Under the pieces are notes generated by a model. It was given only the letters and a program-made list of their open reading frames with translations. It was not told where the DNA came from and did no database searches. Of a DNA stretch of 64,000 nucleotides, positions 1 to 64,000 are shown piece after piece. The DNA is from Mesostigma viride (lineage: Eukaryota > Streptophyta > Mesostigmatophyceae > Mesostigmatales > Mesostigmataceae): NCBI GenBank assembly GCA_009746045.1, contig RPFO01000041.1, positions 7,788,613 through 7,852,612 on the forward strand, in the 5' to 3' direction. Position 1 is the stretch's first letter, and every line of letters starts with the position of its first letter. The position numbers and the translations under genes were made by a program.

Positions 1-1090
1 CATTTCCATGATGTAAATAGCTCAGCAAGCTACACACTCAGGGAACTATAAATGGTTGATTTTTGGTTGCCAACAAATATAAGTGCATTGGCTGGGGCAT
101 ACCCAGCCCTAATTAGCGTCTTTTTCTATTTATAGCGCAATATTGGCGTATATATGGGGGTAGTACCCCCAACAAGTGCATGGACAACTCACTAGAGATG
201 TTATTTAGTGCCCCCAATCATAACTTAGGGTTGTGCAAATGGATTTCAAGTGATATTACCGTATGTCAATTTTTAAGGGTTTTGGGGTGCCACCTCCCCT
301 TAACAGTGGCCTTAAGGTTTCTCAATCCGCACGCGGAAGCAAGAAGCCTCCACCCAAGTACCCCCCCCTGGCGCCAACCCCATTGCGCCGATTAAACTCA
401 TGACCACCGTGCGCGAAAGAGCGTGTCGCAACATCTTAAATGGCGACTCAGCCCGCGCTAGGCTATATTAACCGCCGCAGGCCGGGGCCCGCTGGTTACA
501 ATGCGACACAAGCCGGCGACCACCCCAAAAGCAAGCCCCCAAAAAGAGCCAGCATTTCGCAATTCCGGAACCGTCCAAAAAGGAAAGAGGTTTTACGACA
601 CCATAATAGACTGAGCCGCGCAGCAGGTGCTGAGACGAAAAGGAACGACAAAGGTCTGGCGTAGCCTCGCCTCCCTAAGACGCCCTCCCCAACTCGAGTC
701 TCGCAATAGGGAATAATTTTTAGCTTCGGAGCGCAACCTCGCGCGGCTCCTATTGTCCCCAACTACCCCTCCTCGGCAGGGGCAGCTGCACAACTGACCT
801 GCCGCCACAAAAAATAATTTATGAAAAAACAGGCCGATGCTGACAGGAACCTGGTTCTGTGGTTCAGGACCTTTTTAGTGCACGTCACGTCCCATGCACC
901 ATCGCAAGGTGGCAAGCCTGCGATGTGACACTAGAGCTGTTTTAGAAACTTATAAACAGCTCCGCCGAAGCTGGTCAAACCGCCGAAGTAGCGCCCCATC
1001 CTTAATTGCCCATGTCAAAAAGACCCGCAGCCGGGGAAAAACGACATGGGGATAAATTTAAATTTTCTTTCCGTTGCACGACCAACTATT
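1..1090. other. No gene recognised
   Basis: Flanking DNA outside the DIRS-like element. Short ORFs occur on both strands in a GC-rich patch around 440-800, but none has a recognisable motif, splice context or coding-like composition. I see no repeat or RNA gene here. Confidence 0.4.
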
Positions 1091-1132
1091 CTATTAACCG
1101 TGGAACTCCAGGGTAACCAGACTCTTTATTAA

Positions 1133-2821
1133 CCCCTAAATGGTCTGAGATCCTGCCGATAAATCGGCTGGATCTTCACAATTTTGCAAACCAGATGCCA
1201 TCCAACCTACCCATATCCAATGGCTGTCCTTGGGGGCCAAGCATGTCCATGAGTTGCCCTTCGGGTTGGTATATCACAACCTCACATATATGCAGGGTAG
1301 GCCTTGTTTAACTGCCGTCAAAGTCAGGGGGGTCAAGACGCGCGTTTTCATTTTTGGTAGAATGTGCATTTTGAATTATGTTACAAGACCTAGGCACCTA
1401 CCACTTCAGGGATGATAAACAATTAGTTGCTGAACAGTTTGAGCCATTGGGGTCATCATTTGGGTGGGTATACCAGCAGTTACACCCAGTACAGCCCATA
1501 GGGGTACCGTTGGTAAAAAGCAACCAAGGGAGTAGGGGTGGGCATACGACCTCCTAATATGGCCACCAACCATGCCAAACAATACATTTCCCTTCCACAA
1601 TGATGGGGAAACATAACTGCATCATCACACTGCCCTTACATGGCACCTATGTGCAGGTGCCACCTTGTCCATGCACGTAGGTAACGTGGTACGGACACCA
1701 TACGCAAGGCATGCATTCTAGGAGGCAGCCACCAACAAACTAGTGGTGTTGAGCCTATTTCAGCCTGCCCTAGCAAGGATAAACTAGGCCTAAGCTGCTA
1801 TAGCTTGCCAGGTGATGGCCAGCACACCTGGTGGCACATGCTGTCAATGGGAAGCTTTTACTCACCAGTTACGTGCTTGATGATGCCACAGAGACCAGCC
1901 AACTGCATCACACTCATGCAATATGTGTATGGGAAATGTATAACAAACATATATGGAGGTATTCAAACCCATACAGCCTCTAAAACTTATCACCATCACC
2001 CTGTGGCAGGTCAACTGACTGAGGGAAGCATCTAAGAATGGTGTTTTAGAAAGGGGCCAGGCCAGGGTCAAGAAAGAGCATGAATAGTGCAAAAAGAATG
2101 TGCTACACAAGCTAGAACGTATATATAAATGTCAAACATCGATAGGAAAACGATGCTTAAGCTTTACCAGGCATGGATGGCGTTACCTTGGCCCAGGCGG
2201 TGGCCGCAAAATGGCGCATTTCGGCACACCAAAGCTGTGCAGCATGGTCGCTGGATTCGGCGATTTCTGGCCACCCTTGCACGTTTACGACTACTATGTA
2301 TCATAAAAAGTAAAAAGAAACCGATATATCCTTTAAAATACGCCGGAAAGGTATTGCTGTCAACGTTTCTATCGTCCGGCCTGATCGCAGTTTTTTCCAG
2401 CAATAACGCTGCCGACACCAATCAAATGGCATTCCCGCGAACCAAAAATTGGCCTGTATGATCCTTAGGACGTTTAAAATCAATATCCTAAGTTTGGACA
2501 GAAAATTCGAACGCAAACGTAAATGCCATGCGTGGGCGCAAGCCGCCATGGCCAGGTCGTCGTTTTCCGGAATGCACGTTGTACGTGAAAAAGTACCCTG
2601 ACCCCTTGTACTTTGACCGGCCAGAACACCTCTATAACTTTGTCAAAAGTATGCAAACCCTAGTACCATGCTGTGAAGAATTTTATAAACTTTCGATCTT
2701 CTCAGCTAAACTTTTCCTAATTCTCAATAGATTTCGCGGCATCTGGTCCCCCGAGAAGGGGCCGATGCATCGGCTGGAACTCGATTTTTGGCGGAAAATC
2801 GGCAGCAAGACCATTTAGGGG
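1133..2821. mobile_element. piggyBac-like non-autonomous TTAA element
   Basis: A 1689-bp insertion bounded by TTAA on both sides (1129-1132 and 2822-2825). Its terminal inverted repeats begin cccctaaatggtct, perfect for 14 bp and then imperfect. TTAA duplication with C-rich termini is the piggyBac signature. The intact paralogous B1 repeat at about 3413-3427 preserves the empty site with a single TTAA, so the boundaries are directly shown. The interior has several short ORFs (longest 110 codons, plus strand, 2129-2461) with no recognisable transposase motif, so the copy is judged non-autonomous. Confidence 0.85.
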
Positions 2822-2943
2822 TTAAAACAATGAGTGGAGCACATACAAAAGGCAGGCCACATCCCGGCCGTCGATGCTCATGGGAACACTTATTGCTTGG
2901 CAAAGGCTAGCCTTACCCCCAAACACGCAGGGAGGGTGGGCGG

Positions 2944-3379
2944 GAAAAGAAAAGAGGCCGACCTTAGCTAGGTGGGTTTGTTTTTGTCCTTTTTTGCGTG
3001 TCATGCGGCCTTCTTGGCCCGGACGGCATTTTTTCGCCACGCAAATGTTGCGTCTGAACAAATGACGCAATGTGGCGTTCTAATTGCCGGCAGCTTACGT
3101 AAGGCTGCCGGGGCTATTAGGTCACATATTGCGTGAGAGAAAGAATCTAGATCTAGTTAATCACTACGCCATGAGCCAAGAAACCTAGACAGTGGCAGGT
3201 TTATATCTCAACGTAGCTCCTGCCACCTGGCCAAGAAAAACTGGCCAAAGTTTTGGCCTCGACTGATCCGGATCAGGCCGCACCGGCCTCAAAAGGTATG
3301 TCACGTGAACCCAATAACCTAGCTATAGCGGCTACCCTTCCATCTCACTATAAAGAAACTATGTTCAGAGAACCACGAT
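2944..3379 (-). repeat. DIRS A2 direct repeat
   Basis: About 436 bp nearly identical to 7844-8281, differing by a few small indels. This is the inner copy of the A repeat, lying between B1 and B2 on the minus strand. Confidence 0.9.
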
Positions 3380-3514
3380 TCTATTAACCGTGGAACTCCA
3401 GGGTAACCAGACTCTTTATTAAAACAATGAGTGGAGCACATACAAAAGGCAGGCCACATCCCGGCCGCCGATGCTCATGGGAACACTTATTGCTTGGCAA
3501 AGGCTAGCCTTACC
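3380..3514 (-). repeat. DIRS B1 direct repeat
   Basis: About 135 bp matching B2 (1091-1132 plus 2826-2918) apart from the TTAA-element insertion carried by B2. It abuts A2 directly and lies just downstream of the ORF2 stop on the minus strand. Confidence 0.88.
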
Positions 3515-3587
3515 CTTATATCCCTCCCTGGCGATCCATGCCAGGGGCAAAGAACCTAGCATAATGACAGAGAAATGAACAACCAAA

Positions 3588-6500
3588 TTAGGTGGAGGGC
3601 AATTTCAAAATAGCCCGCCAGGCCCGAGGGGGGCAGGCGGCCATGGCCCGAAGAATAACCTCAGGCAGCTGCACCTCCAAACTGCGGTGCAAGCCCACAT
3701 AATGGGCAACCGTGGAGCTGCTAAGCCAGCGCCCCCGGCCCTGGATGTCCCCCATGCTGCGACCCGCGAGGAAATCGTGAGTGGCACCTCCATGCCGCAG
3801 CCCGTGAATGGTGAAAATCTGGGCGACCCCCAAGGCCTGACTCGCAGCCTGCCAAATGCGCCGGAATTGCGGGTAGGTGAAAGGGAACACGGCCTCCCAA
3901 GCGTGCTTACCCGCGATGCAGTGACGGAGGATGGTTTCAGACATCACATCTTCTACCACCACTGACTGAGTCTTGCCCTTAGAGGTCTTGGTAGACCTCA
4001 GCAGTAGGGCGCCCCGTTGAGCCGGCCCAAGCCGAACGTCAGGCTGGAGGCGCACATGGCCAACACGGAGGTTCAGCGCCTCCGAGATTCGCAGGTAATG
4101 GCGGAACACGATGACAACCAGCAGGCCCGCAAGGCGCTGACCTTGCATGACCATCGTGCTGGCAAGTGCAAACGCCGCCTCCCATGGAATGGGAGGAGGG
4201 GCACGGGGGGGCACAAGTGTTTTCCACCCAGCGAGGACGCCACGGGCCAAGTCCCACCGCTTCACCATACCGGGATAATAAAGTTGCAACCCCATCAAGG
4301 CATTGACACACACTTGGCGGCTGTACCCCCGAAAATGAGCCCAGGCGACATACGCACAAAATGTCTCCTCAAGGGTGTCAGCTCGTGACGATGACCCGTC
4401 CGCCCGCCCACCAGCCTCCCACCAAGTCAAGAGGGAATCAAGACCACGACGGTAGGCCAGCAAAGTAGCCGGCTTTACTTTCCCCTCTAGCAATGGAAGG
4501 TAGCTAACAGGTGCAGGGGGCCCCGGGTTAGGATGGATGCCTTCCGCGGTCAGGTCGCGCACCCAGCCTGCCAAGAAAGTCGCCATGGATTGGCCGCGAG
4601 AAACGCCATCGGCTGGTTGAAGTGCACTCGGCGTCCACACCCACTGGGAACGACTCCCCGTGGCGAGGGTCAGCGCGCACAAGCGGCGGCACTGCTTGTT
4701 GAGCTTGTGGGATGAGGACCGCCCCTTAGCCAAGCAGCCCAACGCCGCGGTGGAGTCCACCAACCTCACCACCCGCTTGCCTCGGTTTGCCAAGCTGCGC
4801 GCACTCCTCTCCACGCCCTTCACTGCAGCCCGCACCTCCTTCTCGTTGATGTGCATCCCCGGATCCCGCCAACGACTCCGGACCCCAACCCGCCATTGCT
4901 GGCTAGTGATTGCTTGTTGCGCCCGCGCGCTCAGTGGCCTAGGGCCAGCGTAGGCCACCTCACTTGGTATGAGCAAAGTCGGGTACCCCCGCACCTCTCG
5001 TGCCCTCGCCAGCTCCGTCACATCGCCCGGCTCCATGGTTGCGTACACGACACCTTGCCCGTAGGTGGACGCGTCAGATGCAACCACCTCACGGGCCAAA
5101 GGTGCGCTTCGGTCAACCCTTAGCATGGGAGCCAAGGCCAGGGCACACTCTAACTCCTCCCGCACCCCGGCCCACAGCACCCAGGATCGCTGCCCCCACC
5201 CTTGCAGGCTGATGAATTTGAAACATTGCTGCCAAATGGACAAGCAGCTGCGGCTTAACATCTGCAGCCACAACCACCGCCCCAAGACGGCAGCCAGCCC
5301 CTCGGCCGTAGCTCGGCCTCGAGTGAGTATAGCCTGCGTGTGGGCGATCACAAGGTTGAGCTGCTTGACCGTTGGTTCCAGCACGCCGTTCCGTCGGTGC
5401 ACCACCCCTAGGGCTTCTAGCTCGTCCCCTTCCAGGCTCGCCATCTTAGTCTTCTCCTTAGACGGCACAAGGTTGTTAGGGAGGTAGCCTTCCTCAATAG
5501 CGCGCGTGATGAGCTGGTTCACCGCCTCGCAGGTCCGCCCGTTGCTGGCCACCAAGTCATCAATGGTGATGGACAGCATGGGGGCAGGGGGGTTTTCCAG
5601 GTCAATCTGAAGCTCCCCGGCGCGCTCCTCCTTGTACTCGATGGCCAAGCGCAGTGGCTGGCCACACTCGTCGCGCACCAAGGTGAGCTCACCTGCGCTT
5701 GAGAGGTAGTTGACCTGGCGCCTCGGATCCAGGGCACCGGTCATGTAGAGCACCATCTCATGGATGGCCTCCCCCAGCGCCACCGCATGGGAATGTCCCA
5801 TGGCCAGCACCTTGAGCACGGGCCACACCTTCCGCCTGGGCCCTGCCAGACCTACGCTAGTCGACCACACACTAGGAAGCCCTTGGTAGTCCCACCACCA
5901 CTCGGGCACCTCGATGGAATAGTAGTATGACACGAGGTCGCTCTTGGCGCAGTAGCACCAGCCTTTGATGTAGACCTCCACGAGGATGCCCAGGTGGGGT
6001 AGCAGGATCTTGGGGGGGTCCACCCACAGCAGGTTGCCCAGCTTCCTGTTGACGATGAACCGAAGCTCACCCACCCCCTTGGCCACTCCAAAGCAGCCAT
6101 CCACCCACTTGGGCCGCCTCTCCCGGAACGCCACCATGCCCACGCCCGCTGCCCGGCTCATGAGCTTGCCCCATTCAGCCATGGAGCATCCCCGGCTGGG
6201 CTTGGGCACATTCCAATACTTTGCGCTCGCCACGACCGCTGGCTTGATGCAGTTCTCTTCGCTGGCATATATCTCCCGCCAGCTCGGCCGCATAGCCAAC
6301 AGGTCGAGCAGCCGTGCCTTCCCCGCCACCTCCGCCTTTGGTAGACTCACCGCGTCCGCGCGCAGTTGTTCATACTTATTCTGCTTCCCATATATTGCAT
6401 CAGCACCTTCTTGCTCCTGGCCTGTCGCAACGCCCCCTACGCGGCGACTGTGCCAGGTGCAGTGCCTCTTGACCCTCGCAAGGGCCTCCTCCCTCCCCTT

Positions 6501-7301
6501 AGAGCACGCCCCTCTAGGGTTAGGAGGAGGGTCTTGCCCCCCTCCCCACAGCCAATTAAGCCAACGCACTACCTTGCATTGCAGTGTGTACTCGCGGTGG
6601 CGGCGCGTGGCACGCTGTCGCCGGCGTGCCGATCTCACCCTGCCCCACGCGGTGTACGCTGGCCTAAGTGGGTATGGCAGCGGGAAAAGGGAGCGGTCCC
6701 GCTGGGATTCTATTTCCCTACTTGTTGAGCCTTGCTGAGCTTGTCCAAGAGGATGGCAGTTTGGAGAGCTGCCTTGACAGCCGGGGTGGCTGACAGTGCA
6801 GCCTCCTCCCCCAATGGCAGGAGGTGGCTGGCCACCTTCCACCCCCCCCTCCTTGCCCTCCACCTGCAGCAAGGCCGCCACCACCCTCATTAGGTACTCC
6901 ATGCCCACAAGCTCCCCGGCTGCTGAGCCCAGCTCCTTGAGAAGGGTGTCCATGGCCAATGCAATGTTCATGACAATTTTCCTGTTCTCCATGTTCCGCC
7001 AATTTCCAGGCTTTACCGTCATGACCCACGACCGGATTCCCATCCCATTGTCGCTGGCGTCCTCCAACACCCCCGGCAGCACCCGCTCCGAAACCCGATA
7101 TTTCACGCTCTTGGCTCGGCTTGGCAGCGCCACCCCTTTCGAGGCCTTGAAGTGGCTTCCCGCCCCCTCCATTCCTCCCAGCGCTGCCTTCAAACCTTGC
7201 ATGAATTTCTCGGCTGCGACCTCCCCCTCCTCGTCCTCCTCGTCGTCCTGATTTTCGGTTTCCGGAGGTGCCCCAACGAATGTCGCCAACCTCGCCCTCA
7301 T
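3588..7301 (-). CDS. DIRS-type polyprotein: RT, RNase H, tyrosine recombinase
   Basis: 1237 codons, uninterrupted. The N-terminal 250-300 residues are low-complexity and unrecognised. A reverse transcriptase follows, with a KSDL motif A region and TIDDL at about 579-583 (catalytic Asp pair 581-582), the DIRS-like form of YxDD. RNase H begins near VVASDAS (Asp743) and contains a later LVDSTAAL block. A tyrosine recombinase fills the C-terminus, with the tetrad Arg1071, His1166, Arg1169 and Tyr1201, so integration chemistry looks intact. Between RNase H and recombinase is HPNPGP (NPGP at 925-928), a possible 2A-like skip site. The ATG overlaps the ORF1 stop as ATGA (7298-7301), suggesting reinitiation-coupled translation. 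It copies element RNA into DNA and recombines the product into the genome. Confidence 0.92.
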   Translation of the reverse strand: MRARLATFVGAPPETENQDDEEDEEGEVAAEKFMQGLKAALGGMEGAGSHFKASKGVALPSRAKSVKYRVSERVLPGVLEDASDNGMGIRSWVMTVKPGNWRNMENRKIVMNIALAMDTLLKELGSAAGELVGMEYLMRVVAALLQVEGKEGGVEGGQPPPAIGGGGCTVSHPGCQGSSPNCHPLGQAQQGSTSREIESQRDRSLFPLPYPLRPAYTAWGRVRSARRRQRATRRHREYTLQCKVVRWLNWLWGGGQDPPPNPRGACSKGREEALARVKRHCTWHSRRVGGVATGQEQEGADAIYGKQNKYEQLRADAVSLPKAEVAGKARLLDLLAMRPSWREIYASEENCIKPAVVASAKYWNVPKPSRGCSMAEWGKLMSRAAGVGMVAFRERRPKWVDGCFGVAKGVGELRFIVNRKLGNLLWVDPPKILLPHLGILVEVYIKGWCYCAKSDLVSYYYSIEVPEWWWDYQGLPSVWSTSVGLAGPRRKVWPVLKVLAMGHSHAVALGEAIHEMVLYMTGALDPRRQVNYLSSAGELTLVRDECGQPLRLAIEYKEERAGELQIDLENPPAPMLSITIDDLVASNGRTCEAVNQLITRAIEEGYLPNNLVPSKEKTKMASLEGDELEALGVVHRRNGVLEPTVKQLNLVIAHTQAILTRGRATAEGLAAVLGRWLWLQMLSRSCLSIWQQCFKFISLQGWGQRSWVLWAGVREELECALALAPMLRVDRSAPLAREVVASDASTYGQGVVYATMEPGDVTELARAREVRGYPTLLIPSEVAYAGPRPLSARAQQAITSQQWRVGVRSRWRDPGMHINEKEVRAAVKGVERSARSLANRGKRVVRLVDSTAALGCLAKGRSSSHKLNKQCRRLCALTLATGSRSQWVWTPSALQPADGVSRGQSMATFLAGWVRDLTAEGIHPNPGPPAPVSYLPLLEGKVKPATLLAYRRGLDSLLTWWEAGGRADGSSSRADTLEETFCAYVAWAHFRGYSRQVCVNALMGLQLYYPGMVKRWDLARGVLAGWKTLVPPRAPPPIPWEAAFALASTMVMQGQRLAGLLVVIVFRHYLRISEALNLRVGHVRLQPDVRLGPAQRGALLLRSTKTSKGKTQSVVVEDVMSETILRHCIAGKHAWEAVFPFTYPQFRRIWQAASQALGVAQIFTIHGLRHGGATHDFLAGRSMGDIQGRGRWLSSSTVAHYVGLHRSLEVQLPEVILRAMAACPPRAWRAILKLPST

Positions 7302-7756
7302 TTCCTTTCCGACAGCCCCCCCACCTGCCGAAACCTTGGCCGCGCCTTTCGCGCCTTTCGCTGCGCAGGTGTCGTTGGTGGCAGCGCCTGATCCTCCTCC
7401 TCGTCCGCCGCGAGATCTGCCACGGCCAGCAGTTTTGCCACCAACGTTCCGTTTGGGTCACGTGCGTCCAACACGTCGCCAACATCAACGTGATCGGCCA
7501 GCAACTGCACGACAGACTTCAGCTGGCTCGAGCTCCACGAGCTGGCGTCCGTCACCCAGTCCTCGGCACCGAAGACCTGCTCGACTGCCCCCACCGCCTC
7601 TGCGGGGCTGATGCACTTGGCGAGCAGAGTGGCGAGCTGCTTCTTTTTGGCGCTGAAGGCGACTGGCGCGTGACTGGCGGCAGCAGCCCGCGGTGTGGGC
7701 GTCCCGTCCTCCCCGCGCGCTGCCTGCCCTCCTGTAGCTTTGCGCCCCTTCGGCAT
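7298..7756 (-). CDS. DIRS ORF1, gag-like
   Basis: A 152-residue ORF starting at an ATG and ending in the ATGA overlap with ORF2. The N-terminus is basic (MPKGRKATGG); the middle has helical leucine-rich segments, followed by an acidic DEEEDQ stretch and a basic tail. There is no zinc knuckle. Position directly behind repeat A1 and upstream of RT is where DIRS-like elements carry their gag-like ORF1, which packages element RNA. That role is inferred from position and composition; the sequence itself is not recognised. Confidence 0.65.
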   Translation of the reverse strand: MPKGRKATGGQAARGEDGTPTPRAAAASHAPVAFSAKKKQLATLLAKCISPAEAVGAVEQVFGAEDWVTDASSWSSSQLKSVVQLLADHVDVGDVLDARDPNGTLVAKLLAVADLAADEEEDQALPPTTPAQRKARKARPRFRQVGGLSERK

Positions 7757-7843
7757 TGCTGCTCAGGGCCAAAAATGGCTCCGACAGTACAGGTTCGTCA
7801 AACCAGAGGTTCGTTTCCCCTGGCTTGCTGTCGCCGCCCTCGT

Positions 7844-8281
7844 GAAAAGAAAAGAGGCCGACCTTAGCTAGGTGGGTTTGTTTTTGTCCTTTTTTGCGTG
7901 TCATGCGGCCTTGGCCCGGACGGCATTTTTTCGCCACGCAAGTGTTGCGTCTGAACAAATGACGCAATGTGGCGTTCTAATTGCCGGCAGCTTACGTAAG
8001 GCTGCCGGGGCTATTAGGTCACATATTGCGTGAGAGAAAGAATCTAGATCTAGTTCATCACTACGCCATGAACCAGGAAACCTAGACAGTGGCAGGTTTA
8101 TATCTCAACGTAGCTCCTGCCACCTGGCCAAGAAAAAAACTGGCCAAAGTTTTGGCCTCGACTGATCCGGATCAGGCCGCACCGGCCTCAAAAGGTATGT
8201 CACGTGAACCCAATACTGACCTAGCTATAGCGGCTACCCTTCCATCTCACTATAAAGAAACTATGTTCAGAGAACCACGAT
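7844..8281 (-). repeat. DIRS A1 terminal direct repeat
   Basis: About 438 bp nearly identical to A2 (2944-3379). It is the 5' end of the element on the minus strand and so should hold its promoter, though no specific promoter motif is identified. Confidence 0.88.
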
Positions 8282-8896
8282 ACTATGCTTGGTCGGACAA
8301 CTTAGCGGTTGTGCCACCATCTGCCTCGGCTACAAGACAGATGCAACCCGCGCTAGAATGTGCAATTTTGCACAGGCGGCCATTGCCGCCATTGTGAAAG
8401 AAACAATTGCGGATCATTGCCTGCCTAGCTTGCTTAAGGCATGGCCCGCCGACACACAAGCTGACATCATCCTAAATTAATTAACACCGGCATGCGTCAC
8501 GTACACGCCGGCCTGAACAGTGCTGAAAACGCCACTACAAACAACGTGGCCACGCACCCCCAGGCTAGTGCGTTAACCGTACAGGTAGTTGTACAACAAG
8601 GTTCCCAAGACTAACAAACATAAAACTCGCCCATCGACCCTTTGGGCCGGTCCGAATCCACTATACAATAATTAATCACGACTCACTAAAGAACCTAAAT
8701 CAGCCAAAGATTCGTTAAGCAACCAGCCGACCCTACAGGTCCCCACCTAACCTCAGCTGGTGCAACCAAACACGAATCTTTGCAAGCAAGTCGTAAACCT
8801 ACAATTAATTTTCTCGGACCACTAATTAATAGCCACCGACCCTTATAAACAACTGGGTCATCCAAGGAAAATTCGGGCGAGCAGGAAACCCTTTGT
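8282..8896. other. No gene recognised
   Basis: AT-richer spacer between the DIRS-like element and the next retroposon, with TTAATTAA motifs. No coding-like frame or RNA gene is supported. Confidence 0.4.
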
Positions 8897-8909
8897 ACAT
8901 ATATATCGA

Positions 8910-9503
8910 CCCACGGGGACTCACTACCTTGCCTGCATGGGGGGCCAACAGAATCAGAATTCGTATTTGTATTTGCACACTGTCCTCCTGACGGTGGTGC
9001 TCGCCATGATTCGGTCGGTTTTCCCCCACGCGAACATCCGGTCCGAGGATGCGGATGGCGCTGCCTTCTATTCCCCCAACCACCGGCCTGACATCGTGGT
9101 GCTGGACTTTGAGGGGGGTGGCCGGCATCTGCTTATTGACGTTTCGGTGGCGCGGCCCTTGGCTCTTAGCCACGTGGCTGGGGCCTCCCTCACGGCAGGT
9201 TACACGGCGGACCGGGCGGAGCGGGCCAAGCTCCTGGCCTACGGCGACGTCGGGCACCATCGTGTGGTGCCCTTTGTCCTGGAGGAGTTTGGGGCCATGG
9301 GGCCCCTGACCTCCGCCTTCTTCAAGGAGTGTTGCCGGCTCCGGGAGGACCGGCTGGACCTGGAGGGCCAGCGGGCCCCATGGTCGGCGCGGACCTGGAC
9401 GTCATATTGGCGTCAGCGCTTGTCGGTGGCGCTGACTCGGGCCATGGCTGACATCATGCTCCGCCGTACGCGGGCTGATTTTGCGGTGCAGCAGGGCTAT
9501 TAG
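8910..9503 (+). pseudogene. Retroelement C-terminal nuclease-like domain (fragment)
   Basis: 198 codons open from the truncation point; the first internal ATG is at 8937, but this is the tail of a longer protein. Blocks near the start (THYLAC), RPDIVVLDF, LLIDVSVARP and KLLAYGDVGHHRVVPF resemble the C-terminal restriction-like (PD-(D/E)XK-type) domain that follows RT in some non-LTR elements: RPD supplies the first acidic residue and IDVSV sits in the D/ExK position but lacks the Lys. The assignment is from pattern memory; the family is otherwise unidentified. The RT itself is missing. Confidence 0.5.
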
Positions 9504-9638
9504 GTTCCTCCCGTTAGGCGTTTCCATTGGTCTTATCGTAGTATAGAGCTTTGACATGGCTCTGTATATAGGTTTATAGCTGGGCGTTTGCTTTGGTTTG
9601 AGTGATTTCACTCTGCTGTAAGTAATTATATTTTTAAA
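8910..9638 (+). mobile_element. 5'-truncated non-LTR retroposon with 13-bp TSD
   Basis: Flanked by the direct repeat acatatatatcga at 8897-8909 and 9639-9651, which defines the insertion. It is open from its first base to the stop at 9503, then has a 3' UTR ending in an AT-rich tail. The last ~270 bp recur at 24863-25130 as a second, shorter copy with its own TSD, confirming retroposition and 5' truncation. Confidence 0.85.
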
Positions 9639-9853
9639 ACATATATATCGAATTAGTCAGCCCATGTCGCAGACAGGCTTCCACATCCAGGCCAAGGCAT
9701 GGCGGCCCTATCTTTCCCGCATGCGTTAATTAAACTATATTCAGAGAAAACCGATTAATTAATTAATTAATTGTAATCAATGGCCGCTACACTACCGGCC
9801 GCCTCATCTGCGCGGCCATAATTACAGAAGAGGACAGCTCACATGAGGATCAT

Positions 9854-10865
9854 TAATTAATTAATAGACACGTGACTGCGTCACGTGAGCATAAGTCCTC
9901 AGTGGGAGGGGAACATGGGATGGAATGGATGGTATAAGCTATCTAGGTCCTAGTTACAGGGGTGTGGGCACCGCGGCCCGAATCGCTATATGAATGCCAT
10001 ACTTGGTCACACGCGGAGCCCCCACAGGCTTGGGGGTGGTCTCCTTCATCACTACTTGCCATCTACCCTTGCGCACCATCTGCCTCCATATTACAGACAA
10101 ACCAGGAGGCTGCCCGGGGGTGAGCCCGTCACGTCTAGTGTAGCACATGTCCATGCCGAGTCTATCACGAAATGTCCACGGGTGGCGGCCCTGCCGCGCG
10201 CGGCCGGGGGCACGCCAGGTTAGGACATATCGCCCAGGCTGGGCGGGCTTGGTGCCAGCTAGTCTATCTGAGGTATCTACCTGATCTGTGCGGGCCAGGT
10301 GCCCGGCTAGGCCCAGGCGCCTGTGCCTAATAATGTGGGAAACATAGGGCAAATCAGCGTACAAATCCTCATTACTAATGTGCAAACCAAAGGGGATGTT
10401 AAGGGCCTTGCGCAGCATCTTGGTGACGGCGCCGTCGAGTCGTTGCTCCAGCTCCTGCGTCAATGCCCACGTCTCGGCGCCGTAGGTCAGGATCGTCAGA
10501 ATGACGACCTTGAAGAGGTCACGCTTGACGATCCGGGGTAGGGCGGGGTTGCTCCACCAGCGGCGGTGGTCATGGAGGTGCGCCCACGCCATGCCGATCC
10601 GTGTCGTCATGTCGTCCTCGCAGTCGGGAAGCCAACTGCCGAGCAGCTTGAAGCGGCCTGAAGGAGGGTAGTTGACCTCGGCATCGTCTAAGAGGCGGAG
10701 TGTGGGTGGGGGCCCTGCCATGCCGAGGGCCAGGGCCTCCGTTTTGGGGCTGATTTCTAGACCAACCGCCCGAGCCTCGAGCGCCAGGCAGTCCAGCGAA
10801 AGTTGGGCAGACTCCGGCTTCTCGATGAGCGTGATGTCGTCGGCATAAATGAGGTCAGCTAGTAA
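9854..10865 (-). mobile_element. LINE C, 5'-truncated, 11-bp TSD
   Basis: Minus-strand insertion flanked by atgaggatcat at 9843-9853 and 10866-10876. It begins just upstream of the RT YADD motif and ends in a short ATTA-repeat tail. The host sequence is the 3' end of another LINE (LINE D). Confidence 0.85.
9954..10864 (-). pseudogene. LINE reverse transcriptase, C-terminal part
   Basis: One open frame from the truncation point: LIYADDITLIE (the RT catalytic motif), then the thumb/C-terminal region with SGRFKLLGSWLPD, LTYGAETWALT and GHLARTDQV. The same blocks occur in LINE A and LINE B, so they mark this LINE group. The endonuclease and N-terminal RT are absent because of 5' truncation, so it cannot be functional. 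The first in-frame ATG at 10721 is internal and not a true start. Confidence 0.82.
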
Positions 10866-11030
10866 ATGAGGATCATATCCCCCTCTAGCTAGTGACTACA
10901 TGATTGGGGCATGATGCAGACGATATTTGTAACTTTCGTGTAGTTATTTTTCTAATGAAATTAGCATAGTACTCCGTGGCATGCCCATGCGCATGACACG
11001 CAAGTACTTACACACTTACTTACTAGGCTA

Positions 11031-12690
11031 CACAGTACACATTTACTTAACTCCATTCTTTACATCTCCTGTCACGGACGCGAGCTATGTCATCCGGGCG
11101 CCCAATATGCACAATACCGGTGACGTGCGCAAGGAATTTGTTTTCTGCGCATTTTCGACAAAGGCTAGTGACCGGGGGGGGGACACTAGCACTTGCAGCA
11201 TAAGAGCGGACGAAAGTGCACGTGCGCGCGCGCCGGGCCAGGCACGGCTGGGCGCGCAGCACTGACGTACTTGAGCGGACGGCAGCACAAGTGCGCAGCG
11301 TCGAGAGGATCATACGCGAGTTAGTGGACAGCTGGAGCTGGAGCTGGAGCTGGAGCTGGAGCTGGAGCTGGACTGCTGGACTTCAACAGCGCCGAGGCTA
11401 TTGACAGGCCAGGTGTCTTTGTGGTGTAGAATAGCGGGTCAACGTTATGAGGACTGGACAGAAAATGGAAAAGGAAAATTTGCGGTGCGGAGCCAGATCG
11501 CTGGAATGAATGCGAAATCGCTGGCAGCCCTACAAAGGGATTTCTTCTAGAAAGGAAAGATTAGAAGCAATGTTTGCTGGGCCACTCACACGCAAGGTGT
11601 GAGCGTGCAGATTGTTTGAAGGATATTATGCTTCGACCTTGGTGGTCGTGACTCAATGCCGGACATTCCCAGGGACAGAAATGCCGGAGCCTCTAGGAGA
11701 TGAGATCGGCAACAGGGTAGCAATTTAGATTTGTCGGGATGCCTTCCTGCTTTTGTTGGCATGTGTGGTAGAAAGCCAGGACGGCAACTGGAATGCAGTT
11801 TCTATTTGCATGGTTCAGACAGCAAGATAGTTTGGGCATTCCTGGCTGGACTGACAAGTGTGGCGTGTGTCATGCGTGTGGCATGACGAATGGTTTGGTT
11901 CATAGTCGAAGAGGACTCTCACGTAGCGTGTAGTCTCTTCGAGTCTCTCGTTAGTGGCCTTCGTGTTTCTCCCTTTCCTTGGGAGCAAGGCCGGTAGCAT
12001 GTCATGGAGCGCTGCCTAACTGCGGGCTCGTGAGCATGGAGTGCATCGATATTGAGACTATCAACGTGTTGTAATTGTATTGACTTTCTCAATAAATTCC
12101 GCATGTGCGGCTTCATCATCAGACTGTGCAAAGTGTGTGTTGTGAAAGCATTATTCTATAGCAGGGGAGGCAATAAGGTGGTCATCAGGCACGAGGGACA
12201 GTTCCTTGTCCTCGGCTGAGAGCCCTCCTTACGTTACAATCATGGGACAGGTCCTCGCCCACCCCACCGGGCATGCAGTTAAGGCAGGCACGTCAGCTCA
12301 GCTCATTTGGGTTTTACCAAAGCTGAGCATGGCCAGCCGCCATGGTGGCGCCGGAGATTGTGGTACGCAGACGCGACACTCCATCCTCCTGAACGACTGA
12401 ACAAACGCGGGTCATAAGATAACGGCAGGATCAAGCTAGTACCATGGTCTGGATTTTCCAGAATTAATGTCTGGCCCATGCGCTGGAAATTATCCCATTG
12501 ATAACATGCAGATTCCTGCCTGGGGCCTCCGCCACGCGGCAATAATTATAGGGTTTTACAGACAGCCTGCTAAAAAATGGCGACGGCGGCGCCCAGCTTT
12601 CCAGGCGTGTAAGATTACAGATTGTCACCATTCATGCAACATCCCTATCGTGTGTATCATAGCATTTGAACCCATTAAAAAAGCTTGACA
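11031..12690. other. No gene recognised; short ggagct microsatellite
   Basis: Mostly unique sequence without a coding-like frame. A ggagct microsatellite (about seven units) lies at 11331-11372. Around 12400-12510 there is a diverged copy of the dispersed repeat seen at 30518, 39048, 46131 and 53237. Confidence 0.45.
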
Positions 12691-12787
12691 ACTACCATTT
12701 CCTGGGTTCACAAAAGCTTGAGTGACACTTGCGTGATCATCAAAACCCTGAAGTCAACCGTGCATCTCAAACGGAAGGGCACTGCTC

Positions 12788-13234
12788 TCACACACATGAC
12801 ACAGCCTGTGCCAGAGAACACAGTCTCTTTGCGAGAGCCACGGAGCCATCCAGGTCACGTGGGGGCCGTGTCACCCGGCCTGTCTTGTCTGCCTCTTCAG
12901 GGACAGCTCCTCCACCACGCGTTCCTTCTGCGACATGTCCATTATCCGCCGCATCGGAACATGACTCGTCCGCATCCTCGGGTTCCGGGCTGCCCCTGTC
13001 CCTGTGAGGGCCCCTGCCGCTCTTCCTGGGTAGCCCTTTGGGAGACTCGGCGCGTGGTGGATTGTGAAGCGTGAGCTGGCGGTTTGCGGCTAGCGCTCGG
13101 ACCGTGGTGTGCATCTCGGTGACTGCAGGGCGTGTTGTGACATGCGGCGGTGCAAGACAGGGCACACAATCCAGTGAGCTGACTGCAGCCATGCATAAAG
13201 CCATCACGGAGAGGACTACCAGTGGGCATGGCAT
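12788..13234 (-). CDS. Small secreted-like ORF or terminal exon, unknown
   Basis: 148 codons from an ATG. The N-terminal MPCPLVVLSVMALC could be a signal peptide; the rest is hydrophilic, rich in Pro, Arg and Glu/Asp. Alternatively an acceptor near 13127 (cctgcag) would make 12788-13127 the last exon of the minus-strand gene suggested by blocks at 14.4, 17.1 and 18-19.4 kb. No family is recognised. Composition is biased, so chance openness is possible. Confidence 0.3.
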   Translation of the reverse strand: MPCPLVVLSVMALCMAAVSSLDCVPCLAPPHVTTRPAVTEMHTTVRALAANRQLTLHNPPRAESPKGLPRKSGRGPHRDRGSPEPEDADESCSDAADNGHVAEGTRGGGAVPEEADKTGRVTRPPRDLDGSVALAKRLCSLAQAVSCV

Positions 13235-13739
13235 GCCGTATCCCTGGCATGGCGAGCCACCAGGTGACTGTCTGTGAAGATGCTACGCGATGAAGCTGCA
13301 TGGTGGCTTGGCGAACGGCTCTGGCGCATTGCCAGCATGCAAACCCCTACATGAGCATTGACAAGGTCCGCAGTAGGTAAACCAGCTACAGTTACAAATC
13401 AAGAAAGGATAAATAAGTAAACCATATATAAACCACGTAAAGCCAAGGAAGTTGACAGTAAATGAACCAGCTACAAATGGCTGCTGGCCCTTGGACATCT
13501 GACACATTGGGCTTCAATAAGTGTTCCACACAATGTGCAGAGGCAGAGGCCAATCAGATAGCACCATTCCATCGCACCGCAAAACAGGCTCAATGCATCA
13601 TGGCCAAGTAGCCAGTATTTATGAGGCAAAGATGGCAAGGTAGCCAGTGCTTATGACACATTCTGGCATGGCTTGGGAGAGAGACGTGGGCAGCACATAG
13701 GTGTGGATGTTGAGAAATGTGCCAAGCACGTCATACATG

Positions 13740-13878
13740 TGTCAAAGTGGATGTCTATAAACGTGCCAAACATGTTTATGAATGTGCCAAACATGCTTAT
13801 AAATGTGCCAAACATGTTCATGAATGTGCCAAACATGCTTATAAATGTGCCAAACATGTTCATAAATGTGCCAAGGAG
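13740..13878. repeat. 20/40-bp minisatellite
   Basis: Alternating 20-bp units built on aatgtgccaaacatg followed by ttcat or cttat, about six to seven units. Long ORFs on both strands here are products of the repeat. Confidence 0.85.
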
Positions 13879-14039
13879 TCAACAGGTAAAGTAGCCAACA
13901 GGTTCAGCACCCCCCGCTGCTCCTGTCTTGTAGGTCTGGCCTGTGAAAAATACTTACTAGCCGCAAGTCCCCTCAACTCGCGTATGGAATAAAGAAAATG
14001 GATCGGCGATACACCAGGGGTCGGGCAAGGGTGGGAGGG

Positions 14040-14300
14040 TGGGGTCTAGCGAGGATGGGCTGCACTAAGCAAGACCACAACGTAGACAGGATCGGTTACA
14101 CTTGGCAGCATTGATAAAACAGGGGTTTAGCAAGATTGGGCTGTACAAGGCACATACGAGGCTTGAGCCATGATTAGGCTGAAAAATCGAGCAAAAATGC
14201 GCCATACTAGGCACGACCATTGCCAAGGTGGGGCAAAGACAAGTTGCCTCTAAAACTAGCAAGGCTGGGCTGTACAAAGCAAGACCATGACATAGACGTG
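14040..14300. repeat. Degenerate ~100-bp repeat, three copies
   Basis: The phrase tagcaag-attgggctgtac-aagcaagacca recurs at about 14045, 14127 and 14253 with substitutions. The age looks greater than that of the other arrays. Confidence 0.55.
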
Positions 14301-14355
14301 AGGATTATGAGAACCCTCTCCCGGCCCCCGGCCCCCCATATATCGAACCTGCATA

Positions 14356-14471
14356 CCGAGCTGTGCCGACGTGCGTAGCTCTCGGGAAAGGGACGAGTCG
14401 GATCCCAGGCATTCCTGGCGCAGGGCGTCCAGGGGGATGCTCTCCAGCTGCTCCGCCAGCTCCTGGGTGGA
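14356..14471 (-). CDS. Exon-like block, minus-strand gene of unknown function
   Basis: On the minus strand an acceptor (cacccag) precedes a helical, charged segment (ELAEQLESIPLD, then RQECLGSDSS, SRELRTSAQ) ending at gtatgc or, slightly later, gttcga. Strong amphipathic character and flanking splice sites suggest a real exon, perhaps of the same gene as the blocks at 17.1 kb and 18.3-19.4 kb. Function is not recognised. Confidence 0.35.
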
Positions 14472-14559
14472 CGCAGGACCATGACACAGTGGCGTACCCG
14501 AAGACGAACACAGAGGCATTTCGCCTCGCATGTGACTGGTTATATACCGCGGATGCATT

Positions 14560-17100
14560 TGGCAGCAGCTAGATCAGCACGCGCACTACACACAGTACCT
14601 CAGGTGCATCGCTTTACACGTCAGGTCAGGCCATTTTTGGCACTTTCAGACCCCTAAAATTGCCAAAAATCATAACTCATAGACCACAACTCAAAACACC
14701 CCCAACCAAGATGCTAGGAGTATCTACACTTCAAGGGCTTTCATAATATGCAACAATACCATGAGTCTAACTAGTACTTTGGATGATACCTTCAGTCAAA
14801 GTGAGCCAAAAGACGATCATTTTGTGCCAAGAAAAAGTATACCCCCCCCCTTCTACTGAGGGGATGGTCAGAAACCTCAAACCCAACATTGGACAATTTA
14901 GTTGGATAGTCCAATGGTGCTTTCCTTTGGTCAAACTACTCGGATAGCCCATTTGACCCATACCATGCCCGCGTTTACGTGTGTGGCTTACGCGCGCGCA
15001 AACAGCCAACTATGCCATGCCATACAATGATGCAATACAAATGACCACAATAGACTGGCAAATATGCTGGAATCCAAATATGACGCCACCTGACACTCAC
15101 TGAACGGTATCCCCCCAAGAAATGCCACAAATTGTACAACATAATGGCTAAAAACCCTACTCGAGCAGGCATGCTAGGCAGTTGCAATTACCACTAATAT
15201 ATCCACAATCAGACATGTATGAACGTACGAGTTTCCATGCAACCAACACGAAAACGAATTGCCGTACCTGCCTCGATCACGACCTGGCCGGGTTCCGCTG
15301 GCCGACATGCTCATACGTCCCGGATACTGATGCTAGTGGCACAGGCAGCCATAGCCGCTCTATCCATGCATCCGTCATGATAACCATGTTGATTTATCTA
15401 TGCAAAGATGACGTCTAACGCGTCGACGTTCCCAGCAGATGGTGCGCAGCGGACTTCCGTAAAACAATGTAAGGCCCAGGCGGAAAAAAGCTACCAAGAA
15501 ACCAAAAAGAAACCGGCGATACCCAACGGGACGTCTCGTCTGATGGTGGCGACCAAGACAGAGATAATAACCACTGCGTAGTTTCACAGTTCCGTGAATC
15601 TGATAATTCTTTACGAATCAACATAATGCATCATCGTTCAGGGGTCATCATCTGACCCGTTTCAAGCTGCGGAACCCAAAATTTCCACCAAATGGCACGT
15701 TGACAGCCATATCTCGCTATGCGCGCGCGCAACGGTAAAAAATGCTAGCAAAAGTCACGTGATGCACAGCCTGGCAACGTGGTATTTAGGTGGCTATGGC
15801 GCAGTTATCCCACCAACCTATGCATTTACGTTCACATTGGGTCTGTCCCGAGTTGCCTGACCACTCACATCCATCCCCGATGGCGCGGCGCTCGCGTAAT
15901 ATTTTGCCACGTGGCGGGCGGTGCAAGTGTATCCAAATGGATACACTTGACGGAGTATGGGTTACAGCTAAGCGCCGGGAAACGATGACTTTGAATCGAT
16001 ATTGTGATAGTACAACAGGAACATCTTTATAGGGACATCTTTAGAGAGACATCTTTATAGAGACATCTTTATAGTTCAACAGGAACATCTTTAGAGTTAT
16101 TAAGGGATAGCTGGCGTGAATACTCAAAAGGCTCAAAATACTCAAAAGGCCTTGGTAACCATGCCACTGTTGGAGGCCGTACGCATCGCACATGAGGTGC
16201 AGCGCGAGATAGTAGTATGTGAATTGCCATGCCTCCATGAGAGCGTGAATACTCAAAAGGCTGTTGAAGGGTATTGTGCAAAATTTGTACGTATGTGCTT
16301 GCCAATGACAACGTTTCTGACAAGTTGGACAGACAAATTGCCTCTGAGCAATGATAAGCACGTGCACCGGAAAAAGAAAAAAAATTCAGCATATGGCTAC
16401 ATCCTACCAGCAACACAGCCAACGTAAGGAATAGAGATTGCCACGCTTGCAGCTAGTACCGTGCTCCGCAACGAAACGAAAGCTCACACATGTTATACTC
16501 CCACGGAAAAAGCAAGCTTGCATCAGCAGAATACAGGACAACCCTCCAATTCACAGCATGTGGCATGGCAACGAGTATGGCTGTTTCAGGACATAGGAGA
16601 GGATGGGCAAGCCCGTTTACGCGAGACAGCTCCTGTAGCGCAGAGTAATTTACAAAACAAGTGCTAAGAGGCAACACGTGAAAACGACGTGAGCAGGGTG
16701 AAGAAAAATAAGGAAAGGGGGGAACCAGACTGACATGGGGGAAAAAGTAGGGGAGACTGGATCGAGGCACGAGACAGGCGGCAGCGAGGCAATCTGGTAT
16801 ACGTGCGGTTGGACGTACACAGAGTGCAGACAAACTAGAGGGATGGGAGAGGGATGAAAAGACAGGACACCAACAGGGGGGAGGTAGGAGAGGGCAGTGA
16901 CACGATGAAGGGATGAAAAGACGGGACACCAACAGGGGGGAGGTAGGAGAGACCTCACACAGAGAGCAATTGAGAAAGGAAAGGGGGCGAAATATGCAGA
17001 AATTCCTGAAATAGGAAATAGGGACAGAGTGGCAGTAGGTCAGTATAGATGGAAACTGTCGGGCTCGCAGAACCTGTGCGCTGGGCCACCAGATGTGACG
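14560..17100. other. Non-coding stretch with short tandem repeats
   Basis: No supported exon. It contains repeats of acatctttata at 16018-16100, actcaaaaggc at 16120-16160 and 16247-16262, and a 60-bp direct repeat including aggacaccaacagggggga at 16850-16950. If the flanking exon-like blocks belong to one gene this is intronic. Confidence 0.4.
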
Positions 17101-17102
17101 TC

Positions 17103-17220
17103 GTACCGCATAACACTGCGCCCTGCCCTGCTCCACCGCGGCACGACGGGAGAGCCCCTCCACTTGCGCCCGCAGCTCTGTGTACTGCTGGCGCCTGGTA
17201 CAGTCCAAGGCCAGGAATGA
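17103..17220 (-). CDS. Exon-like coiled-coil block, minus strand
   Basis: Contains FLALDCTRRQQYTELRAQ and VEGLSRRAAVEQGRAQ, a heptad-like charged helix, ending at a gtacga donor. No domain is identified. It is probably an internal exon of the gene running minus from 19.4 kb; linkage is inferred from strand, order and style only. Confidence 0.35.
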
Positions 17221-17689
17221 TGGAGCGCCCACTACTCCAAATCATATCAGCAAATAGAGTACCACATATCATATTAGCAATACCTGTTTTAAACAAGGAT
17301 TATTGCTCTGGCAGGCGTTTAAACTCGACTTTCAAAACGACCAACCCAACTGCCAAAGGAAGAAGGAGACGAATTCGATCAAGTTGGCCATGGAAACAAC
17401 GACCACATTCAAAGAAGCGCTGGCAAGGTGCCCTCAAGTCCAAACCATCCTTTTGCAACCAAGCCATTGTATCCACCGCATGATGGCCGGAATGTATCCA
17501 CGGAGGGATGGCAGAATGCACTGCTAGCAAGAGGTCTGCCGTGCGGAAGGCGCTTGGTGGGGGGATCAGGCTATGCACCCCAAGCAGCTCGTAAGCTACC
17601 TGTAAGGGACTTGGAAGGGGCTTGGAAGGCGCCCACAATGCACAGGTGAAGCACTCGAAAAGACCATTTCCACCAAGTTGTGTGACACT

Positions 17690-18330
17690 TCATCGTATGC
17701 TAGTTGTATGGCACTCCTAAGGCACTTGTAGGGCACTAGCTCAAAAGGCACTTGAAGCGCACTAATTCATAAGGCACTGGTAGGGGACTAGCTCATAAGG
17801 CACTTGTAGCGCACTAGCTCACAAGGCACTTGTAGCGCACGATGCACTCACAAGCGACTCACAAGCTTCTGGTACGCCATTTGTAATCCGCTTGAAGGGC
17901 GCTCACAGAGTACTTCAAGGATACGTATAGTGTACTCTACTATAGTGAACTACTATAGTGGATACATATAGTGTATTCACGAGGCACTTGTACAACCCCC
18001 ACTCATGCGGGGGGGTAAAACGCATGCCGGTGGGTAAAACACTTACTATTCTTCCTCCGCCTCGTAAGGCACTTGGAAGACACTTCCAGGAATGTACCCA
18101 TACTGGCGATACGCCCGCCTCCAGGCAGTCATGTGGCACTCACTGATCTTGCTCGGACTGGTAAGGCACTTCAAAGTGTACCCCGTAAGTGTCTCAAGGC
18201 AGTCATGCGGCACTCACTTTTTTGCCTCGGACTCGAAAGGTACTTAAAGACACCCACAGTGTACTCACAAGGCACTCATACAACAACCACGCGTGCGGCA
18301 CTCACTTTTCTGCCTCGACCTCCTCATCGG
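17690..18330. repeat. Degenerate ~40-bp tandem repeat
   Basis: Units of aaggcacttgtagcgcacta with spacer ctagctcataaggc, clearest at 17700-17850 and fading to about 18310. A palindromic patch on actatagtg lies at 17935-17965. Confidence 0.7.
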
Positions 18331-19399
18331 CAGCGGGCGCCCCAGCGGCGGCTGAGCGACGTCGCTTGCGGGAGGATGCAGCCTTTGAGGGGACGGGCCA
18401 GACCTTTGGCAGGCGAGCGGTGTTGCTGCGGTGATTGAAGGCCGTGCATGTAAGAAAATAGATGTATTTCAGATCTGGAGCTTTGGCAGGCGGTCGGTTG
18501 GTGATTGTGACATGCAGCACATGTGAATAGACAGAAAGGTATCATAGTAAGTTTTCTGAATAAATAGGTAAGAGATTGACAATTGCAGACCTGTGGAGAT
18601 AAACTTCTGTAAGTAGAAACAGGGCGAATCCTGAAAAACAGAATAAATTTCATCAACTTCAGGTGCTCCAACGTTCATCGCAAATTTAGCAAGGAAGCTG
18701 GAGACAGGTGCTTGATTAGTAGCCAAAGACCTTGAAGGCTTGAAAACGAGACAACGCTCCCCCAACTGGCTTCCCGACCCGCACAATATTAATTTCTGAG
18801 TAAGCCAGAACCGGCGCCCGGCAAGAACCTTAGTGCGACAACCCCCGCTACCATTTCCTCACGGTAATTGCTTACATTGGCTCAGCCCGAAAGAGGATCT
18901 CACGGCTCCCCACATAATCGTCGTCACCGTCAGCCTCTTTCTGCGTAGATTGCCGCAACAATTGGAGCTCGCTTGCAAGTCCCTTTTGAGACGTCTTGCC
19001 CATATAACGATGCCTGTCTTTGCTGACTTTCGCATTGACTGCGTAACCGATGTTGTTGGGAATAATTTAGCAAAACATTATGTGAAGCACAACAGCAAAC
19101 ACGTCATCGTTGCAAAATATAGTCAATGTACGGCACCGGGCCCCATTTTGAACAACTGCAAAGCTGCTTCAAACATTACTCCCAACGTGGCCAGCAATTC
19201 GCTAAATTGCCTATCAGAAACACGCACCTTTCTTAAGGGACGAGAGCAGAACGGCTTTGGGGATGGTGTTAAAAAGTTCCCAGTTGACATCAGACGCCGT
19301 CGCGGGGGTGAACGGAGTCTCTATTATGCGCACATTTTCTTCTAGAAAAGCCAGGTCTGCCTGCAACTTGTCGTCGTCTTCTGCCGAATCCGATGACAT
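18313..19399 (-). CDS. Unidentified multi-exon gene, 5' part
   Basis: Exon-like blocks on the minus strand: 19228-19399 starts at ATG (MSSDSAEDDDKLQ, then FLEENVRIIETPF) and ends at donor gtgcgt. A coding-like frame continues past it (VSDRQFSELLATLGVMF). 18876-19013 (GLASELQLLRQSTQKEADGD) ends at gtaagc. About 18640-18795 (QLGERCLVFKPSRSL, AMNVGAPEVDEIYSVF) follows a ctcag acceptor. 18313-18418 holds a basic run SRKRRRS and an acidic tail, ending at gtgagt or a stop. Phases between blocks 2 and 3 do not join cleanly, so the model is approximate. I do not recognise the protein; the basic cluster suggests a nuclear location. It is divergent to the RecQ gene. Confidence 0.4.
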
Positions 19400-20189
19400 C
19401 TTGCCATGTATCAACGCCGTTTTTCCTCGAAAGAGAAGGCCGTGCTCATGTAAACTGATCTTCGGACTCAGCAGTACGACTCTCACAGGACCCTTACACC
19501 GTCCAAAGAAAGATTTTAACTATTGCCTGATACCGTCAGCTATAAATGCCAGCTCCAGCGTCGGTCATTTCTCTGGCTCCCCTTTTAAAATTGCTCGGGA
19601 ACGCCAACTACCATGGCACGAAATGATAAGCCCCCGCGCGACATACAATTCATGCTCCCGCGCGACATACAGTCAAGGGTGTAGCGGGTAGCCATACCAA
19701 GTCGGCATGGCTGGCAGCAGAAACTGCTTGGCAGCCCGCCAATTGTAATGTGTGGGTGGTTCCGCTTACAGCACTGTAGATAGCAGCTGATGTGAACAAT
19801 AGATTTTACTATCGTTAGTTGATGAAGCTTCAGACTTTTACTAGGGTAGACTACCATCTTTTATTTCGACGGAGGCCAGTAACGTTATCCTCACCTACGC
19901 ACCTACGCAACTGGCGGGTAAAACGCAGACTGCGGCAAGCGAGCATCGCCAAGGCGCGAGATTCCGAGCGTGTCCCTCCCGCGAAAAATAATCAGTTTGC
20001 GCCTGGCTTTACTACATATAATTATTATTACTGGCTTTACTACACATAATAATAATTATTATTATTATTAGCGGACTCAGGGCGGACTGAACCTCTCGTC
20101 ACCGTCTGCCTGCACGTGGTGCAACCGTGGCTTTACCTGTATTCCGTAATGCTTCAAGGGTTGCTAACGTGAGGCCAAGTTGCACGAAA
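19400..20189. promoter_or_regulatory. Divergent intergenic region, presumed bidirectional promoter
   Basis: 790 bp between the ATG of the unidentified minus-strand gene (19399) and the ATG of RecQ (20190). It includes an AT-rich taataattatt repeat patch at about 20010-20070. No specific element is proven; the promoter role is inferred from the divergent arrangement. Confidence 0.4.
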
Positions 20190-23100
20190 ATGGCGGCAGC
20201 TTTCCCGTGGACTCGGGCTTGCCGGTGGGCGGCCCCTGCGGGTTTTGTGCCGAGCTGTAGTTCGACGATACCCCGACACATTCAACAGTGGAAGAGTTTC
20301 CCGAAGATACTCTACCCCCAGCCGTGCAAGAAAGTACCTTATGCCCCTGCCACCTTTTGCTCGGTCTCTGCTGGCGGGGAGCGCCAAGAAGACATTACGA
20401 TGCAAACCGCTCGGCTGGTGCTGGAGAGCAAATTTGGCCACACGGGAGGATTCCTTCCCGGCCAAGAAGAGGTCATTCGCCTATTGCTGAAAGGCGAGCG
20501 CGGCGTGCTGGCCATCATGCCCACGGGGGGCGGGAAATCAATATGCTGGCAGCTCCCGGCGACGATGATGCCCGGCCTGACCTTGGTGATCTCTCCACTC
20601 ATCGCGCTGATGACGGACCAAGTCGAGGTGAGCGAGTGTATTTATATCTCACTTCTCTAAACATCCGAGCGGGCAGCTTACCCCAACCCATCATCCCCGC
20701 GCTGTGACACATCTGACCCCACCCATGCCCCCGCTGCACCCTATCCCACCCGACCTTGTATCCTCCACTGCTTGCCCCTCGTCACCGACAATGTCACAGC
20801 AACAACCACAATCACGTCACCCGAATCCTCAGGGGCCCCTAATATGGACCACAGGACTCATGGACCACGTATGTGCACGCCATCGCCCATGCCGCATCAC
20901 CATCATCCACGTGATATGCGAACCATGTCGACGTTTTTACTCCTTGTATTGCACTCCCTCCAAACGATTATGCCCCCCTGTCAGATCCTCAAGTCCCTGG
21001 GCATCGCCGCCGAGCGCCTGGACAGCTCCCTGGGCGCGGACGAGTACCGCCGCGTGCACGCCGCCGTGACCACCGGCGCGTGCAGCGTCCTCTTCTGCGC
21101 GCCCGAACGCTTCAACAACCAAAAGTTCCTTGCGATGCTGGCGGGGGCGCCCCACCTGTCGCTGTCCTCCCTCTCCGCCTCGGCATCGGTCTCGGCCAGC
21201 ATGGACGAATACTATAGCGATACAGTGACGGCCGATGATGACGACGCCGGCGTCTTTGGTGGAGGCGGCGTAGCTGCCAACGGAGTCATCCATGATACTG
21301 CCAACAGCTCCCTACATATGAATAGCACAAATAGCACCGCTGACTCATCCACGGGCGGTCCCGGGAACCCATTCTCAACCCATGGAGGCCAAAGCCAGCC
21401 GCAGGGCTTTCCACATGGGGGTCAACCCAGGGTTGTAATCGGCGGGGGCCAAGGACTATCAGGTGACGGAAGCCAGGCCCGCGGCCGCCCCCAGCGCCAG
21501 CTGTCCCTGGTCGTCGTGGACGAGGCCCACTGCGTGTCCGAGTGGGGACACAGTTTCCGGCCCGACTACTTGCGGCTGGCACGCGTGCTGCGCAGCTTCG
21601 CCCCGCGGCCGCCGCCGGTCTTCTGCCTCACAGCGACGGCGACGCCCGCGGTGGCGAGGGACATCGAGGAAGGGTTTGGGCTCACATCGACTGTGCGTAT
21701 CCCCTTCTACCGCCCCAACTTGCACATCCGGGTCACCACTGTGGTCGACTCTTTATCCCTTCCCTCCCTCCTTCCCCCCCCTGCGACATCTCCTTCTTCC
21801 CCCCCTCCCCTGTTTACACCGCAGTCCATAGCATCTGCTTCCACGATGCCGGGTTCTCCCTCAGGTGACCCACCTGGGGGGCAATCATATCTGGCTGGAA
21901 GCAGTAGCACCGTGGGGCAAGCTCATGCTGCCTTGGGTAATGCGGCGGGGCAGGATCGAGATCACCCTGGTGCCCTCCCTGGCCGGTTTGAGGTGCTCTT
22001 GGACCGGCTGTTGTCGCGCCCCCCCGGCCCTACGGTCGTGTACGTGACCAAGCAGAGGACAGCCGAGGAGGTGGCGCTGATGCTGGCAAACGTTCTGGCG
22101 GCGGACGACTCGCCCGCATCGGGTAAGCCACGGCATGCCAAGTGGCGGGCTACACCCAAGGACGCTGTCTACGGCGTTGAAAGGGGGTGGGATTGTGAAA
22201 ATGTTGGACCCCATGTTGGAACCAACGTTGGACCCCATGTTGGACCCCATGTTGGACCCCATGTTGGACCCCATGTTGGACCCCATGTTGGACCCCATGT
22301 TGGACCCCATGTTGGACCCCATGTTGGACCCCATGTTGGACCCCATGTTGGACCCCATGTTGGACCCCATGTTGGACCCCATGTTGGACCCCATGTTGGA
22401 CCCCATGTTGGACCCCATGTTGGACCCCATGTTGGACCCCATGTTGGACCCCATGTTGGAACCAACGTTGGACCCCATGTTGGACCCCACGTTGGACCCC
22501 ATGTTGGACCCCATGTTGGACCCCATGTTGGACCCCATGTTGGACCCCACGTTGGACCCCATGTTGGACCCCATGTTGGACCCCATGTTGGACCCCATGT
22601 TGGACCCCATGTTGGACCCCATGTTGGACCCCATGTTGGACCCCATGTTGGACCCCATGTTGGACCCCATGTTGGACCCCATGTTGGACCCCATGTTGGA
22701 CCCCATGTTGGACCCCATGTTGGACCCCATGTTGGACCCCATGTTGGACCCCATACGGCTTCAGGGAATGTAGGGTGGGTTGGGCTCTGGTAGACTAATA
22801 TCTGGGTTGGGCTCTGGTGGCCTGATTCTCTGGGTTGGGCTCTGGTGGGCTAGTAGATAAGGAGGATGCACCAGCATTCTGCGGCTTGGCTCTGGTGGGC
22901 TGGTGCCTGGTGGGCTGGTACGTGGTGGGCTGGTGCCCGGTGGCTGGTGCCTGGTGGGCTGGTGCCCGGTGGCTGGTGCCTGGTGGGCTGGTACGTGGTG
23001 GGCTGGTGCCCGGTGGCTGGTGCCTGGTGGGCTGGTACCTGGTGGCTGGTGGCTGGTGGGCTGGTGCCTGGTGGCTGGTGCCTGGTGGGCTGGTGGTTGG

Positions 23101-26100
23101 TGGTTGGTGCCTGGTGGGCTGGTGCCTGGTGGGCTGGTACCTGGTGGGCTGGTGGCTGGTGGGCTGGTGGTTGGTGGTTGGTGCCTGTACGTGGTGGGCT
23201 GGTACGTGGTGGGCTGGTGCCTGGTGGGCTGGTGCCTGGTGGGCTGGTACCTGGTGGGCTGGTACCTGGTGGCTGGTACCTGGTGGCTGGTGCCTGGTGG
23301 CTGGTGCCTGGTGGGCTGGTGGTTGGTGGTTGGTGCCTGGTGGGCTGGTACCTGGTGGGCTGGTGCCTGGTGGGCTGGTGCCTGGTTGGTGGGTGTAGCA
23401 AGCTTGGCGCGAGCTGGGCAGCTGTGACAGCCTCCACCGTTATGAGATGCGTGGAGGGGCTGCTAGCTCTAGAACGGATGCCAGTTAGTGAAAAGGGTTG
23501 TTGGTAGTGGACATGGGTGCTAGTGATTTCATATTTTGCCCTCTAGTGTGGGTGGTGATGACCTTGCATGAATGACTGATATTCCTGATGATAGAATATC
23601 ATCTCTGGCGAGCTAGATGGTTCTGCTGGCAAGCTAGACTCTTGAGGCTTGAATGCCCTGGACGCTTGAGATGCCCAATAGAATAGAGTAGAACCGATGC
23701 CCGCGCTTGGAGCAGATGTCAATACCATTGTGGACTGCAGTACCTATCTGAATGCCCGTAATAGAAAAGAGTTGCCTAGAATAGATCGGATGCCCGCTCT
23801 GGGAGCAGATGGCTGGCCTGGGAGCAGATGCCCGGTTTGGAGCAGGTGTCGCTCGTGTTGTGGTTTGGAGCAGGTGTCGCTCGTGTTGTGGTTTGGACAG
23901 GTGTCGCTCGTGTTGTGGTTTGGACAGGTGTCGCTCGTGTTGTGGTTTGGAGCAGGTGTCGCTCGTGTTGTGGTTTGGACAGGTGTCGCTCGTGTTGTGG
24001 TTTGGACAGGTGTCGCTCGTGTTGTGGTTTGGACAGGTGTCGCTCGTGTTGTGGTTTGGAGCAGGTGTCGGTATCATTTTCATAGATTGCAGTATCTAAC
24101 TGAATGCCAGTATAGAAGGGAGCCATGCTTCTTTCCCGAAAAACAATGACACGTTGCCAAATGGTCACAACACACCTGCAGGTGCCAGCGGACCCATCCC
24201 CGCGAACCTGGGTGACACCCCCCCTTTGTCGGGACCGGGCAACACATCCACCTGGCAGGATCGTGTGCGTCCCTACCACGCAGGCATGCGTGCGGAGGAC
24301 CGAGCGGACGTGCAGGCCTGGTTCATGCGGCTTCGACCGGACGAGATGGGCGTGGTGGTGGCCACGATCGCGTTCGGCATGGGGATTGACAAACGGGACA
24401 TTGCGTATGTGTACCACTACAACCTGCCGCGCAGCCTGGAGGGGTATGCACAGGTGGGTGGCGGAGCACGGGGTCTTAAGTGCGTGTGGGAGGGGGGGGG
24501 GGGGGGGAGCATGGGGTCTGCTTCGTGTTGCGTTTGGGAGATGGTCAGGTCCACCTCGTTGAAAAATGTCAAAATAGGTTGAACAATGTTGACACGGGTT
24601 AATCTGCGGTGCTGGTGGGCTTGAATCTTGGCCGCCGTGAATGTGCAACAAACTAGTCCCTCAACCCAATTGGAACCACATCCCACCTCCCTTATCCCCC
24701 CTCCCTTTCCTCTGTGCGTCACTTCTAGGTCGTGTGCATACACTACTATATATATGGACCTGCGTCACGAGCGTTCTAGGTCGTGTGCATACACTACTAT
24801 ATATATGGACCTGCGTCACGAGCGTTCTAGGTCGTGTGCATACACTACTATATATATGGACCAGCGGGCCCCATGGTCGGCGCGGACCTGGACGTCATAT
24901 TGGCGTCAGCGCTTGTCGGTGGCGCTGACTCGGGCCATGGCTGACATCATGCTCCGCCGTACGCGGGCTGATTTTGCGGTGCAGCAGGGCTATTAGGTTC
25001 CTCCCGTTAGGAGTTTCCATTGGTCTTATCGTCGTATAGAGCTTTGACATGGCTCTGTATATAGGTTTATAGCTGGGCGTTTGCTTTGGTTTGAGTGATT
25101 TCACTCTGCTGTAAGTAATTATACTTTTAATATATATGGACCATATATACGCATTGAGAATGATATATTACGGGGGTGAGATGGGCATGCAACATAAGGA
25201 AAACCCGGAAAAGAAGAAGAGCCCTGAAGAAAATAATAGTACTCTGACACGGGCATGCAAGGATCACGCCAGCTGCACAGCCATGGACCATATATGTGCA
25301 CTGGTTGTCTCCTTGGTATACCACTATGCACCATATATAGTAGAAGGTGTTGCTGCATGTCGTTGTAGTTTTGTACGTTGTGTTGGCTGGATCCTTGCAA
25401 GCCAGTGATTATTTTCTTAAGGGTTCTTCTTCTTTGCGGGGCTTTCCTTATGTTGCATGCCGATCTCACCTCCGTAATTTATCATTATCAATTCATATGT
25501 TTAGTGGTGTGCATTTGTATGGAGCATTCTAGGTCCTTGTGCTCAGCCGCAGCAGTTGACCCTACCTGCGCACTGACTGACACACTGACCGCTCCCCCAT
25601 TCAACCCAATCCCAACCTACCAACCCCCCCCCCCCCCCTGACACACGCACGTCTGGACACACGCGCGCACGCACGCACACCCACCCACACACCAACCAAC
25701 CATGGCCTGACTGGCTGCCCCCCTGCCCAACCCACCCATCCACCCACCCACTCACCCACCCATTAAACGACTGACCGCCCCCACCCCCGTCCCCGGCCCA
25801 CCCCCTTGGCAGGAGATCGGGCGTGCGGGTCGCGGTGGCGCGGTCGCCACGTGCGAGATGCTGGCGGGCGCGTCCGACATCCCAATGCTCAAGGCCTACG
25901 TGCACGCCGAGGTGCCCACAAGGCGTGCACTGCGTGGGTTGATGCACGAGGTGTTCGGGACCGGGGAGGAGGACAGAGGCAGAGCATCCCGCCGATCATC
26001 CGGGATGCCAGAATCATCGGGTCTGCGCGCGGGAGAGCTCGTCAGCTTCTCGATGTACGAGCAGGCGTTCCGATGGGACATACGGGAGTCGATGCTGGAG

Positions 26101-29100
26101 ATCATCTACGCGCTGCTGGACGTGTACGGAGGGTACCTCACCGAGCGCACGCCGTGGTGGGTCACTACGGGTGGTTGTAGGTCGCTGTATCGGGTGGGTG
26201 GGTCACCGTAAAAACTTGAAAGGTGATGGTGGGCCATTCGTTTATTCATCATCTGTGTGCCTCCATCGGGGGTCGGAGTCGCATGGAGCAAACTATCTAA
26301 GTAGGTATTTCACATCCCTGATTGATGCACTGTGCACAACAAGAAGGGGGCAGGGACTCCGCAACCCTCTTTTCCTGGACTGGAAGGCGAGTCTCTTTGC
26401 CTTTGACTGCCGAAGTCACAGCCTCAATCAAACGGCTCACTTGGAGGATCTGGCACCTACACCGTCCAGTGTAATAAGGGCGGGCCACAGAATGGGCGAA
26501 CCGATATATTTTGAGGAGATGCTGCCGATAGTAGGCCCCACGCTGTTTGCGCACTTACACTGTCAGCAGGGTTCTCAACTAGCGTGGGCGGTGTATAAAC
26601 TGATGCCAAGTAGGCGACCTTGTTCGAGTTTGACTCCGGATATGAGTACAGCTCGTTGAGACAGGTGGCTTGCATGTATAGTTAAGTAATGCGAAACGCG
26701 GTACTTTTGCAACTTGCGCAAGTTGCAAAAGTAACGCGTTTCGCATTACTTCACTAAAATTTGGCCGGGTGGGGAAATTCCGGCGTTCCGCACACACCGC
26801 TCGTTACCGAGGTGACGATTAATTATGGCTCGGCAAAATCCAGCCTCGCGCCGTAATCCCTATTTTGACTTGGCCTACCTGGCCTCTGCCGCACATAGAA
26901 ATCCACAAATATTTCGACTCAGCCTTCCAGGCCTACCCGGCGCATGTCTTTCCGTGCCTCCAAGAGGAACCGAACCCGGTACCCCAGGAGCGTACGCCAA
27001 TCTTGCGTAAGTAATGTGAAACGCATTACTTTTGCGCAAGTTGCAAAAGTAAATAAGACTGGCGTACGCTCCTGGGGTACCAGGTACGGTTCCTCTCTGA
27101 GGCACGGAAATATCTGCGGCGGGTAGGCCTTGGAGGTCGAGTCAAAATATTTGTGGATTTCTATGTGCGGCGGAGGCCAGGTAGGCCACATCGAAATAGG
27201 GATTACGGCGCGACGCCGGATTTCGCCGAGTCATAATTAACCGTCACCTCCGTAACGAGCGGTGTGTTGAGCACCAGACCAGGGTGGCAAACTGCCAATG
27301 GGGCACTCGATCTGCAGCTAGTGGTATAAACTATGGTAATAGGTGTCTGGAATAGGGGACGTCAGCTCGCAGTCTTTGATCTGGGAGGGGGGGAGGATGC
27401 AGGCTCTGTGCTTGTTTTGTCTGTGCTTTGTCAGCTGATTGGGTTGATCATGTGAGGCTGTAGGCAGTAGGCTGCCATAGGGCAGAGAGATTCTTTAGAG
27501 ATTCTTTTTCTGTTCAGATTTCACATAAGTTAACGCAGGAGGGATTACCGTTTGGGGCATGGATTGGACTCCGCATCTTATGGATTGCACTTGCACCCGC
27601 ACCCGCAGGTACAGCAAGCTGCAGTTTGAGCCGGCGACTGGTAGCTCTTTTTCTCTGGAGGCCTATGATGGCTTCATGGCCGATGCGCTGAGGGCGCACT
27701 GCCAGCAGAAGCGCCGGTGGACTCACCTGGACCTGATGAATGTGACCGAGCCGGGCCCAGAGGGTGACCTTACCACCATGACAAGTCTGCCATCTTCTCC
27801 ACCACCATCACTATCATCGTCATCGTTGTCACCATCATCTTCGTCTTCTTCTTCGTACTCGGTACAATCTCCTAGACATCATTCTAGCGGTCGGGACTCT
27901 ACGAAGCCTTCTTCCTCAGGCAGCACTCCTAGTTTCAGCCAACAGGAGGCCCGGTCCACGGAGCCACCCGCGAGGGTGGACGGCCAGGGGGCCGGCCCAC
28001 CGCGCATGAGTGAGCAGGCAGCGATGAAAGCAGCAGCCGTGGCACGACGAAGCGCAGTGGAATGGCGGCGCGCGCTCATGTCGGCAGCACTTCGGAAACT
28101 GGAGCAGGAGGGCCAGATTTTGATCAAGGCGACCGGTCTGCGGAACCAGTATTACGTGGAGCGCGACGTGGTCTCGGCGGAGGAGGTGGATGGGCTGGCG
28201 GAGGAGCTGTACGAGCGGCTGCTCTCAAGGGAGCAGCGGGATGTGGCCAAGGTGTGTGGGTGTTGGGGGCGGAATCGGACAACCACAGGCAACGCACCTC
28301 TGTGCCGGAGCTGTGGTATGCCCATGTGTACGGTTTTGCACACTATGTACTATGCCCCCCTGGCGTATCCCCCCTGGCGTAGTCAAGCAGCAAATTGTAA
28401 AACTAAATGCTGCCATGGCTGAACAACTAGGCTTAAGGTGGACAGCAGTACAACAAGCCTGGGGTTGGCGTACCGCGCACAACCTCGGGGCAGCCTTTCT
28501 TCGGACGAGCGCGTGTAAAGTTTTTCTGTGGAGTAGCGGTATCTGGAGCTGGCGCCGCTGTTGTTTTCCTTGTCTGACTTTGAATGGACGTAAAGCTCGT
28601 TGTAACGCATGCAGCCTTGTTGGGCGCGACCTAGTAGCCAACCCTTCTATGTAGCTCGGCCTATTCAGCCAGTAATTATCTAGCCAGGTGATACCTTGGG
28701 GGGGTATATGTAAGGCCCTACTGTTGCAGTTCGGTCACTTTAAGGGGGTGGAGGTTGTCCCATCCCCTCTCTAAGTTAGCCCATGCTCAGCCAAAGCTCG
28801 CCCTTGACCACAGCTTGCGCTGTCACTATCTTTGTTCTCGCACACAGTAACCCAACACCGCAGGGGGTGGGTGACCATCCTTCACTCTATGGAGAAGCCA
28901 GCCCTTGCTTTCTTGACCAATAAATTGACCAGCCTCCATGCTGGTGGGCACCACCTGTCCCAGCAGGTTGACGATGTGGTCGCGCTGGTGAACGCGCCAG
29001 GGTGCCTGGTGCGCATGCTCAGGGATTACTTTGGCGATGCGATTGTGGAGGAACAGGGTCAAGGGGGCGCTGGCGAGGCACCACAGAAAGGTATGGAGGA

Positions 29101-29818
29101 TTGGGAATGGGATGGAACTTGACTAACACATAATTTGGTCTTATACGTTTACTACTATTTGATTAGCACTGACGTGAATCAAACTAAAGCCATTTGTAGT
29201 GATGGTTGAGCTGACTGAAAGTCCGTAGATTGCTTCAAATTCCTTGTTATTTTTACCTGCCGCTACTAGCATATGCACGGTTGGTTAGAAACGCATCAAT
29301 GCTGGAGGGACACAGAACATTTAGGATGGGCATGCCTTCCCTGAGGTATGTACCACAGGGACTACTGTAATCTTGACGTTTAGGAGCGAACTTACCCCAA
29401 TCAACTCAAGCATGGCACCCATCTTTTGATCTGTGATCCTACTTGCCATGTGACAGTGAGGGGAAGGCCCCCAAAACATCCCAAGGTGGTGGCCGCAAGC
29501 CTCACGTCGTGGCGCTGCCAGCATTGTGAGCGGTGCCTCCGCGAATCAGGGTCCAGCGACATCCCTGCGGGCACGCCCCGCTCTGCCTTGGTCGCACCAC
29601 CGCCCTTGACAGAGGATGACCCCGCGTGGCAGCACTTCGCAGCCGACACGACGCTCCCAAGGGACGACCCTCGGCTGCTGGCCCGGATCGCCTGTGGGAT
29701 TAGCTCGCCCCGGGCGAAGAAGGAGAAGCTGTCCTCACATGACAAGTTCGGGGCACTGTCCACGCACGACTTTGTCGCGGTTCTGAGACTGTGTGAGGGG
29801 TTATGCCCCCCTGCCTGA
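20190..29818 (+). CDS. RecQ-family DNA helicase, RecQ5-like (plant type)
   Basis: Seven exons with matching phases: 20190-20627, 20985-22122, 24182-24453, 25813-26156, 27609-28253, 28864-29090, 29457-29818 (about 1141 aa). It is an ATP-dependent 3'-5' DNA helicase of genome maintenance. Motifs in order: FLPGQEEVI (motif 0), PTGGGKS (Walker A), [11 protein letters not shown] (II), LTATATP (III), [13 protein letters not shown] (IV), [16 protein letters not shown] (V), and [10 protein letters not shown] (VI) split over the exon 3/4 junction. The end carries YFGD plus CQHCERC (a RecQ zinc-binding pattern) and a SSPRAKKEK block, which recall plant RecQ5-like proteins. Two Ser/Gly/Pro-rich insertions lie inside the helicase core, before motif II and before motif IV. 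The N-terminus is Arg/Ser-rich with few acids, so organelle targeting is possible. ATG 20190 (aaaATGG) was chosen; the open frame reaches back to 20127 without an ATG. The exon 5/6 junction is the least certain. Confidence 0.88.
22200..22755. repeat. 12-bp minisatellite in RecQ intron 2
   Basis: About 46 copies of atgttggacccc, with occasional cacgtt and gaaccaacg variants. Because 12 is a multiple of three and no unit carries a stop, several frames on both strands stay open, which produces long but meaningless ORFs, including one continuous with exon 2. Confidence 0.97.
22865..23395. repeat. 15-bp-based minisatellite in RecQ intron 2
   Basis: Degenerate units of ctggtgggctggtgc, with shorter ctggtggctggtgc and ggttggt variants, over about 530 bp. 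It is strongly G/T-biased on the plus strand and open in multiple frames for compositional reasons. Confidence 0.95.
23830..24075. repeat. 27/28-bp minisatellite in RecQ intron 2
   Basis: Eight units of gtgtcgctcgtgttgtggtt followed by tggacag or tggagcag, the two variants interspersed. A related non-repeated piece (gcagt-atct-ctgaatgcc) flanks both sides at about 23735 and 24090. Confidence 0.95.
24724..24862. repeat. 51-bp tandem repeat in RecQ intron 3
   Basis: About 2.7 copies of a 51-bp unit (tctaggtcgtgtgcatacac, then actatatatatggacc, then tgcgtcacgagcgt). The last copy is cut by the retroposon at 24863. Confidence 0.9.
24863..25130 (+). mobile_element. Short 3'-end copy of the 8910-9638 retroposon
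   Basis: Nearly identical to 9369-9638 (last ~42 codons plus 3' UTR), flanked by the 12-bp TSD tatatatggacc at 24851-24862 and 25131-25142. It sits in RecQ intron 3 in the same orientation as the gene. It is dead on arrival by 5' truncation. Confidence 0.9.
25142..25499. mobile_element. Foldback (hairpin) element in RecQ intron 3
   Basis: Arms of roughly 110-120 bp at 25142-25264 and 25389-25499 are imperfect reverse complements (shared blocks include ggcatgcaacataaggaaa and ttgcaaggatc on one strand). A loop of about 125 bp separates them. No ORF. The element family is unknown. Confidence 0.75.
26686..26756. repeat. Near-perfect 70-bp palindrome in RecQ intron 4
   Basis: Arms of about 33 bp (aagtaatgcgaaacgc ... 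ttttgcaacttgcg) meet at a central gcgc. A related core occurs at 27006-27055 in the centre of the neighbouring foldback element, so the palindrome may be a solo remnant of that family. Confidence 0.85.
26786..27273. mobile_element. Foldback element with ~215-bp arms in RecQ intron 4
   Basis: 26786-27004 and 27058-27273 are imperfect reverse complements, each holding taattatg-ctcgg near its outer part and ggtaccc near the loop. The ~50-bp centre repeats the aagtaatg-gaaacgc core of the adjacent palindrome. No transposase is present. A TSD was not resolved. Confidence 0.8.
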
Positions 29819-29847
29819 TGACGAGAACTTAGGGTAGCGACCATTAT

Positions 29848-30141
29848 TTATTTATTGACTAGTTGTTCAATTCGCCTATGCGCAAATATAATGTCCGTCA
29901 AGTCCGATGTTTTTTGCAACGTCACCCACATCTGTTCGGTGCTGCCCCTTGGCACAAGCTCTACAAACAGGTCGTGGACCGGCTGGATCGCATAGTATCT
30001 CCGCACATCTGAACCCTGTGATGCCAGATCTCCTTTGCGGCCGTTCCGAGCTTGGCACTGGATTCGTTGTCCACATCGTCGCGTCGCTGCAGCAACACGA
30101 TGTTTTCTGGCATCCGCGGGCTTTTGGTTCCCGCCGCACAT
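29848..30141 (-). CDS. Possible 3' exon of a convergent gene, unknown
   Basis: Minus-strand open frame ending 30 bp beyond the RecQ stop. The last ~55 residues (VHDLFVELVPRG, LTDIIFAHRRIEQLVNK) look coding. An overlapping frame upstream has a CxxC-type patch (CTRCKGKKPEDITF), so a splice or frameshift is likely within the region. No family is recognised, and the 5' exons were not found in 30.2-30.9 kb. Confidence 0.25.
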   Translation of the reverse strand: MCGGNQKPADARKHRVAAATRRCGQRIQCQARNGRKGDLASQGSDVRRYYAIQPVHDLFVELVPRGSTEQMWVTLQKTSDLTDIIFAHRRIEQLVNK

Positions 30142-30930
30142 TTGAAAGTGATGTCCTCCGGCTTTTTGCCTTTACACCGTGTGCAGTTCTTGGACGTTTG
30201 GAATCATGGCATGGCTAACGTGATGACTGACTAGCTACCTTTTCAGTGGTTTTCCATTTGCGGGTATTTCCTCGTAAATGGTGGGAGAGCGATCGCAGCA
30301 ATGGTGCATGCTCACCACTAGACACTCCCGGCCAGCTAGGCTCGAAACACACGCCCTGATCAAGCATGCTGTTTCCGGCCCCACCGTCTAGGTCATCTCG
30401 TCGCTCTACACGTAAGCCAGCCATAATTTCAATGCACACGGATACACATTTCCATCACCATTCATATTCATCATCCTGAACGACTCGAACACGCGGACAA
30501 GATAACGGCAGGCTCGAGCTACCATGGTCCGGATTCTCCCGATTTCTGGCCTGCGCTGGTTGTCTCCTTGATAATGCGCTGCATTCCAGCCGGTCCAAAC
30601 TTGACTCATTTGGCATGCTATGCACTGGAATACTCATTTGTGGCATCTTCACACAACCACACACGATCACTTAATATACCACCAGGGTTTGTGGTTGAAC
30701 CCCTAAAAACCCTCAGGCTCCGGGCGAAGCACTTGCATTTGTATTCTCCTGGCCTATCGGGGGTCAGCATGCAACCTACCCCCACACCAGTCATCATGGC
30801 CGAGCGTATAGTCCGGATGACGCAGAGTTGCTATCTGCGACTCCAGACCTGGGCGAGTGAGTCGCGCCACTTGCCTTAATTGATTCGCGGGTGAAGTATC
30901 CGCGTAGAAAAGTACCTCATCGTGTACTCC
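30142..30930. other. No gene recognised; dispersed repeat copy
   Basis: 30518-30572 carries the ~55-bp dispersed repeat (ctaccatggtccggattctc ... ggttgtctccttgat) that recurs inside the giant element at 39048, 46131 and 53237. The remainder has no coding-like frame. Confidence 0.45.
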
Positions 30931-30954
30931 GTGGCATGCCTTCAGTGCATGTTC

Positions 30955-30989
<35 letters not shown>

Positions 30990-30996
30990 AACTTAC
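30931..30996 (+). mobile_element. LINE 3' end with acttactt tail
   Basis: tactccgtggcatgcc followed by an eight- to nine-unit acttactt tail matches the 3' terminus of the LINE A/D family. It abuts the truncated 5' end of LINE B. Beyond LINE B, at 63290-63310, tttacttacttaattact reappears, suggesting LINE B inserted into this tail. Confidence 0.55.
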
Positions 30997-30997
30997 A

Positions 30998-31486
30998 CCG
31001 GCTACCGCCTGGCTGACCTGATTTATGCGGACGACACCACCCTCATCGCGCGCCCCGAGCACATTCAGACATGGCTGGACTGTCTGGGCTTGGAGGCGAG
31101 GGCGGTGGGGTTGGAGATTAGTGTCAAAACTGAGGCGATGGTGATCGGGGCCTCCAGTCGCCCACCGCTGCCGCGCCTGCTCGATGGGACGGAGGTCCCG
31201 TTCCGTGACCGCTTCAAACTGCTGGGGAGCATGCTCCCTGACACCGCCGACGATGTGGACCGATCCGCATCGGCCTGGCCTGGGCCAGGCTCCGTTCGCT
31301 CAACACCTACTGGCGCTCGAAGGGCCTGGGTGAGCACCGCAAGCGCATGCTCTTCAAGGTCCTCGTCCTCACGGTGCTTACGTATACGTATGGCGCCGAG
31401 ACGTGGACACTCACGGACACACTGGCGGCTAAGCTAGACGGCACGGTATACAGGATGCTCCGACAGGTCCTGAATTATCTAGGGTT
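30998..31486 (+). pseudogene. LINE B reverse transcriptase, first fragment
   Basis: LIYADDTTLIARPE (RT catalytic motif), FRDRFKLLGSMLPD and, after a frameshift near 31258-31265, the RIRIGLAWARL and GEHRKRMLFKVLVL blocks shared with LINE A and C. A 6-bp duplication gives LTYTYGAETW where relatives have LTYGAETW. It continues at 62671. Confidence 0.82.
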
Positions 31487-31496
31487 TTCCAAGCGT
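31487..31496. repeat. LINE A target-site duplication, left copy
   Basis: ttccaagcgt, repeated at 62661-62670; the following base (a) also matches. On the left it is followed by the taagtaag tail of LINE A read in reverse. Confidence 0.85.
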
Positions 31497-31605
31497 AAGT
31501 AAGTAAGTAATACTTGCGTGTCATGCGCAAAGGCATGTCACGGAGTACTATGCTAATCTCATTAGAAAAATGATTACACAAAAGTTTAAACAAATATCGT
31601 CTGCA

Positions 31606-32870
31606 TCATCCCCCAACCGTTAAGCACGAGATGGGGATGTAATCCTCATCCGAGCTGTCCTCTACTGTAATGGCAGACGAGGCGGTAGTGTAGCGGCTAT
31701 CCTCAGGACCAATAACCTCCACCTGCGGACTTCTACCCTGGCTAGCAACGGGCCGCGGGGCCCGTGGGAAAACAGGAGCATACCCCTCGGGGAGGTGCTT
31801 ATCGCAGATGGCAGCCCATTTCTCCTTGTCAATCATGCGGGCGCGGAGTACGGATAGTCCCAGAAGCCCTGCATCTTCAAGCAGTTGTGTCACATAGGTC
31901 CGGGTCGCGCCGCGCCGGTGCCCGGCGCGCGCAAGTTTGCCAGTGGGTTGCGATGGGACAAGGGGACCCTGCCATAGGAGGAGGTGTCTACCTGGTTGGC
32001 CCGTCTTAAGCCCCCCGGCAGGGCCCACATCGGTATTCACCTGGTCTGTGCGGGCAAGATGGCCAGCAAAGAGGAGGCGGCGGTGTCGGATGGTATGGGT
32101 GACAAGAGGGAGCTCGCAGTAGAGCTCGGCCCGGGTGCGGCGTTCTTGGTAGCGGACGCCGAGGATATGACGGAGCATTCGAGTGACGGTGCCGTCAAGC
32201 TGCTGGCTCAGCGCCTCAGTGGTCCAGGGTCCACGCCTCGCAGCCATAAAGGAGGATGCTGAGGACAAGGGCCTTGAACAGAATGCGCTTGCGTCGCTCA
32301 CTCAGGTAGCGACAGGTCCAGAACCTGTCGAGGCGGCGGAGGGCCGCCCAGGCCTGGCCAATGCGGGTGTTGATGTCGTCGGCCGTGGAGGGAAGCCAGC
32401 TGCCAAGGAGCTTGAAGCGAGTCGCCGGGGGGACGGGGCTGCCGTCTAGCAAGAGGAGGGTGGGTGGGGCTATCCCAGCAGGGAAGCCGATGGCCATGAC
32501 CTCCGTTTTCTTGCTGATCATAAGCCCCACCGCCCGCGCTTCCAGTGATAAGCTGTCTAGCCACAGTTGGGCTGACTCTGGGGTTTCCACGAGTGTCGTG
32601 TCATCAGCGTAGATCAGATCGCTCAGGCGGTAGGGTGGGTCAACCCCGCCGTAGCTGGCGTACTCCGTGACCTCGATCCCCGGCGGGCGCCCCTCCACCC
32701 GGGTGAAGCGGGCTTGTGCACGCCGCATAATATAGTCCACCATAATGATGAATAGATATGGGGAGAGCCGGCACACAGCCCTGCCACACCCCGGTGTGCA
32801 GGGGAAACGCCGGAGTGACGCCGTCGGCGGTACGGACCTGGGCTTGGGACCCTTCATAGAACTGGCGGAT
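31606..32870 (-). pseudogene. LINE A RT, C-terminal half
   Basis: Starts IRQFYEGSQAQVRTADG, continuing the frame from 59547. It has LSPYLFIIMVDYI, LIYADDTTLVE (catalytic Asp pair) and RFKLLGSWLPS, then GHLARTDQV, and ends at a stop at 31606. Frameshifts lie near 32780-32795 (in the GVxQGC region) and near 32215-32225 (after EAWTL), so no functional protein is made. The 3' UTR lies between 31606 and 31497. Confidence 0.85.
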
Positions 32871-32886
32871 CACTAGGAGTTAATTT
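32871..32886 (+). repeat. Left terminal inverted repeat
   Basis: cactaggagttaattt, the exact reverse complement of 59529-59544. Confidence 0.88.
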
Positions 32887-32887
32887 T

Positions 32888-33405
32888 ACGGGGCGTAAAC
32901 GCCCCGGTTGAGGTTACCGGGGCGGTTACTGGCCAGTAACCATGTACGTTTAAGGTTACCGGCCAGGTTACCGGCCGGTAACCCGGAATGCAACAGACTA
33001 AATACCGGCCGGTAATGGTTACTGGCCGGTATTAGTTACCGGAACGTTTACTGGGCGGTAACTTTTACCGGAGCCGTAACCATGCCCGTAACCTATCTGG
33101 GTTACGGTCATGGTTACGGCCCAAGTAGAAGTTACCGGGCGGTAAACTGGTATGGTTACGGGACCAGTTCTGAGAACCGGGATGGGTTACCGGCATGGTT
33201 ACGGGACCAGTTCTGATAACCGGGCCTGGCTACTGGCCTGGTTACGGGTCCGTCAACCGTCCCGTAACCTGCAGTAGTTACGGCCCAGTAGTTAACCCTG
33301 GCTACTGCGGTGGTTACGGGGCCGGTTATGCCCCAGTAATAATAGTAACCCATGCCTACAACGCAGCCTGTCCGGGTTATGGCCCCGAATTCTAAAATGC
33401 ATTGA
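32888..33405. repeat. Left subterminal GTTACCGG-type repeats
   Basis: Many short variants of gttaccgg, ggttac and ggtaac on both strands, with inverted pairs such as accggccggtaa. Such clusters bind the element's DNA-binding protein in known CACTA elements; that role here is by analogy. Duplicated at 47081-47590. Confidence 0.85.
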
Positions 33406-34125
33406 CCCCGGCTATGGTGAGTGGCTTGCATGATATGGTGCTTTTCAAGATGCATTTTTGAATTAGGCATTTCATTAAAATGTTTAAGAAGTCATTAATA
33501 ATCAATTGCACGAATCACTTCCATCCGATGTTGTCAACGTGGGCTTCATGATGAAATCGTGGAGATGACGCACATGAAGTTCACGGAACATCTTAGGTAA
33601 TAAATCAAGCCGTTACGGCAGTAGAACCTTGGCCGATGAGGGTGGCGTCTTGAAGCTGTTGTCACCCTCAAGTCCGCTCGGCCAGGGGTAATCGCCCATG
33701 TTGATTTGAAAGGTACCGCCGTCCATATGGCGGCTCCGCTTTTGGTGCGAGTTGACCAACTTCCCGTCTTAATCATTCCGGATTGCCTGCAGTTCATTCC
33801 GCCTTTGTCCAAGTAAGACAGCAACTGTCACGCACTCATAGAAAACGCAAAATGCCCCGAATGCAGTTACGGCCATACGGTAGCGAGGAATAGCAGTTGA
33901 AATTTCTAGTACACAGGCAACTAGTAAGAAAAGGGACGATGCGTGCACCACCACCAATACGTACGTGCATCCCTCTCTTGAAAATGACAGCATCTTCCAT
34001 GCCGTCCAAGAAAAACGCAACGTATTTAACATGAACCCGAATGCAGTTACGGTCGTAGAGTAGTGAGGACTGGCAGCTGAAAGTTCTAGTTGATGGGCTG
34101 AGAATAAGGAAAAAAATGATGCGTG
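33406..34125. other. Element interior without recognised gene
   Basis: Unique (apart from its 47.6-48.3 kb copy) sequence between the subterminal repeats and the 50-bp array. Two weak minus-strand ORFs overlap each other in different frames (33769-34128 and 33836-34132); neither shows a known motif. Confidence 0.4.
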
Positions 34126-35390
34126 CACTCACCTACCCTATTACGTCCCTCCCATGGCGAGGAACCAGCAAAACCACCCACATACCCTGTTGTGTCCCTC
34201 CCTTGACAAGGAACAAGCACGTGCACATGCCCCACCCCACATGCATGCCTCCCTTGACAAGAATCGAACGGGCACGTGCACCCACCTACCCTATGTGCAC
34301 CCCTCCTTTGACAAGGAACAAGCACGTGCACGTGCCTACCCCACATGCATGCCTCCCTTGACAAGAATCGAACGAGCACGTGCACCCACCCACCCTGTGT
34401 GCACCCCTCCTTTGACAAGGAACAAGCACGTGAACTCACCTACACTACGCGCGTCCCTCCCTTGACAAGGAATAGGCACGTGCACATGCCTACCCCACAT
34501 CCATGCCTCCCCTGACCAGTAACAAGCACGTGCACCCACCTACCCTACGTGCATCCCTCCTGTGACATGGAACAAGCACGTGCACCCACCAACCCTATGT
34601 ACGTGCCTCTTGACAAGCAACAAGCACGTGCACCCACCTACCCTAAGTGCCCCCCTCCTTCGACAAGGAACAAGCATGTGCACTCACCTACCGTACGTGA
34701 ATCCCTCCCTTGGCAAGGACCAAGCACGTGCACCCACCTACCCGATGTCCGCCCCTCCCTTGATAAGGTACAAGCATGCCCACCCACCTACCCTACCTGC
34801 ATCCCTCCCTTGACATGGAACAACCATGTGCACATTCCTACTCCACATGCCCCCCTCCTTTGACAAGGAACAAGCATGTGCACTCATCTACCGCACGTGC
34901 ATCCCTCCCTTGACAAGGAACAAGCAAGCCCACCCACCTACCCTACCTGCATCCCTCCCTTGACATGAAACAAGCACGTGCACATGCCTACCCCACATGC
35001 ATGCCTCCCTTGACAAGGAACGAGCACGTGCACCCACCCACCCTGTGTGCACCCCTCCTTTGACAAGGAACAAGCACATGAACTCACCTACACTACGTGC
35101 GTCCCTCCCTTGACAAGGAATAAGCACGTGCACATGCCTACCCCACATCCATGCCTCCCCTGACCAGTAACAAGCACGTGCACTCACCTACCCTACGTAT
35201 GTGCCTCTTGACAAGGACCAAGCTCGTGCACCCACCTACCATACGTGAATCCCTCCCTTGACAAGGTACACGCATGCCCACCACCTACCCTACGTGGGCC
35301 CCTCCCTTGATAAGGTACAAGCATGACCAGCCACCTACCCCGCGAGCCTCCCTACTTTGACAAGGAACAAGCACGTGGGCCCGCTAGCAT
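34126..35390. repeat. ~50-bp CACGTGCAC tandem array
   Basis: Roughly 25 degenerate units of the form ccctcccttgacaaggaaca, agcacgtgcac, ccacctaccctacgtgcat. The palindromic cacgtg hexamer is kept in most units. Copied at 48309-49575. Confidence 0.93.
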
Positions 35391-36403
35391 GGCAGCAAGG
35401 AAGACATTACCCTAACATGGCATGGCCAAAGCAAAAGAGACAGAGAAGTCAATGGAGAGAGAGCTCCTAAGAACTCCTAGTAAAATTGGAAACCATGGAG
35501 GGCAAAAAACGTTCAACAACTTACGATGGGCATCGGCACATACAGAGAAGCCCAGGTGTGCCAGGTGTAAAATAAGCGAGATTGAAGTGTCGCCTACCTC
35601 GTGGGAGACTTTTGGTATCTGGTAAACAATGAAAGCGAGTGGAAAGATGGACAACGTGAAAATAACATACAATCCACTGCAATGCATGCAAAGAGGACAG
35701 AATCAGTAATAAAGCGCGCTGCATTCAGGCAGCGCTGAGCAATTGAACGGTGAACAATTTAATCCGGAACGCATTGTCTACGCGACTCGATGCGACTAAA
35801 CGTGGCATGCATACGCGGTCGCTGACTGAAGACATTGTGTACCTGGCTCAGCAAGGTGCGCTTGCAGCCGCTTTCTTAAATATGCCGCAGGCGCACGATG
35901 TAACGAATTGAAGTTTGCATGTAGTAACAAAGGCAAGAAAAGCGGTGTAGCTGGCTACCGACTACGCCATAGTAAGCTGTATCGGAGTTGGCGCTGCCGA
36001 TGGCTGGAAACGGATGACCGAATCATGCTAAACTGGGGCTCCAAAAGGGCTTGTCATGCATCCTAGTGCGCCTTTTGCTTTTTTTTCTTCAAGCATCGTG
36101 AGCATGCGGGTTTAGGGGGGCGCTTATTCTTGCACCACTATCAGTCGGCTGGACTGCAATCGGCATAGCCAGCGCAAGGTGATGCAAGGGCAGGCAAACT
36201 TTACCAGCTCGTTCAAGGCTCGTTGATGAAATTCAAACATCTAGGCGGCGCGTCTGCAACGGCTCATCGCAATTCGAATTCGCAAGCAGAACCCTCGTTA
36301 CACGTGGCGCATGCAGAGATCTGCTTCGGGCGGCTTGGCGTATCTCACTGCGTCGTGACTCGAGTACATAGTCAGCCTAGTTAGTACTCTGGGGGCCTCG
36401 AGT

Positions 36404-37002
36404 TCGGCAGTCCCCTATTCGGAAATCCCGGATCATATGTACTCCACACTATGTACTCTTGGAGTACATAGTGTGCCACCCTATGTACTCTTGGAGTACA
36501 TAGTGTGGATTACATAGGTAGTCACTCCTTCCTATGTAATACGGGCGTGTCTCACCGCGTCGGCAGTCCCCTATTCGGAAATCCCGGATCATATGTACTC
36601 CACACTATGTACTCTTGGAGTACATAGTGTGCCACCCTATGTACTCTTGGAGTACATAGTGTGGAGTACATAGTCACTCCTTCCTATGTAATACGGGCGT
36701 GTCTCACCGCGTCGGCAGTCCCCTATTCGGAAATCCCGGATCATATGTACTCCACACTATGTACTCTTGGAGTACATAGTGTGCCACCCTATGTACTCTT
36801 GGAGTACATAGTGTGGAGTACATAGTCACTCCTTCCTATGTAATACGGGCGTGTCTCACCGCGTCGGCAGTCCCCTATTCGGAAATCCCGGATCATATGT
36901 ACTCCACACTATGTACTCTTGGAGTACATAGTGTGCCACCCTATGTACTCTTGGAGTACATAGGGTGGAGTACATAGTCACTCCTTCCTATGTAATACCG
37001 GT
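36404..37002. repeat. 152-bp tandem array with hairpins
   Basis: Four units with period 152 bp (the first 157), each beginning cggcagtcccctattcgg and holding two inverted repeats such as cactatgtactc/gagtacatagtg that can form hairpins. It is followed by six gtaatcatgc and three gtaatcatcaga units to 37096. Copies lie at 43503-44100 and 50591-51184. Confidence 0.93.
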
Positions 37003-37136
37003 GTAATCATGCGTAATCATGCGTAATCATGCGTAATCATGCGTAATCATGCGTAATCATCAGAGTAATCATCAGAGTAATCATCAGAGTAATCATCGTC
37101 CAGACAAGCTGCACTGCCCCTAAGACCCTAACTTAC

Positions 37137-37584
37137 ACAAGATGGCGATGGTCGTCGCCGGCAGCTCGACAAGTTCAGGGCAGCACGAAATAAGACAGGC
37201 AAGCCGACGCTGGCGCTCATCCCAATGAGGCCATTCATCCGAAGCAGCCTCCATAACCTGGCCGCTCTTAGGGTGGCGAATCGGGGCGTCGTTGTCGTTG
37301 CGGAGCTTCAGCACGCTTGTCACAGCGGCGTCATTGTAGGCGAGTAAGGTATCGATGTCTGCCAGGCTCAAACGCTGGCCTGGCATGTAGAATGAGGAAG
37401 AAATGGCGTCCGGCAAGGAGGTTTCAGCAGCTATCGGAGTTGCTTCCGAAGTTGCTTCCGAAGTCTTGGATCGCTTGTTAGCGGCGTTCTTGGCGACGAC
37501 AATGTCGTGGGCGATTTTGTTTGCAGCAATCTGGGCATCAATAGAATCGGCGGCAAGAGCTGAAGACGATGCGGGGACCTCCAT
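37137..37584 (-). CDS. First exon of unidentified element gene (U1)
   Basis: ATG at 37584 (MEVPASSSALAAD). The exon runs ~149 codons to a consensus donor gtaagt at 37136, so the protein is spliced and its remainder lies leftward. N-terminal half is Ala/Ser/Lys-rich with a KRSK basic patch; the C-terminal half is more ordered (LSLADIDTLLAYNDAAV, then SDEWPHWDERQRRLACLI). The family is not recognised. An identical copy is at 51322-51769; the U2 copy is frameshifted. It could encode an element DNA-binding protein, but nothing shows this. Confidence 0.45.
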
Positions 37585-37799
37585 AGCTACGTTTAATAGC
37601 ACCTAGACGAGGGCAGGGGGCGCAGGCACACTGATCACGTGCGTGGTGCCGCCATAATGTGCAGAAAAATAGCGAGATCTGCTGGGCAGGCCGCTGGCGA
37701 TAACTTGCGAAATCCTGGGCGATGGCTGCCAAAAATTAGATCGGCGTGTTCGTCATCAAAAGGCGAGTCTATTGCAATTTACCCGACCAAATTTCATCA

Positions 37800-38058
37800 T
37801 GGAGGGAGGGAGGGAGGGAGGGAGGGAGGGAGGGAGGGAGGGAGGGAGGGAGGGAGGGAGGGAGGGAGGGAGGGAGGGAGGGAGGGAGGGAGGGAGGGAG
37901 GGAGGAGAGGAGGGAGGGAGGGAGGGAGGGAGGGAGGGAGGGAGGGAGGGAGGGAGGGAGGGAGGGAGGGAGGGAGGGAGGGAGGGAGGGAGGGAGGGAG
38001 GAGGGAGGGAGGGAGGGAGGGAGGGAGGGAGGGAGGGAGGGAGGGAGGGAGGGAGGGA
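37800..38058. repeat. GGGA microsatellite plus TTAA tract
   Basis: About 65 ggga units, nearly pure purine on the plus strand, followed at 38069-38121 by a taat/ttaa tract. The REGG-type reading frames across it are compositional. Copies: 44897-45155 (degraded) and 51984-52246. Confidence 0.97.
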
Positions 38059-38159
38059 TGGATGTTCTTAATTAATTAATTAATTAATTAATTAATTAAT
38101 TAATTAATTAATTAATTAATGGTCACATTAAAGGCAATCATGGTACATGAAGCGAGACA

Positions 38160-38400
38160 AATCATGCCTGGACGCATGGCGATGTAAGAGCCCCCCCTCC
38201 CCCACGCCAGGAGGAAGGGGTGCGTGACTGAGTAGAGTAGTTAGGATTTTGTATTAAGAGAGACAACTTTGTATATTATCAAGGAGACAACTTTGTATAT
38301 AAGATTAGAGTGAGATCAGCTAGTCTTCGCGGCTCAGTTCTAATGCACCCACCCCCATCAGTCCATGGAATAGGTGCTCCTGCTCCAGATCCTTAATTAA
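38160..38400 (+). mobile_element. LINE-like 3' end fragment
   Basis: gactgagtagagtagttaggattttgta and a later tccatggaatagg match, with divergence, the stop region and 3' UTR of LINE B at 63065-63170. It is probably an old retroposon piece captured within the unit. Copies are at about 45260 and 52350. Confidence 0.45.
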
Positions 38401-39379
38401 GGCCAAAATGATCGAGTCCCTTCCAAACAACGTTTGCACTTAGATAGTTAGACGAATTATGCCCGACGAAGCTGGAACTTAACAGCCACAATGAATTACG
38501 GTTGTTCAGACCTTGTACAACGCCTCAGGGCATTTGGAGCCCTGAATGGTAACAAATGCTAACAAGGTAGTGTTGCTATCAATAATGATTTTAAAAATTA
38601 ATATGATGTCATTAATTAATTAGTTATCAACATCACTCCGTTGGGAGTAAATGTAGCACATATCCCTGAGAAGGGGCATATGGCTACTATTCTAGGCTAC
38701 TTCATGCAAGGGTGGGAATGTAAGCTACCCCTGCTCTAGGTGCACCAGGGCACCTGCACCACCATGTCATATTACAACCAAAACTGGTCGTCATCATGCA
38801 AGCATCTGAAGCATGGTCGCAAAACTTCGTGTGCAAAATCTCATGTCATAAGGAGCCCAACATTATGACAATTGCCAGGCTTTGTAAAGATTTTTGATTT
38901 AACCATGACTACAGCACAAACAGTGAGCGAAACCCTGGTGCATGTGAATGCCTGAGTAGCGACTGTTCCTAACAGAATGCAAGATGTAAGGTAGACATTG
39001 CGAGTATGCCACAAATGTGTGATGTGCAGTGCACATGCATGTGAGCTACCATGGTCCGGATTCTCCCGATTTCTGGCCTGCGCTGGTTGTCTCCTTGATG
39101 TATACCCCATGACACCATACTTCTAAACTACTTAAGAACCTTGGCACATTGCAAAATGGGAAAGAAAGCTGAACAATACATGCAACATCACTCACTAACA
39201 CAGCCATGTGATTGCTACCAACACGTACCATGTACATCCTGTGTGAAATTATTGGCAACGACACGCCAAGCAAACGCCAAGGTATAGTATAACTGCGACA
39301 GGCTGGCACATGTCACCTGGCATCCACGTATGCTCACCCCAAGGCATTGGCATATCCCCATGTCTATATCCGTTGCCCT

Positions 39380-40350
39380 TTGTGCGTACCGAGTCACCCA
39401 TGCAGTCACCCACCCATGCATCCACCTGGCCCACCCACACAAGTACTCATACACTTGCGCACCTGAGTACCCAGCCACCCACTCGTCCACCCACCCGGTG
39501 ACCCAGCCAGCCAGCCACGCACCTACTAAACCAACCTATCTAACCACTCGTGCACCCAGGCACCCAGCCACATACCCACCCACTGGGACATCCACCCACC
39601 CAGCTAGCCACATATGCAATCTACCCACCTAGGCAATAAGGAGGCATTCACCCATCCTTTTATCCAGGCACCCATTACTAAAACCACGCAGCCACCTAAC
39701 CACCCAGCCAGCTGGCCCCATGTGTGCCCACCAGGCCGCCCACCCCTGACCCACCCACGCCCCTTCCCACTCGACCACTCTTTCCCCCCATACCCTTATA
39801 CCCACCGACCTGCACCCACTCACCCTCACACATCCACATCCTCTCAGCCAGTCACCCACCCATCTCACCCCTAACATGCACAGCCCTCCACCCGCGATAG
39901 GTGAGTCGATCCCAACTACAAAACCACCCACCCACCCATATCCGTGCACCCACCCACCCATCTACCTTCCCCATCGCTCACCCCACCCACTTCTAATCAC
40001 AGCTACACATCCACCCGCCACAAACCAACGGTGCAAATCCTCCAGCCCATGCAACAGTTTCACTCAGGCATCCAACAATGCACCCACCTAGGAGTTCCCA
40101 AACCCCGTCGATCCCCCAGCCACCTGGCGATTCACTTATAAGCAACCACCCTTGCACCCATCCACCCACCATAACCACCCACCCACCCTCCCTCCCTCCC
40201 TCCCTCCCTCCCTCCCTCCCTCCCTCCCTCCCTCCCTCCCTCCCTCCCTCCCTCCCTCCCTCCCTCCCTCCTCCCTCCCTCCCTCCCTCCCTCCCTCCCT
40301 CCCTCCCTCCCTCCCTCCTCCCTCCCTCCCTCCCTCCCTCCCTCCCTCCC
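39380..40350. repeat. CCCA-rich zone and CCCT microsatellite
   Basis: 39380-40185 is a degenerate acccaccc-rich stretch; 40187-40350 is a nearly pure ccct tract (about 40 units), pyrimidine-rich on the plus strand and so inverted relative to the GGGA tract 2.1 kb upstream. Copies: 53570-54537; the U2 copy is cut off before the CCCT tract. Confidence 0.93.
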
Positions 40351-40667
40351 GCCACCCCACCCACCCACCCTCTCCAACTGCATGTGGACTGCCTCTCCCA
40401 GCGACTCGGCCAGCCGTTTGAGTGTGTTTGGGACCATATGCTGATGCCCATGGATATTACGCGCGCCATCAACCAGGCAACACCAGTGACACTTGAGCTC
40501 CTTGTTATCCTTCTCATCGGATGTACTGACGACACCCTGCACAATTACAGCTCACAAGGCAACTAACATGCTGGAGGAACGCATCCGCCGCAGTGGACGT
40601 CAGTAACGGATGTTGCAATGTTGCTGGAGGGAGGTCAATCGACCGCACCCGTACATACAAGGGGCAA

Positions 40668-41627
40668 TTATTGATGCGTCATACCCAAAACAGGAAGAAA
40701 ATGTGGCACAACTAACCTTGCCATCAACATGGATGGACGGAGTTGGAGACCAACTGCAGCGCGGCATTCGCAAGGGCACAGGCTGTGTTGTTCAGCAGGT
40801 CCACCGCTGGACTGCCCGATGCCGAGTCCAGGTTCTTCCTTACACAAACTCTCCACAAGCGTGATTGTCGCGTCCTTGGCTGCCAACTGCGGAAAGGAGG
40901 CCAGTGCTCGCTTCAGCAGGAACTCGGCAATTGCAATCACGGTGGGCCCTGGCACGATTTGCAGGCCTACACATGCTTGCCCCGCATGTGCCTCCCCCAC
41001 GTGTGCATCCACCGCAGTTGACGTGCTCGCTCGCAGCTCCCACTACCGCTGGCTTCGTTGCCATGTTCCTCCACCCGTTGCCTCTTGCATCTTAGCTGTT
41101 CCTCGCGCTTCTCCGCAGCCTCTCTTTCCCTCTCTTCCTCTCTCTTTTCTGCTGCCGTTCATGCCTTGCTCCAGATATAGATGTGGCTGCTTAGGCGTTC
41201 AATCTGCATCACAGAATTGGACGATATGCACGTCAAAGGAAAGCCAACCAAGCAGCAACATTACCAACAATGTAGCGGGAGGGTCAGTGCAGAGGCCAGC
41301 AACATAACTGCCTTAGTCTTGTACTCCTACCATACACATTAGGGAAGACTGCTGGCATGGCAGCCTGCATCACAGCAATGAATTGCCGCCAACTAAAATA
41401 AGAGAGTGACTCACCGCTACTCTTCCCTGAAGCCGACTGGTCACACCTCCATTGTGGCGTTGTTTTACCACTTTAAGGCTCTTCCACAGCGTGCGATTTT
41501 GTTGATGCCATTTTCTCAATTCCTGTAGCATATATTTTGCCCCCGCCGCACGCTTCCATGGGTTGCCATGTACATCATACTTTGCTGATGCTGCAGAGAA
41601 GTCAAGCGGTTCTTTGCATTCCCTCAC
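40668..41627 (-). CDS. Exon-like blocks of unidentified element gene (U1)
   Basis: On the minus strand a block at 41415-41627 follows acceptor tacag and ends at donor gtgagt (KYDVHGNPWKRAAGAKYM, LRKWHQQNRTLWKSLKVV), basic and helical like a small DNA-binding segment. Next, about 41040-41160, is a charged coiled coil (REREEEREREAAEKREEQL). Then 40668-41012 (GLQIVPGPTVIAIAEFLL, LAAKDATITLVESL), with an alternative frame (PAVDLLNNTACALANAALQL) near its end. A Myb/trihelix-like regulator is one possibility, but no signature is decisive. An identical set is at 54854-55813. Confidence 0.4.
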
Positions 41628-42233
41628 CTGTATTCAACGGCAACGCCAAAACGGAATGCCAACGAATGCGGAGCGGGGGAACAAGGCATAAATCAACGCA
41701 TGGTGAACTGGCAGATGCTGAGGCAGACACGACAATGCACTGGGTGCATGGCAACCATGTGAACACTGATGGTAGCATTCACATGCCTAACAAGCATTTT
41801 CTCTGTTTCCCCTGGGTTAGAGTGTAAGGCCTATGCAAACCCAGCTAAACAACAAAACAACACATCCTAAACTGCGCTAACTGACATGGGCAACAAACAT
41901 GGCCAATGGACACAACACCTTGAAATGGCCTTTTTTTTACATAAATTATGGCCCATGGCAAGTTTATTGTCCGATTGACCTAGGATTGGATCCCACCACT
42001 CCCCGGGATGTGTCTGGCTAGTGGTGGAGTAGTTGAGTCAAAATGTTAAGTTTACATGGTACTCCCTGCTTAAGTTAACTCCAGATCCAAGGCCAAAACT
42101 GGCCACCTAAACCACTTGCACTTGCATAGAAACAATAGTTGATCTCAGATTATGCTGTAACTTTGCAGTGGTGATGAATAATAGTTGTTCTGACCTTGTA
42201 CAAAGTTCTACGCCATTTGGAGCCCTAGTTGGT

Positions 42234-42267
42234 GACAAATGCTAGCAAAATTTTGCTAGCATTTGTC
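42234..42267. repeat. Perfect 34-bp palindrome
   Basis: Two 17-bp arms (gacaaatgctagcaaaa and its complement) with no spacer. Copied at 56420-56453. Loosely similar taacaaatgctaac text occurs near 38550. Confidence 0.9.
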
Positions 42268-42493
42268 ATTAATGGCCATTTAAAATCAATATTTAACCCA
42301 AATAATGTCAGAATGCCACCAAAACTTATTGCCATCATGCCAGCACCTGAAGCAAGGTCTCAACAAGTCATGAGCAGAAATTCAGATCATGCAGAGCCCA
42401 AAATGGTGACATTTGCCAGCAATTGTCACCATTTTTTGCTTTTTTACCCACAATTTTAACAACATTACCCACCAAAAACATTCTCCCAAGCTT

Positions 42494-45400
42494 GGCAGCC
42501 AAGGAAGACATTACCCTAACATGGCATGGCCAAAGCAAAAGAGACAGAGAAGTCAATGGAGAGAGAGCTCCTAGAACTCCTAGTAAATTGGAAACCATGG
42601 AGGGCAAAAAACGTTCAACAACTTACGATGGGCATCGGCACATACAGAGAAGCCCAGGTGTGCCAGGTGTAAAATAAGCGAGATTGAAGTGTCGCCTACC
42701 TCGTGGGAGACTTTTGGTTATCTGGTAAACAATGAAAGCGAGTGAAAGATGGACAACGTTGAAAATAACATACAATCCACTGCAATGCATGCAAAGAGGA
42801 CAGAATCAGTAATAAAGCGCGCTGCATTCAGGCAGCGCCTGAGCAATTGAACGGTGAACAATTTAATCCGGAACGCATTGTCTACGCGACTCGATGCGAC
42901 TAAACGTGGCATGCATACGCGGTCGCTGACTGAAACATTGTGTACCTGGCTCAGCAAGGTGCGCTTGCAGCCGCTTTCTTAAATATGCCGCAGGCGCACG
43001 ATGTAACGAATTGAAGTTTGCATGTAGTAACAAAGGCAAGAAAAGCGGTGTAGCTGGCTACCGACTACGCCATAGTAGCTGTATCGGAGTTGGCGCTGCC
43101 ATGGCTGGAAACGGATGACCGAATCATGCTAAACTGGGGCTCCAAAAGGCTTGTCATGCATCCTGGTGCGCCTTTTGCTTTTTTTCTTCAAGCATCGTGA
43201 GCATGCGGGTTTAGGGGGGCGCTTATTCTTGCACCACTATCAGTCGGCTGGACTGCAATCGGCATAGCCAGCGCAAGGTGATGCAAGGGCAGGCAAACTT
43301 TACCAGCTCGTTCAAGGCTCGTTGATGGAATTCAAACATCTAGGCGGCGCGTCTGCAACGGCTCATCGCAATTCGAATTCGCAAGCAGAACCCTCGTTAC
43401 ACGTGGCGCATGCAGAGATCTGCTTCGGGCGGCTTGGCGTATCTCACTGCGTCGTGACTCGAGTACATAGTCAGCCTAGTTAGTACTCTGGGGGCCTCGA
43501 GTTCGGCAGTCCCCTATCGGAAATCCCGGATCATATGTACTCCACACTATGTACTCTTGGAGTACATAGTGTGCCACCCATTGTACTCTTGGAGTACATA
43601 GTGTGGATTACATAGGTAGTCACTCCTTCCTATGTAATACGGGCGTGTCTCACCGCGTCGGCAGTCCCCTATTCGGAAATCCCGGATCATATGTACTCAC
43701 ACTATGTACTCTTGGAGTACATAGTGTGCCACCCTATGTACTCTTGGAGTACATAGTGTGGAGTACATAGTCACTCCTTCCTATGTAATACGGGCGTGTC
43801 TCACCGCGTCGGCAGTCCCCTATTCGGAAATCCCGGATCATATGTACTCCACACTATGTACTCTTTGGAGTACATAGTGTGCCACCCTATGTACTCTTGG
43901 AGTACATAGTGTGGAGTACATAGTCACTCCTTCCTATGTAATACGGGCGTGTCTCACCGCGTCGGCAGTCCCCTATTCGAAAATCCCGGATCATATGTAC
44001 TCCACACTAATGTACTCTTGGAGTACATAGTGTGCCACCCTATGTACTCTTGGAGTACATAGGGTGGAGTACATAGTCACTCCTTCCTATGTAATACCGT
44101 GTAATCATGCGTAATCATGCGTAATCATGCGTAATCATGCGTAATCATGCGTAATCATCAGAGTAATCATCAGAGTAATCATCAGAGTAATCATCGTCCA
44201 GACAAGCTGCACTGCCCTAAGACCCTAACTTACACCAAGATGGCGATGGTCGTCGCCGGCAGCTCGACAAGTTCAGGGCAGCACGAAATAAGACAGGCAA
44301 GCCGACGCTGGCGCTCATCCCAATGAGGCCATTCATCCGAAGCAGCCTCCATAACCTGGCGCTCTTAGGGTGGCGAATCGGGGCGTCGTTGTCGTTGCGG
44401 AGCTTCAGCACGCTTGTCACAAGCGGCGTCATTGTAGGCGAGTAAGGTATCGATGTCTGCCAGGCTCAAACGCTGGCCTGGCATGTAGAATGAGGAAGAA
44501 ATGGCGTCCGGCAAGGAGGTTTCAGCAGCTATCGGAGTTGCTTCCGAAGTTGCTTCCGAAGTCTTGGATCGCTTGTTAGCGGCGTTCTTGCGACGACAAT
44601 GTCGTGGGCGATTTTGTTTGCAGCAATCTGGGCATCAATAGAATCGGCGGCAAGAGCTGAAGACGATGCGGGGACCTCCATAGCTACGTTTAATAGCACC
44701 TAGACGAGGGCAGGGGGCGCAGGCACACTGATCACGTGCGTGGTGCCGCCATAATGTGCAGAAAAATAGCGAGATCTGCTGGGCAGGCCGCTGGCGATAA
44801 CTTGCGAAATCCTGGGCGATGGCTGCCAAAAATTAGATCGCGTGTTCGTCATCAAAAGGCGAGTCTATTGCAATTTACCCGACCAAATTTCATCATGGAG
44901 GAGGGAGGGAGGGAGGGAGGGAGGGAGGGAGGGAGGGAGGGAGGAGGAGGGAGGAGGGAGGGAGGGAGGGGAGGGAGGGAGGGAGGAGGGAGGGAGGAGG
45001 AGGAGGGAGGGAGGGAGGGAGGGAGGGAGGGAGGGAGGGAGGGAGGGAGGGAGGGAGGGGAGGGAGGGAGGAGGGGAGGGAGGGAGGAGGGAGGAGGAGG
45101 GAGGGAGGAGGGAGGGGAGGGAGGAGGGAGGGAGGGAGGAGGGGAGGGAGGGATGGATGTCTTAATTAATTAATAATTAATTAATTAATTAATTAATTAA
45201 TTAATTAATTAATGGTCACATTAAAGGCAATCATGGTACAAAGCGAGACAAATCATGCCTGGACGCATGGCGATGTAAAGAGCCCCCTCCCCCACGCCAG
45301 GAGGAAGGGTGCGTGACTGAGTAGAGTAGTTAGGATTTTGTATTAAGAGAGACAACTTTGTATATTATCAAGGAGACAACTTTGTATATAAGATTAGAGT

Positions 45401-47080
45401 GAGATCAGCTAGTCTTCGCGGCTCAGTTCTAATGCACCCACCCCCATCAGTTCCATGGAATAGGTGCTCCTGCTCCAGATCCTTAATTAAGGCCAAAAAT
45501 GATCGAGTCCCTTCCAAACAACGTTTGCACTTTGATAGTTAGACGAATTATGCCCGACGAAGCTGGAACTTACAGCCACAATGAATTACGGTTGTTCAGA
45601 CCTTGTACAACGCCTCAGGGCATTTGGAGCCCTGAATGGTAACAAATGCTAACAAGGTAGTGTTGCTATCAATAATGATTTTAAAAATTATATTGATGTC
45701 ATTAATTAATTAGTTATCAACATCACTCCGTTGGGAGTAAATGTAGCACATATCCCTGAGAAGGGGCATATGGCTACTATTCTAGGCTACTTCTCGCAAG
45801 GGTGGGAATGTAGCTACCCCTGCTCTAAGGTGCAACCAGGGCACCTGCACCACCATGTCATATTACAACCAAAACTGGTCGTCATCATGCAAGCATCTGA
45901 AGCATGGTCGCAAAACTTCGTGTGCAAAATCTCATGTCATAAGAGCCCAACATTATGACAATTGCCAGGCTTTGTTAAAGATTTTTGATTTAACCAGACT
46001 ACAGCACAAACAGTGAGCGAAACCCTGGTGCATGTGAATGCCTGAGTAGCGACTGTTCCTAACAGAATGCAAGATGTAAGGTAGACATTGCGAGATGCCA
46101 CAAATGTGTGATGTGCAGTGCACATGCATGTGAGCTACCATGGTCCGGATTCTCCCGATTTCTGGCCTGCGCTGGTTGTCTCCTTGATAGTTACCCCATG
46201 ACACCATACTTTCAAACTACTTAAGAACCCTTGGCACATTGCAAAATGGGAAAGAAAGCTGAACAATACATGCAACATCACTCACTAACACAGCCATGTG
46301 ATTGCTACCAACACGTACCATGTACATCCTGTGTGAAATATTGGCAACGACACGCCAAGCAAACGCCAAGGTTATGTATAACTGCGACAGGCTGGCACAT
46401 GTCACCTGGCATCCACGTATGCTCACCCCAAGGCATTGGCATATCCCCATGTCTATATCCGTTGCCCTTTGTGCGTACGAGTCACCCATGCAGTCACCCA
46501 CCCATGCATCCACCTGGCCCACCCACACAAGTACTCATACACTTGCGCACCTGAGTACCCAGCCACCCACTCGTCCACCCACCCGGTGACCCAGCCAGCC
46601 AGCCACCACCTACTAAACCAACCTATCTAACCACTCGTGCACCCAGGCACCCAGCCACATACCCACCCACTGGGACATCCACCCACCCAGCTAGCCACAT
46701 ATGCAATCTACCCACCTAGGCAATAAGGAGGCATTCACCCATCCTTTTATCCAGGCACCCATTACTAAAAACCACGCAGCCACCTAACCACCCAGCCAGC
46801 TGGGCCCATGTGTGCCCACCAGGCGGCCCACCCCTGACCCACCCACGCCCCTTCCACTCGACCACTCTTTCCCCCATACCCTTATACCCACCGACCTGCA
46901 CCCACTCACCCTCACACATCCACATCCTCTCAGCCAGTCACCCACCCATCTCACCCCTAACATGCACAGCCCTCCACCCGCGATAGGTGAGTCGATCCCA
47001 ACTACAAACCACCCACCCACCCATATCCGTGCACCCACCCACCCATCTACCTTCCCATCGCTCACCCCACCCACTTCTAA
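42494..47080. repeat. Unit U2, partial and indel-rich copy
   Basis: Matches U1 from 35391 to 39996, then stops abruptly at ttctaa and joins the second subterminal repeat block. Compared with U1 and U3, which are almost identical to each other, it has many single-base gains and losses in runs and a broken GGGA tract (44897-45155). This suggests decay or a poorly polished consensus. Confidence 0.9.
44233..44682 (-). pseudogene. Frameshifted U2 copy of the element ORF
   Basis: Same region as 37137-37584, but single-base indels (for example in cacaagcggc, in ttgcgacgac and in tggcgctctt) break the frame, leaving a 71-codon piece at the end. The losses may be real or consensus errors. Confidence 0.6.
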
Positions 47081-50000
47081 GTAAACGCCCCGGTTGAGGT
47101 TACCGGGGCGGTTACTGGCCAGTAACCATGTACGTTTAAGGTTACCGGCCAGGTTACCGGCCGGTAACCGGAATGCAACAGACTAAATACCGGCCGGTAA
47201 TGGTTACTGGCCGGTATAGTTACCGGAACGTTTACTGGGCGGTAACTTTTACCGGAGCCGTAACCATGCCCGTAACCTATCTGGGTTACGGTCATGGTTA
47301 CGGCCCAAGTAGAAGTTACCGGGCGGTAAACTGGTATGGTTACGGGACCAGTTCTGAGAACCGGGATGGGTTACCGGCATGGTTACGGGACCAGTTCTGA
47401 TAACCGGGCCTGGCTACTGGCCTGGTTACGGGTCCGTCAACCGTCCCGTAACCTGCAGTAGTTACGGCCCAGTAGTTAACCCTGGCTACTGCGGTGGTTA
47501 CGGGGCCGGTTATGCCCCAGTAATAATAGTAACCCATGCCTACAACGCAGCCTGTCCGGGTTATGGCCCCGAATTCTAAAATGCATTGACCCCGGCTATG
47601 GTGAGTGGCTTGCATGATATGGTGCTTTTCAAGATGCATTTTTGAATTAGGCATTTCATTAAAATGTTTAAGAAGTCATTAATAATCAATTGCACGAATC
47701 ACTTCCATCCGATGTTGTCAACGTGGGCTTCATGATGAAATCGTGGAGATGACGCACATGAAGTTCACGGAACATCTTAGGTAATAAATCAAGCCGTTAC
47801 GGCAGTAGAACCTTGGCCGATGAGGGTGGCGTCTTGAAGCTGTTGTCACCCTCAAGTCCGCTCGGCCAGGGGTAATCGCCCATGTTGATTTGAAAGGTAC
47901 CGCCGTCCATATGGCGGCTCCGCTTTTGGTGCGAGTTGACCAACTTCCCGTCTTAATCATTCCGGATTACCTGCAGTTCATTCCGCCTTTGTCCAAGTAA
48001 GACAGCAACTGTCACGCACTCACAGAAAACGCAAAATGCCCCGAATGCAGTTACGGCCATACGGTAGCGAGGAATAGCAGTTGAAATTTCTAGTACACAG
48101 GCAACTAGTAAGAAAAGGGACGATGCGTGCACCACCACCAATACGTACGTGCATCCCTCTCTTGAAAATGACAGCATCTTCCATGCCGTCCAAGAAAAAC
48201 GCAACGTATTTAACATGAACCCGAATGCAGTTACGGTCGTAGAGTAGTGAGGACTGGCAGCTGAAAGTTCTAGTTGATGGGCTGAGAATAAGGAAAAAAA
48301 TGATGCGTGCACTCACCTACCCTATTACGTCCCTCCCATGGCGAGGAACCAGCAAAACCACCCACATACCCTGTTGTGTCCCTCCCTTGACAAGGAACAA
48401 GCACGTGCACATGCCCCACCCCACATGCATGCCTCCCTTGACAAGAATCGAACGGGCACGTGCACCCACCTACCCTATGTGCACCCCTCCTTTGACAAGG
48501 AACAAGCACGTGCACGTGCCTACCCCACATGCATGCCTCCCTTGACAAGAATCGAACGAGCACGTGCACCCACCCACCCTGTGTGCACCCCTCCTTTGAC
48601 AAGGAACAAGCACGTGAACTCACCTACACTACGCGCGTCCCTCCCTTGACAAGGAATAGGCACGTGCACATGCCTACCCCACATCCATGCCTCCCCTGAC
48701 CAGTAACAAGCACGTGCACCCACCTACCCTACGTGCATCCCTCCTGTGACATGGAACAAGCACGTGCACCCACCAACCCTATGTACGTGCCTCTTGACAA
48801 GCAACAAGCACGTGCACCCACCTACCCTAAGTGCCCCCCTCCTTCGACAAGGAACAAGCATGTGCACTCACCTACCGTACGTGAATCCCTCCCTTGGCAA
48901 GGACCAAGCACGTGCACCCACCTACCCGATGTCCGCCCCTCCCTTGATAAGGTACAAGCATGCCCACCCACCTACCCTACCTGCATCCCTCCCTTGACAT
49001 GGAACAACCATGTGCACATTCCTACTCCACATGCCCCCCTCCTTTGACAAGGAACAAGCATGTGCACTCATCTACCGTACGTGCATCCCTCCCTTGACAA
49101 GGAACAAGCAAGCCCACCCACCTACCCTACCTGCATCCCTCCCTTGACATGAAACAAGCACGTGCACATGCCTACCCCACATGCATGCCTCCCTTGACAA
49201 GGAACGAGCACGTGCACCCACCCACCCTGTGTGCACCCCTCCTTTGACAAGGAACAAGCACATGAACTCACCTACACTACGTGCGTCCCTCCCTTGACAA
49301 GGAATAAGCACGTGCACATGCCTACCCCACATCCATGCCTCCCCTGACCAGTAACAAGCACGTGCACTCACCTACCCTACGTATGTGCCTCTTGACAAGG
49401 ACCAAGCTCGTGCACCCACCTACCATACGTGAATCCCTCCCTTGACAAGGTACACGCATGCCCACCCACCTACCCTACGTGGGCCCCTCCCTTGATAAGG
49501 TACAAGCATGACCAGCCACCTACCCCGCGAGCCTCCCTACTTTGACAAGGAACAAGCACGTGGGCCCGCTAGCATGGCAGCAAGGAAGACATTACCCTAA
49601 CATGGCATGGCCAAAGCAAAAGAGACAGAGAAGTCAATGGAGAGAGAGCTCCTAAGAACTCCTAGTAAAATTGGAAACCATGGAGGGCAAAAAACGTTCA
49701 ACAACTTACGATGGGCATCGGCACATACAGAGAAGCCCAGGTGTGCCAGGTGTAAAATAAGCGAGATTGAAGTGTCGCCTACCTCGTGGGAGACTTTTGG
49801 TATCTGGTAAACAATGAAAGCGAGTGGAAAGATGGACAACGTGAAAATAACATACAATCCACTGCAATGCATGCAAAGAGGACAGAATCAGTAATAAAGC
49901 GCGCTGCATTCAGGCAGCGCTGAGCAATTGAACGGTGAACAATTTAATCCGGAACGCATTGTCTACGCGACTCGATGCGACTAAACGTGGCATGCATACG

Positions 50001-51321
50001 CGGTCGCTGACTGAAGACATTGTGTACCTGGCTCAGCAAGGTGCGCTTGCAGCCGCTTTCTTAAATATGCCGCAGGCGCACGATGTAACGAATTGAAGTT
50101 TGCATGTAGTAACAAAGGCAAGAAAAGCGGTGTAGCTGGCTACCGACTACGCCATAGTAAGCTGTATCGGAGTTGGCGCTGCCGATGGCTGGAAACGGAT
50201 GACCGAATCATGCTAAACTGGGGCTCCAAAAGGGCTTGTCATGCATCCTGGTGCGCCTTTTGCTTTTTTTTCTTCAAGCATCGTGAGCATGCGGGTTTAG
50301 GGGGGCGCTTATTCTTGCACCACTATCAGTCGGCTGGACTGCAATCGGCATAGCCAGCGCAAGGTGATGCAAGGGCAGGCAAACTTTACCAGCTCGTTCA
50401 AGGCTCGTTGATGGAATTCAAACATCTAGGCGGCGCGTCTGCAACGGCTCATCGCAATTCGAATTCGCAAGCAGAACCCTCGTTACACGTGGCGCATGCA
50501 GAGATCTGCTTCGGGCGGCTTGGCGTATCTCACTGCGTCGTGACTCGAGTACATAGTCAGCCTAGTTAGTACTCTGGGGGCCTCGAGTTCGGCAGTCCCC
50601 TAATCGGAAATCCCGGATCATATGTACTCCACACTATGTACTCTTGGAGTACATAGTGTGCCACCCTATGTACTCTTGGAGTACATAGTGTGGATTACAT
50701 AGGTAGTCACTCCTTCCTATGTAATACGGGCGTGTCTCACCGCGTCGGCAGTCCCCTATTCGGAAATCCCGGATCATATGTACTCCACACTATGTACTCT
50801 TGGAGTACATAGTGTGCCACCCTATGTACTCTTGGAGTACATAGTGTGGAGTACATAGTCACTCCTTCCTATGTAATACGGGCGTGTCTCACCGCGTCGG
50901 CAGTCCCCTATTCGGAAATCCCGGATCATATGTACTCCACACTATGTACTCTTGGAGTACATAGTGTGCCACCCTATGTACTCTTGGAGTACATAGTGTG
51001 GAGTACATAGTCACTCCTTCCTATGTAATACGGGCGTGTCTCACCGCGTCGGCAGTCCCCTATTCGGAAATCCCGGATCATATGTACTCCACACTATGTA
51101 CTCTTGGAGTACATAGTGTGCCACCCTATGTACTCTTGGAGTACATAGGGTGGAGTACATAGTCACTCCTTCCTATGTAATACCGGTGTAATCATGCGTA
51201 ATCATGCGTAATCATGCGTAATCATGCGTAATCATGCGTAATCATCAGAGTAATCATCAGAGTAATCATCAGAGTAATCATCGTCCAGACAAGCTGCACT
51301 GCCCCTAAGACCCTAACTTAC

Positions 51322-51769
51322 ACAAGATGGCGATGGTCGTCGCCGGCAGCTCGACAAGTTCAGGGCAGCACGAAATAAGACAGGCAAGCCGACGCTGGCG
51401 CTCATCCCAATGAGGCCATTCATCCGAAGCAGCCTCCATAACCTGGCCGCTCTTAGGGTGGCGAATCGGGGCGTCGTTGTCGTTGCGGAGCTTCAGCACG
51501 CTTGTCACAGCGGCGTCATTGTAGGCGAGTAAGGTATCGATGTCTGCCAGGCTCAAACGCTGGCCTGGCATGTAGAATGAGGAAGAAATGGCGTCCGGCA
51601 AGGAGGTTTCAGCAGCTATCGGAGTTGCTTCCGAAGTTGCTTCCGAAGTCTTGGATCGCTTGTTAGCGGCGTTCTTGGCGACGACAATGTCGTGGGCGAT
51701 TTTGTTTGCAGCAATCTGGGCATCAATAGAATCGGCGGCAAGAGCTGAAGACGATGCGGGGACCTCCAT
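51322..51769 (-). CDS. First exon of unidentified element gene (U3)
   Basis: Identical in translation to the U1 copy (37137-37584), including the gtaagt donor. Conservation between two copies mainly reflects recent duplication, so it is not evidence of selection. Confidence 0.42.
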
Positions 51770-54700
51770 AGCTACGTTTAATAGCACCTAGACGAGGGCA
51801 GGGGGCGCAGGCACACTGATCACGTGCGTGGTGCCGCCATAATGTGCAGAAAAATAGCGAGATCTGCTGGGCAGGCCGCTGGCGATAACTTGCGAAATCC
51901 TGGGCGATGGCTGCCAAAAATTAGATCGGCGTGTTCGTCATCAAAAGGCGAGTCTATTGCAATTTACCCGACCAAATTTCATCATGGAGGGAGGGAGGGA
52001 GGGAGGGAGGGAGGGAGGGAGGGAGGGAGGGAGGGAGGGAGGGAGGGAGGGAGGGAGGGAGGGAGGAGGGAGGGAGGGAGGGAGGGAGGGAGGGAGGGAG
52101 GGAGGGAGGGAGGGAGGGAGGGAGGGAGGGAGGGAGGGAGGGAGGGAGGGAGGGAGGGAGGGAGGGAGGGAGGGAGGGAGGGAGGGAGGGAGGAGGGAGG
52201 GAGGGAGGGAGGGAGGGAGGGAGGGAGGGAGGGAGGGAGGAGGGATGGATGTTCTTAATTAATTAATTAATTAATTAATTAATTAATTAATTAATTAATT
52301 AATTAATGGTCAAATTAAAGGCAATCATGGTACATGAAGCGAGACAAATCATGCCTGGACGCATGGCGATGTAAGAGCCCCCCCTCCCCCACGCCAGGAG
52401 GAAGGGGTGCGTGACTGAGTAGAGTAGTTAGGATTTTGTATTAAGAGAGACAACTTTGTATATTATCAAGGAGACAACTTTGTATATAAGATTAGAGTGA
52501 GATCAGCTAGTCTTCGCGGCTCAGTTCTAATGCACCCACCCCCATCAGTCCATGGAATACGTGCTCCTGCTCCAGATCCTTAATTAAGGCCAAAATGATC
52601 GAGTCCCTTCCAAACAACGTTTGCACTTAGATAGTTAGACGAATTATGCCCGACGAAGCTGGAACTTAACAGCCACAATGAATTACGGTTGTTCAGACCT
52701 TGTACAACGCCTCAGGGCATTTGGAGCCCTGAATGGTAACAAATGCTAACAAGGTAGTGTTGCTATCAATAATGATTTTAAAAATTAATATGATGTCATT
52801 AATTAATTAGTTATCAACATCACTCCGTTGGGAGTAAATGTAGCACATATCCCTGAGAAGGGGCATATGGCTTTTAATACATTCTAGGCTACTTCATGCA
52901 AGGGTGGGAATGTAAGCTACCCCTGCTCTAGGTGCACCAGGGCACCTGCACCACCATGTCATATTACAACCAAAACTGGTCGTCATCATGCAAGCATCTG
53001 AAGCATGGTCGCAAAACTTCGTGTGCAAAATCTCATGTCATAAGGAGCCCAACATTATGACAATTGCCAGGCTTTGTAAAGATTTTTGATTTAACGATGA
53101 CTACAGCACAAACAGTGAGCGAAACCCTGGTGCATGTGAATGCCTGAGTGGCGACTGTTCCTAACAGAATGCAAGATGTAAGGTAGACATTGCGAGTATG
53201 CCACAAATGTGTGATGTGCAGTGCACATGCATGTGAGCTACCATGGTCCGGATTCTCCCGATTTCTGGCCTGCGCTGGTTGTCTCCTTGATGTATACCCC
53301 ATGACACCATACTTCTAAACTACTTAAGAACCTTGGCACATTGCAAAATGGGAAAGAAAGCTGAACAATACATGCAACATCACTCACTAACACAGCCATG
53401 TGATTGCTACCAACACGTACCATGTACATCCTGTGTGAAATTATTGGCAACGACACGCCAAGCAAACGCCAAGGTATAGTATAACTGCGACAGGCTGGCA
53501 CATGTCACCTGGCATCCACGTATGCTCACCCCAAGGCATTGGCATATCCCCATGTCTATATCCGTTGCCCTTTGTGCGTACCGAGTCACCCATGCAGTCA
53601 CCCACCCATGCATCCACCTGGCCCACCCACACAAGTACTCATACACTTGCGCACCTGAGTACCCAGCCACCCACTGGTCCACCCACCCGGTGACCCAGCC
53701 AGCCAGCCACGCACCTACTAAACCAACCTATCTAACCACTCGTGCACCCAGGCACCCAGCCACATACCCACCCACTGGGACATCCACCCACCCAGCTAGC
53801 CACATATGCAATCTACCCACCTAGGCAATAAGGAGGCATTCACCCATCCTTTTATCCAGGCACCCATTACTAAAACCACGCAGCCACCTAACCACCCAGC
53901 CAGCTGGCCCCATGTGTGCCCACCAGGCCGCCCACCCCTGACCCACCCACGCCCCTTCCCACTCGACCACTCTTTCCCCCCATACCCTTATACCCACCGA
54001 CCTGCACCCACTCACCCTCACACATCCACATCCTCTCAGCCAGTCACCCACCCATCTCACCCCTAACATGCACAGCCCTCCACCCGCGATAGGTGAGTCG
54101 ATCCCAACTACAAAACCACCCACCCACCCATATCCGTGCACCCACCCACCCATCTACCTTCCCCATCGCTCACCCCACCCACTTCTAATCACAGCTACAC
54201 ATCCACCCGCCACAAACCAACGGTGCAAATCCTCCAGCCCATGCAACAGTTTCACTCAGGCATCCAACAATGCACCCACCTAGGAGTTCCCAAACCCCGT
54301 CGATCCCCCAGCCACCTGGCGATTCACTTATAAGCAACCACCCTTGCACCCATCCACCCACCATAACCACCCACCCACCCTCCCTCCCTCCCTCCCTCCC
54401 TCCCTCCCTCCCTCCCTCCCTCCCTCCCTCCCTCCCTCCCTCCCTCCCTCCCTCCCTCCCTCCCTCCCTCCCTCCCTCCCTCCCTCCCTCCCTCCCTCCC
54501 TCCCTCCCTCCCTCCCTCCCTCCCTCCCTCCCTCCCGCCACCCCACCCACCCACCCTCTCCAACTGCATGTGGACTGCCTCTCCCAGCGACTCGGCCAGC
54601 CGTTTGAGTGTGTTTGGGACCATATGCTGATGCCCATGGATATTACGCGCGCCATCAACCAGGCAACACCAGTGACACTTGAGCTCCTTGTTATCCTTCT

Positions 54701-54853
54701 CATCGGATGTACTGACGACACCCTGCACAATTACAGCTCACAAGGCAACTAACATGCTGGAGGAACGCATCCGCCGCAGTGGACGTCAGTAACGGATGTT
54801 GCAATGTTGCTGGAGGGAGGTCAATCGACCGCACCCGTACATACAAGGGGCAA

Positions 54854-55813
54854 TTATTGATGCGTCATACCCAAAACAGGAAGAAAATGTGGCACAACTA
54901 ACCTTGCCATCAACATGGATGGACGGAGTTGGAGACCAACTGCAGCGCGGCATTCGCAAGGGCACAGGCTGTGTTGTTCAGCAGGTCCACCGCTGGACTG
55001 CCCGATGCCGAGTCCAGGTTCTTCCTTACACAAACTCTCCACAAGCGTGATTGTCGCGTCCTTGGCTGCCAACTGCGGAAAGGAGGCCAGTGCTCGCTTC
55101 AGCAGGAACTCGGCAATTGCAATCACGGTGGGCCCTGGCACGATTTGCAGGCCTACACATGCTTGCCCCGCATGTGCCTCCCCCACGTGTGCATCCACCG
55201 CAGTTGACGTGCTCGCTCGCAGCTCCCACTACCGCTGGCTTCGTTGCCATGTTCCTCCACCCGTTGCCTCTTGCATCTTAGCTGTTCCTCGCGCTTCTCC
55301 GCAGCCTCTCTTTCCCTCTCTTCCTCTCTCTTTTCTGCTGCCGTTCATGCCTTGCTCCAGATATAGATGTGGCTGCTTAGGCGTTCAATCTGCATCACAG
55401 AATTGGACGATATGCACGTCAAAGGAAAGCCAACCAAGCAGCAACATTACCAACAATGTAGCGGGAGGGTCAGTGCAGAGGCCAGCAACATAACTGCCTT
55501 AGTCTTGTACTCCTACCATACACATTAGGGAAGACTGCTGGCATGGCAGCCTGCATCACAGCAATGAATTGCCGCCAACTAAAATAAGAGAGTGACTCAC
55601 CGCTACTCTTCCCTGAAGCCGACTGGTCACACCTCCATTGTGGCGTTGTTTTACCACTTTAAGGCTCTTCCACAGCGTGCGATTTTGTTGATGCCATTTT
55701 CTCAATTCCTGTAGCATATATTTTGCCCCCGCCGCACGCTTCCATGGGTTGCCATGTACATCATACTTTGCTGATGCTGCAGAGAAGTCAAGCGGTTCTT
55801 TGCATTCCCTCAC
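54854..55813 (-). CDS. Exon-like blocks of unidentified element gene (U3)
   Basis: Duplicate of 40668-41627 with the same splice sites and same translations. See that entry for the block content; there is no added evidence of function here. Confidence 0.38.
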
Positions 55814-56699
55814 CTGTATTCAACGGCAACGCCAAAACGGAATGCCAACGAATGCGGAGCGGGGGAACAAGGCATAAATCAACGCATGGTGAACTGGCAG
55901 ATGCTGAGGCAGACACGACAATGCACTGGGTGCATGGCAACCATGTGAACACTGATGGTAGCATTCACATGCCTAACAAGCATTTTCTCTGTTTCCCCTG
56001 GGTTAGAGTGTAAGGCCTATGCAAACCCAGCTAAACAACAAAACAACACATCCTAAACTGCGCTAACTGACATGGGCAACAAACATGGCCAATGGACACA
56101 ACACCTTGAAATGGCCTTTTTTTTACATAAATTATGGCCCATGGCAAGTTTATTGTCCGATTGACCTAGGATTGGATCCCACCACTCCCCGGGATGTGTC
56201 TGGCTAGTGGTGGAGTAGTTGAGTCAAAATGTTAAGTTTACATGGTACTCCCTGCTTAAGTTAACTCCAGATCCAAGGCCAAAACTGGCCACCTAAACCA
56301 CTTGCACTTGCATAGAAACAATAGTTGATCTCAGATTATGCTGTAACTTTGCAGTGGTGATGAATAATAGTTGTTCTGACCTTGTACAAAGTTCTACGCC
56401 ATTTGGAGCCCTAGTTGGTGACAAATGCTAGCAAAATTTTGCTAGCATTTGTCATTAATGGCCATTTAAAATCAATATTTAACCCAAATAATGTCAGAAT
56501 GCCACCAAAACTTATTGCCATCATGCCAGCACCTGAAGCAAGGTCTCAACAAGTCATGAGCAGAAATTCAGATCATGCAGAGCCCAAAATGGTGACATTT
56601 GCCAGCAATTGTCACCATTTTTTGCTTTTTTACCCACAATTTTAACAACATTACCCACCAAAACATTCTCCAAGCTGGGGCGCATCATTTAAATCTTTG

Positions 56700-58350
56700 C
56701 AGGCAACTCAAGAATGACTAGTACAAACAGTGTGCAAAACCTTGGTGCATGTGAATGCCTGAGTGGTGACCATTGCTAGCAGAATCCATCATGTAAGGTA
56801 GGCATTGCCAGTATGCCACAAAGCTGTGATGTGCAGTGCATGTCCATATGTATACCCCATGACACCGTGCCTCTAAACTACTTGGCACATTGCAAAATGG
56901 GAAGGAAAGGTGAATAATACATGCCACATCACTAACACAGCCATTTGAATGCTACCAACACGCACCATGCATGATATACACTGCGTGTACAGTAATACAT
57001 GTCGAGAATATGCCGAGCGAGCATATCAAGGTGCAGTGACCCCAACGCTGGCACATGTCACCTGGCATCCACGTATGCTCACATGATATGGCATTGGCAT
57101 ATCCCATGTCTCCATCTCTTGCACTTTGTGCGCACCAAGCCACCCATGCAGTCGCCCACCCATGCAGCTACCTGGCCACCCACCCACACAACTGCTCACA
57201 CACTCGCGCGCCCGTGCACCCAGACAGCCACCTGTCCTCCCACCCAGTGACCCACCCACCAAGCCAGCCGCGCACGTGCTTACCCAACTTATACAACCAT
57301 GCGTGCACCTAGGCACCCAACCACCTACCAACCCACTTGGACATCCACCCACCCACCAAGGCACCTGCGCAACCCACACACCAACTAGGTAATAAGCAGG
57401 CATTCCCCCATCCAATGAGCCAACCACCCAACCACCCAACCACCTAAACACCCAGCCAGCTGGCCCCATATGCACCCGTCCGGCCACCCACAGTTGACCC
57501 ACCCACGCACCTACCCACTCAACCATTCACTGCCCCCACACCCTTATACCCACTGACCCACCCACTGACCCACCCACACATGCATTTTCTCAGCCAGCAC
57601 CCCGGCACCTACCTCACCCCAAACCTGCACAGCCCTTCACCCGTGATAGGTGAGTCGGTCCCAACCATAAACCCATCCACGCATCCATATCTGTGCGCCC
57701 ACCCGTCCATCTACCCGTCCCTTCGCCCACCCACCCACCCACATCTAGTCATCTACACATCCACCAGCCACCAGCCACCAATGGCCCACCCACCAACCCA
57801 CACACACACATACATCCCTAACCAACCAACCACCAACACACCACCCTCAAAAACGTGCAGTTGTTTCACTCATGCATCCAACAACCCACCCACTTCAAAG
57901 TCCCCAAAGCCTATCATCACCCAGCCACCTGGGCATCTGCCAATAACCGACCGCCCTTGCACTCATCCACCCACCATGACCAGCCAGCCAGCCACCCACC
58001 CTCTCCAACTGCCTGTGCTCCCACCTACGCAGCCAGCCATTTACCAAAGCATCCACCTATCAGCCACCCACCTGCCATTGAACCCACCCACGCCTAGGCA
58101 TCCCTTGAAGCATCTATAGCCCAAGCCTCCCACCCAAGGCTCTCTGGGCAATCAAACAACCAAACAACCAATCACCCAGCTATACAACCACCTAACCACC
58201 TAACCACTCAACAACACAATCACCGAACCACCTAACTACCCAACACCCAAACCAGCCAGGCATGTGCCCGCCTCGCATGCCCTCACCATTGCAACACCCC
58301 ATACACGCCCCGCTCACCTAGCCAGCCACACACCCAGCCAGTCTCCTGCT
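56700..58350. repeat. Diverged paralogue of the CCCA-rich zone
   Basis: 56720-57080 matches 38920-39320 with many substitutions (gcaaaac-ttggtgcatgtgaatgcctgag; cacatgtcacctggcatcc), and 57120-58300 is again acccaccc-rich. This older duplicate shows that the unit has been copied more than once in the element's history. Confidence 0.75.
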
Positions 58351-59205
58351 CAACTCACGCATGAAGGCAATATCAGCCATGCATGGCCTCACCTTGCATC
58401 ACTTGCATTGCCTGGTTAATTTGCATGAGACAGCTTCCATCTCATTGTCAGCAACTGAAAAGGCTCTTTCTTCACAGTAATGAATAAGCTACAACGTTGG
58501 AAACGTTCTCCCATCCCTCTTTAAAACAGTCTTTAAATCAGAAAGACAAGGGCAAATCTCTGGACAAGGTGGCAATAACCACTGCACCATGCTCTTGAGA
58601 AAGTCTTAACAACCCAGCTTTCTACCCTTTTAGAAGCTGCCTTGCGTTAGCAACGATTCTGGGCCCTCTGGCTCGCTCACCTGGCTTAATCTGCGCTTCT
58701 TTATGGCTGCCGGGATATGCGAAGCTTGGGCCGAGGGTGTCGTGGCGAGGTCGTCTGCCCGACTCATCACTTCTCGAAACCGCACTGCCGACTAATAAAA
58801 ACGATGCCCCCCTTTGCCTTTTGTATCTGGCGTCAAAAGAACAATGAACTCGCTTGGAAACACTGTCGCAAAGAGCTTCCTACAGGCATTATAAGCAATT
58901 TTCGCAGCTTTTACCGCACTTACTGCACATCCGGAAGACCATTAGCGGCCTTCGCGCGGAATCTTGGGCACGCCATATCTTCTGCTGGCTCATTGCCGCA
59001 GGCTGGCAGTATAGGAAGGTCGGGCATAGCCTAAAGAGCTGATTATCTGACGACAAAGATATGCATTGCATGAAGCAAGAAACAGACGGATTTCGCACCC
59101 CCATATTTATTCACGTCAATGCCGGACAATTAAAAGCGAAACTCAAAAAACGAAAACACTAACGTTTTCGGGAATATTATAACGAACAAGCTGAGCTGCC
59201 AGCTA
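58350..59205. other. Element right arm, no gene recognised
   Basis: Unique in this window. A plus-strand ORF at 58804-59034 (from ATG 58804) has a WRQKNNELAWKHCRKE stretch, but no known family or splice context supports it. Confidence 0.35.
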
Positions 59206-59528
59206 TGTCGCGGTTTACGATCCAGTTAACGATAACGGCTCCGTAACCACCCCAGTGCCTAATATTGGGGCAGCTATGGCGCCGTAACCACTACCTGACC
59301 CGTCCCGTATACCCCAACGTAACCTGAACCGAAGCCGTTCACGCCCCCGTAAACATAACCGGCCCAGTTACTGGGCCGTACCGAATCTCGGGGCCAATAT
59401 TCCGAATGGTACCGTAACCGGTCCGGTAACCCAAACCGCCAACGAATACGGACCCGTAACCTGGCCCGTCGAAGTTACCGGGCAGGTTACGGGGGCGTCG
59501 AAGTTACCGGACAGGTTACGGGGGCTTC
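59206..59528. repeat. Right subterminal GTTACC-type repeats
   Basis: Scattered gttaccgg, ggttacgg and cgtaacc variants on both strands, the counterpart of 32888-33405 but not a simple inverted copy. Two close direct repeats of gaagttaccggrcaggttacg occur at about 59471-59523. Confidence 0.82.
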
Positions 59529-59544
59529 AAATTAACTCCTAGTG
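59529..59544 (-). repeat. Right terminal inverted repeat
   Basis: Reverse complement of cactaggagttaattt; followed by AT, the duplicated target bases. Confidence 0.88.
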
Positions 59545-59546
59545 AT

Positions 59547-60730
59547 GATCTCAACGATGTACGATGGGACACGGAACAGGTGAAGGACCACCCACAGGGC
59601 GTCCCATATAACCGTATCGAATGCCTTGGTGTAATCCACGAAGATCAATAGCAATGGCAAGAGGCCGGGGGCCAGGCGGCCCACTTCCTCGATCAGGCGG
59701 CGCGCGGTAATAGTGACCATAACACAATTGCGACCAACACGGAAGCCCATCTGGGACTCACCTAGGTGGGGATCGAGGCTGGCGCGCATGCGGTTCAGCA
59801 GGAGACGCATGAAGACTTTCAGCACGCAGCTTTGGAAGCATACGCCGCGGTAGTTGCCGGTATCCGCGGCGGACCCCTTGCCCTTGTACAGCATGACCCG
59901 GACAGCGGTCTTCCAATACGTCGGCGGGGGGAGGCCATCTCGTAGAATCCGGTTGCAAACACCCCGGAGGAAAGGCTCAAGCTCAGGCATCTTAACCACC
60001 TCCGGTGAAATATTGTCCACTCCCATGGCAGCATCATTGCGGAGGGTGGAGATGGCAGCAGCCCATTCCTGAGTCCACTCGTCGTGGGGGCCGTCCACCA
60101 AGGGGCCGGAGAGCGGTGGGACCAGGTAGTCCGTCTCGCTGGTGGGCGCCTGCGGGGGCTCAATGGGGCCGCCTCGGCTGGCCGCAGGGCGTGCAGCTGC
60201 AGCGGGGTCAAGCGGGGGGGCGGGCCAGGGGCCCCTGATAGTTTGGCCTGGGAGCTGAACCAAATCTCAAGGCGTTCACTGGGGGTGCCTGGGATGTCAG
60301 CCCGTTGCGTTTCCCGGCGTCCGGTGAGACGGTCGAGAGAGCGCCAGGCTGCCTTGTGCTGGTTGGCGGCCGTGTGGCGATTGATTTCGGCGGCAAGTGT
60401 CTCCACCTCCTCCGCATGTGCGGCAGTATATGCTTGAGTAAGCCGTTCCTGGTACGGGTACAGGTCCTCCCCGCGGCGGCGGGCCCGCGCTAGCGCCAGC
60501 CGGGCGGCAACCACCCGGGCGTCGCGCAGGTAGAGCGGGGCTGGTCGGGCGCGGGGTTGCTCGGGGAGAAGCTTAGAGCCAAGCTCCACCGATCGCATGA
60601 ACAGTTCGTAGGGTGGCGTGAGATCTACACCGCGATCTGCGTCCAGGTACATCAAAGGTTGCGCGTCCACGAAGGCAGACATGATTGCATCGCGGCGTAT
60701 CTCATCCGCTGACCACTTCTCCCTGCGCCC
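59547..60730 (-). pseudogene. LINE A linker and N-terminal RT
   Basis: Begins at the hAT insertion (RGRREKWSADEIRRDAIM), then an Arg/Ala-rich linker, then RT motifs: AVRVMLYKGKGSAADTGNYR (motif 1-2 region), SQMGFRVGRNC, and IFVDYTKAFDTV (motif A Asp). Cut at 59547 by the CACTA-like element after VEII; it resumes at 32870. A frameshift lies at about 60080-60260 near the SETDYLVPP region. Confidence 0.85.
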
Positions 60731-60739
60731 ACGGACGGG

Positions 60740-62111
60740 CCGGGTTGGTCAGTACGCCGTACGGATGCGAAAAAATGCGGGATAACGCATATTTTAGGCC
60801 TCCGCGTATTATACGCGTACTTTACTTCAGACTACGCGGTTTGGACTTGGAATTTTTCAGGGGTACCAGCGGGCAGCGGGCACTGGCGCGGTGCCCAGGT
60901 TCTGGGCGCGGCGCGTTCACTGCACATTTGAGATTTTTACTACTAGAAGTAGATGCGTACAGTTCTTTTCATAAAGCGCAAGCCTTGCAAAATGTTTGGC
61001 CGGTTGGAGACAGCTAGGACTAGGTACATAACGCCACAGGATGCCCGATGGTTTTTCATATGTTTAGATAACAGTGTGCCAGCAAATGCCAGCTGTGCTA
61101 CTGACGGTGTAATGCAATATAGCGACGACGAGGCCAGTGCGACTGTGCGACAGTGTGCAGCCATTTTCGATTTGCAGCCATGAGGAAGAAAGGGCCTGAA
61201 TGGGATTTCGTTCTCGAGAAGAAAAAAGCAGTCACAGATGCTGTTAGTAACAAAACGCAGTTTGTGTCGAATAAGTTCTGCTCATTTTGCAACAAGAAGT
61301 TCTCATACGGGGCGGGGGCAATCAGCGTATTCCGAGTCCGTGCACACTTTGCCGGAATCGCAGGGGAAGGGATGTTACCCTGCGACAAAATTCCACCGAA
61401 TATCCGGAGCAGGTTTCTCAGGATTGCTAACAACAAGTTGCAGAAGTCAGACGCCAAGAAGCAGCACAATTTGAACAGGGCAATGGCGGAGATGGGAGGG
61501 GCTGCGCCGGCTGACTTGTCGTCGGTTCCCAGCAAAGGCCAGCTGAGCATCACCAAATGGCTGGTTCCCGTCGACAAGAAAGGTGTCCAGCTGCTGGCTG
61601 CCGAATTTTTTATCGAGAACGGCATTGCCTTCAATGCGGCTGAGAGCGCCTCTTTCAAGCAGATGGTGGCCGGCATGATCCAGTACAAAGGAGGGCGCGT
61701 CACCCCTCCTTCTCGGAAGTTGGAGCTTGTTGTGGGATCCCTGAGAGCATGGTCCTTAGTTGTGTCGTATGTCCTCTCGTGCATTATATAGTGGATGGCT
61801 TTCCTTACAATTAATTAATTAATTGATTCCTTACAATTCCCGTTGCAGCCTGCTCCCCCCTGCATTTAACAAATCATAATCAGATAGGATTGCAGGGCAT
61901 AAATGGAAGATGTTAATAAATAAGCATATACACCAAATTTCAGTTGCAATAACTGCATGACCATCATCAAGGAGCGTGCTAATTGGGTGACTGACAATTG
62001 GACCACAAAAACTGTCGCGTATTTTACCGCCGCGTATTTTACACCCCCCACGTATAATACGCGTATTTTAGGTCCGCGTATTATACCCCGTACACGTATT
62101 TGCAAACCCGG
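60740..62111 (+). mobile_element. hAT-like element, internally reduced, 8-bp TSD
   Basis: 1372 bp flanked by cggacggg at 60732-60739 and 62112-62119. Ends begin ccgggtt in inverted orientation (about 12 of 16 bases matching), with subterminal cgcgtattatacgcg motifs at both ends. An 8-bp duplication with a BED-finger transposase fragment is the hAT signature. Removing it restores the LINE A frame (TCLRPVRGRREKW). Confidence 0.85.
61180..61791 (+). pseudogene. hAT transposase, N-terminal fragment
   Basis: 203 codons from ATG 61180 (the open frame reaches 61153 without an ATG). N-terminal BED-type zinc finger: CSFCNKKF, then VRAHFAGIAGEG and C-DKIPPNI supply C, C, H and C ligands. The C-terminal part SITKWLVPVD, AEFFIENGIAFNAAES and FKQMVAGMI matches the conserved block that opens the hAT catalytic region (DUF659-like). 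The RNase H-like catalytic core and C-terminal dimerisation domain are missing, as the frame stops at 61791 and the element ends 320 bp later. It could still bind ends but cannot catalyse transposition. Confidence 0.8.
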
Positions 62112-62119
62112 CGGACGGG

Positions 62120-62660
62120 GCGTAAGCAGGTCCAGTCAGGGCGGGGCCGGGGGCGGCGGCGCGCAGGGGCCTGAAGACGTAGGCGCAAGGTTGTGGTGAT
62201 CATGCGATGATCCGATGCGACACTGGGGGTGGTCAGCGTACGGGCATCGATGACGGAAGAGCGCCAGCACTTGCGCACAAGTATGTAGTCCAAGCAAACA
62301 CATCGCCGCCGAGGGAGCATCGAGCCAGCCGCCCTGCGCATGGGGCCCACAAAGGTCACTTAGTAGTGCATCAGGCGGTTTAGCAAACAGCGTATTGGCA
62401 GCAGTCAAGTCCCCCTCAGTGAGCAGTTGCTCAAGTAGGGGGGTGTTGGCATTGCTATCGGTTAGGCGCGGTGCATACATGCTGCCCCCGCGGCCCACGG
62501 GCAGGGTCGCGTTGGCATCCACCAAGATGGCAACGATGTATTGACGTGGGATCTGTTTCTCTATGTCGAGCAACTGGTTGAAGAACGCTGCGCGGTCCTC
62601 GGCCGGGTGCCCAGCATGTGGGGCATATCCGACAATTACCGAGAGCATAATGGGGGTCCG
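62120..62660 (-). pseudogene. LINE A APE-type endonuclease, truncated
   Basis: Frame opens with VIVGYAPHAG, has AILVDANATLP, and after a frameshift near 62340-62360 continues TFVGPMRRAAGS, LDYILVRK and SDHRMITT. The DxN and SDH motifs are those of AP-endonuclease-like LINE endonucleases that nick target DNA. The N-terminal catalytic part is missing by 5' truncation. Confidence 0.82.
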
Positions 62661-62670
62661 TTCCAAGCGT
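62661..62670. repeat. LINE A target-site duplication, right copy
   Basis: ttccaagcgt, matching 31487-31496, at the 5' edge of LINE A; LINE B coding sequence resumes immediately after. Confidence 0.85.
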
Positions 62671-63075
62671 AGGACATTAGAGTCTTTGTATCAGGGTATG
62701 CCCCGTATTTCGGACGAGATTATTAGGCAGCGTAGGAAAGCATTTGTAGGACATCTTGCTCGCACCAGCCAGGTCGACACCGCCCTTGGTCTGGCCGGCC
62801 CCCAGCGGCTCGGCCAACCCGGGCGGCATATCCTGACCCGGCCTGGCCCCAAGGACATTCCCAGGAAGCTAGGTAAGCCTGCCATGAACTACATCCAGAT
62901 GTTGCTGGCCGACCTAGTGGTCCCAGCCCAGTTTGAACACCGCATCCACTCCCTCTCCCTTCTTTGGACTGCCATGCAGAACAAGAAGAGGTGGCAGAAG
63001 ATTGTCCAGGCTCACACGCCAGCCCCTGTGGGCAAGCCACCCCCCCCCAAGATGAAGGGGCGTTTTGCTGAGTAG
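62671..63075 (+). pseudogene. LINE B RT, C-terminal fragment
   Basis: Continues in frame from 31486: RRTLESLYQGMPRISDEII, GHLARTSQVDT, GQPGRHILTRPG, stop at 63073-63075. The GHLART and GQPGRH blocks match LINE A and C. A 3' UTR follows to about 63196. Confidence 0.83.
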
Positions 63076-63196
63076 CGTAGTTAGGATTTTCTATAGACTA
63101 GATAGCTTAGAGTTAGGTTAGGTCGATTCCGCGGCTTCTCCCACCTCCACCCACCCACCATGGAATATGTGCTACATGGCCCCCCAACGGAGGCAT

Positions 63197-63296
63197 GTTA
63201 TAATATAATATAATATAATATAATATAATATAATATAATATAATATAATATAATATAATATAATATAATATAATTCAATTTAATTTAATTTAATTT
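63197..63296 (+). repeat. LINE B microsatellite tail
   Basis: About 15 units of ataat then three of aattt, marking the 3' end of LINE B; it then runs into tacttactta text like the tail at 30957-30993. Confidence 0.85.
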
Positions 63297-63505
63297 ACTT
63301 ACTTAATTACTCCGATAGAGCCACGAGGTAGCCATGGCTTACGGCGGAGCTCATAACTTTCACGTTTGGGCACCAAAGTCGGCCGTGAATATCACTATCG
63401 CTTCGTCTTTCTAAGACACACACACTGATATATTTTTTCGAAACAAAAACGCAATATTATGACGAGCAAACGCTCGACTACGTGCAACGCAGCCTGGCGG
63501 CTGCG

Positions 63506-64000
63506 ATGAGCCAAGAAAATTCGCCTGCAGCCCCGGCTGCAGTTCCGCCCGGCCTGCCAGGCAGCGAGGCCACTACCCAAGCGTTGGTAGTGCACTCGAG
63601 GCTCCTGCGGCCTCGCCCTCGGCATCGCCAGATCCTAAACGCAGTCGCCCAGCAGAACCACGCCCATCTGAACCGCGCTTCCGGCCCCAACCTTTCAAGG
63701 CCTACGATTACGACTGGACCTCCATGGCTGCAGTCGATGCCATGCATTTCATCTTCTTTGGGGATTACGCCTCGCTTTACGACCAGGGCCTCCATCTCTT
63801 CGACATCAATCCCCTCATCCACCCCAATGGCACCCCAATGCGCCCCAACTTTCTGTTTGGGTGCGCCCGCCCCCAAATCCAGCACATCATCCTTGTCGCG
63901 CGCCGTTCCGATTCGCACGAGTATTGGCTTTACGCGGGGCCGCCACGCGGCCGGCCCGGGGGACGAGGCGAGGCAGCTAGGCATTGCGCGTGTGCGAGTT
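63506..64000 (+). CDS. Partial ORF running off the window, probably frameshifted
   Basis: ATG at 63506 (MSQENSPAAPAAVPPGLPG) opens a Pro/Ala-rich frame. Another frame, open from before 63506 to the window end, is strongly coding-like: PKRSRPAEPRPSEP, then FKAYDYDWTSMAAVDAMHFI, LYDQGLHLFDINPLIHPN, and RPQIQHIILVARRSDS. The simplest reading is one protein with a one-base error or mutation around 63575-63590. It is unidentified; a proline-rich head followed by a compact domain would suit a retroelement ORF1, but that is a guess. The ORF on the opposite strand is taken as its shadow. Confidence 0.4.
   Translation, partial: MSQENSPAAPAAVPPGLPGSEATTQALVVHSRLLRPRPRHRQILNAVAQQNHAHLNRASGPNLSRPTITTGPPWLQSMPCISSSLGITPRFTTRASISSTSIPSSTPMAPQCAPTFCLGAPAPKSSTSSLSRAVPIRTSIGFTRGRHAAGPGDEARQLGIARVRV

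Follow-up and report, generated by a model that had tools for sequence, protein, structure and literature searches.

A recently amplified CACTA-like transposon family in Mesostigma viride and its 26.7-kb copy within a LINE reverse transcriptase gene

Results

A CACTA-like insertion in a LINE

The window analyzed here is a 64-kb stretch of Mesostigma viride contig RPFO01000041.1, and the element that it carries at 32871-59544 (the window copy) has inverted ends of 16 bp, both exact and opening CACTA, with the junction layout AT/CACTA...TAGTG/AT. The insertion and its surroundings comprise the following features:

32871..59544, + strand: whole CACTA-like insertion, left-type end first, with inverted ends, AT duplication and empty site
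32871..32886, + strand: left terminal inverted repeat, CACTAGGAGTTAATTT, exact
59529..59544, - strand: right terminal inverted repeat of CACTAGGAGTTAATTT, exact
32869..32870, + strand: AT target duplication, left copy
59545..59546, + strand: AT target duplication, right copy
32887..33420, + strand: GTTAC-type subterminal repeats of the left end, with 22 cores over the first 500 bp
59190..59528, - strand: GTTAC-type subterminal repeats of the right end, with 11 cores over the last 350 bp
59547..60266, - strand: host LINE reverse transcriptase (RT), 5' side of the insertion
31606..32868, - strand: host LINE, 3' side of the insertion

The 16-bp inverted pair is by itself weak evidence in 64 kb (shuffled sequences gave a mean of 0.28 matches at up to 3 mismatches, and at least two matches in 3 of 100 shuffles); it is the conjunction of features that decides. 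An earlier note on this DNA had listed the 16-bp CACTA ends, the AT duplication on both flanks, subterminal GTTACC repeats at both ends and an empty site restoring the LINE RT frame, and all four were borne out. Ten of the 17 occurrences of GTTACCGG in the window lie in the two ends and the other 7 in an internal copy of the left end, with none outside the element. Joining the flanks with one AT removed puts IVEIIRQFYEGSQAQVRTADG back in the LINE RT frame, and among the 113 alignments that BLASTP gave for RT relatives, 98 run across the insertion point, 13 of these 98 with a small gap in the stretch printed. Allowing up to 3 mismatches, the genome contains the predicted empty site of 42 bases 225 times (control 0), because the insertion target is a high-copy LINE; all of the 100 matches listed are exact over the 42 bases, and the precise empty site is thus present at related LINE copies elsewhere in the genome. 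We therefore consider it confirmed that 32871-59544 is one insertion within the LINE RT gene.

Two observations count against the restored frame: a join that keeps both ATs is also open, via another frame, but lacks the conserved motif, and the host LINE itself has a later frameshift 3' of the junction.

The family across the genome

The 16-bp end has 288 exact occurrences genome-wide (control 0), or roughly 140-150 copies keeping an exact end. Each of 19 further end pairs analyzed, at 18 distinct sites, joins, like the window copy, one left-type to one right-type end, and the target duplication is 2 bp in 20/20 elements, the window copy among them (19 distinct sites; chance 1 in 16 per element) and 3 bp in 0/20, the duplicated target varying between insertions. 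Left ends hold 20-25 GTTAC cores in 9 of 10 elements (6 in the copy C258, whose left end has extra DNA) and right ends 9-11 in all 10; right-end divergence between copies has a pairwise median of 0.67% (20 copies). From the end count, the paired end types and the 2-bp duplications we therefore conclude that the family is real and consists of recently amplified DNA transposons. The earlier note had named the lack of any second copy with the same termini as fatal to its reading, and the 288 ends and 19 other pairs clearly speak otherwise.

The genome search for inverted pairs that the same note proposed also gave sizes: among 28 pairs the median end-to-end length is 14.0 kb, with 24 within 10.8-23.5 kb. 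Longer copies with intact ends and target duplications measure 37.7, 39.0 and 43.1 kb, and the ends of a fourth long pair lie 42.9 kb apart.

The family is probably undescribed, as had been suggested; a title search of the literature for CACTA in Mesostigma returned nothing on the subject, and the main text of the two Mesostigma genome papers has 0 occurrences of CACTA. The end also matches IMG/VR contigs exactly in 27 cases. The 500 bp downstream of each, or the shorter stretch available in three cases, holds no more than 4 GTTAC cores and no cluster of them (vs 22 and 11 cores in the window), and these matches therefore look like chance.

Internal architecture and the 26.7-kb length

The window copy is organized as an L-S-B-C-R unit (~12.5 kb) with an added B'-L-S-B-C block, that is, a 14.2-kb internal duplication:

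34122..35385, + strand: S, 50-bp tandem array of ~25 units, matched in 8/9 other copies compared
35386..39996, + strand: B, body block; holds a 152-bp palindromic array, a GGAG array and the captured ORF in truncated form
37144..37584, - strand: first 147 codons of the ORF captured from LINE ORF1, the remainder absent from the window copy
39997..42488, + strand: C, body block; B-C join found in 7/9 other copies compared
42489..47080, + strand: B', additional B copy, 1.2-1.4% substituted and with 50 indels of its own (46 of 1 bp)
47081..56679, + strand: second copy of L (minus outer 24 bp)-S-B-C; 0.21% substitutions vs the first copy
56680..59544, + strand: R, right part; C-R join found in 4/9 other copies compared

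The order L-S-B-C-R recurs in 8/9 other copies compared, some without part of R or of L. The element had been described as built almost wholly of satellites and large duplications; the large duplications are there, a 9.6-kb block in duplicate and a 4.6-kb block present a third time accounting for much of the length, but the element is not almost wholly satellite.

This internal duplication may be an assembly product, since one of its joins is unique in the genome and its middle segment has indel noise of the long-read type. We see an even chance that mis-joining or gap filling turned a standard copy into a doubled one, B' being a raw long-read patch: B' is likely to be poorly polished, judging from its 50 private indels (46 of 1 bp, 43 adjoining the same base) vs 0 and 3 in the other two B copies, the B'-L join occurs a single time in the genome, neither it nor the C-B' join is found in the 9 other copies compared, and one other family insertion appears with two lengths on two contigs whose flanks are identical over 100 bp. 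However, 20 substitutions in 9583 bp separate the outer copies, which are therefore not simply a single sequence that was counted twice, the outer 24 bp are missing from the internal left end, as expected from rearrangement, and no alternative allele of the insertion was found, its left junction lying on no second contig. If gained in the cell, the B'-L-S-B-C block could have arisen through template switching or unequal exchange. Thus the size of 26.7 kb, thought unusual in the earlier note, exceeds the family median and may owe its excess to assembly, but the three copies of 37.7 to 43.1 kb show that great length does occur in this family.

A captured LINE ORF1 piece and the search for a transposase

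An open frame of 405 aa for the captured ORF is present in 4/9 other copies compared, and a relative 80% identical to it is followed by an endonuclease ORF (PF03372); the best ORF of the family is therefore a piece captured from LINE ORF1. The same 405-aa frame and LINE-type relative rule out reading the 160-aa ORF as an intron-bearing gene of the element. The predicted structure of the protein is poor (mean pLDDT 48), with no match in solved structures and none in Pfam beyond weak chance matches.

As had been noted earlier, no transposase is visible in the 7 ORFs of the window copy scanned. C113, one of the largest copies, has 19 frames of at least 250 aa, and the 13 of these scanned matched Copia-type retroelement domains, one kinase domain and, weakly, a BAH domain, besides minor matches, but no DNA-transposon transposase. 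A hexamer coding score pointed to nothing convincing in the element, though the score was trained on a tiny set and also failed to pick out the captured ORF.

Tnp2 (PF02992) has at least 150 matches in the genome (150 of 239 candidates scored). None of the 53 on contigs of the 28 end pairs lies inside a pair, and the related Tnp2-encoding copies that the earlier note proposed to look for were seen neither there nor in the scanned C113 frames. Between 150 Tnp2 matches and 100 of 151 right ends, 3 cases fell within 60 kb on the element side, about the chance level, one of them past that element's known end. CACTAGGAG was found in 0/30 Tnp2 loci (1.5 kb each side), which together contain a single CACTAGG, accompanied by neither GAG nor a GTTAC cluster. 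One of these 30 loci (L092) has ~100 bp in common with the elements.

Discussion

We think it quite probable that these elements form a non-autonomous, recently amplified CACTA-like family, whose ends are probably cleaved by a transposase of CACTA/CMC type provided in trans, and that the window copy is a standard unit with an added block; of the ways in which the family might move, movement in trans is the most likely. This explanation is supported by the 288 ends, the 2-bp duplications in 20/20 elements, the end pairing, the 225 empty sites, the low divergence and the shared order, and we count against it the lack of Tnp2 linkage beyond chance, the absence of CACTAGGAG from all 30 Tnp2 loci and the 2-bp duplication itself. 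Insertion duplicates 2 bp of a variable target and, in the window, took place within a LINE RT gene. Subterminal repeats of En/Spm have been proposed as binding sites for a helper protein, and by analogy the GTTAC repeats are putative sites of this kind; the Tnp2 genes of the genome would be a possible source in trans.

The designation CACTA-type given in the earlier note thus holds for a terminal-inverted-repeat transposon with CACTA ends and dense subterminal repeats at both ends, as in CACTA/En-Spm (CMC) elements, but not for the target duplication, which in land-plant CACTA elements is usually 3 bp; the 2 bp of this family falls inside the wide-sense CMC range of 2-5 bp. It is therefore conceivable, though in our judgment rather improbable, that the mover is a transposase outside CACTA/En-Spm proper, from another CMC-like or other lineage, and that the resemblance is confined to the ends. 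The uniform 2-bp duplications and the lack of linkage to Tnp2 loci would suit such a mover, and CMC-like lineages mostly share CA..TG termini and duplicate 2-5 bp (PMC12730594); however, the CACTAGG ends, the dense subterminal repeats and the abundant Tnp2 matches fit CACTA, and a CACTA element of a tunicate is reported to duplicate 2 bp (PMC6004678).

That the largest copies (38-43 kb) are autonomous, with an unrecognised transposase, is very unlikely: C113, C446 and C557 do have intact ends and 2-bp duplications, and C113 has its 19 long frames, but the 13 of these scanned gave no DNA-transposon transposase. A chance inverted repeat is ruled out by the shuffles, the genome-wide end count and the empty-site count.

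Returning to a non-autonomous family, one might speculate, as a long shot, that a CACTA-like family of an early-diverging streptophyte, with 2-bp duplications, moves mostly non-coding bodies of up to ~43 kb purely in trans, captured genes and retroelements being passengers. A recent family of ~140-150 copies with an exact empty-site sequence, in an alga near the base of the streptophytes, opens three questions to study: at what point land-plant CACTA elements came to follow their 3-bp target rule, by what means copies 11-43 kb long and lacking a transposase spread, and in what way LINE pieces end up in CACTA elements; the window copy also flags a possible assembly error in contig RPFO01000041.1.

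Among known systems, the En/Spm families of Chondrus crispus (16-20 kb) are likewise unusually long algal CACTA elements, but carry 4-5 ORFs, whereas the Mesostigma family has one captured ORF and no transposase seen (PMC6431247). Land-plant CACTA/En-Spm elements, such as the 20.5-kb soybean Tgmt*, share CACTA ends of similar length, subterminal repeats and large size (PMC2613891), and differ in their 3-bp duplication and in that no transposase gene was seen in the Mesostigma copies examined. Tunicate ENS1_Cis and the miniature CMC-NA_1/2 have CAC..GTG ends and the same 2-bp duplication, CMC-NA_1/2 being miniatures in contrast to the array-bearing 11-43 kb copies of this streptophyte alga (PMC6004678). 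Chenopodium CACTA elements also combine internal tandem arrays with gene fragments, in another host and with other sequences, the captured piece in Mesostigma coming from LINE ORF1 (PMC8978399).

Element termini and target site

The earlier note proposed a CACTA-type element inserted in a LINE, and the termini bear this out: exact 16-bp inverted ends starting CACTA bound a 26,674-bp block (window 32871-59544) flanked on both sides by an AT duplication. GTTACC-type repeats are dense at both ends, and GTTACCGG occurs 17 times, each time in an end or in an internal copy of the left end. Once the block and a single AT are deleted, the reverse transcriptase (RT) frame of the LINE is whole again, as had been claimed, and the motif then reads EIIRQFYEGSQAQVR; 98 of 113 BLASTP alignments with RT relatives cover the insertion point, and in 13 of these the displayed stretch has a small gap. 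A LINE fragment of the window matches a protein labelled jgi/Mesvir1, read here as Mesostigma viride, a streptophyte alga, at 99% identity across 47% of the query. The 42-base empty-site join has 225 matches in the genome at no more than 3 mismatches (control, 0), and all 100 places listed are exact. These matches are other LINE copies, not an element-free version of the same locus, and they show the exact pre-insertion form of the target.

A recently spread family

Searching the 440-Mb assembly, in which the window lies at C1579:7788613-7852612, for the 16-bp end gave 143 + 145 matches (control, 0 + 0), of which 151 are right-type ends, with a G following the 16 bp. Among 100 places listed, there are 28 adjacent convergent pairs less than 60 kb apart (10,845-43,085 bp, median 13,966), and 44 places fall outside such pairs. 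We inspected 19 pairs, nine in full and ten at the ends alone; since those on contigs C335 and C556 are one site, they represent 18 distinct sites. Each of the 19 joins a left-type end to a right-type end and is flanked by a 2-bp target duplication, never by a 3-bp one; the match carries less weight for C372, whose target lies within a short ATGG repeat. The duplicated dinucleotide varies among copies (GA, AC, TG, AT, CA, GT, TC, CG, GG, CT). Because right ends (median divergence 0.67%, maximum 3.0%; 190 pairwise comparisons of 20 copies) and left ends (median 2.7%, the outlier being C258 with an extra 5' stretch) diverge so little, the family must have spread recently.

Body plan and length of the window copy

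The body consists of segments L, S (a 50-bp tandem array), B, C and R, an order kept in 8 of the 9 other fetched copies. The C113 copy retains its ends and fragments alone, those on C1, C148, C151 and C258 keep just the last part of R, and C258 carries additional DNA at its left end. The window copy is this standard plan plus an extra 14,186-bp block, B'-L-S-B-C, in which B' is an extra copy of B (window 42489-47080). The join of C to R is seen in 4 of the 9 other fetched copies, those of C to B' and B' to L in none of the 9, and the B'-L join is unique in the genome. The two long copies within the window element are 20 substitutions apart over 9583 bp. Indels private to one copy number 50 in B' (46 are of 1 bp, and 43 adjoin an identical base) but 0 and 3 in the other two B copies, a pattern that suggests poorly corrected long-read sequence. 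Taken with the joins of the added block, it makes the duplication either genuine but badly polished or a product of assembly, and we give the two readings about even weight.

The C335 (19.9 kb) and C556 (16.3 kb) copies have both 100-bp flanks identical on two contigs, and thus the assembly holds one site twice, at different lengths:

G000 (the Mesostigma viride assembly) C335:4592898-4612796 and C556:421-16738, one insertion site: alleles, mixed cells or duplicate contigs

Separately, part of R (window 56714-58003) is anciently related to the end of B (38905-40198), at 72% identity, a likeness that suggests an earlier duplication within the family.

A captured LINE ORF1

The best element ORF has relatives in Mesvir1 proteins alone (16 of 16 matches in one search; 8 of 8 in another, which scored just the 7992 candidates sharing most words), and 4 of the other 9 fetched copies contain a 405-aa frame. 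Its protein matches the genome 104 times (103 of 5608 candidates scored), with 63 matches at 97% identity or more, 40 at 78-84% and one short piece at 93%. Thirty-four of the 104 were placed against the 28 pairs, 12 of which contain one, always of the near-identical class; none of the 16 placed matches of the 78-84% class falls within a pair. One 80%-identical copy has an endonuclease ORF (PF03372, E 1e-6) downstream of it, and resemblance to the elements ends after 151 bp at 95-97% identity, which makes the element ORF a captured, shortened LINE ORF1. The window copies keep the first 147 codons alone after an additional deletion. Four intact element copies show 1-5 base differences and 1-4 amino-acid changes, too few for judging selection.

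Transposase and passenger sequence

A Pfam scan of 7 element ORFs (among many of at least 100 aa) found no transposase. For Tnp2 (PF02992), the transposase of CACTA/En-Spm elements, scoring 150 of 239 candidates gave at least 150 genome matches, and 14 control genomes gave none; none of 53 placed matches lies inside the 28 pairs. Comparing the 150 matches with the 100 right ends listed gave three cases less than 60 kb away on the side of the element, including one past its element's known end, with about 2 expected by chance as calculated here. Near-identical copies without a recognised transposase suggest that the family is mobilised in trans.

G000 C113:1611857-1649538: 37.7-kb family copy with passenger sequence

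This interior encodes one clear Copia-type polyprotein (RVT_2, E 8e-51), accompanied by a gag-like frame; a further one is weaker (RVT_2, E 6.5e-7) and falls short of the Pfam cut-off. There is also a kinase-like ORF (PF00069, E 9e-10), as well as a BAH-like ORF whose weak match again misses the cut-off. The retroelement sequence swelling this copy may postdate its insertion. A BmKX match among the frames is probably a repeat artefact; no single stretch passed.

Other features of the window

3588-7457 (-): 1289-aa ORF ending in a C-terminal tyrosine-recombinase domain (PF00589, E 8.7e-7), a putative DIRS-type retroelement
20091-24582 (+): exons encoding DEAD and Helicase_C domains, which by eye look RecQ-like; the gene region also contains minisatellites
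61123-61791 (+): ORF hAT/BED-like by eye, located in the LINE between its endonuclease and RT; Pfam gave no match at 0.1

Comparison with known CACTA elements

Literature searches, Repbase not included, found no description of the Mesostigma viride family. Its duplications are of 2 bp, whereas those of land-plant CACTA elements are of 3 bp (PMC4158355, PMC2613891). Other papers record tunicate CACTA elements with a 2-bp duplication (PMC6004678), a range of 2-5 bp across the wide CMC-like group (PMC12730594), CACTA elements containing satellite arrays and captured genes (PMC8978399) and elements of 16-20.5 kb (PMC6431247, PMC2613891). Copies of 38-43 kb in Mesostigma viride are larger than the known elements compared here, and the one read whole is that on C113, swollen by retroelement sequence. 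Since 2-bp duplications, satellite arrays, captured genes and large size are all on record elsewhere, the family belongs to a kind of element that is already known.
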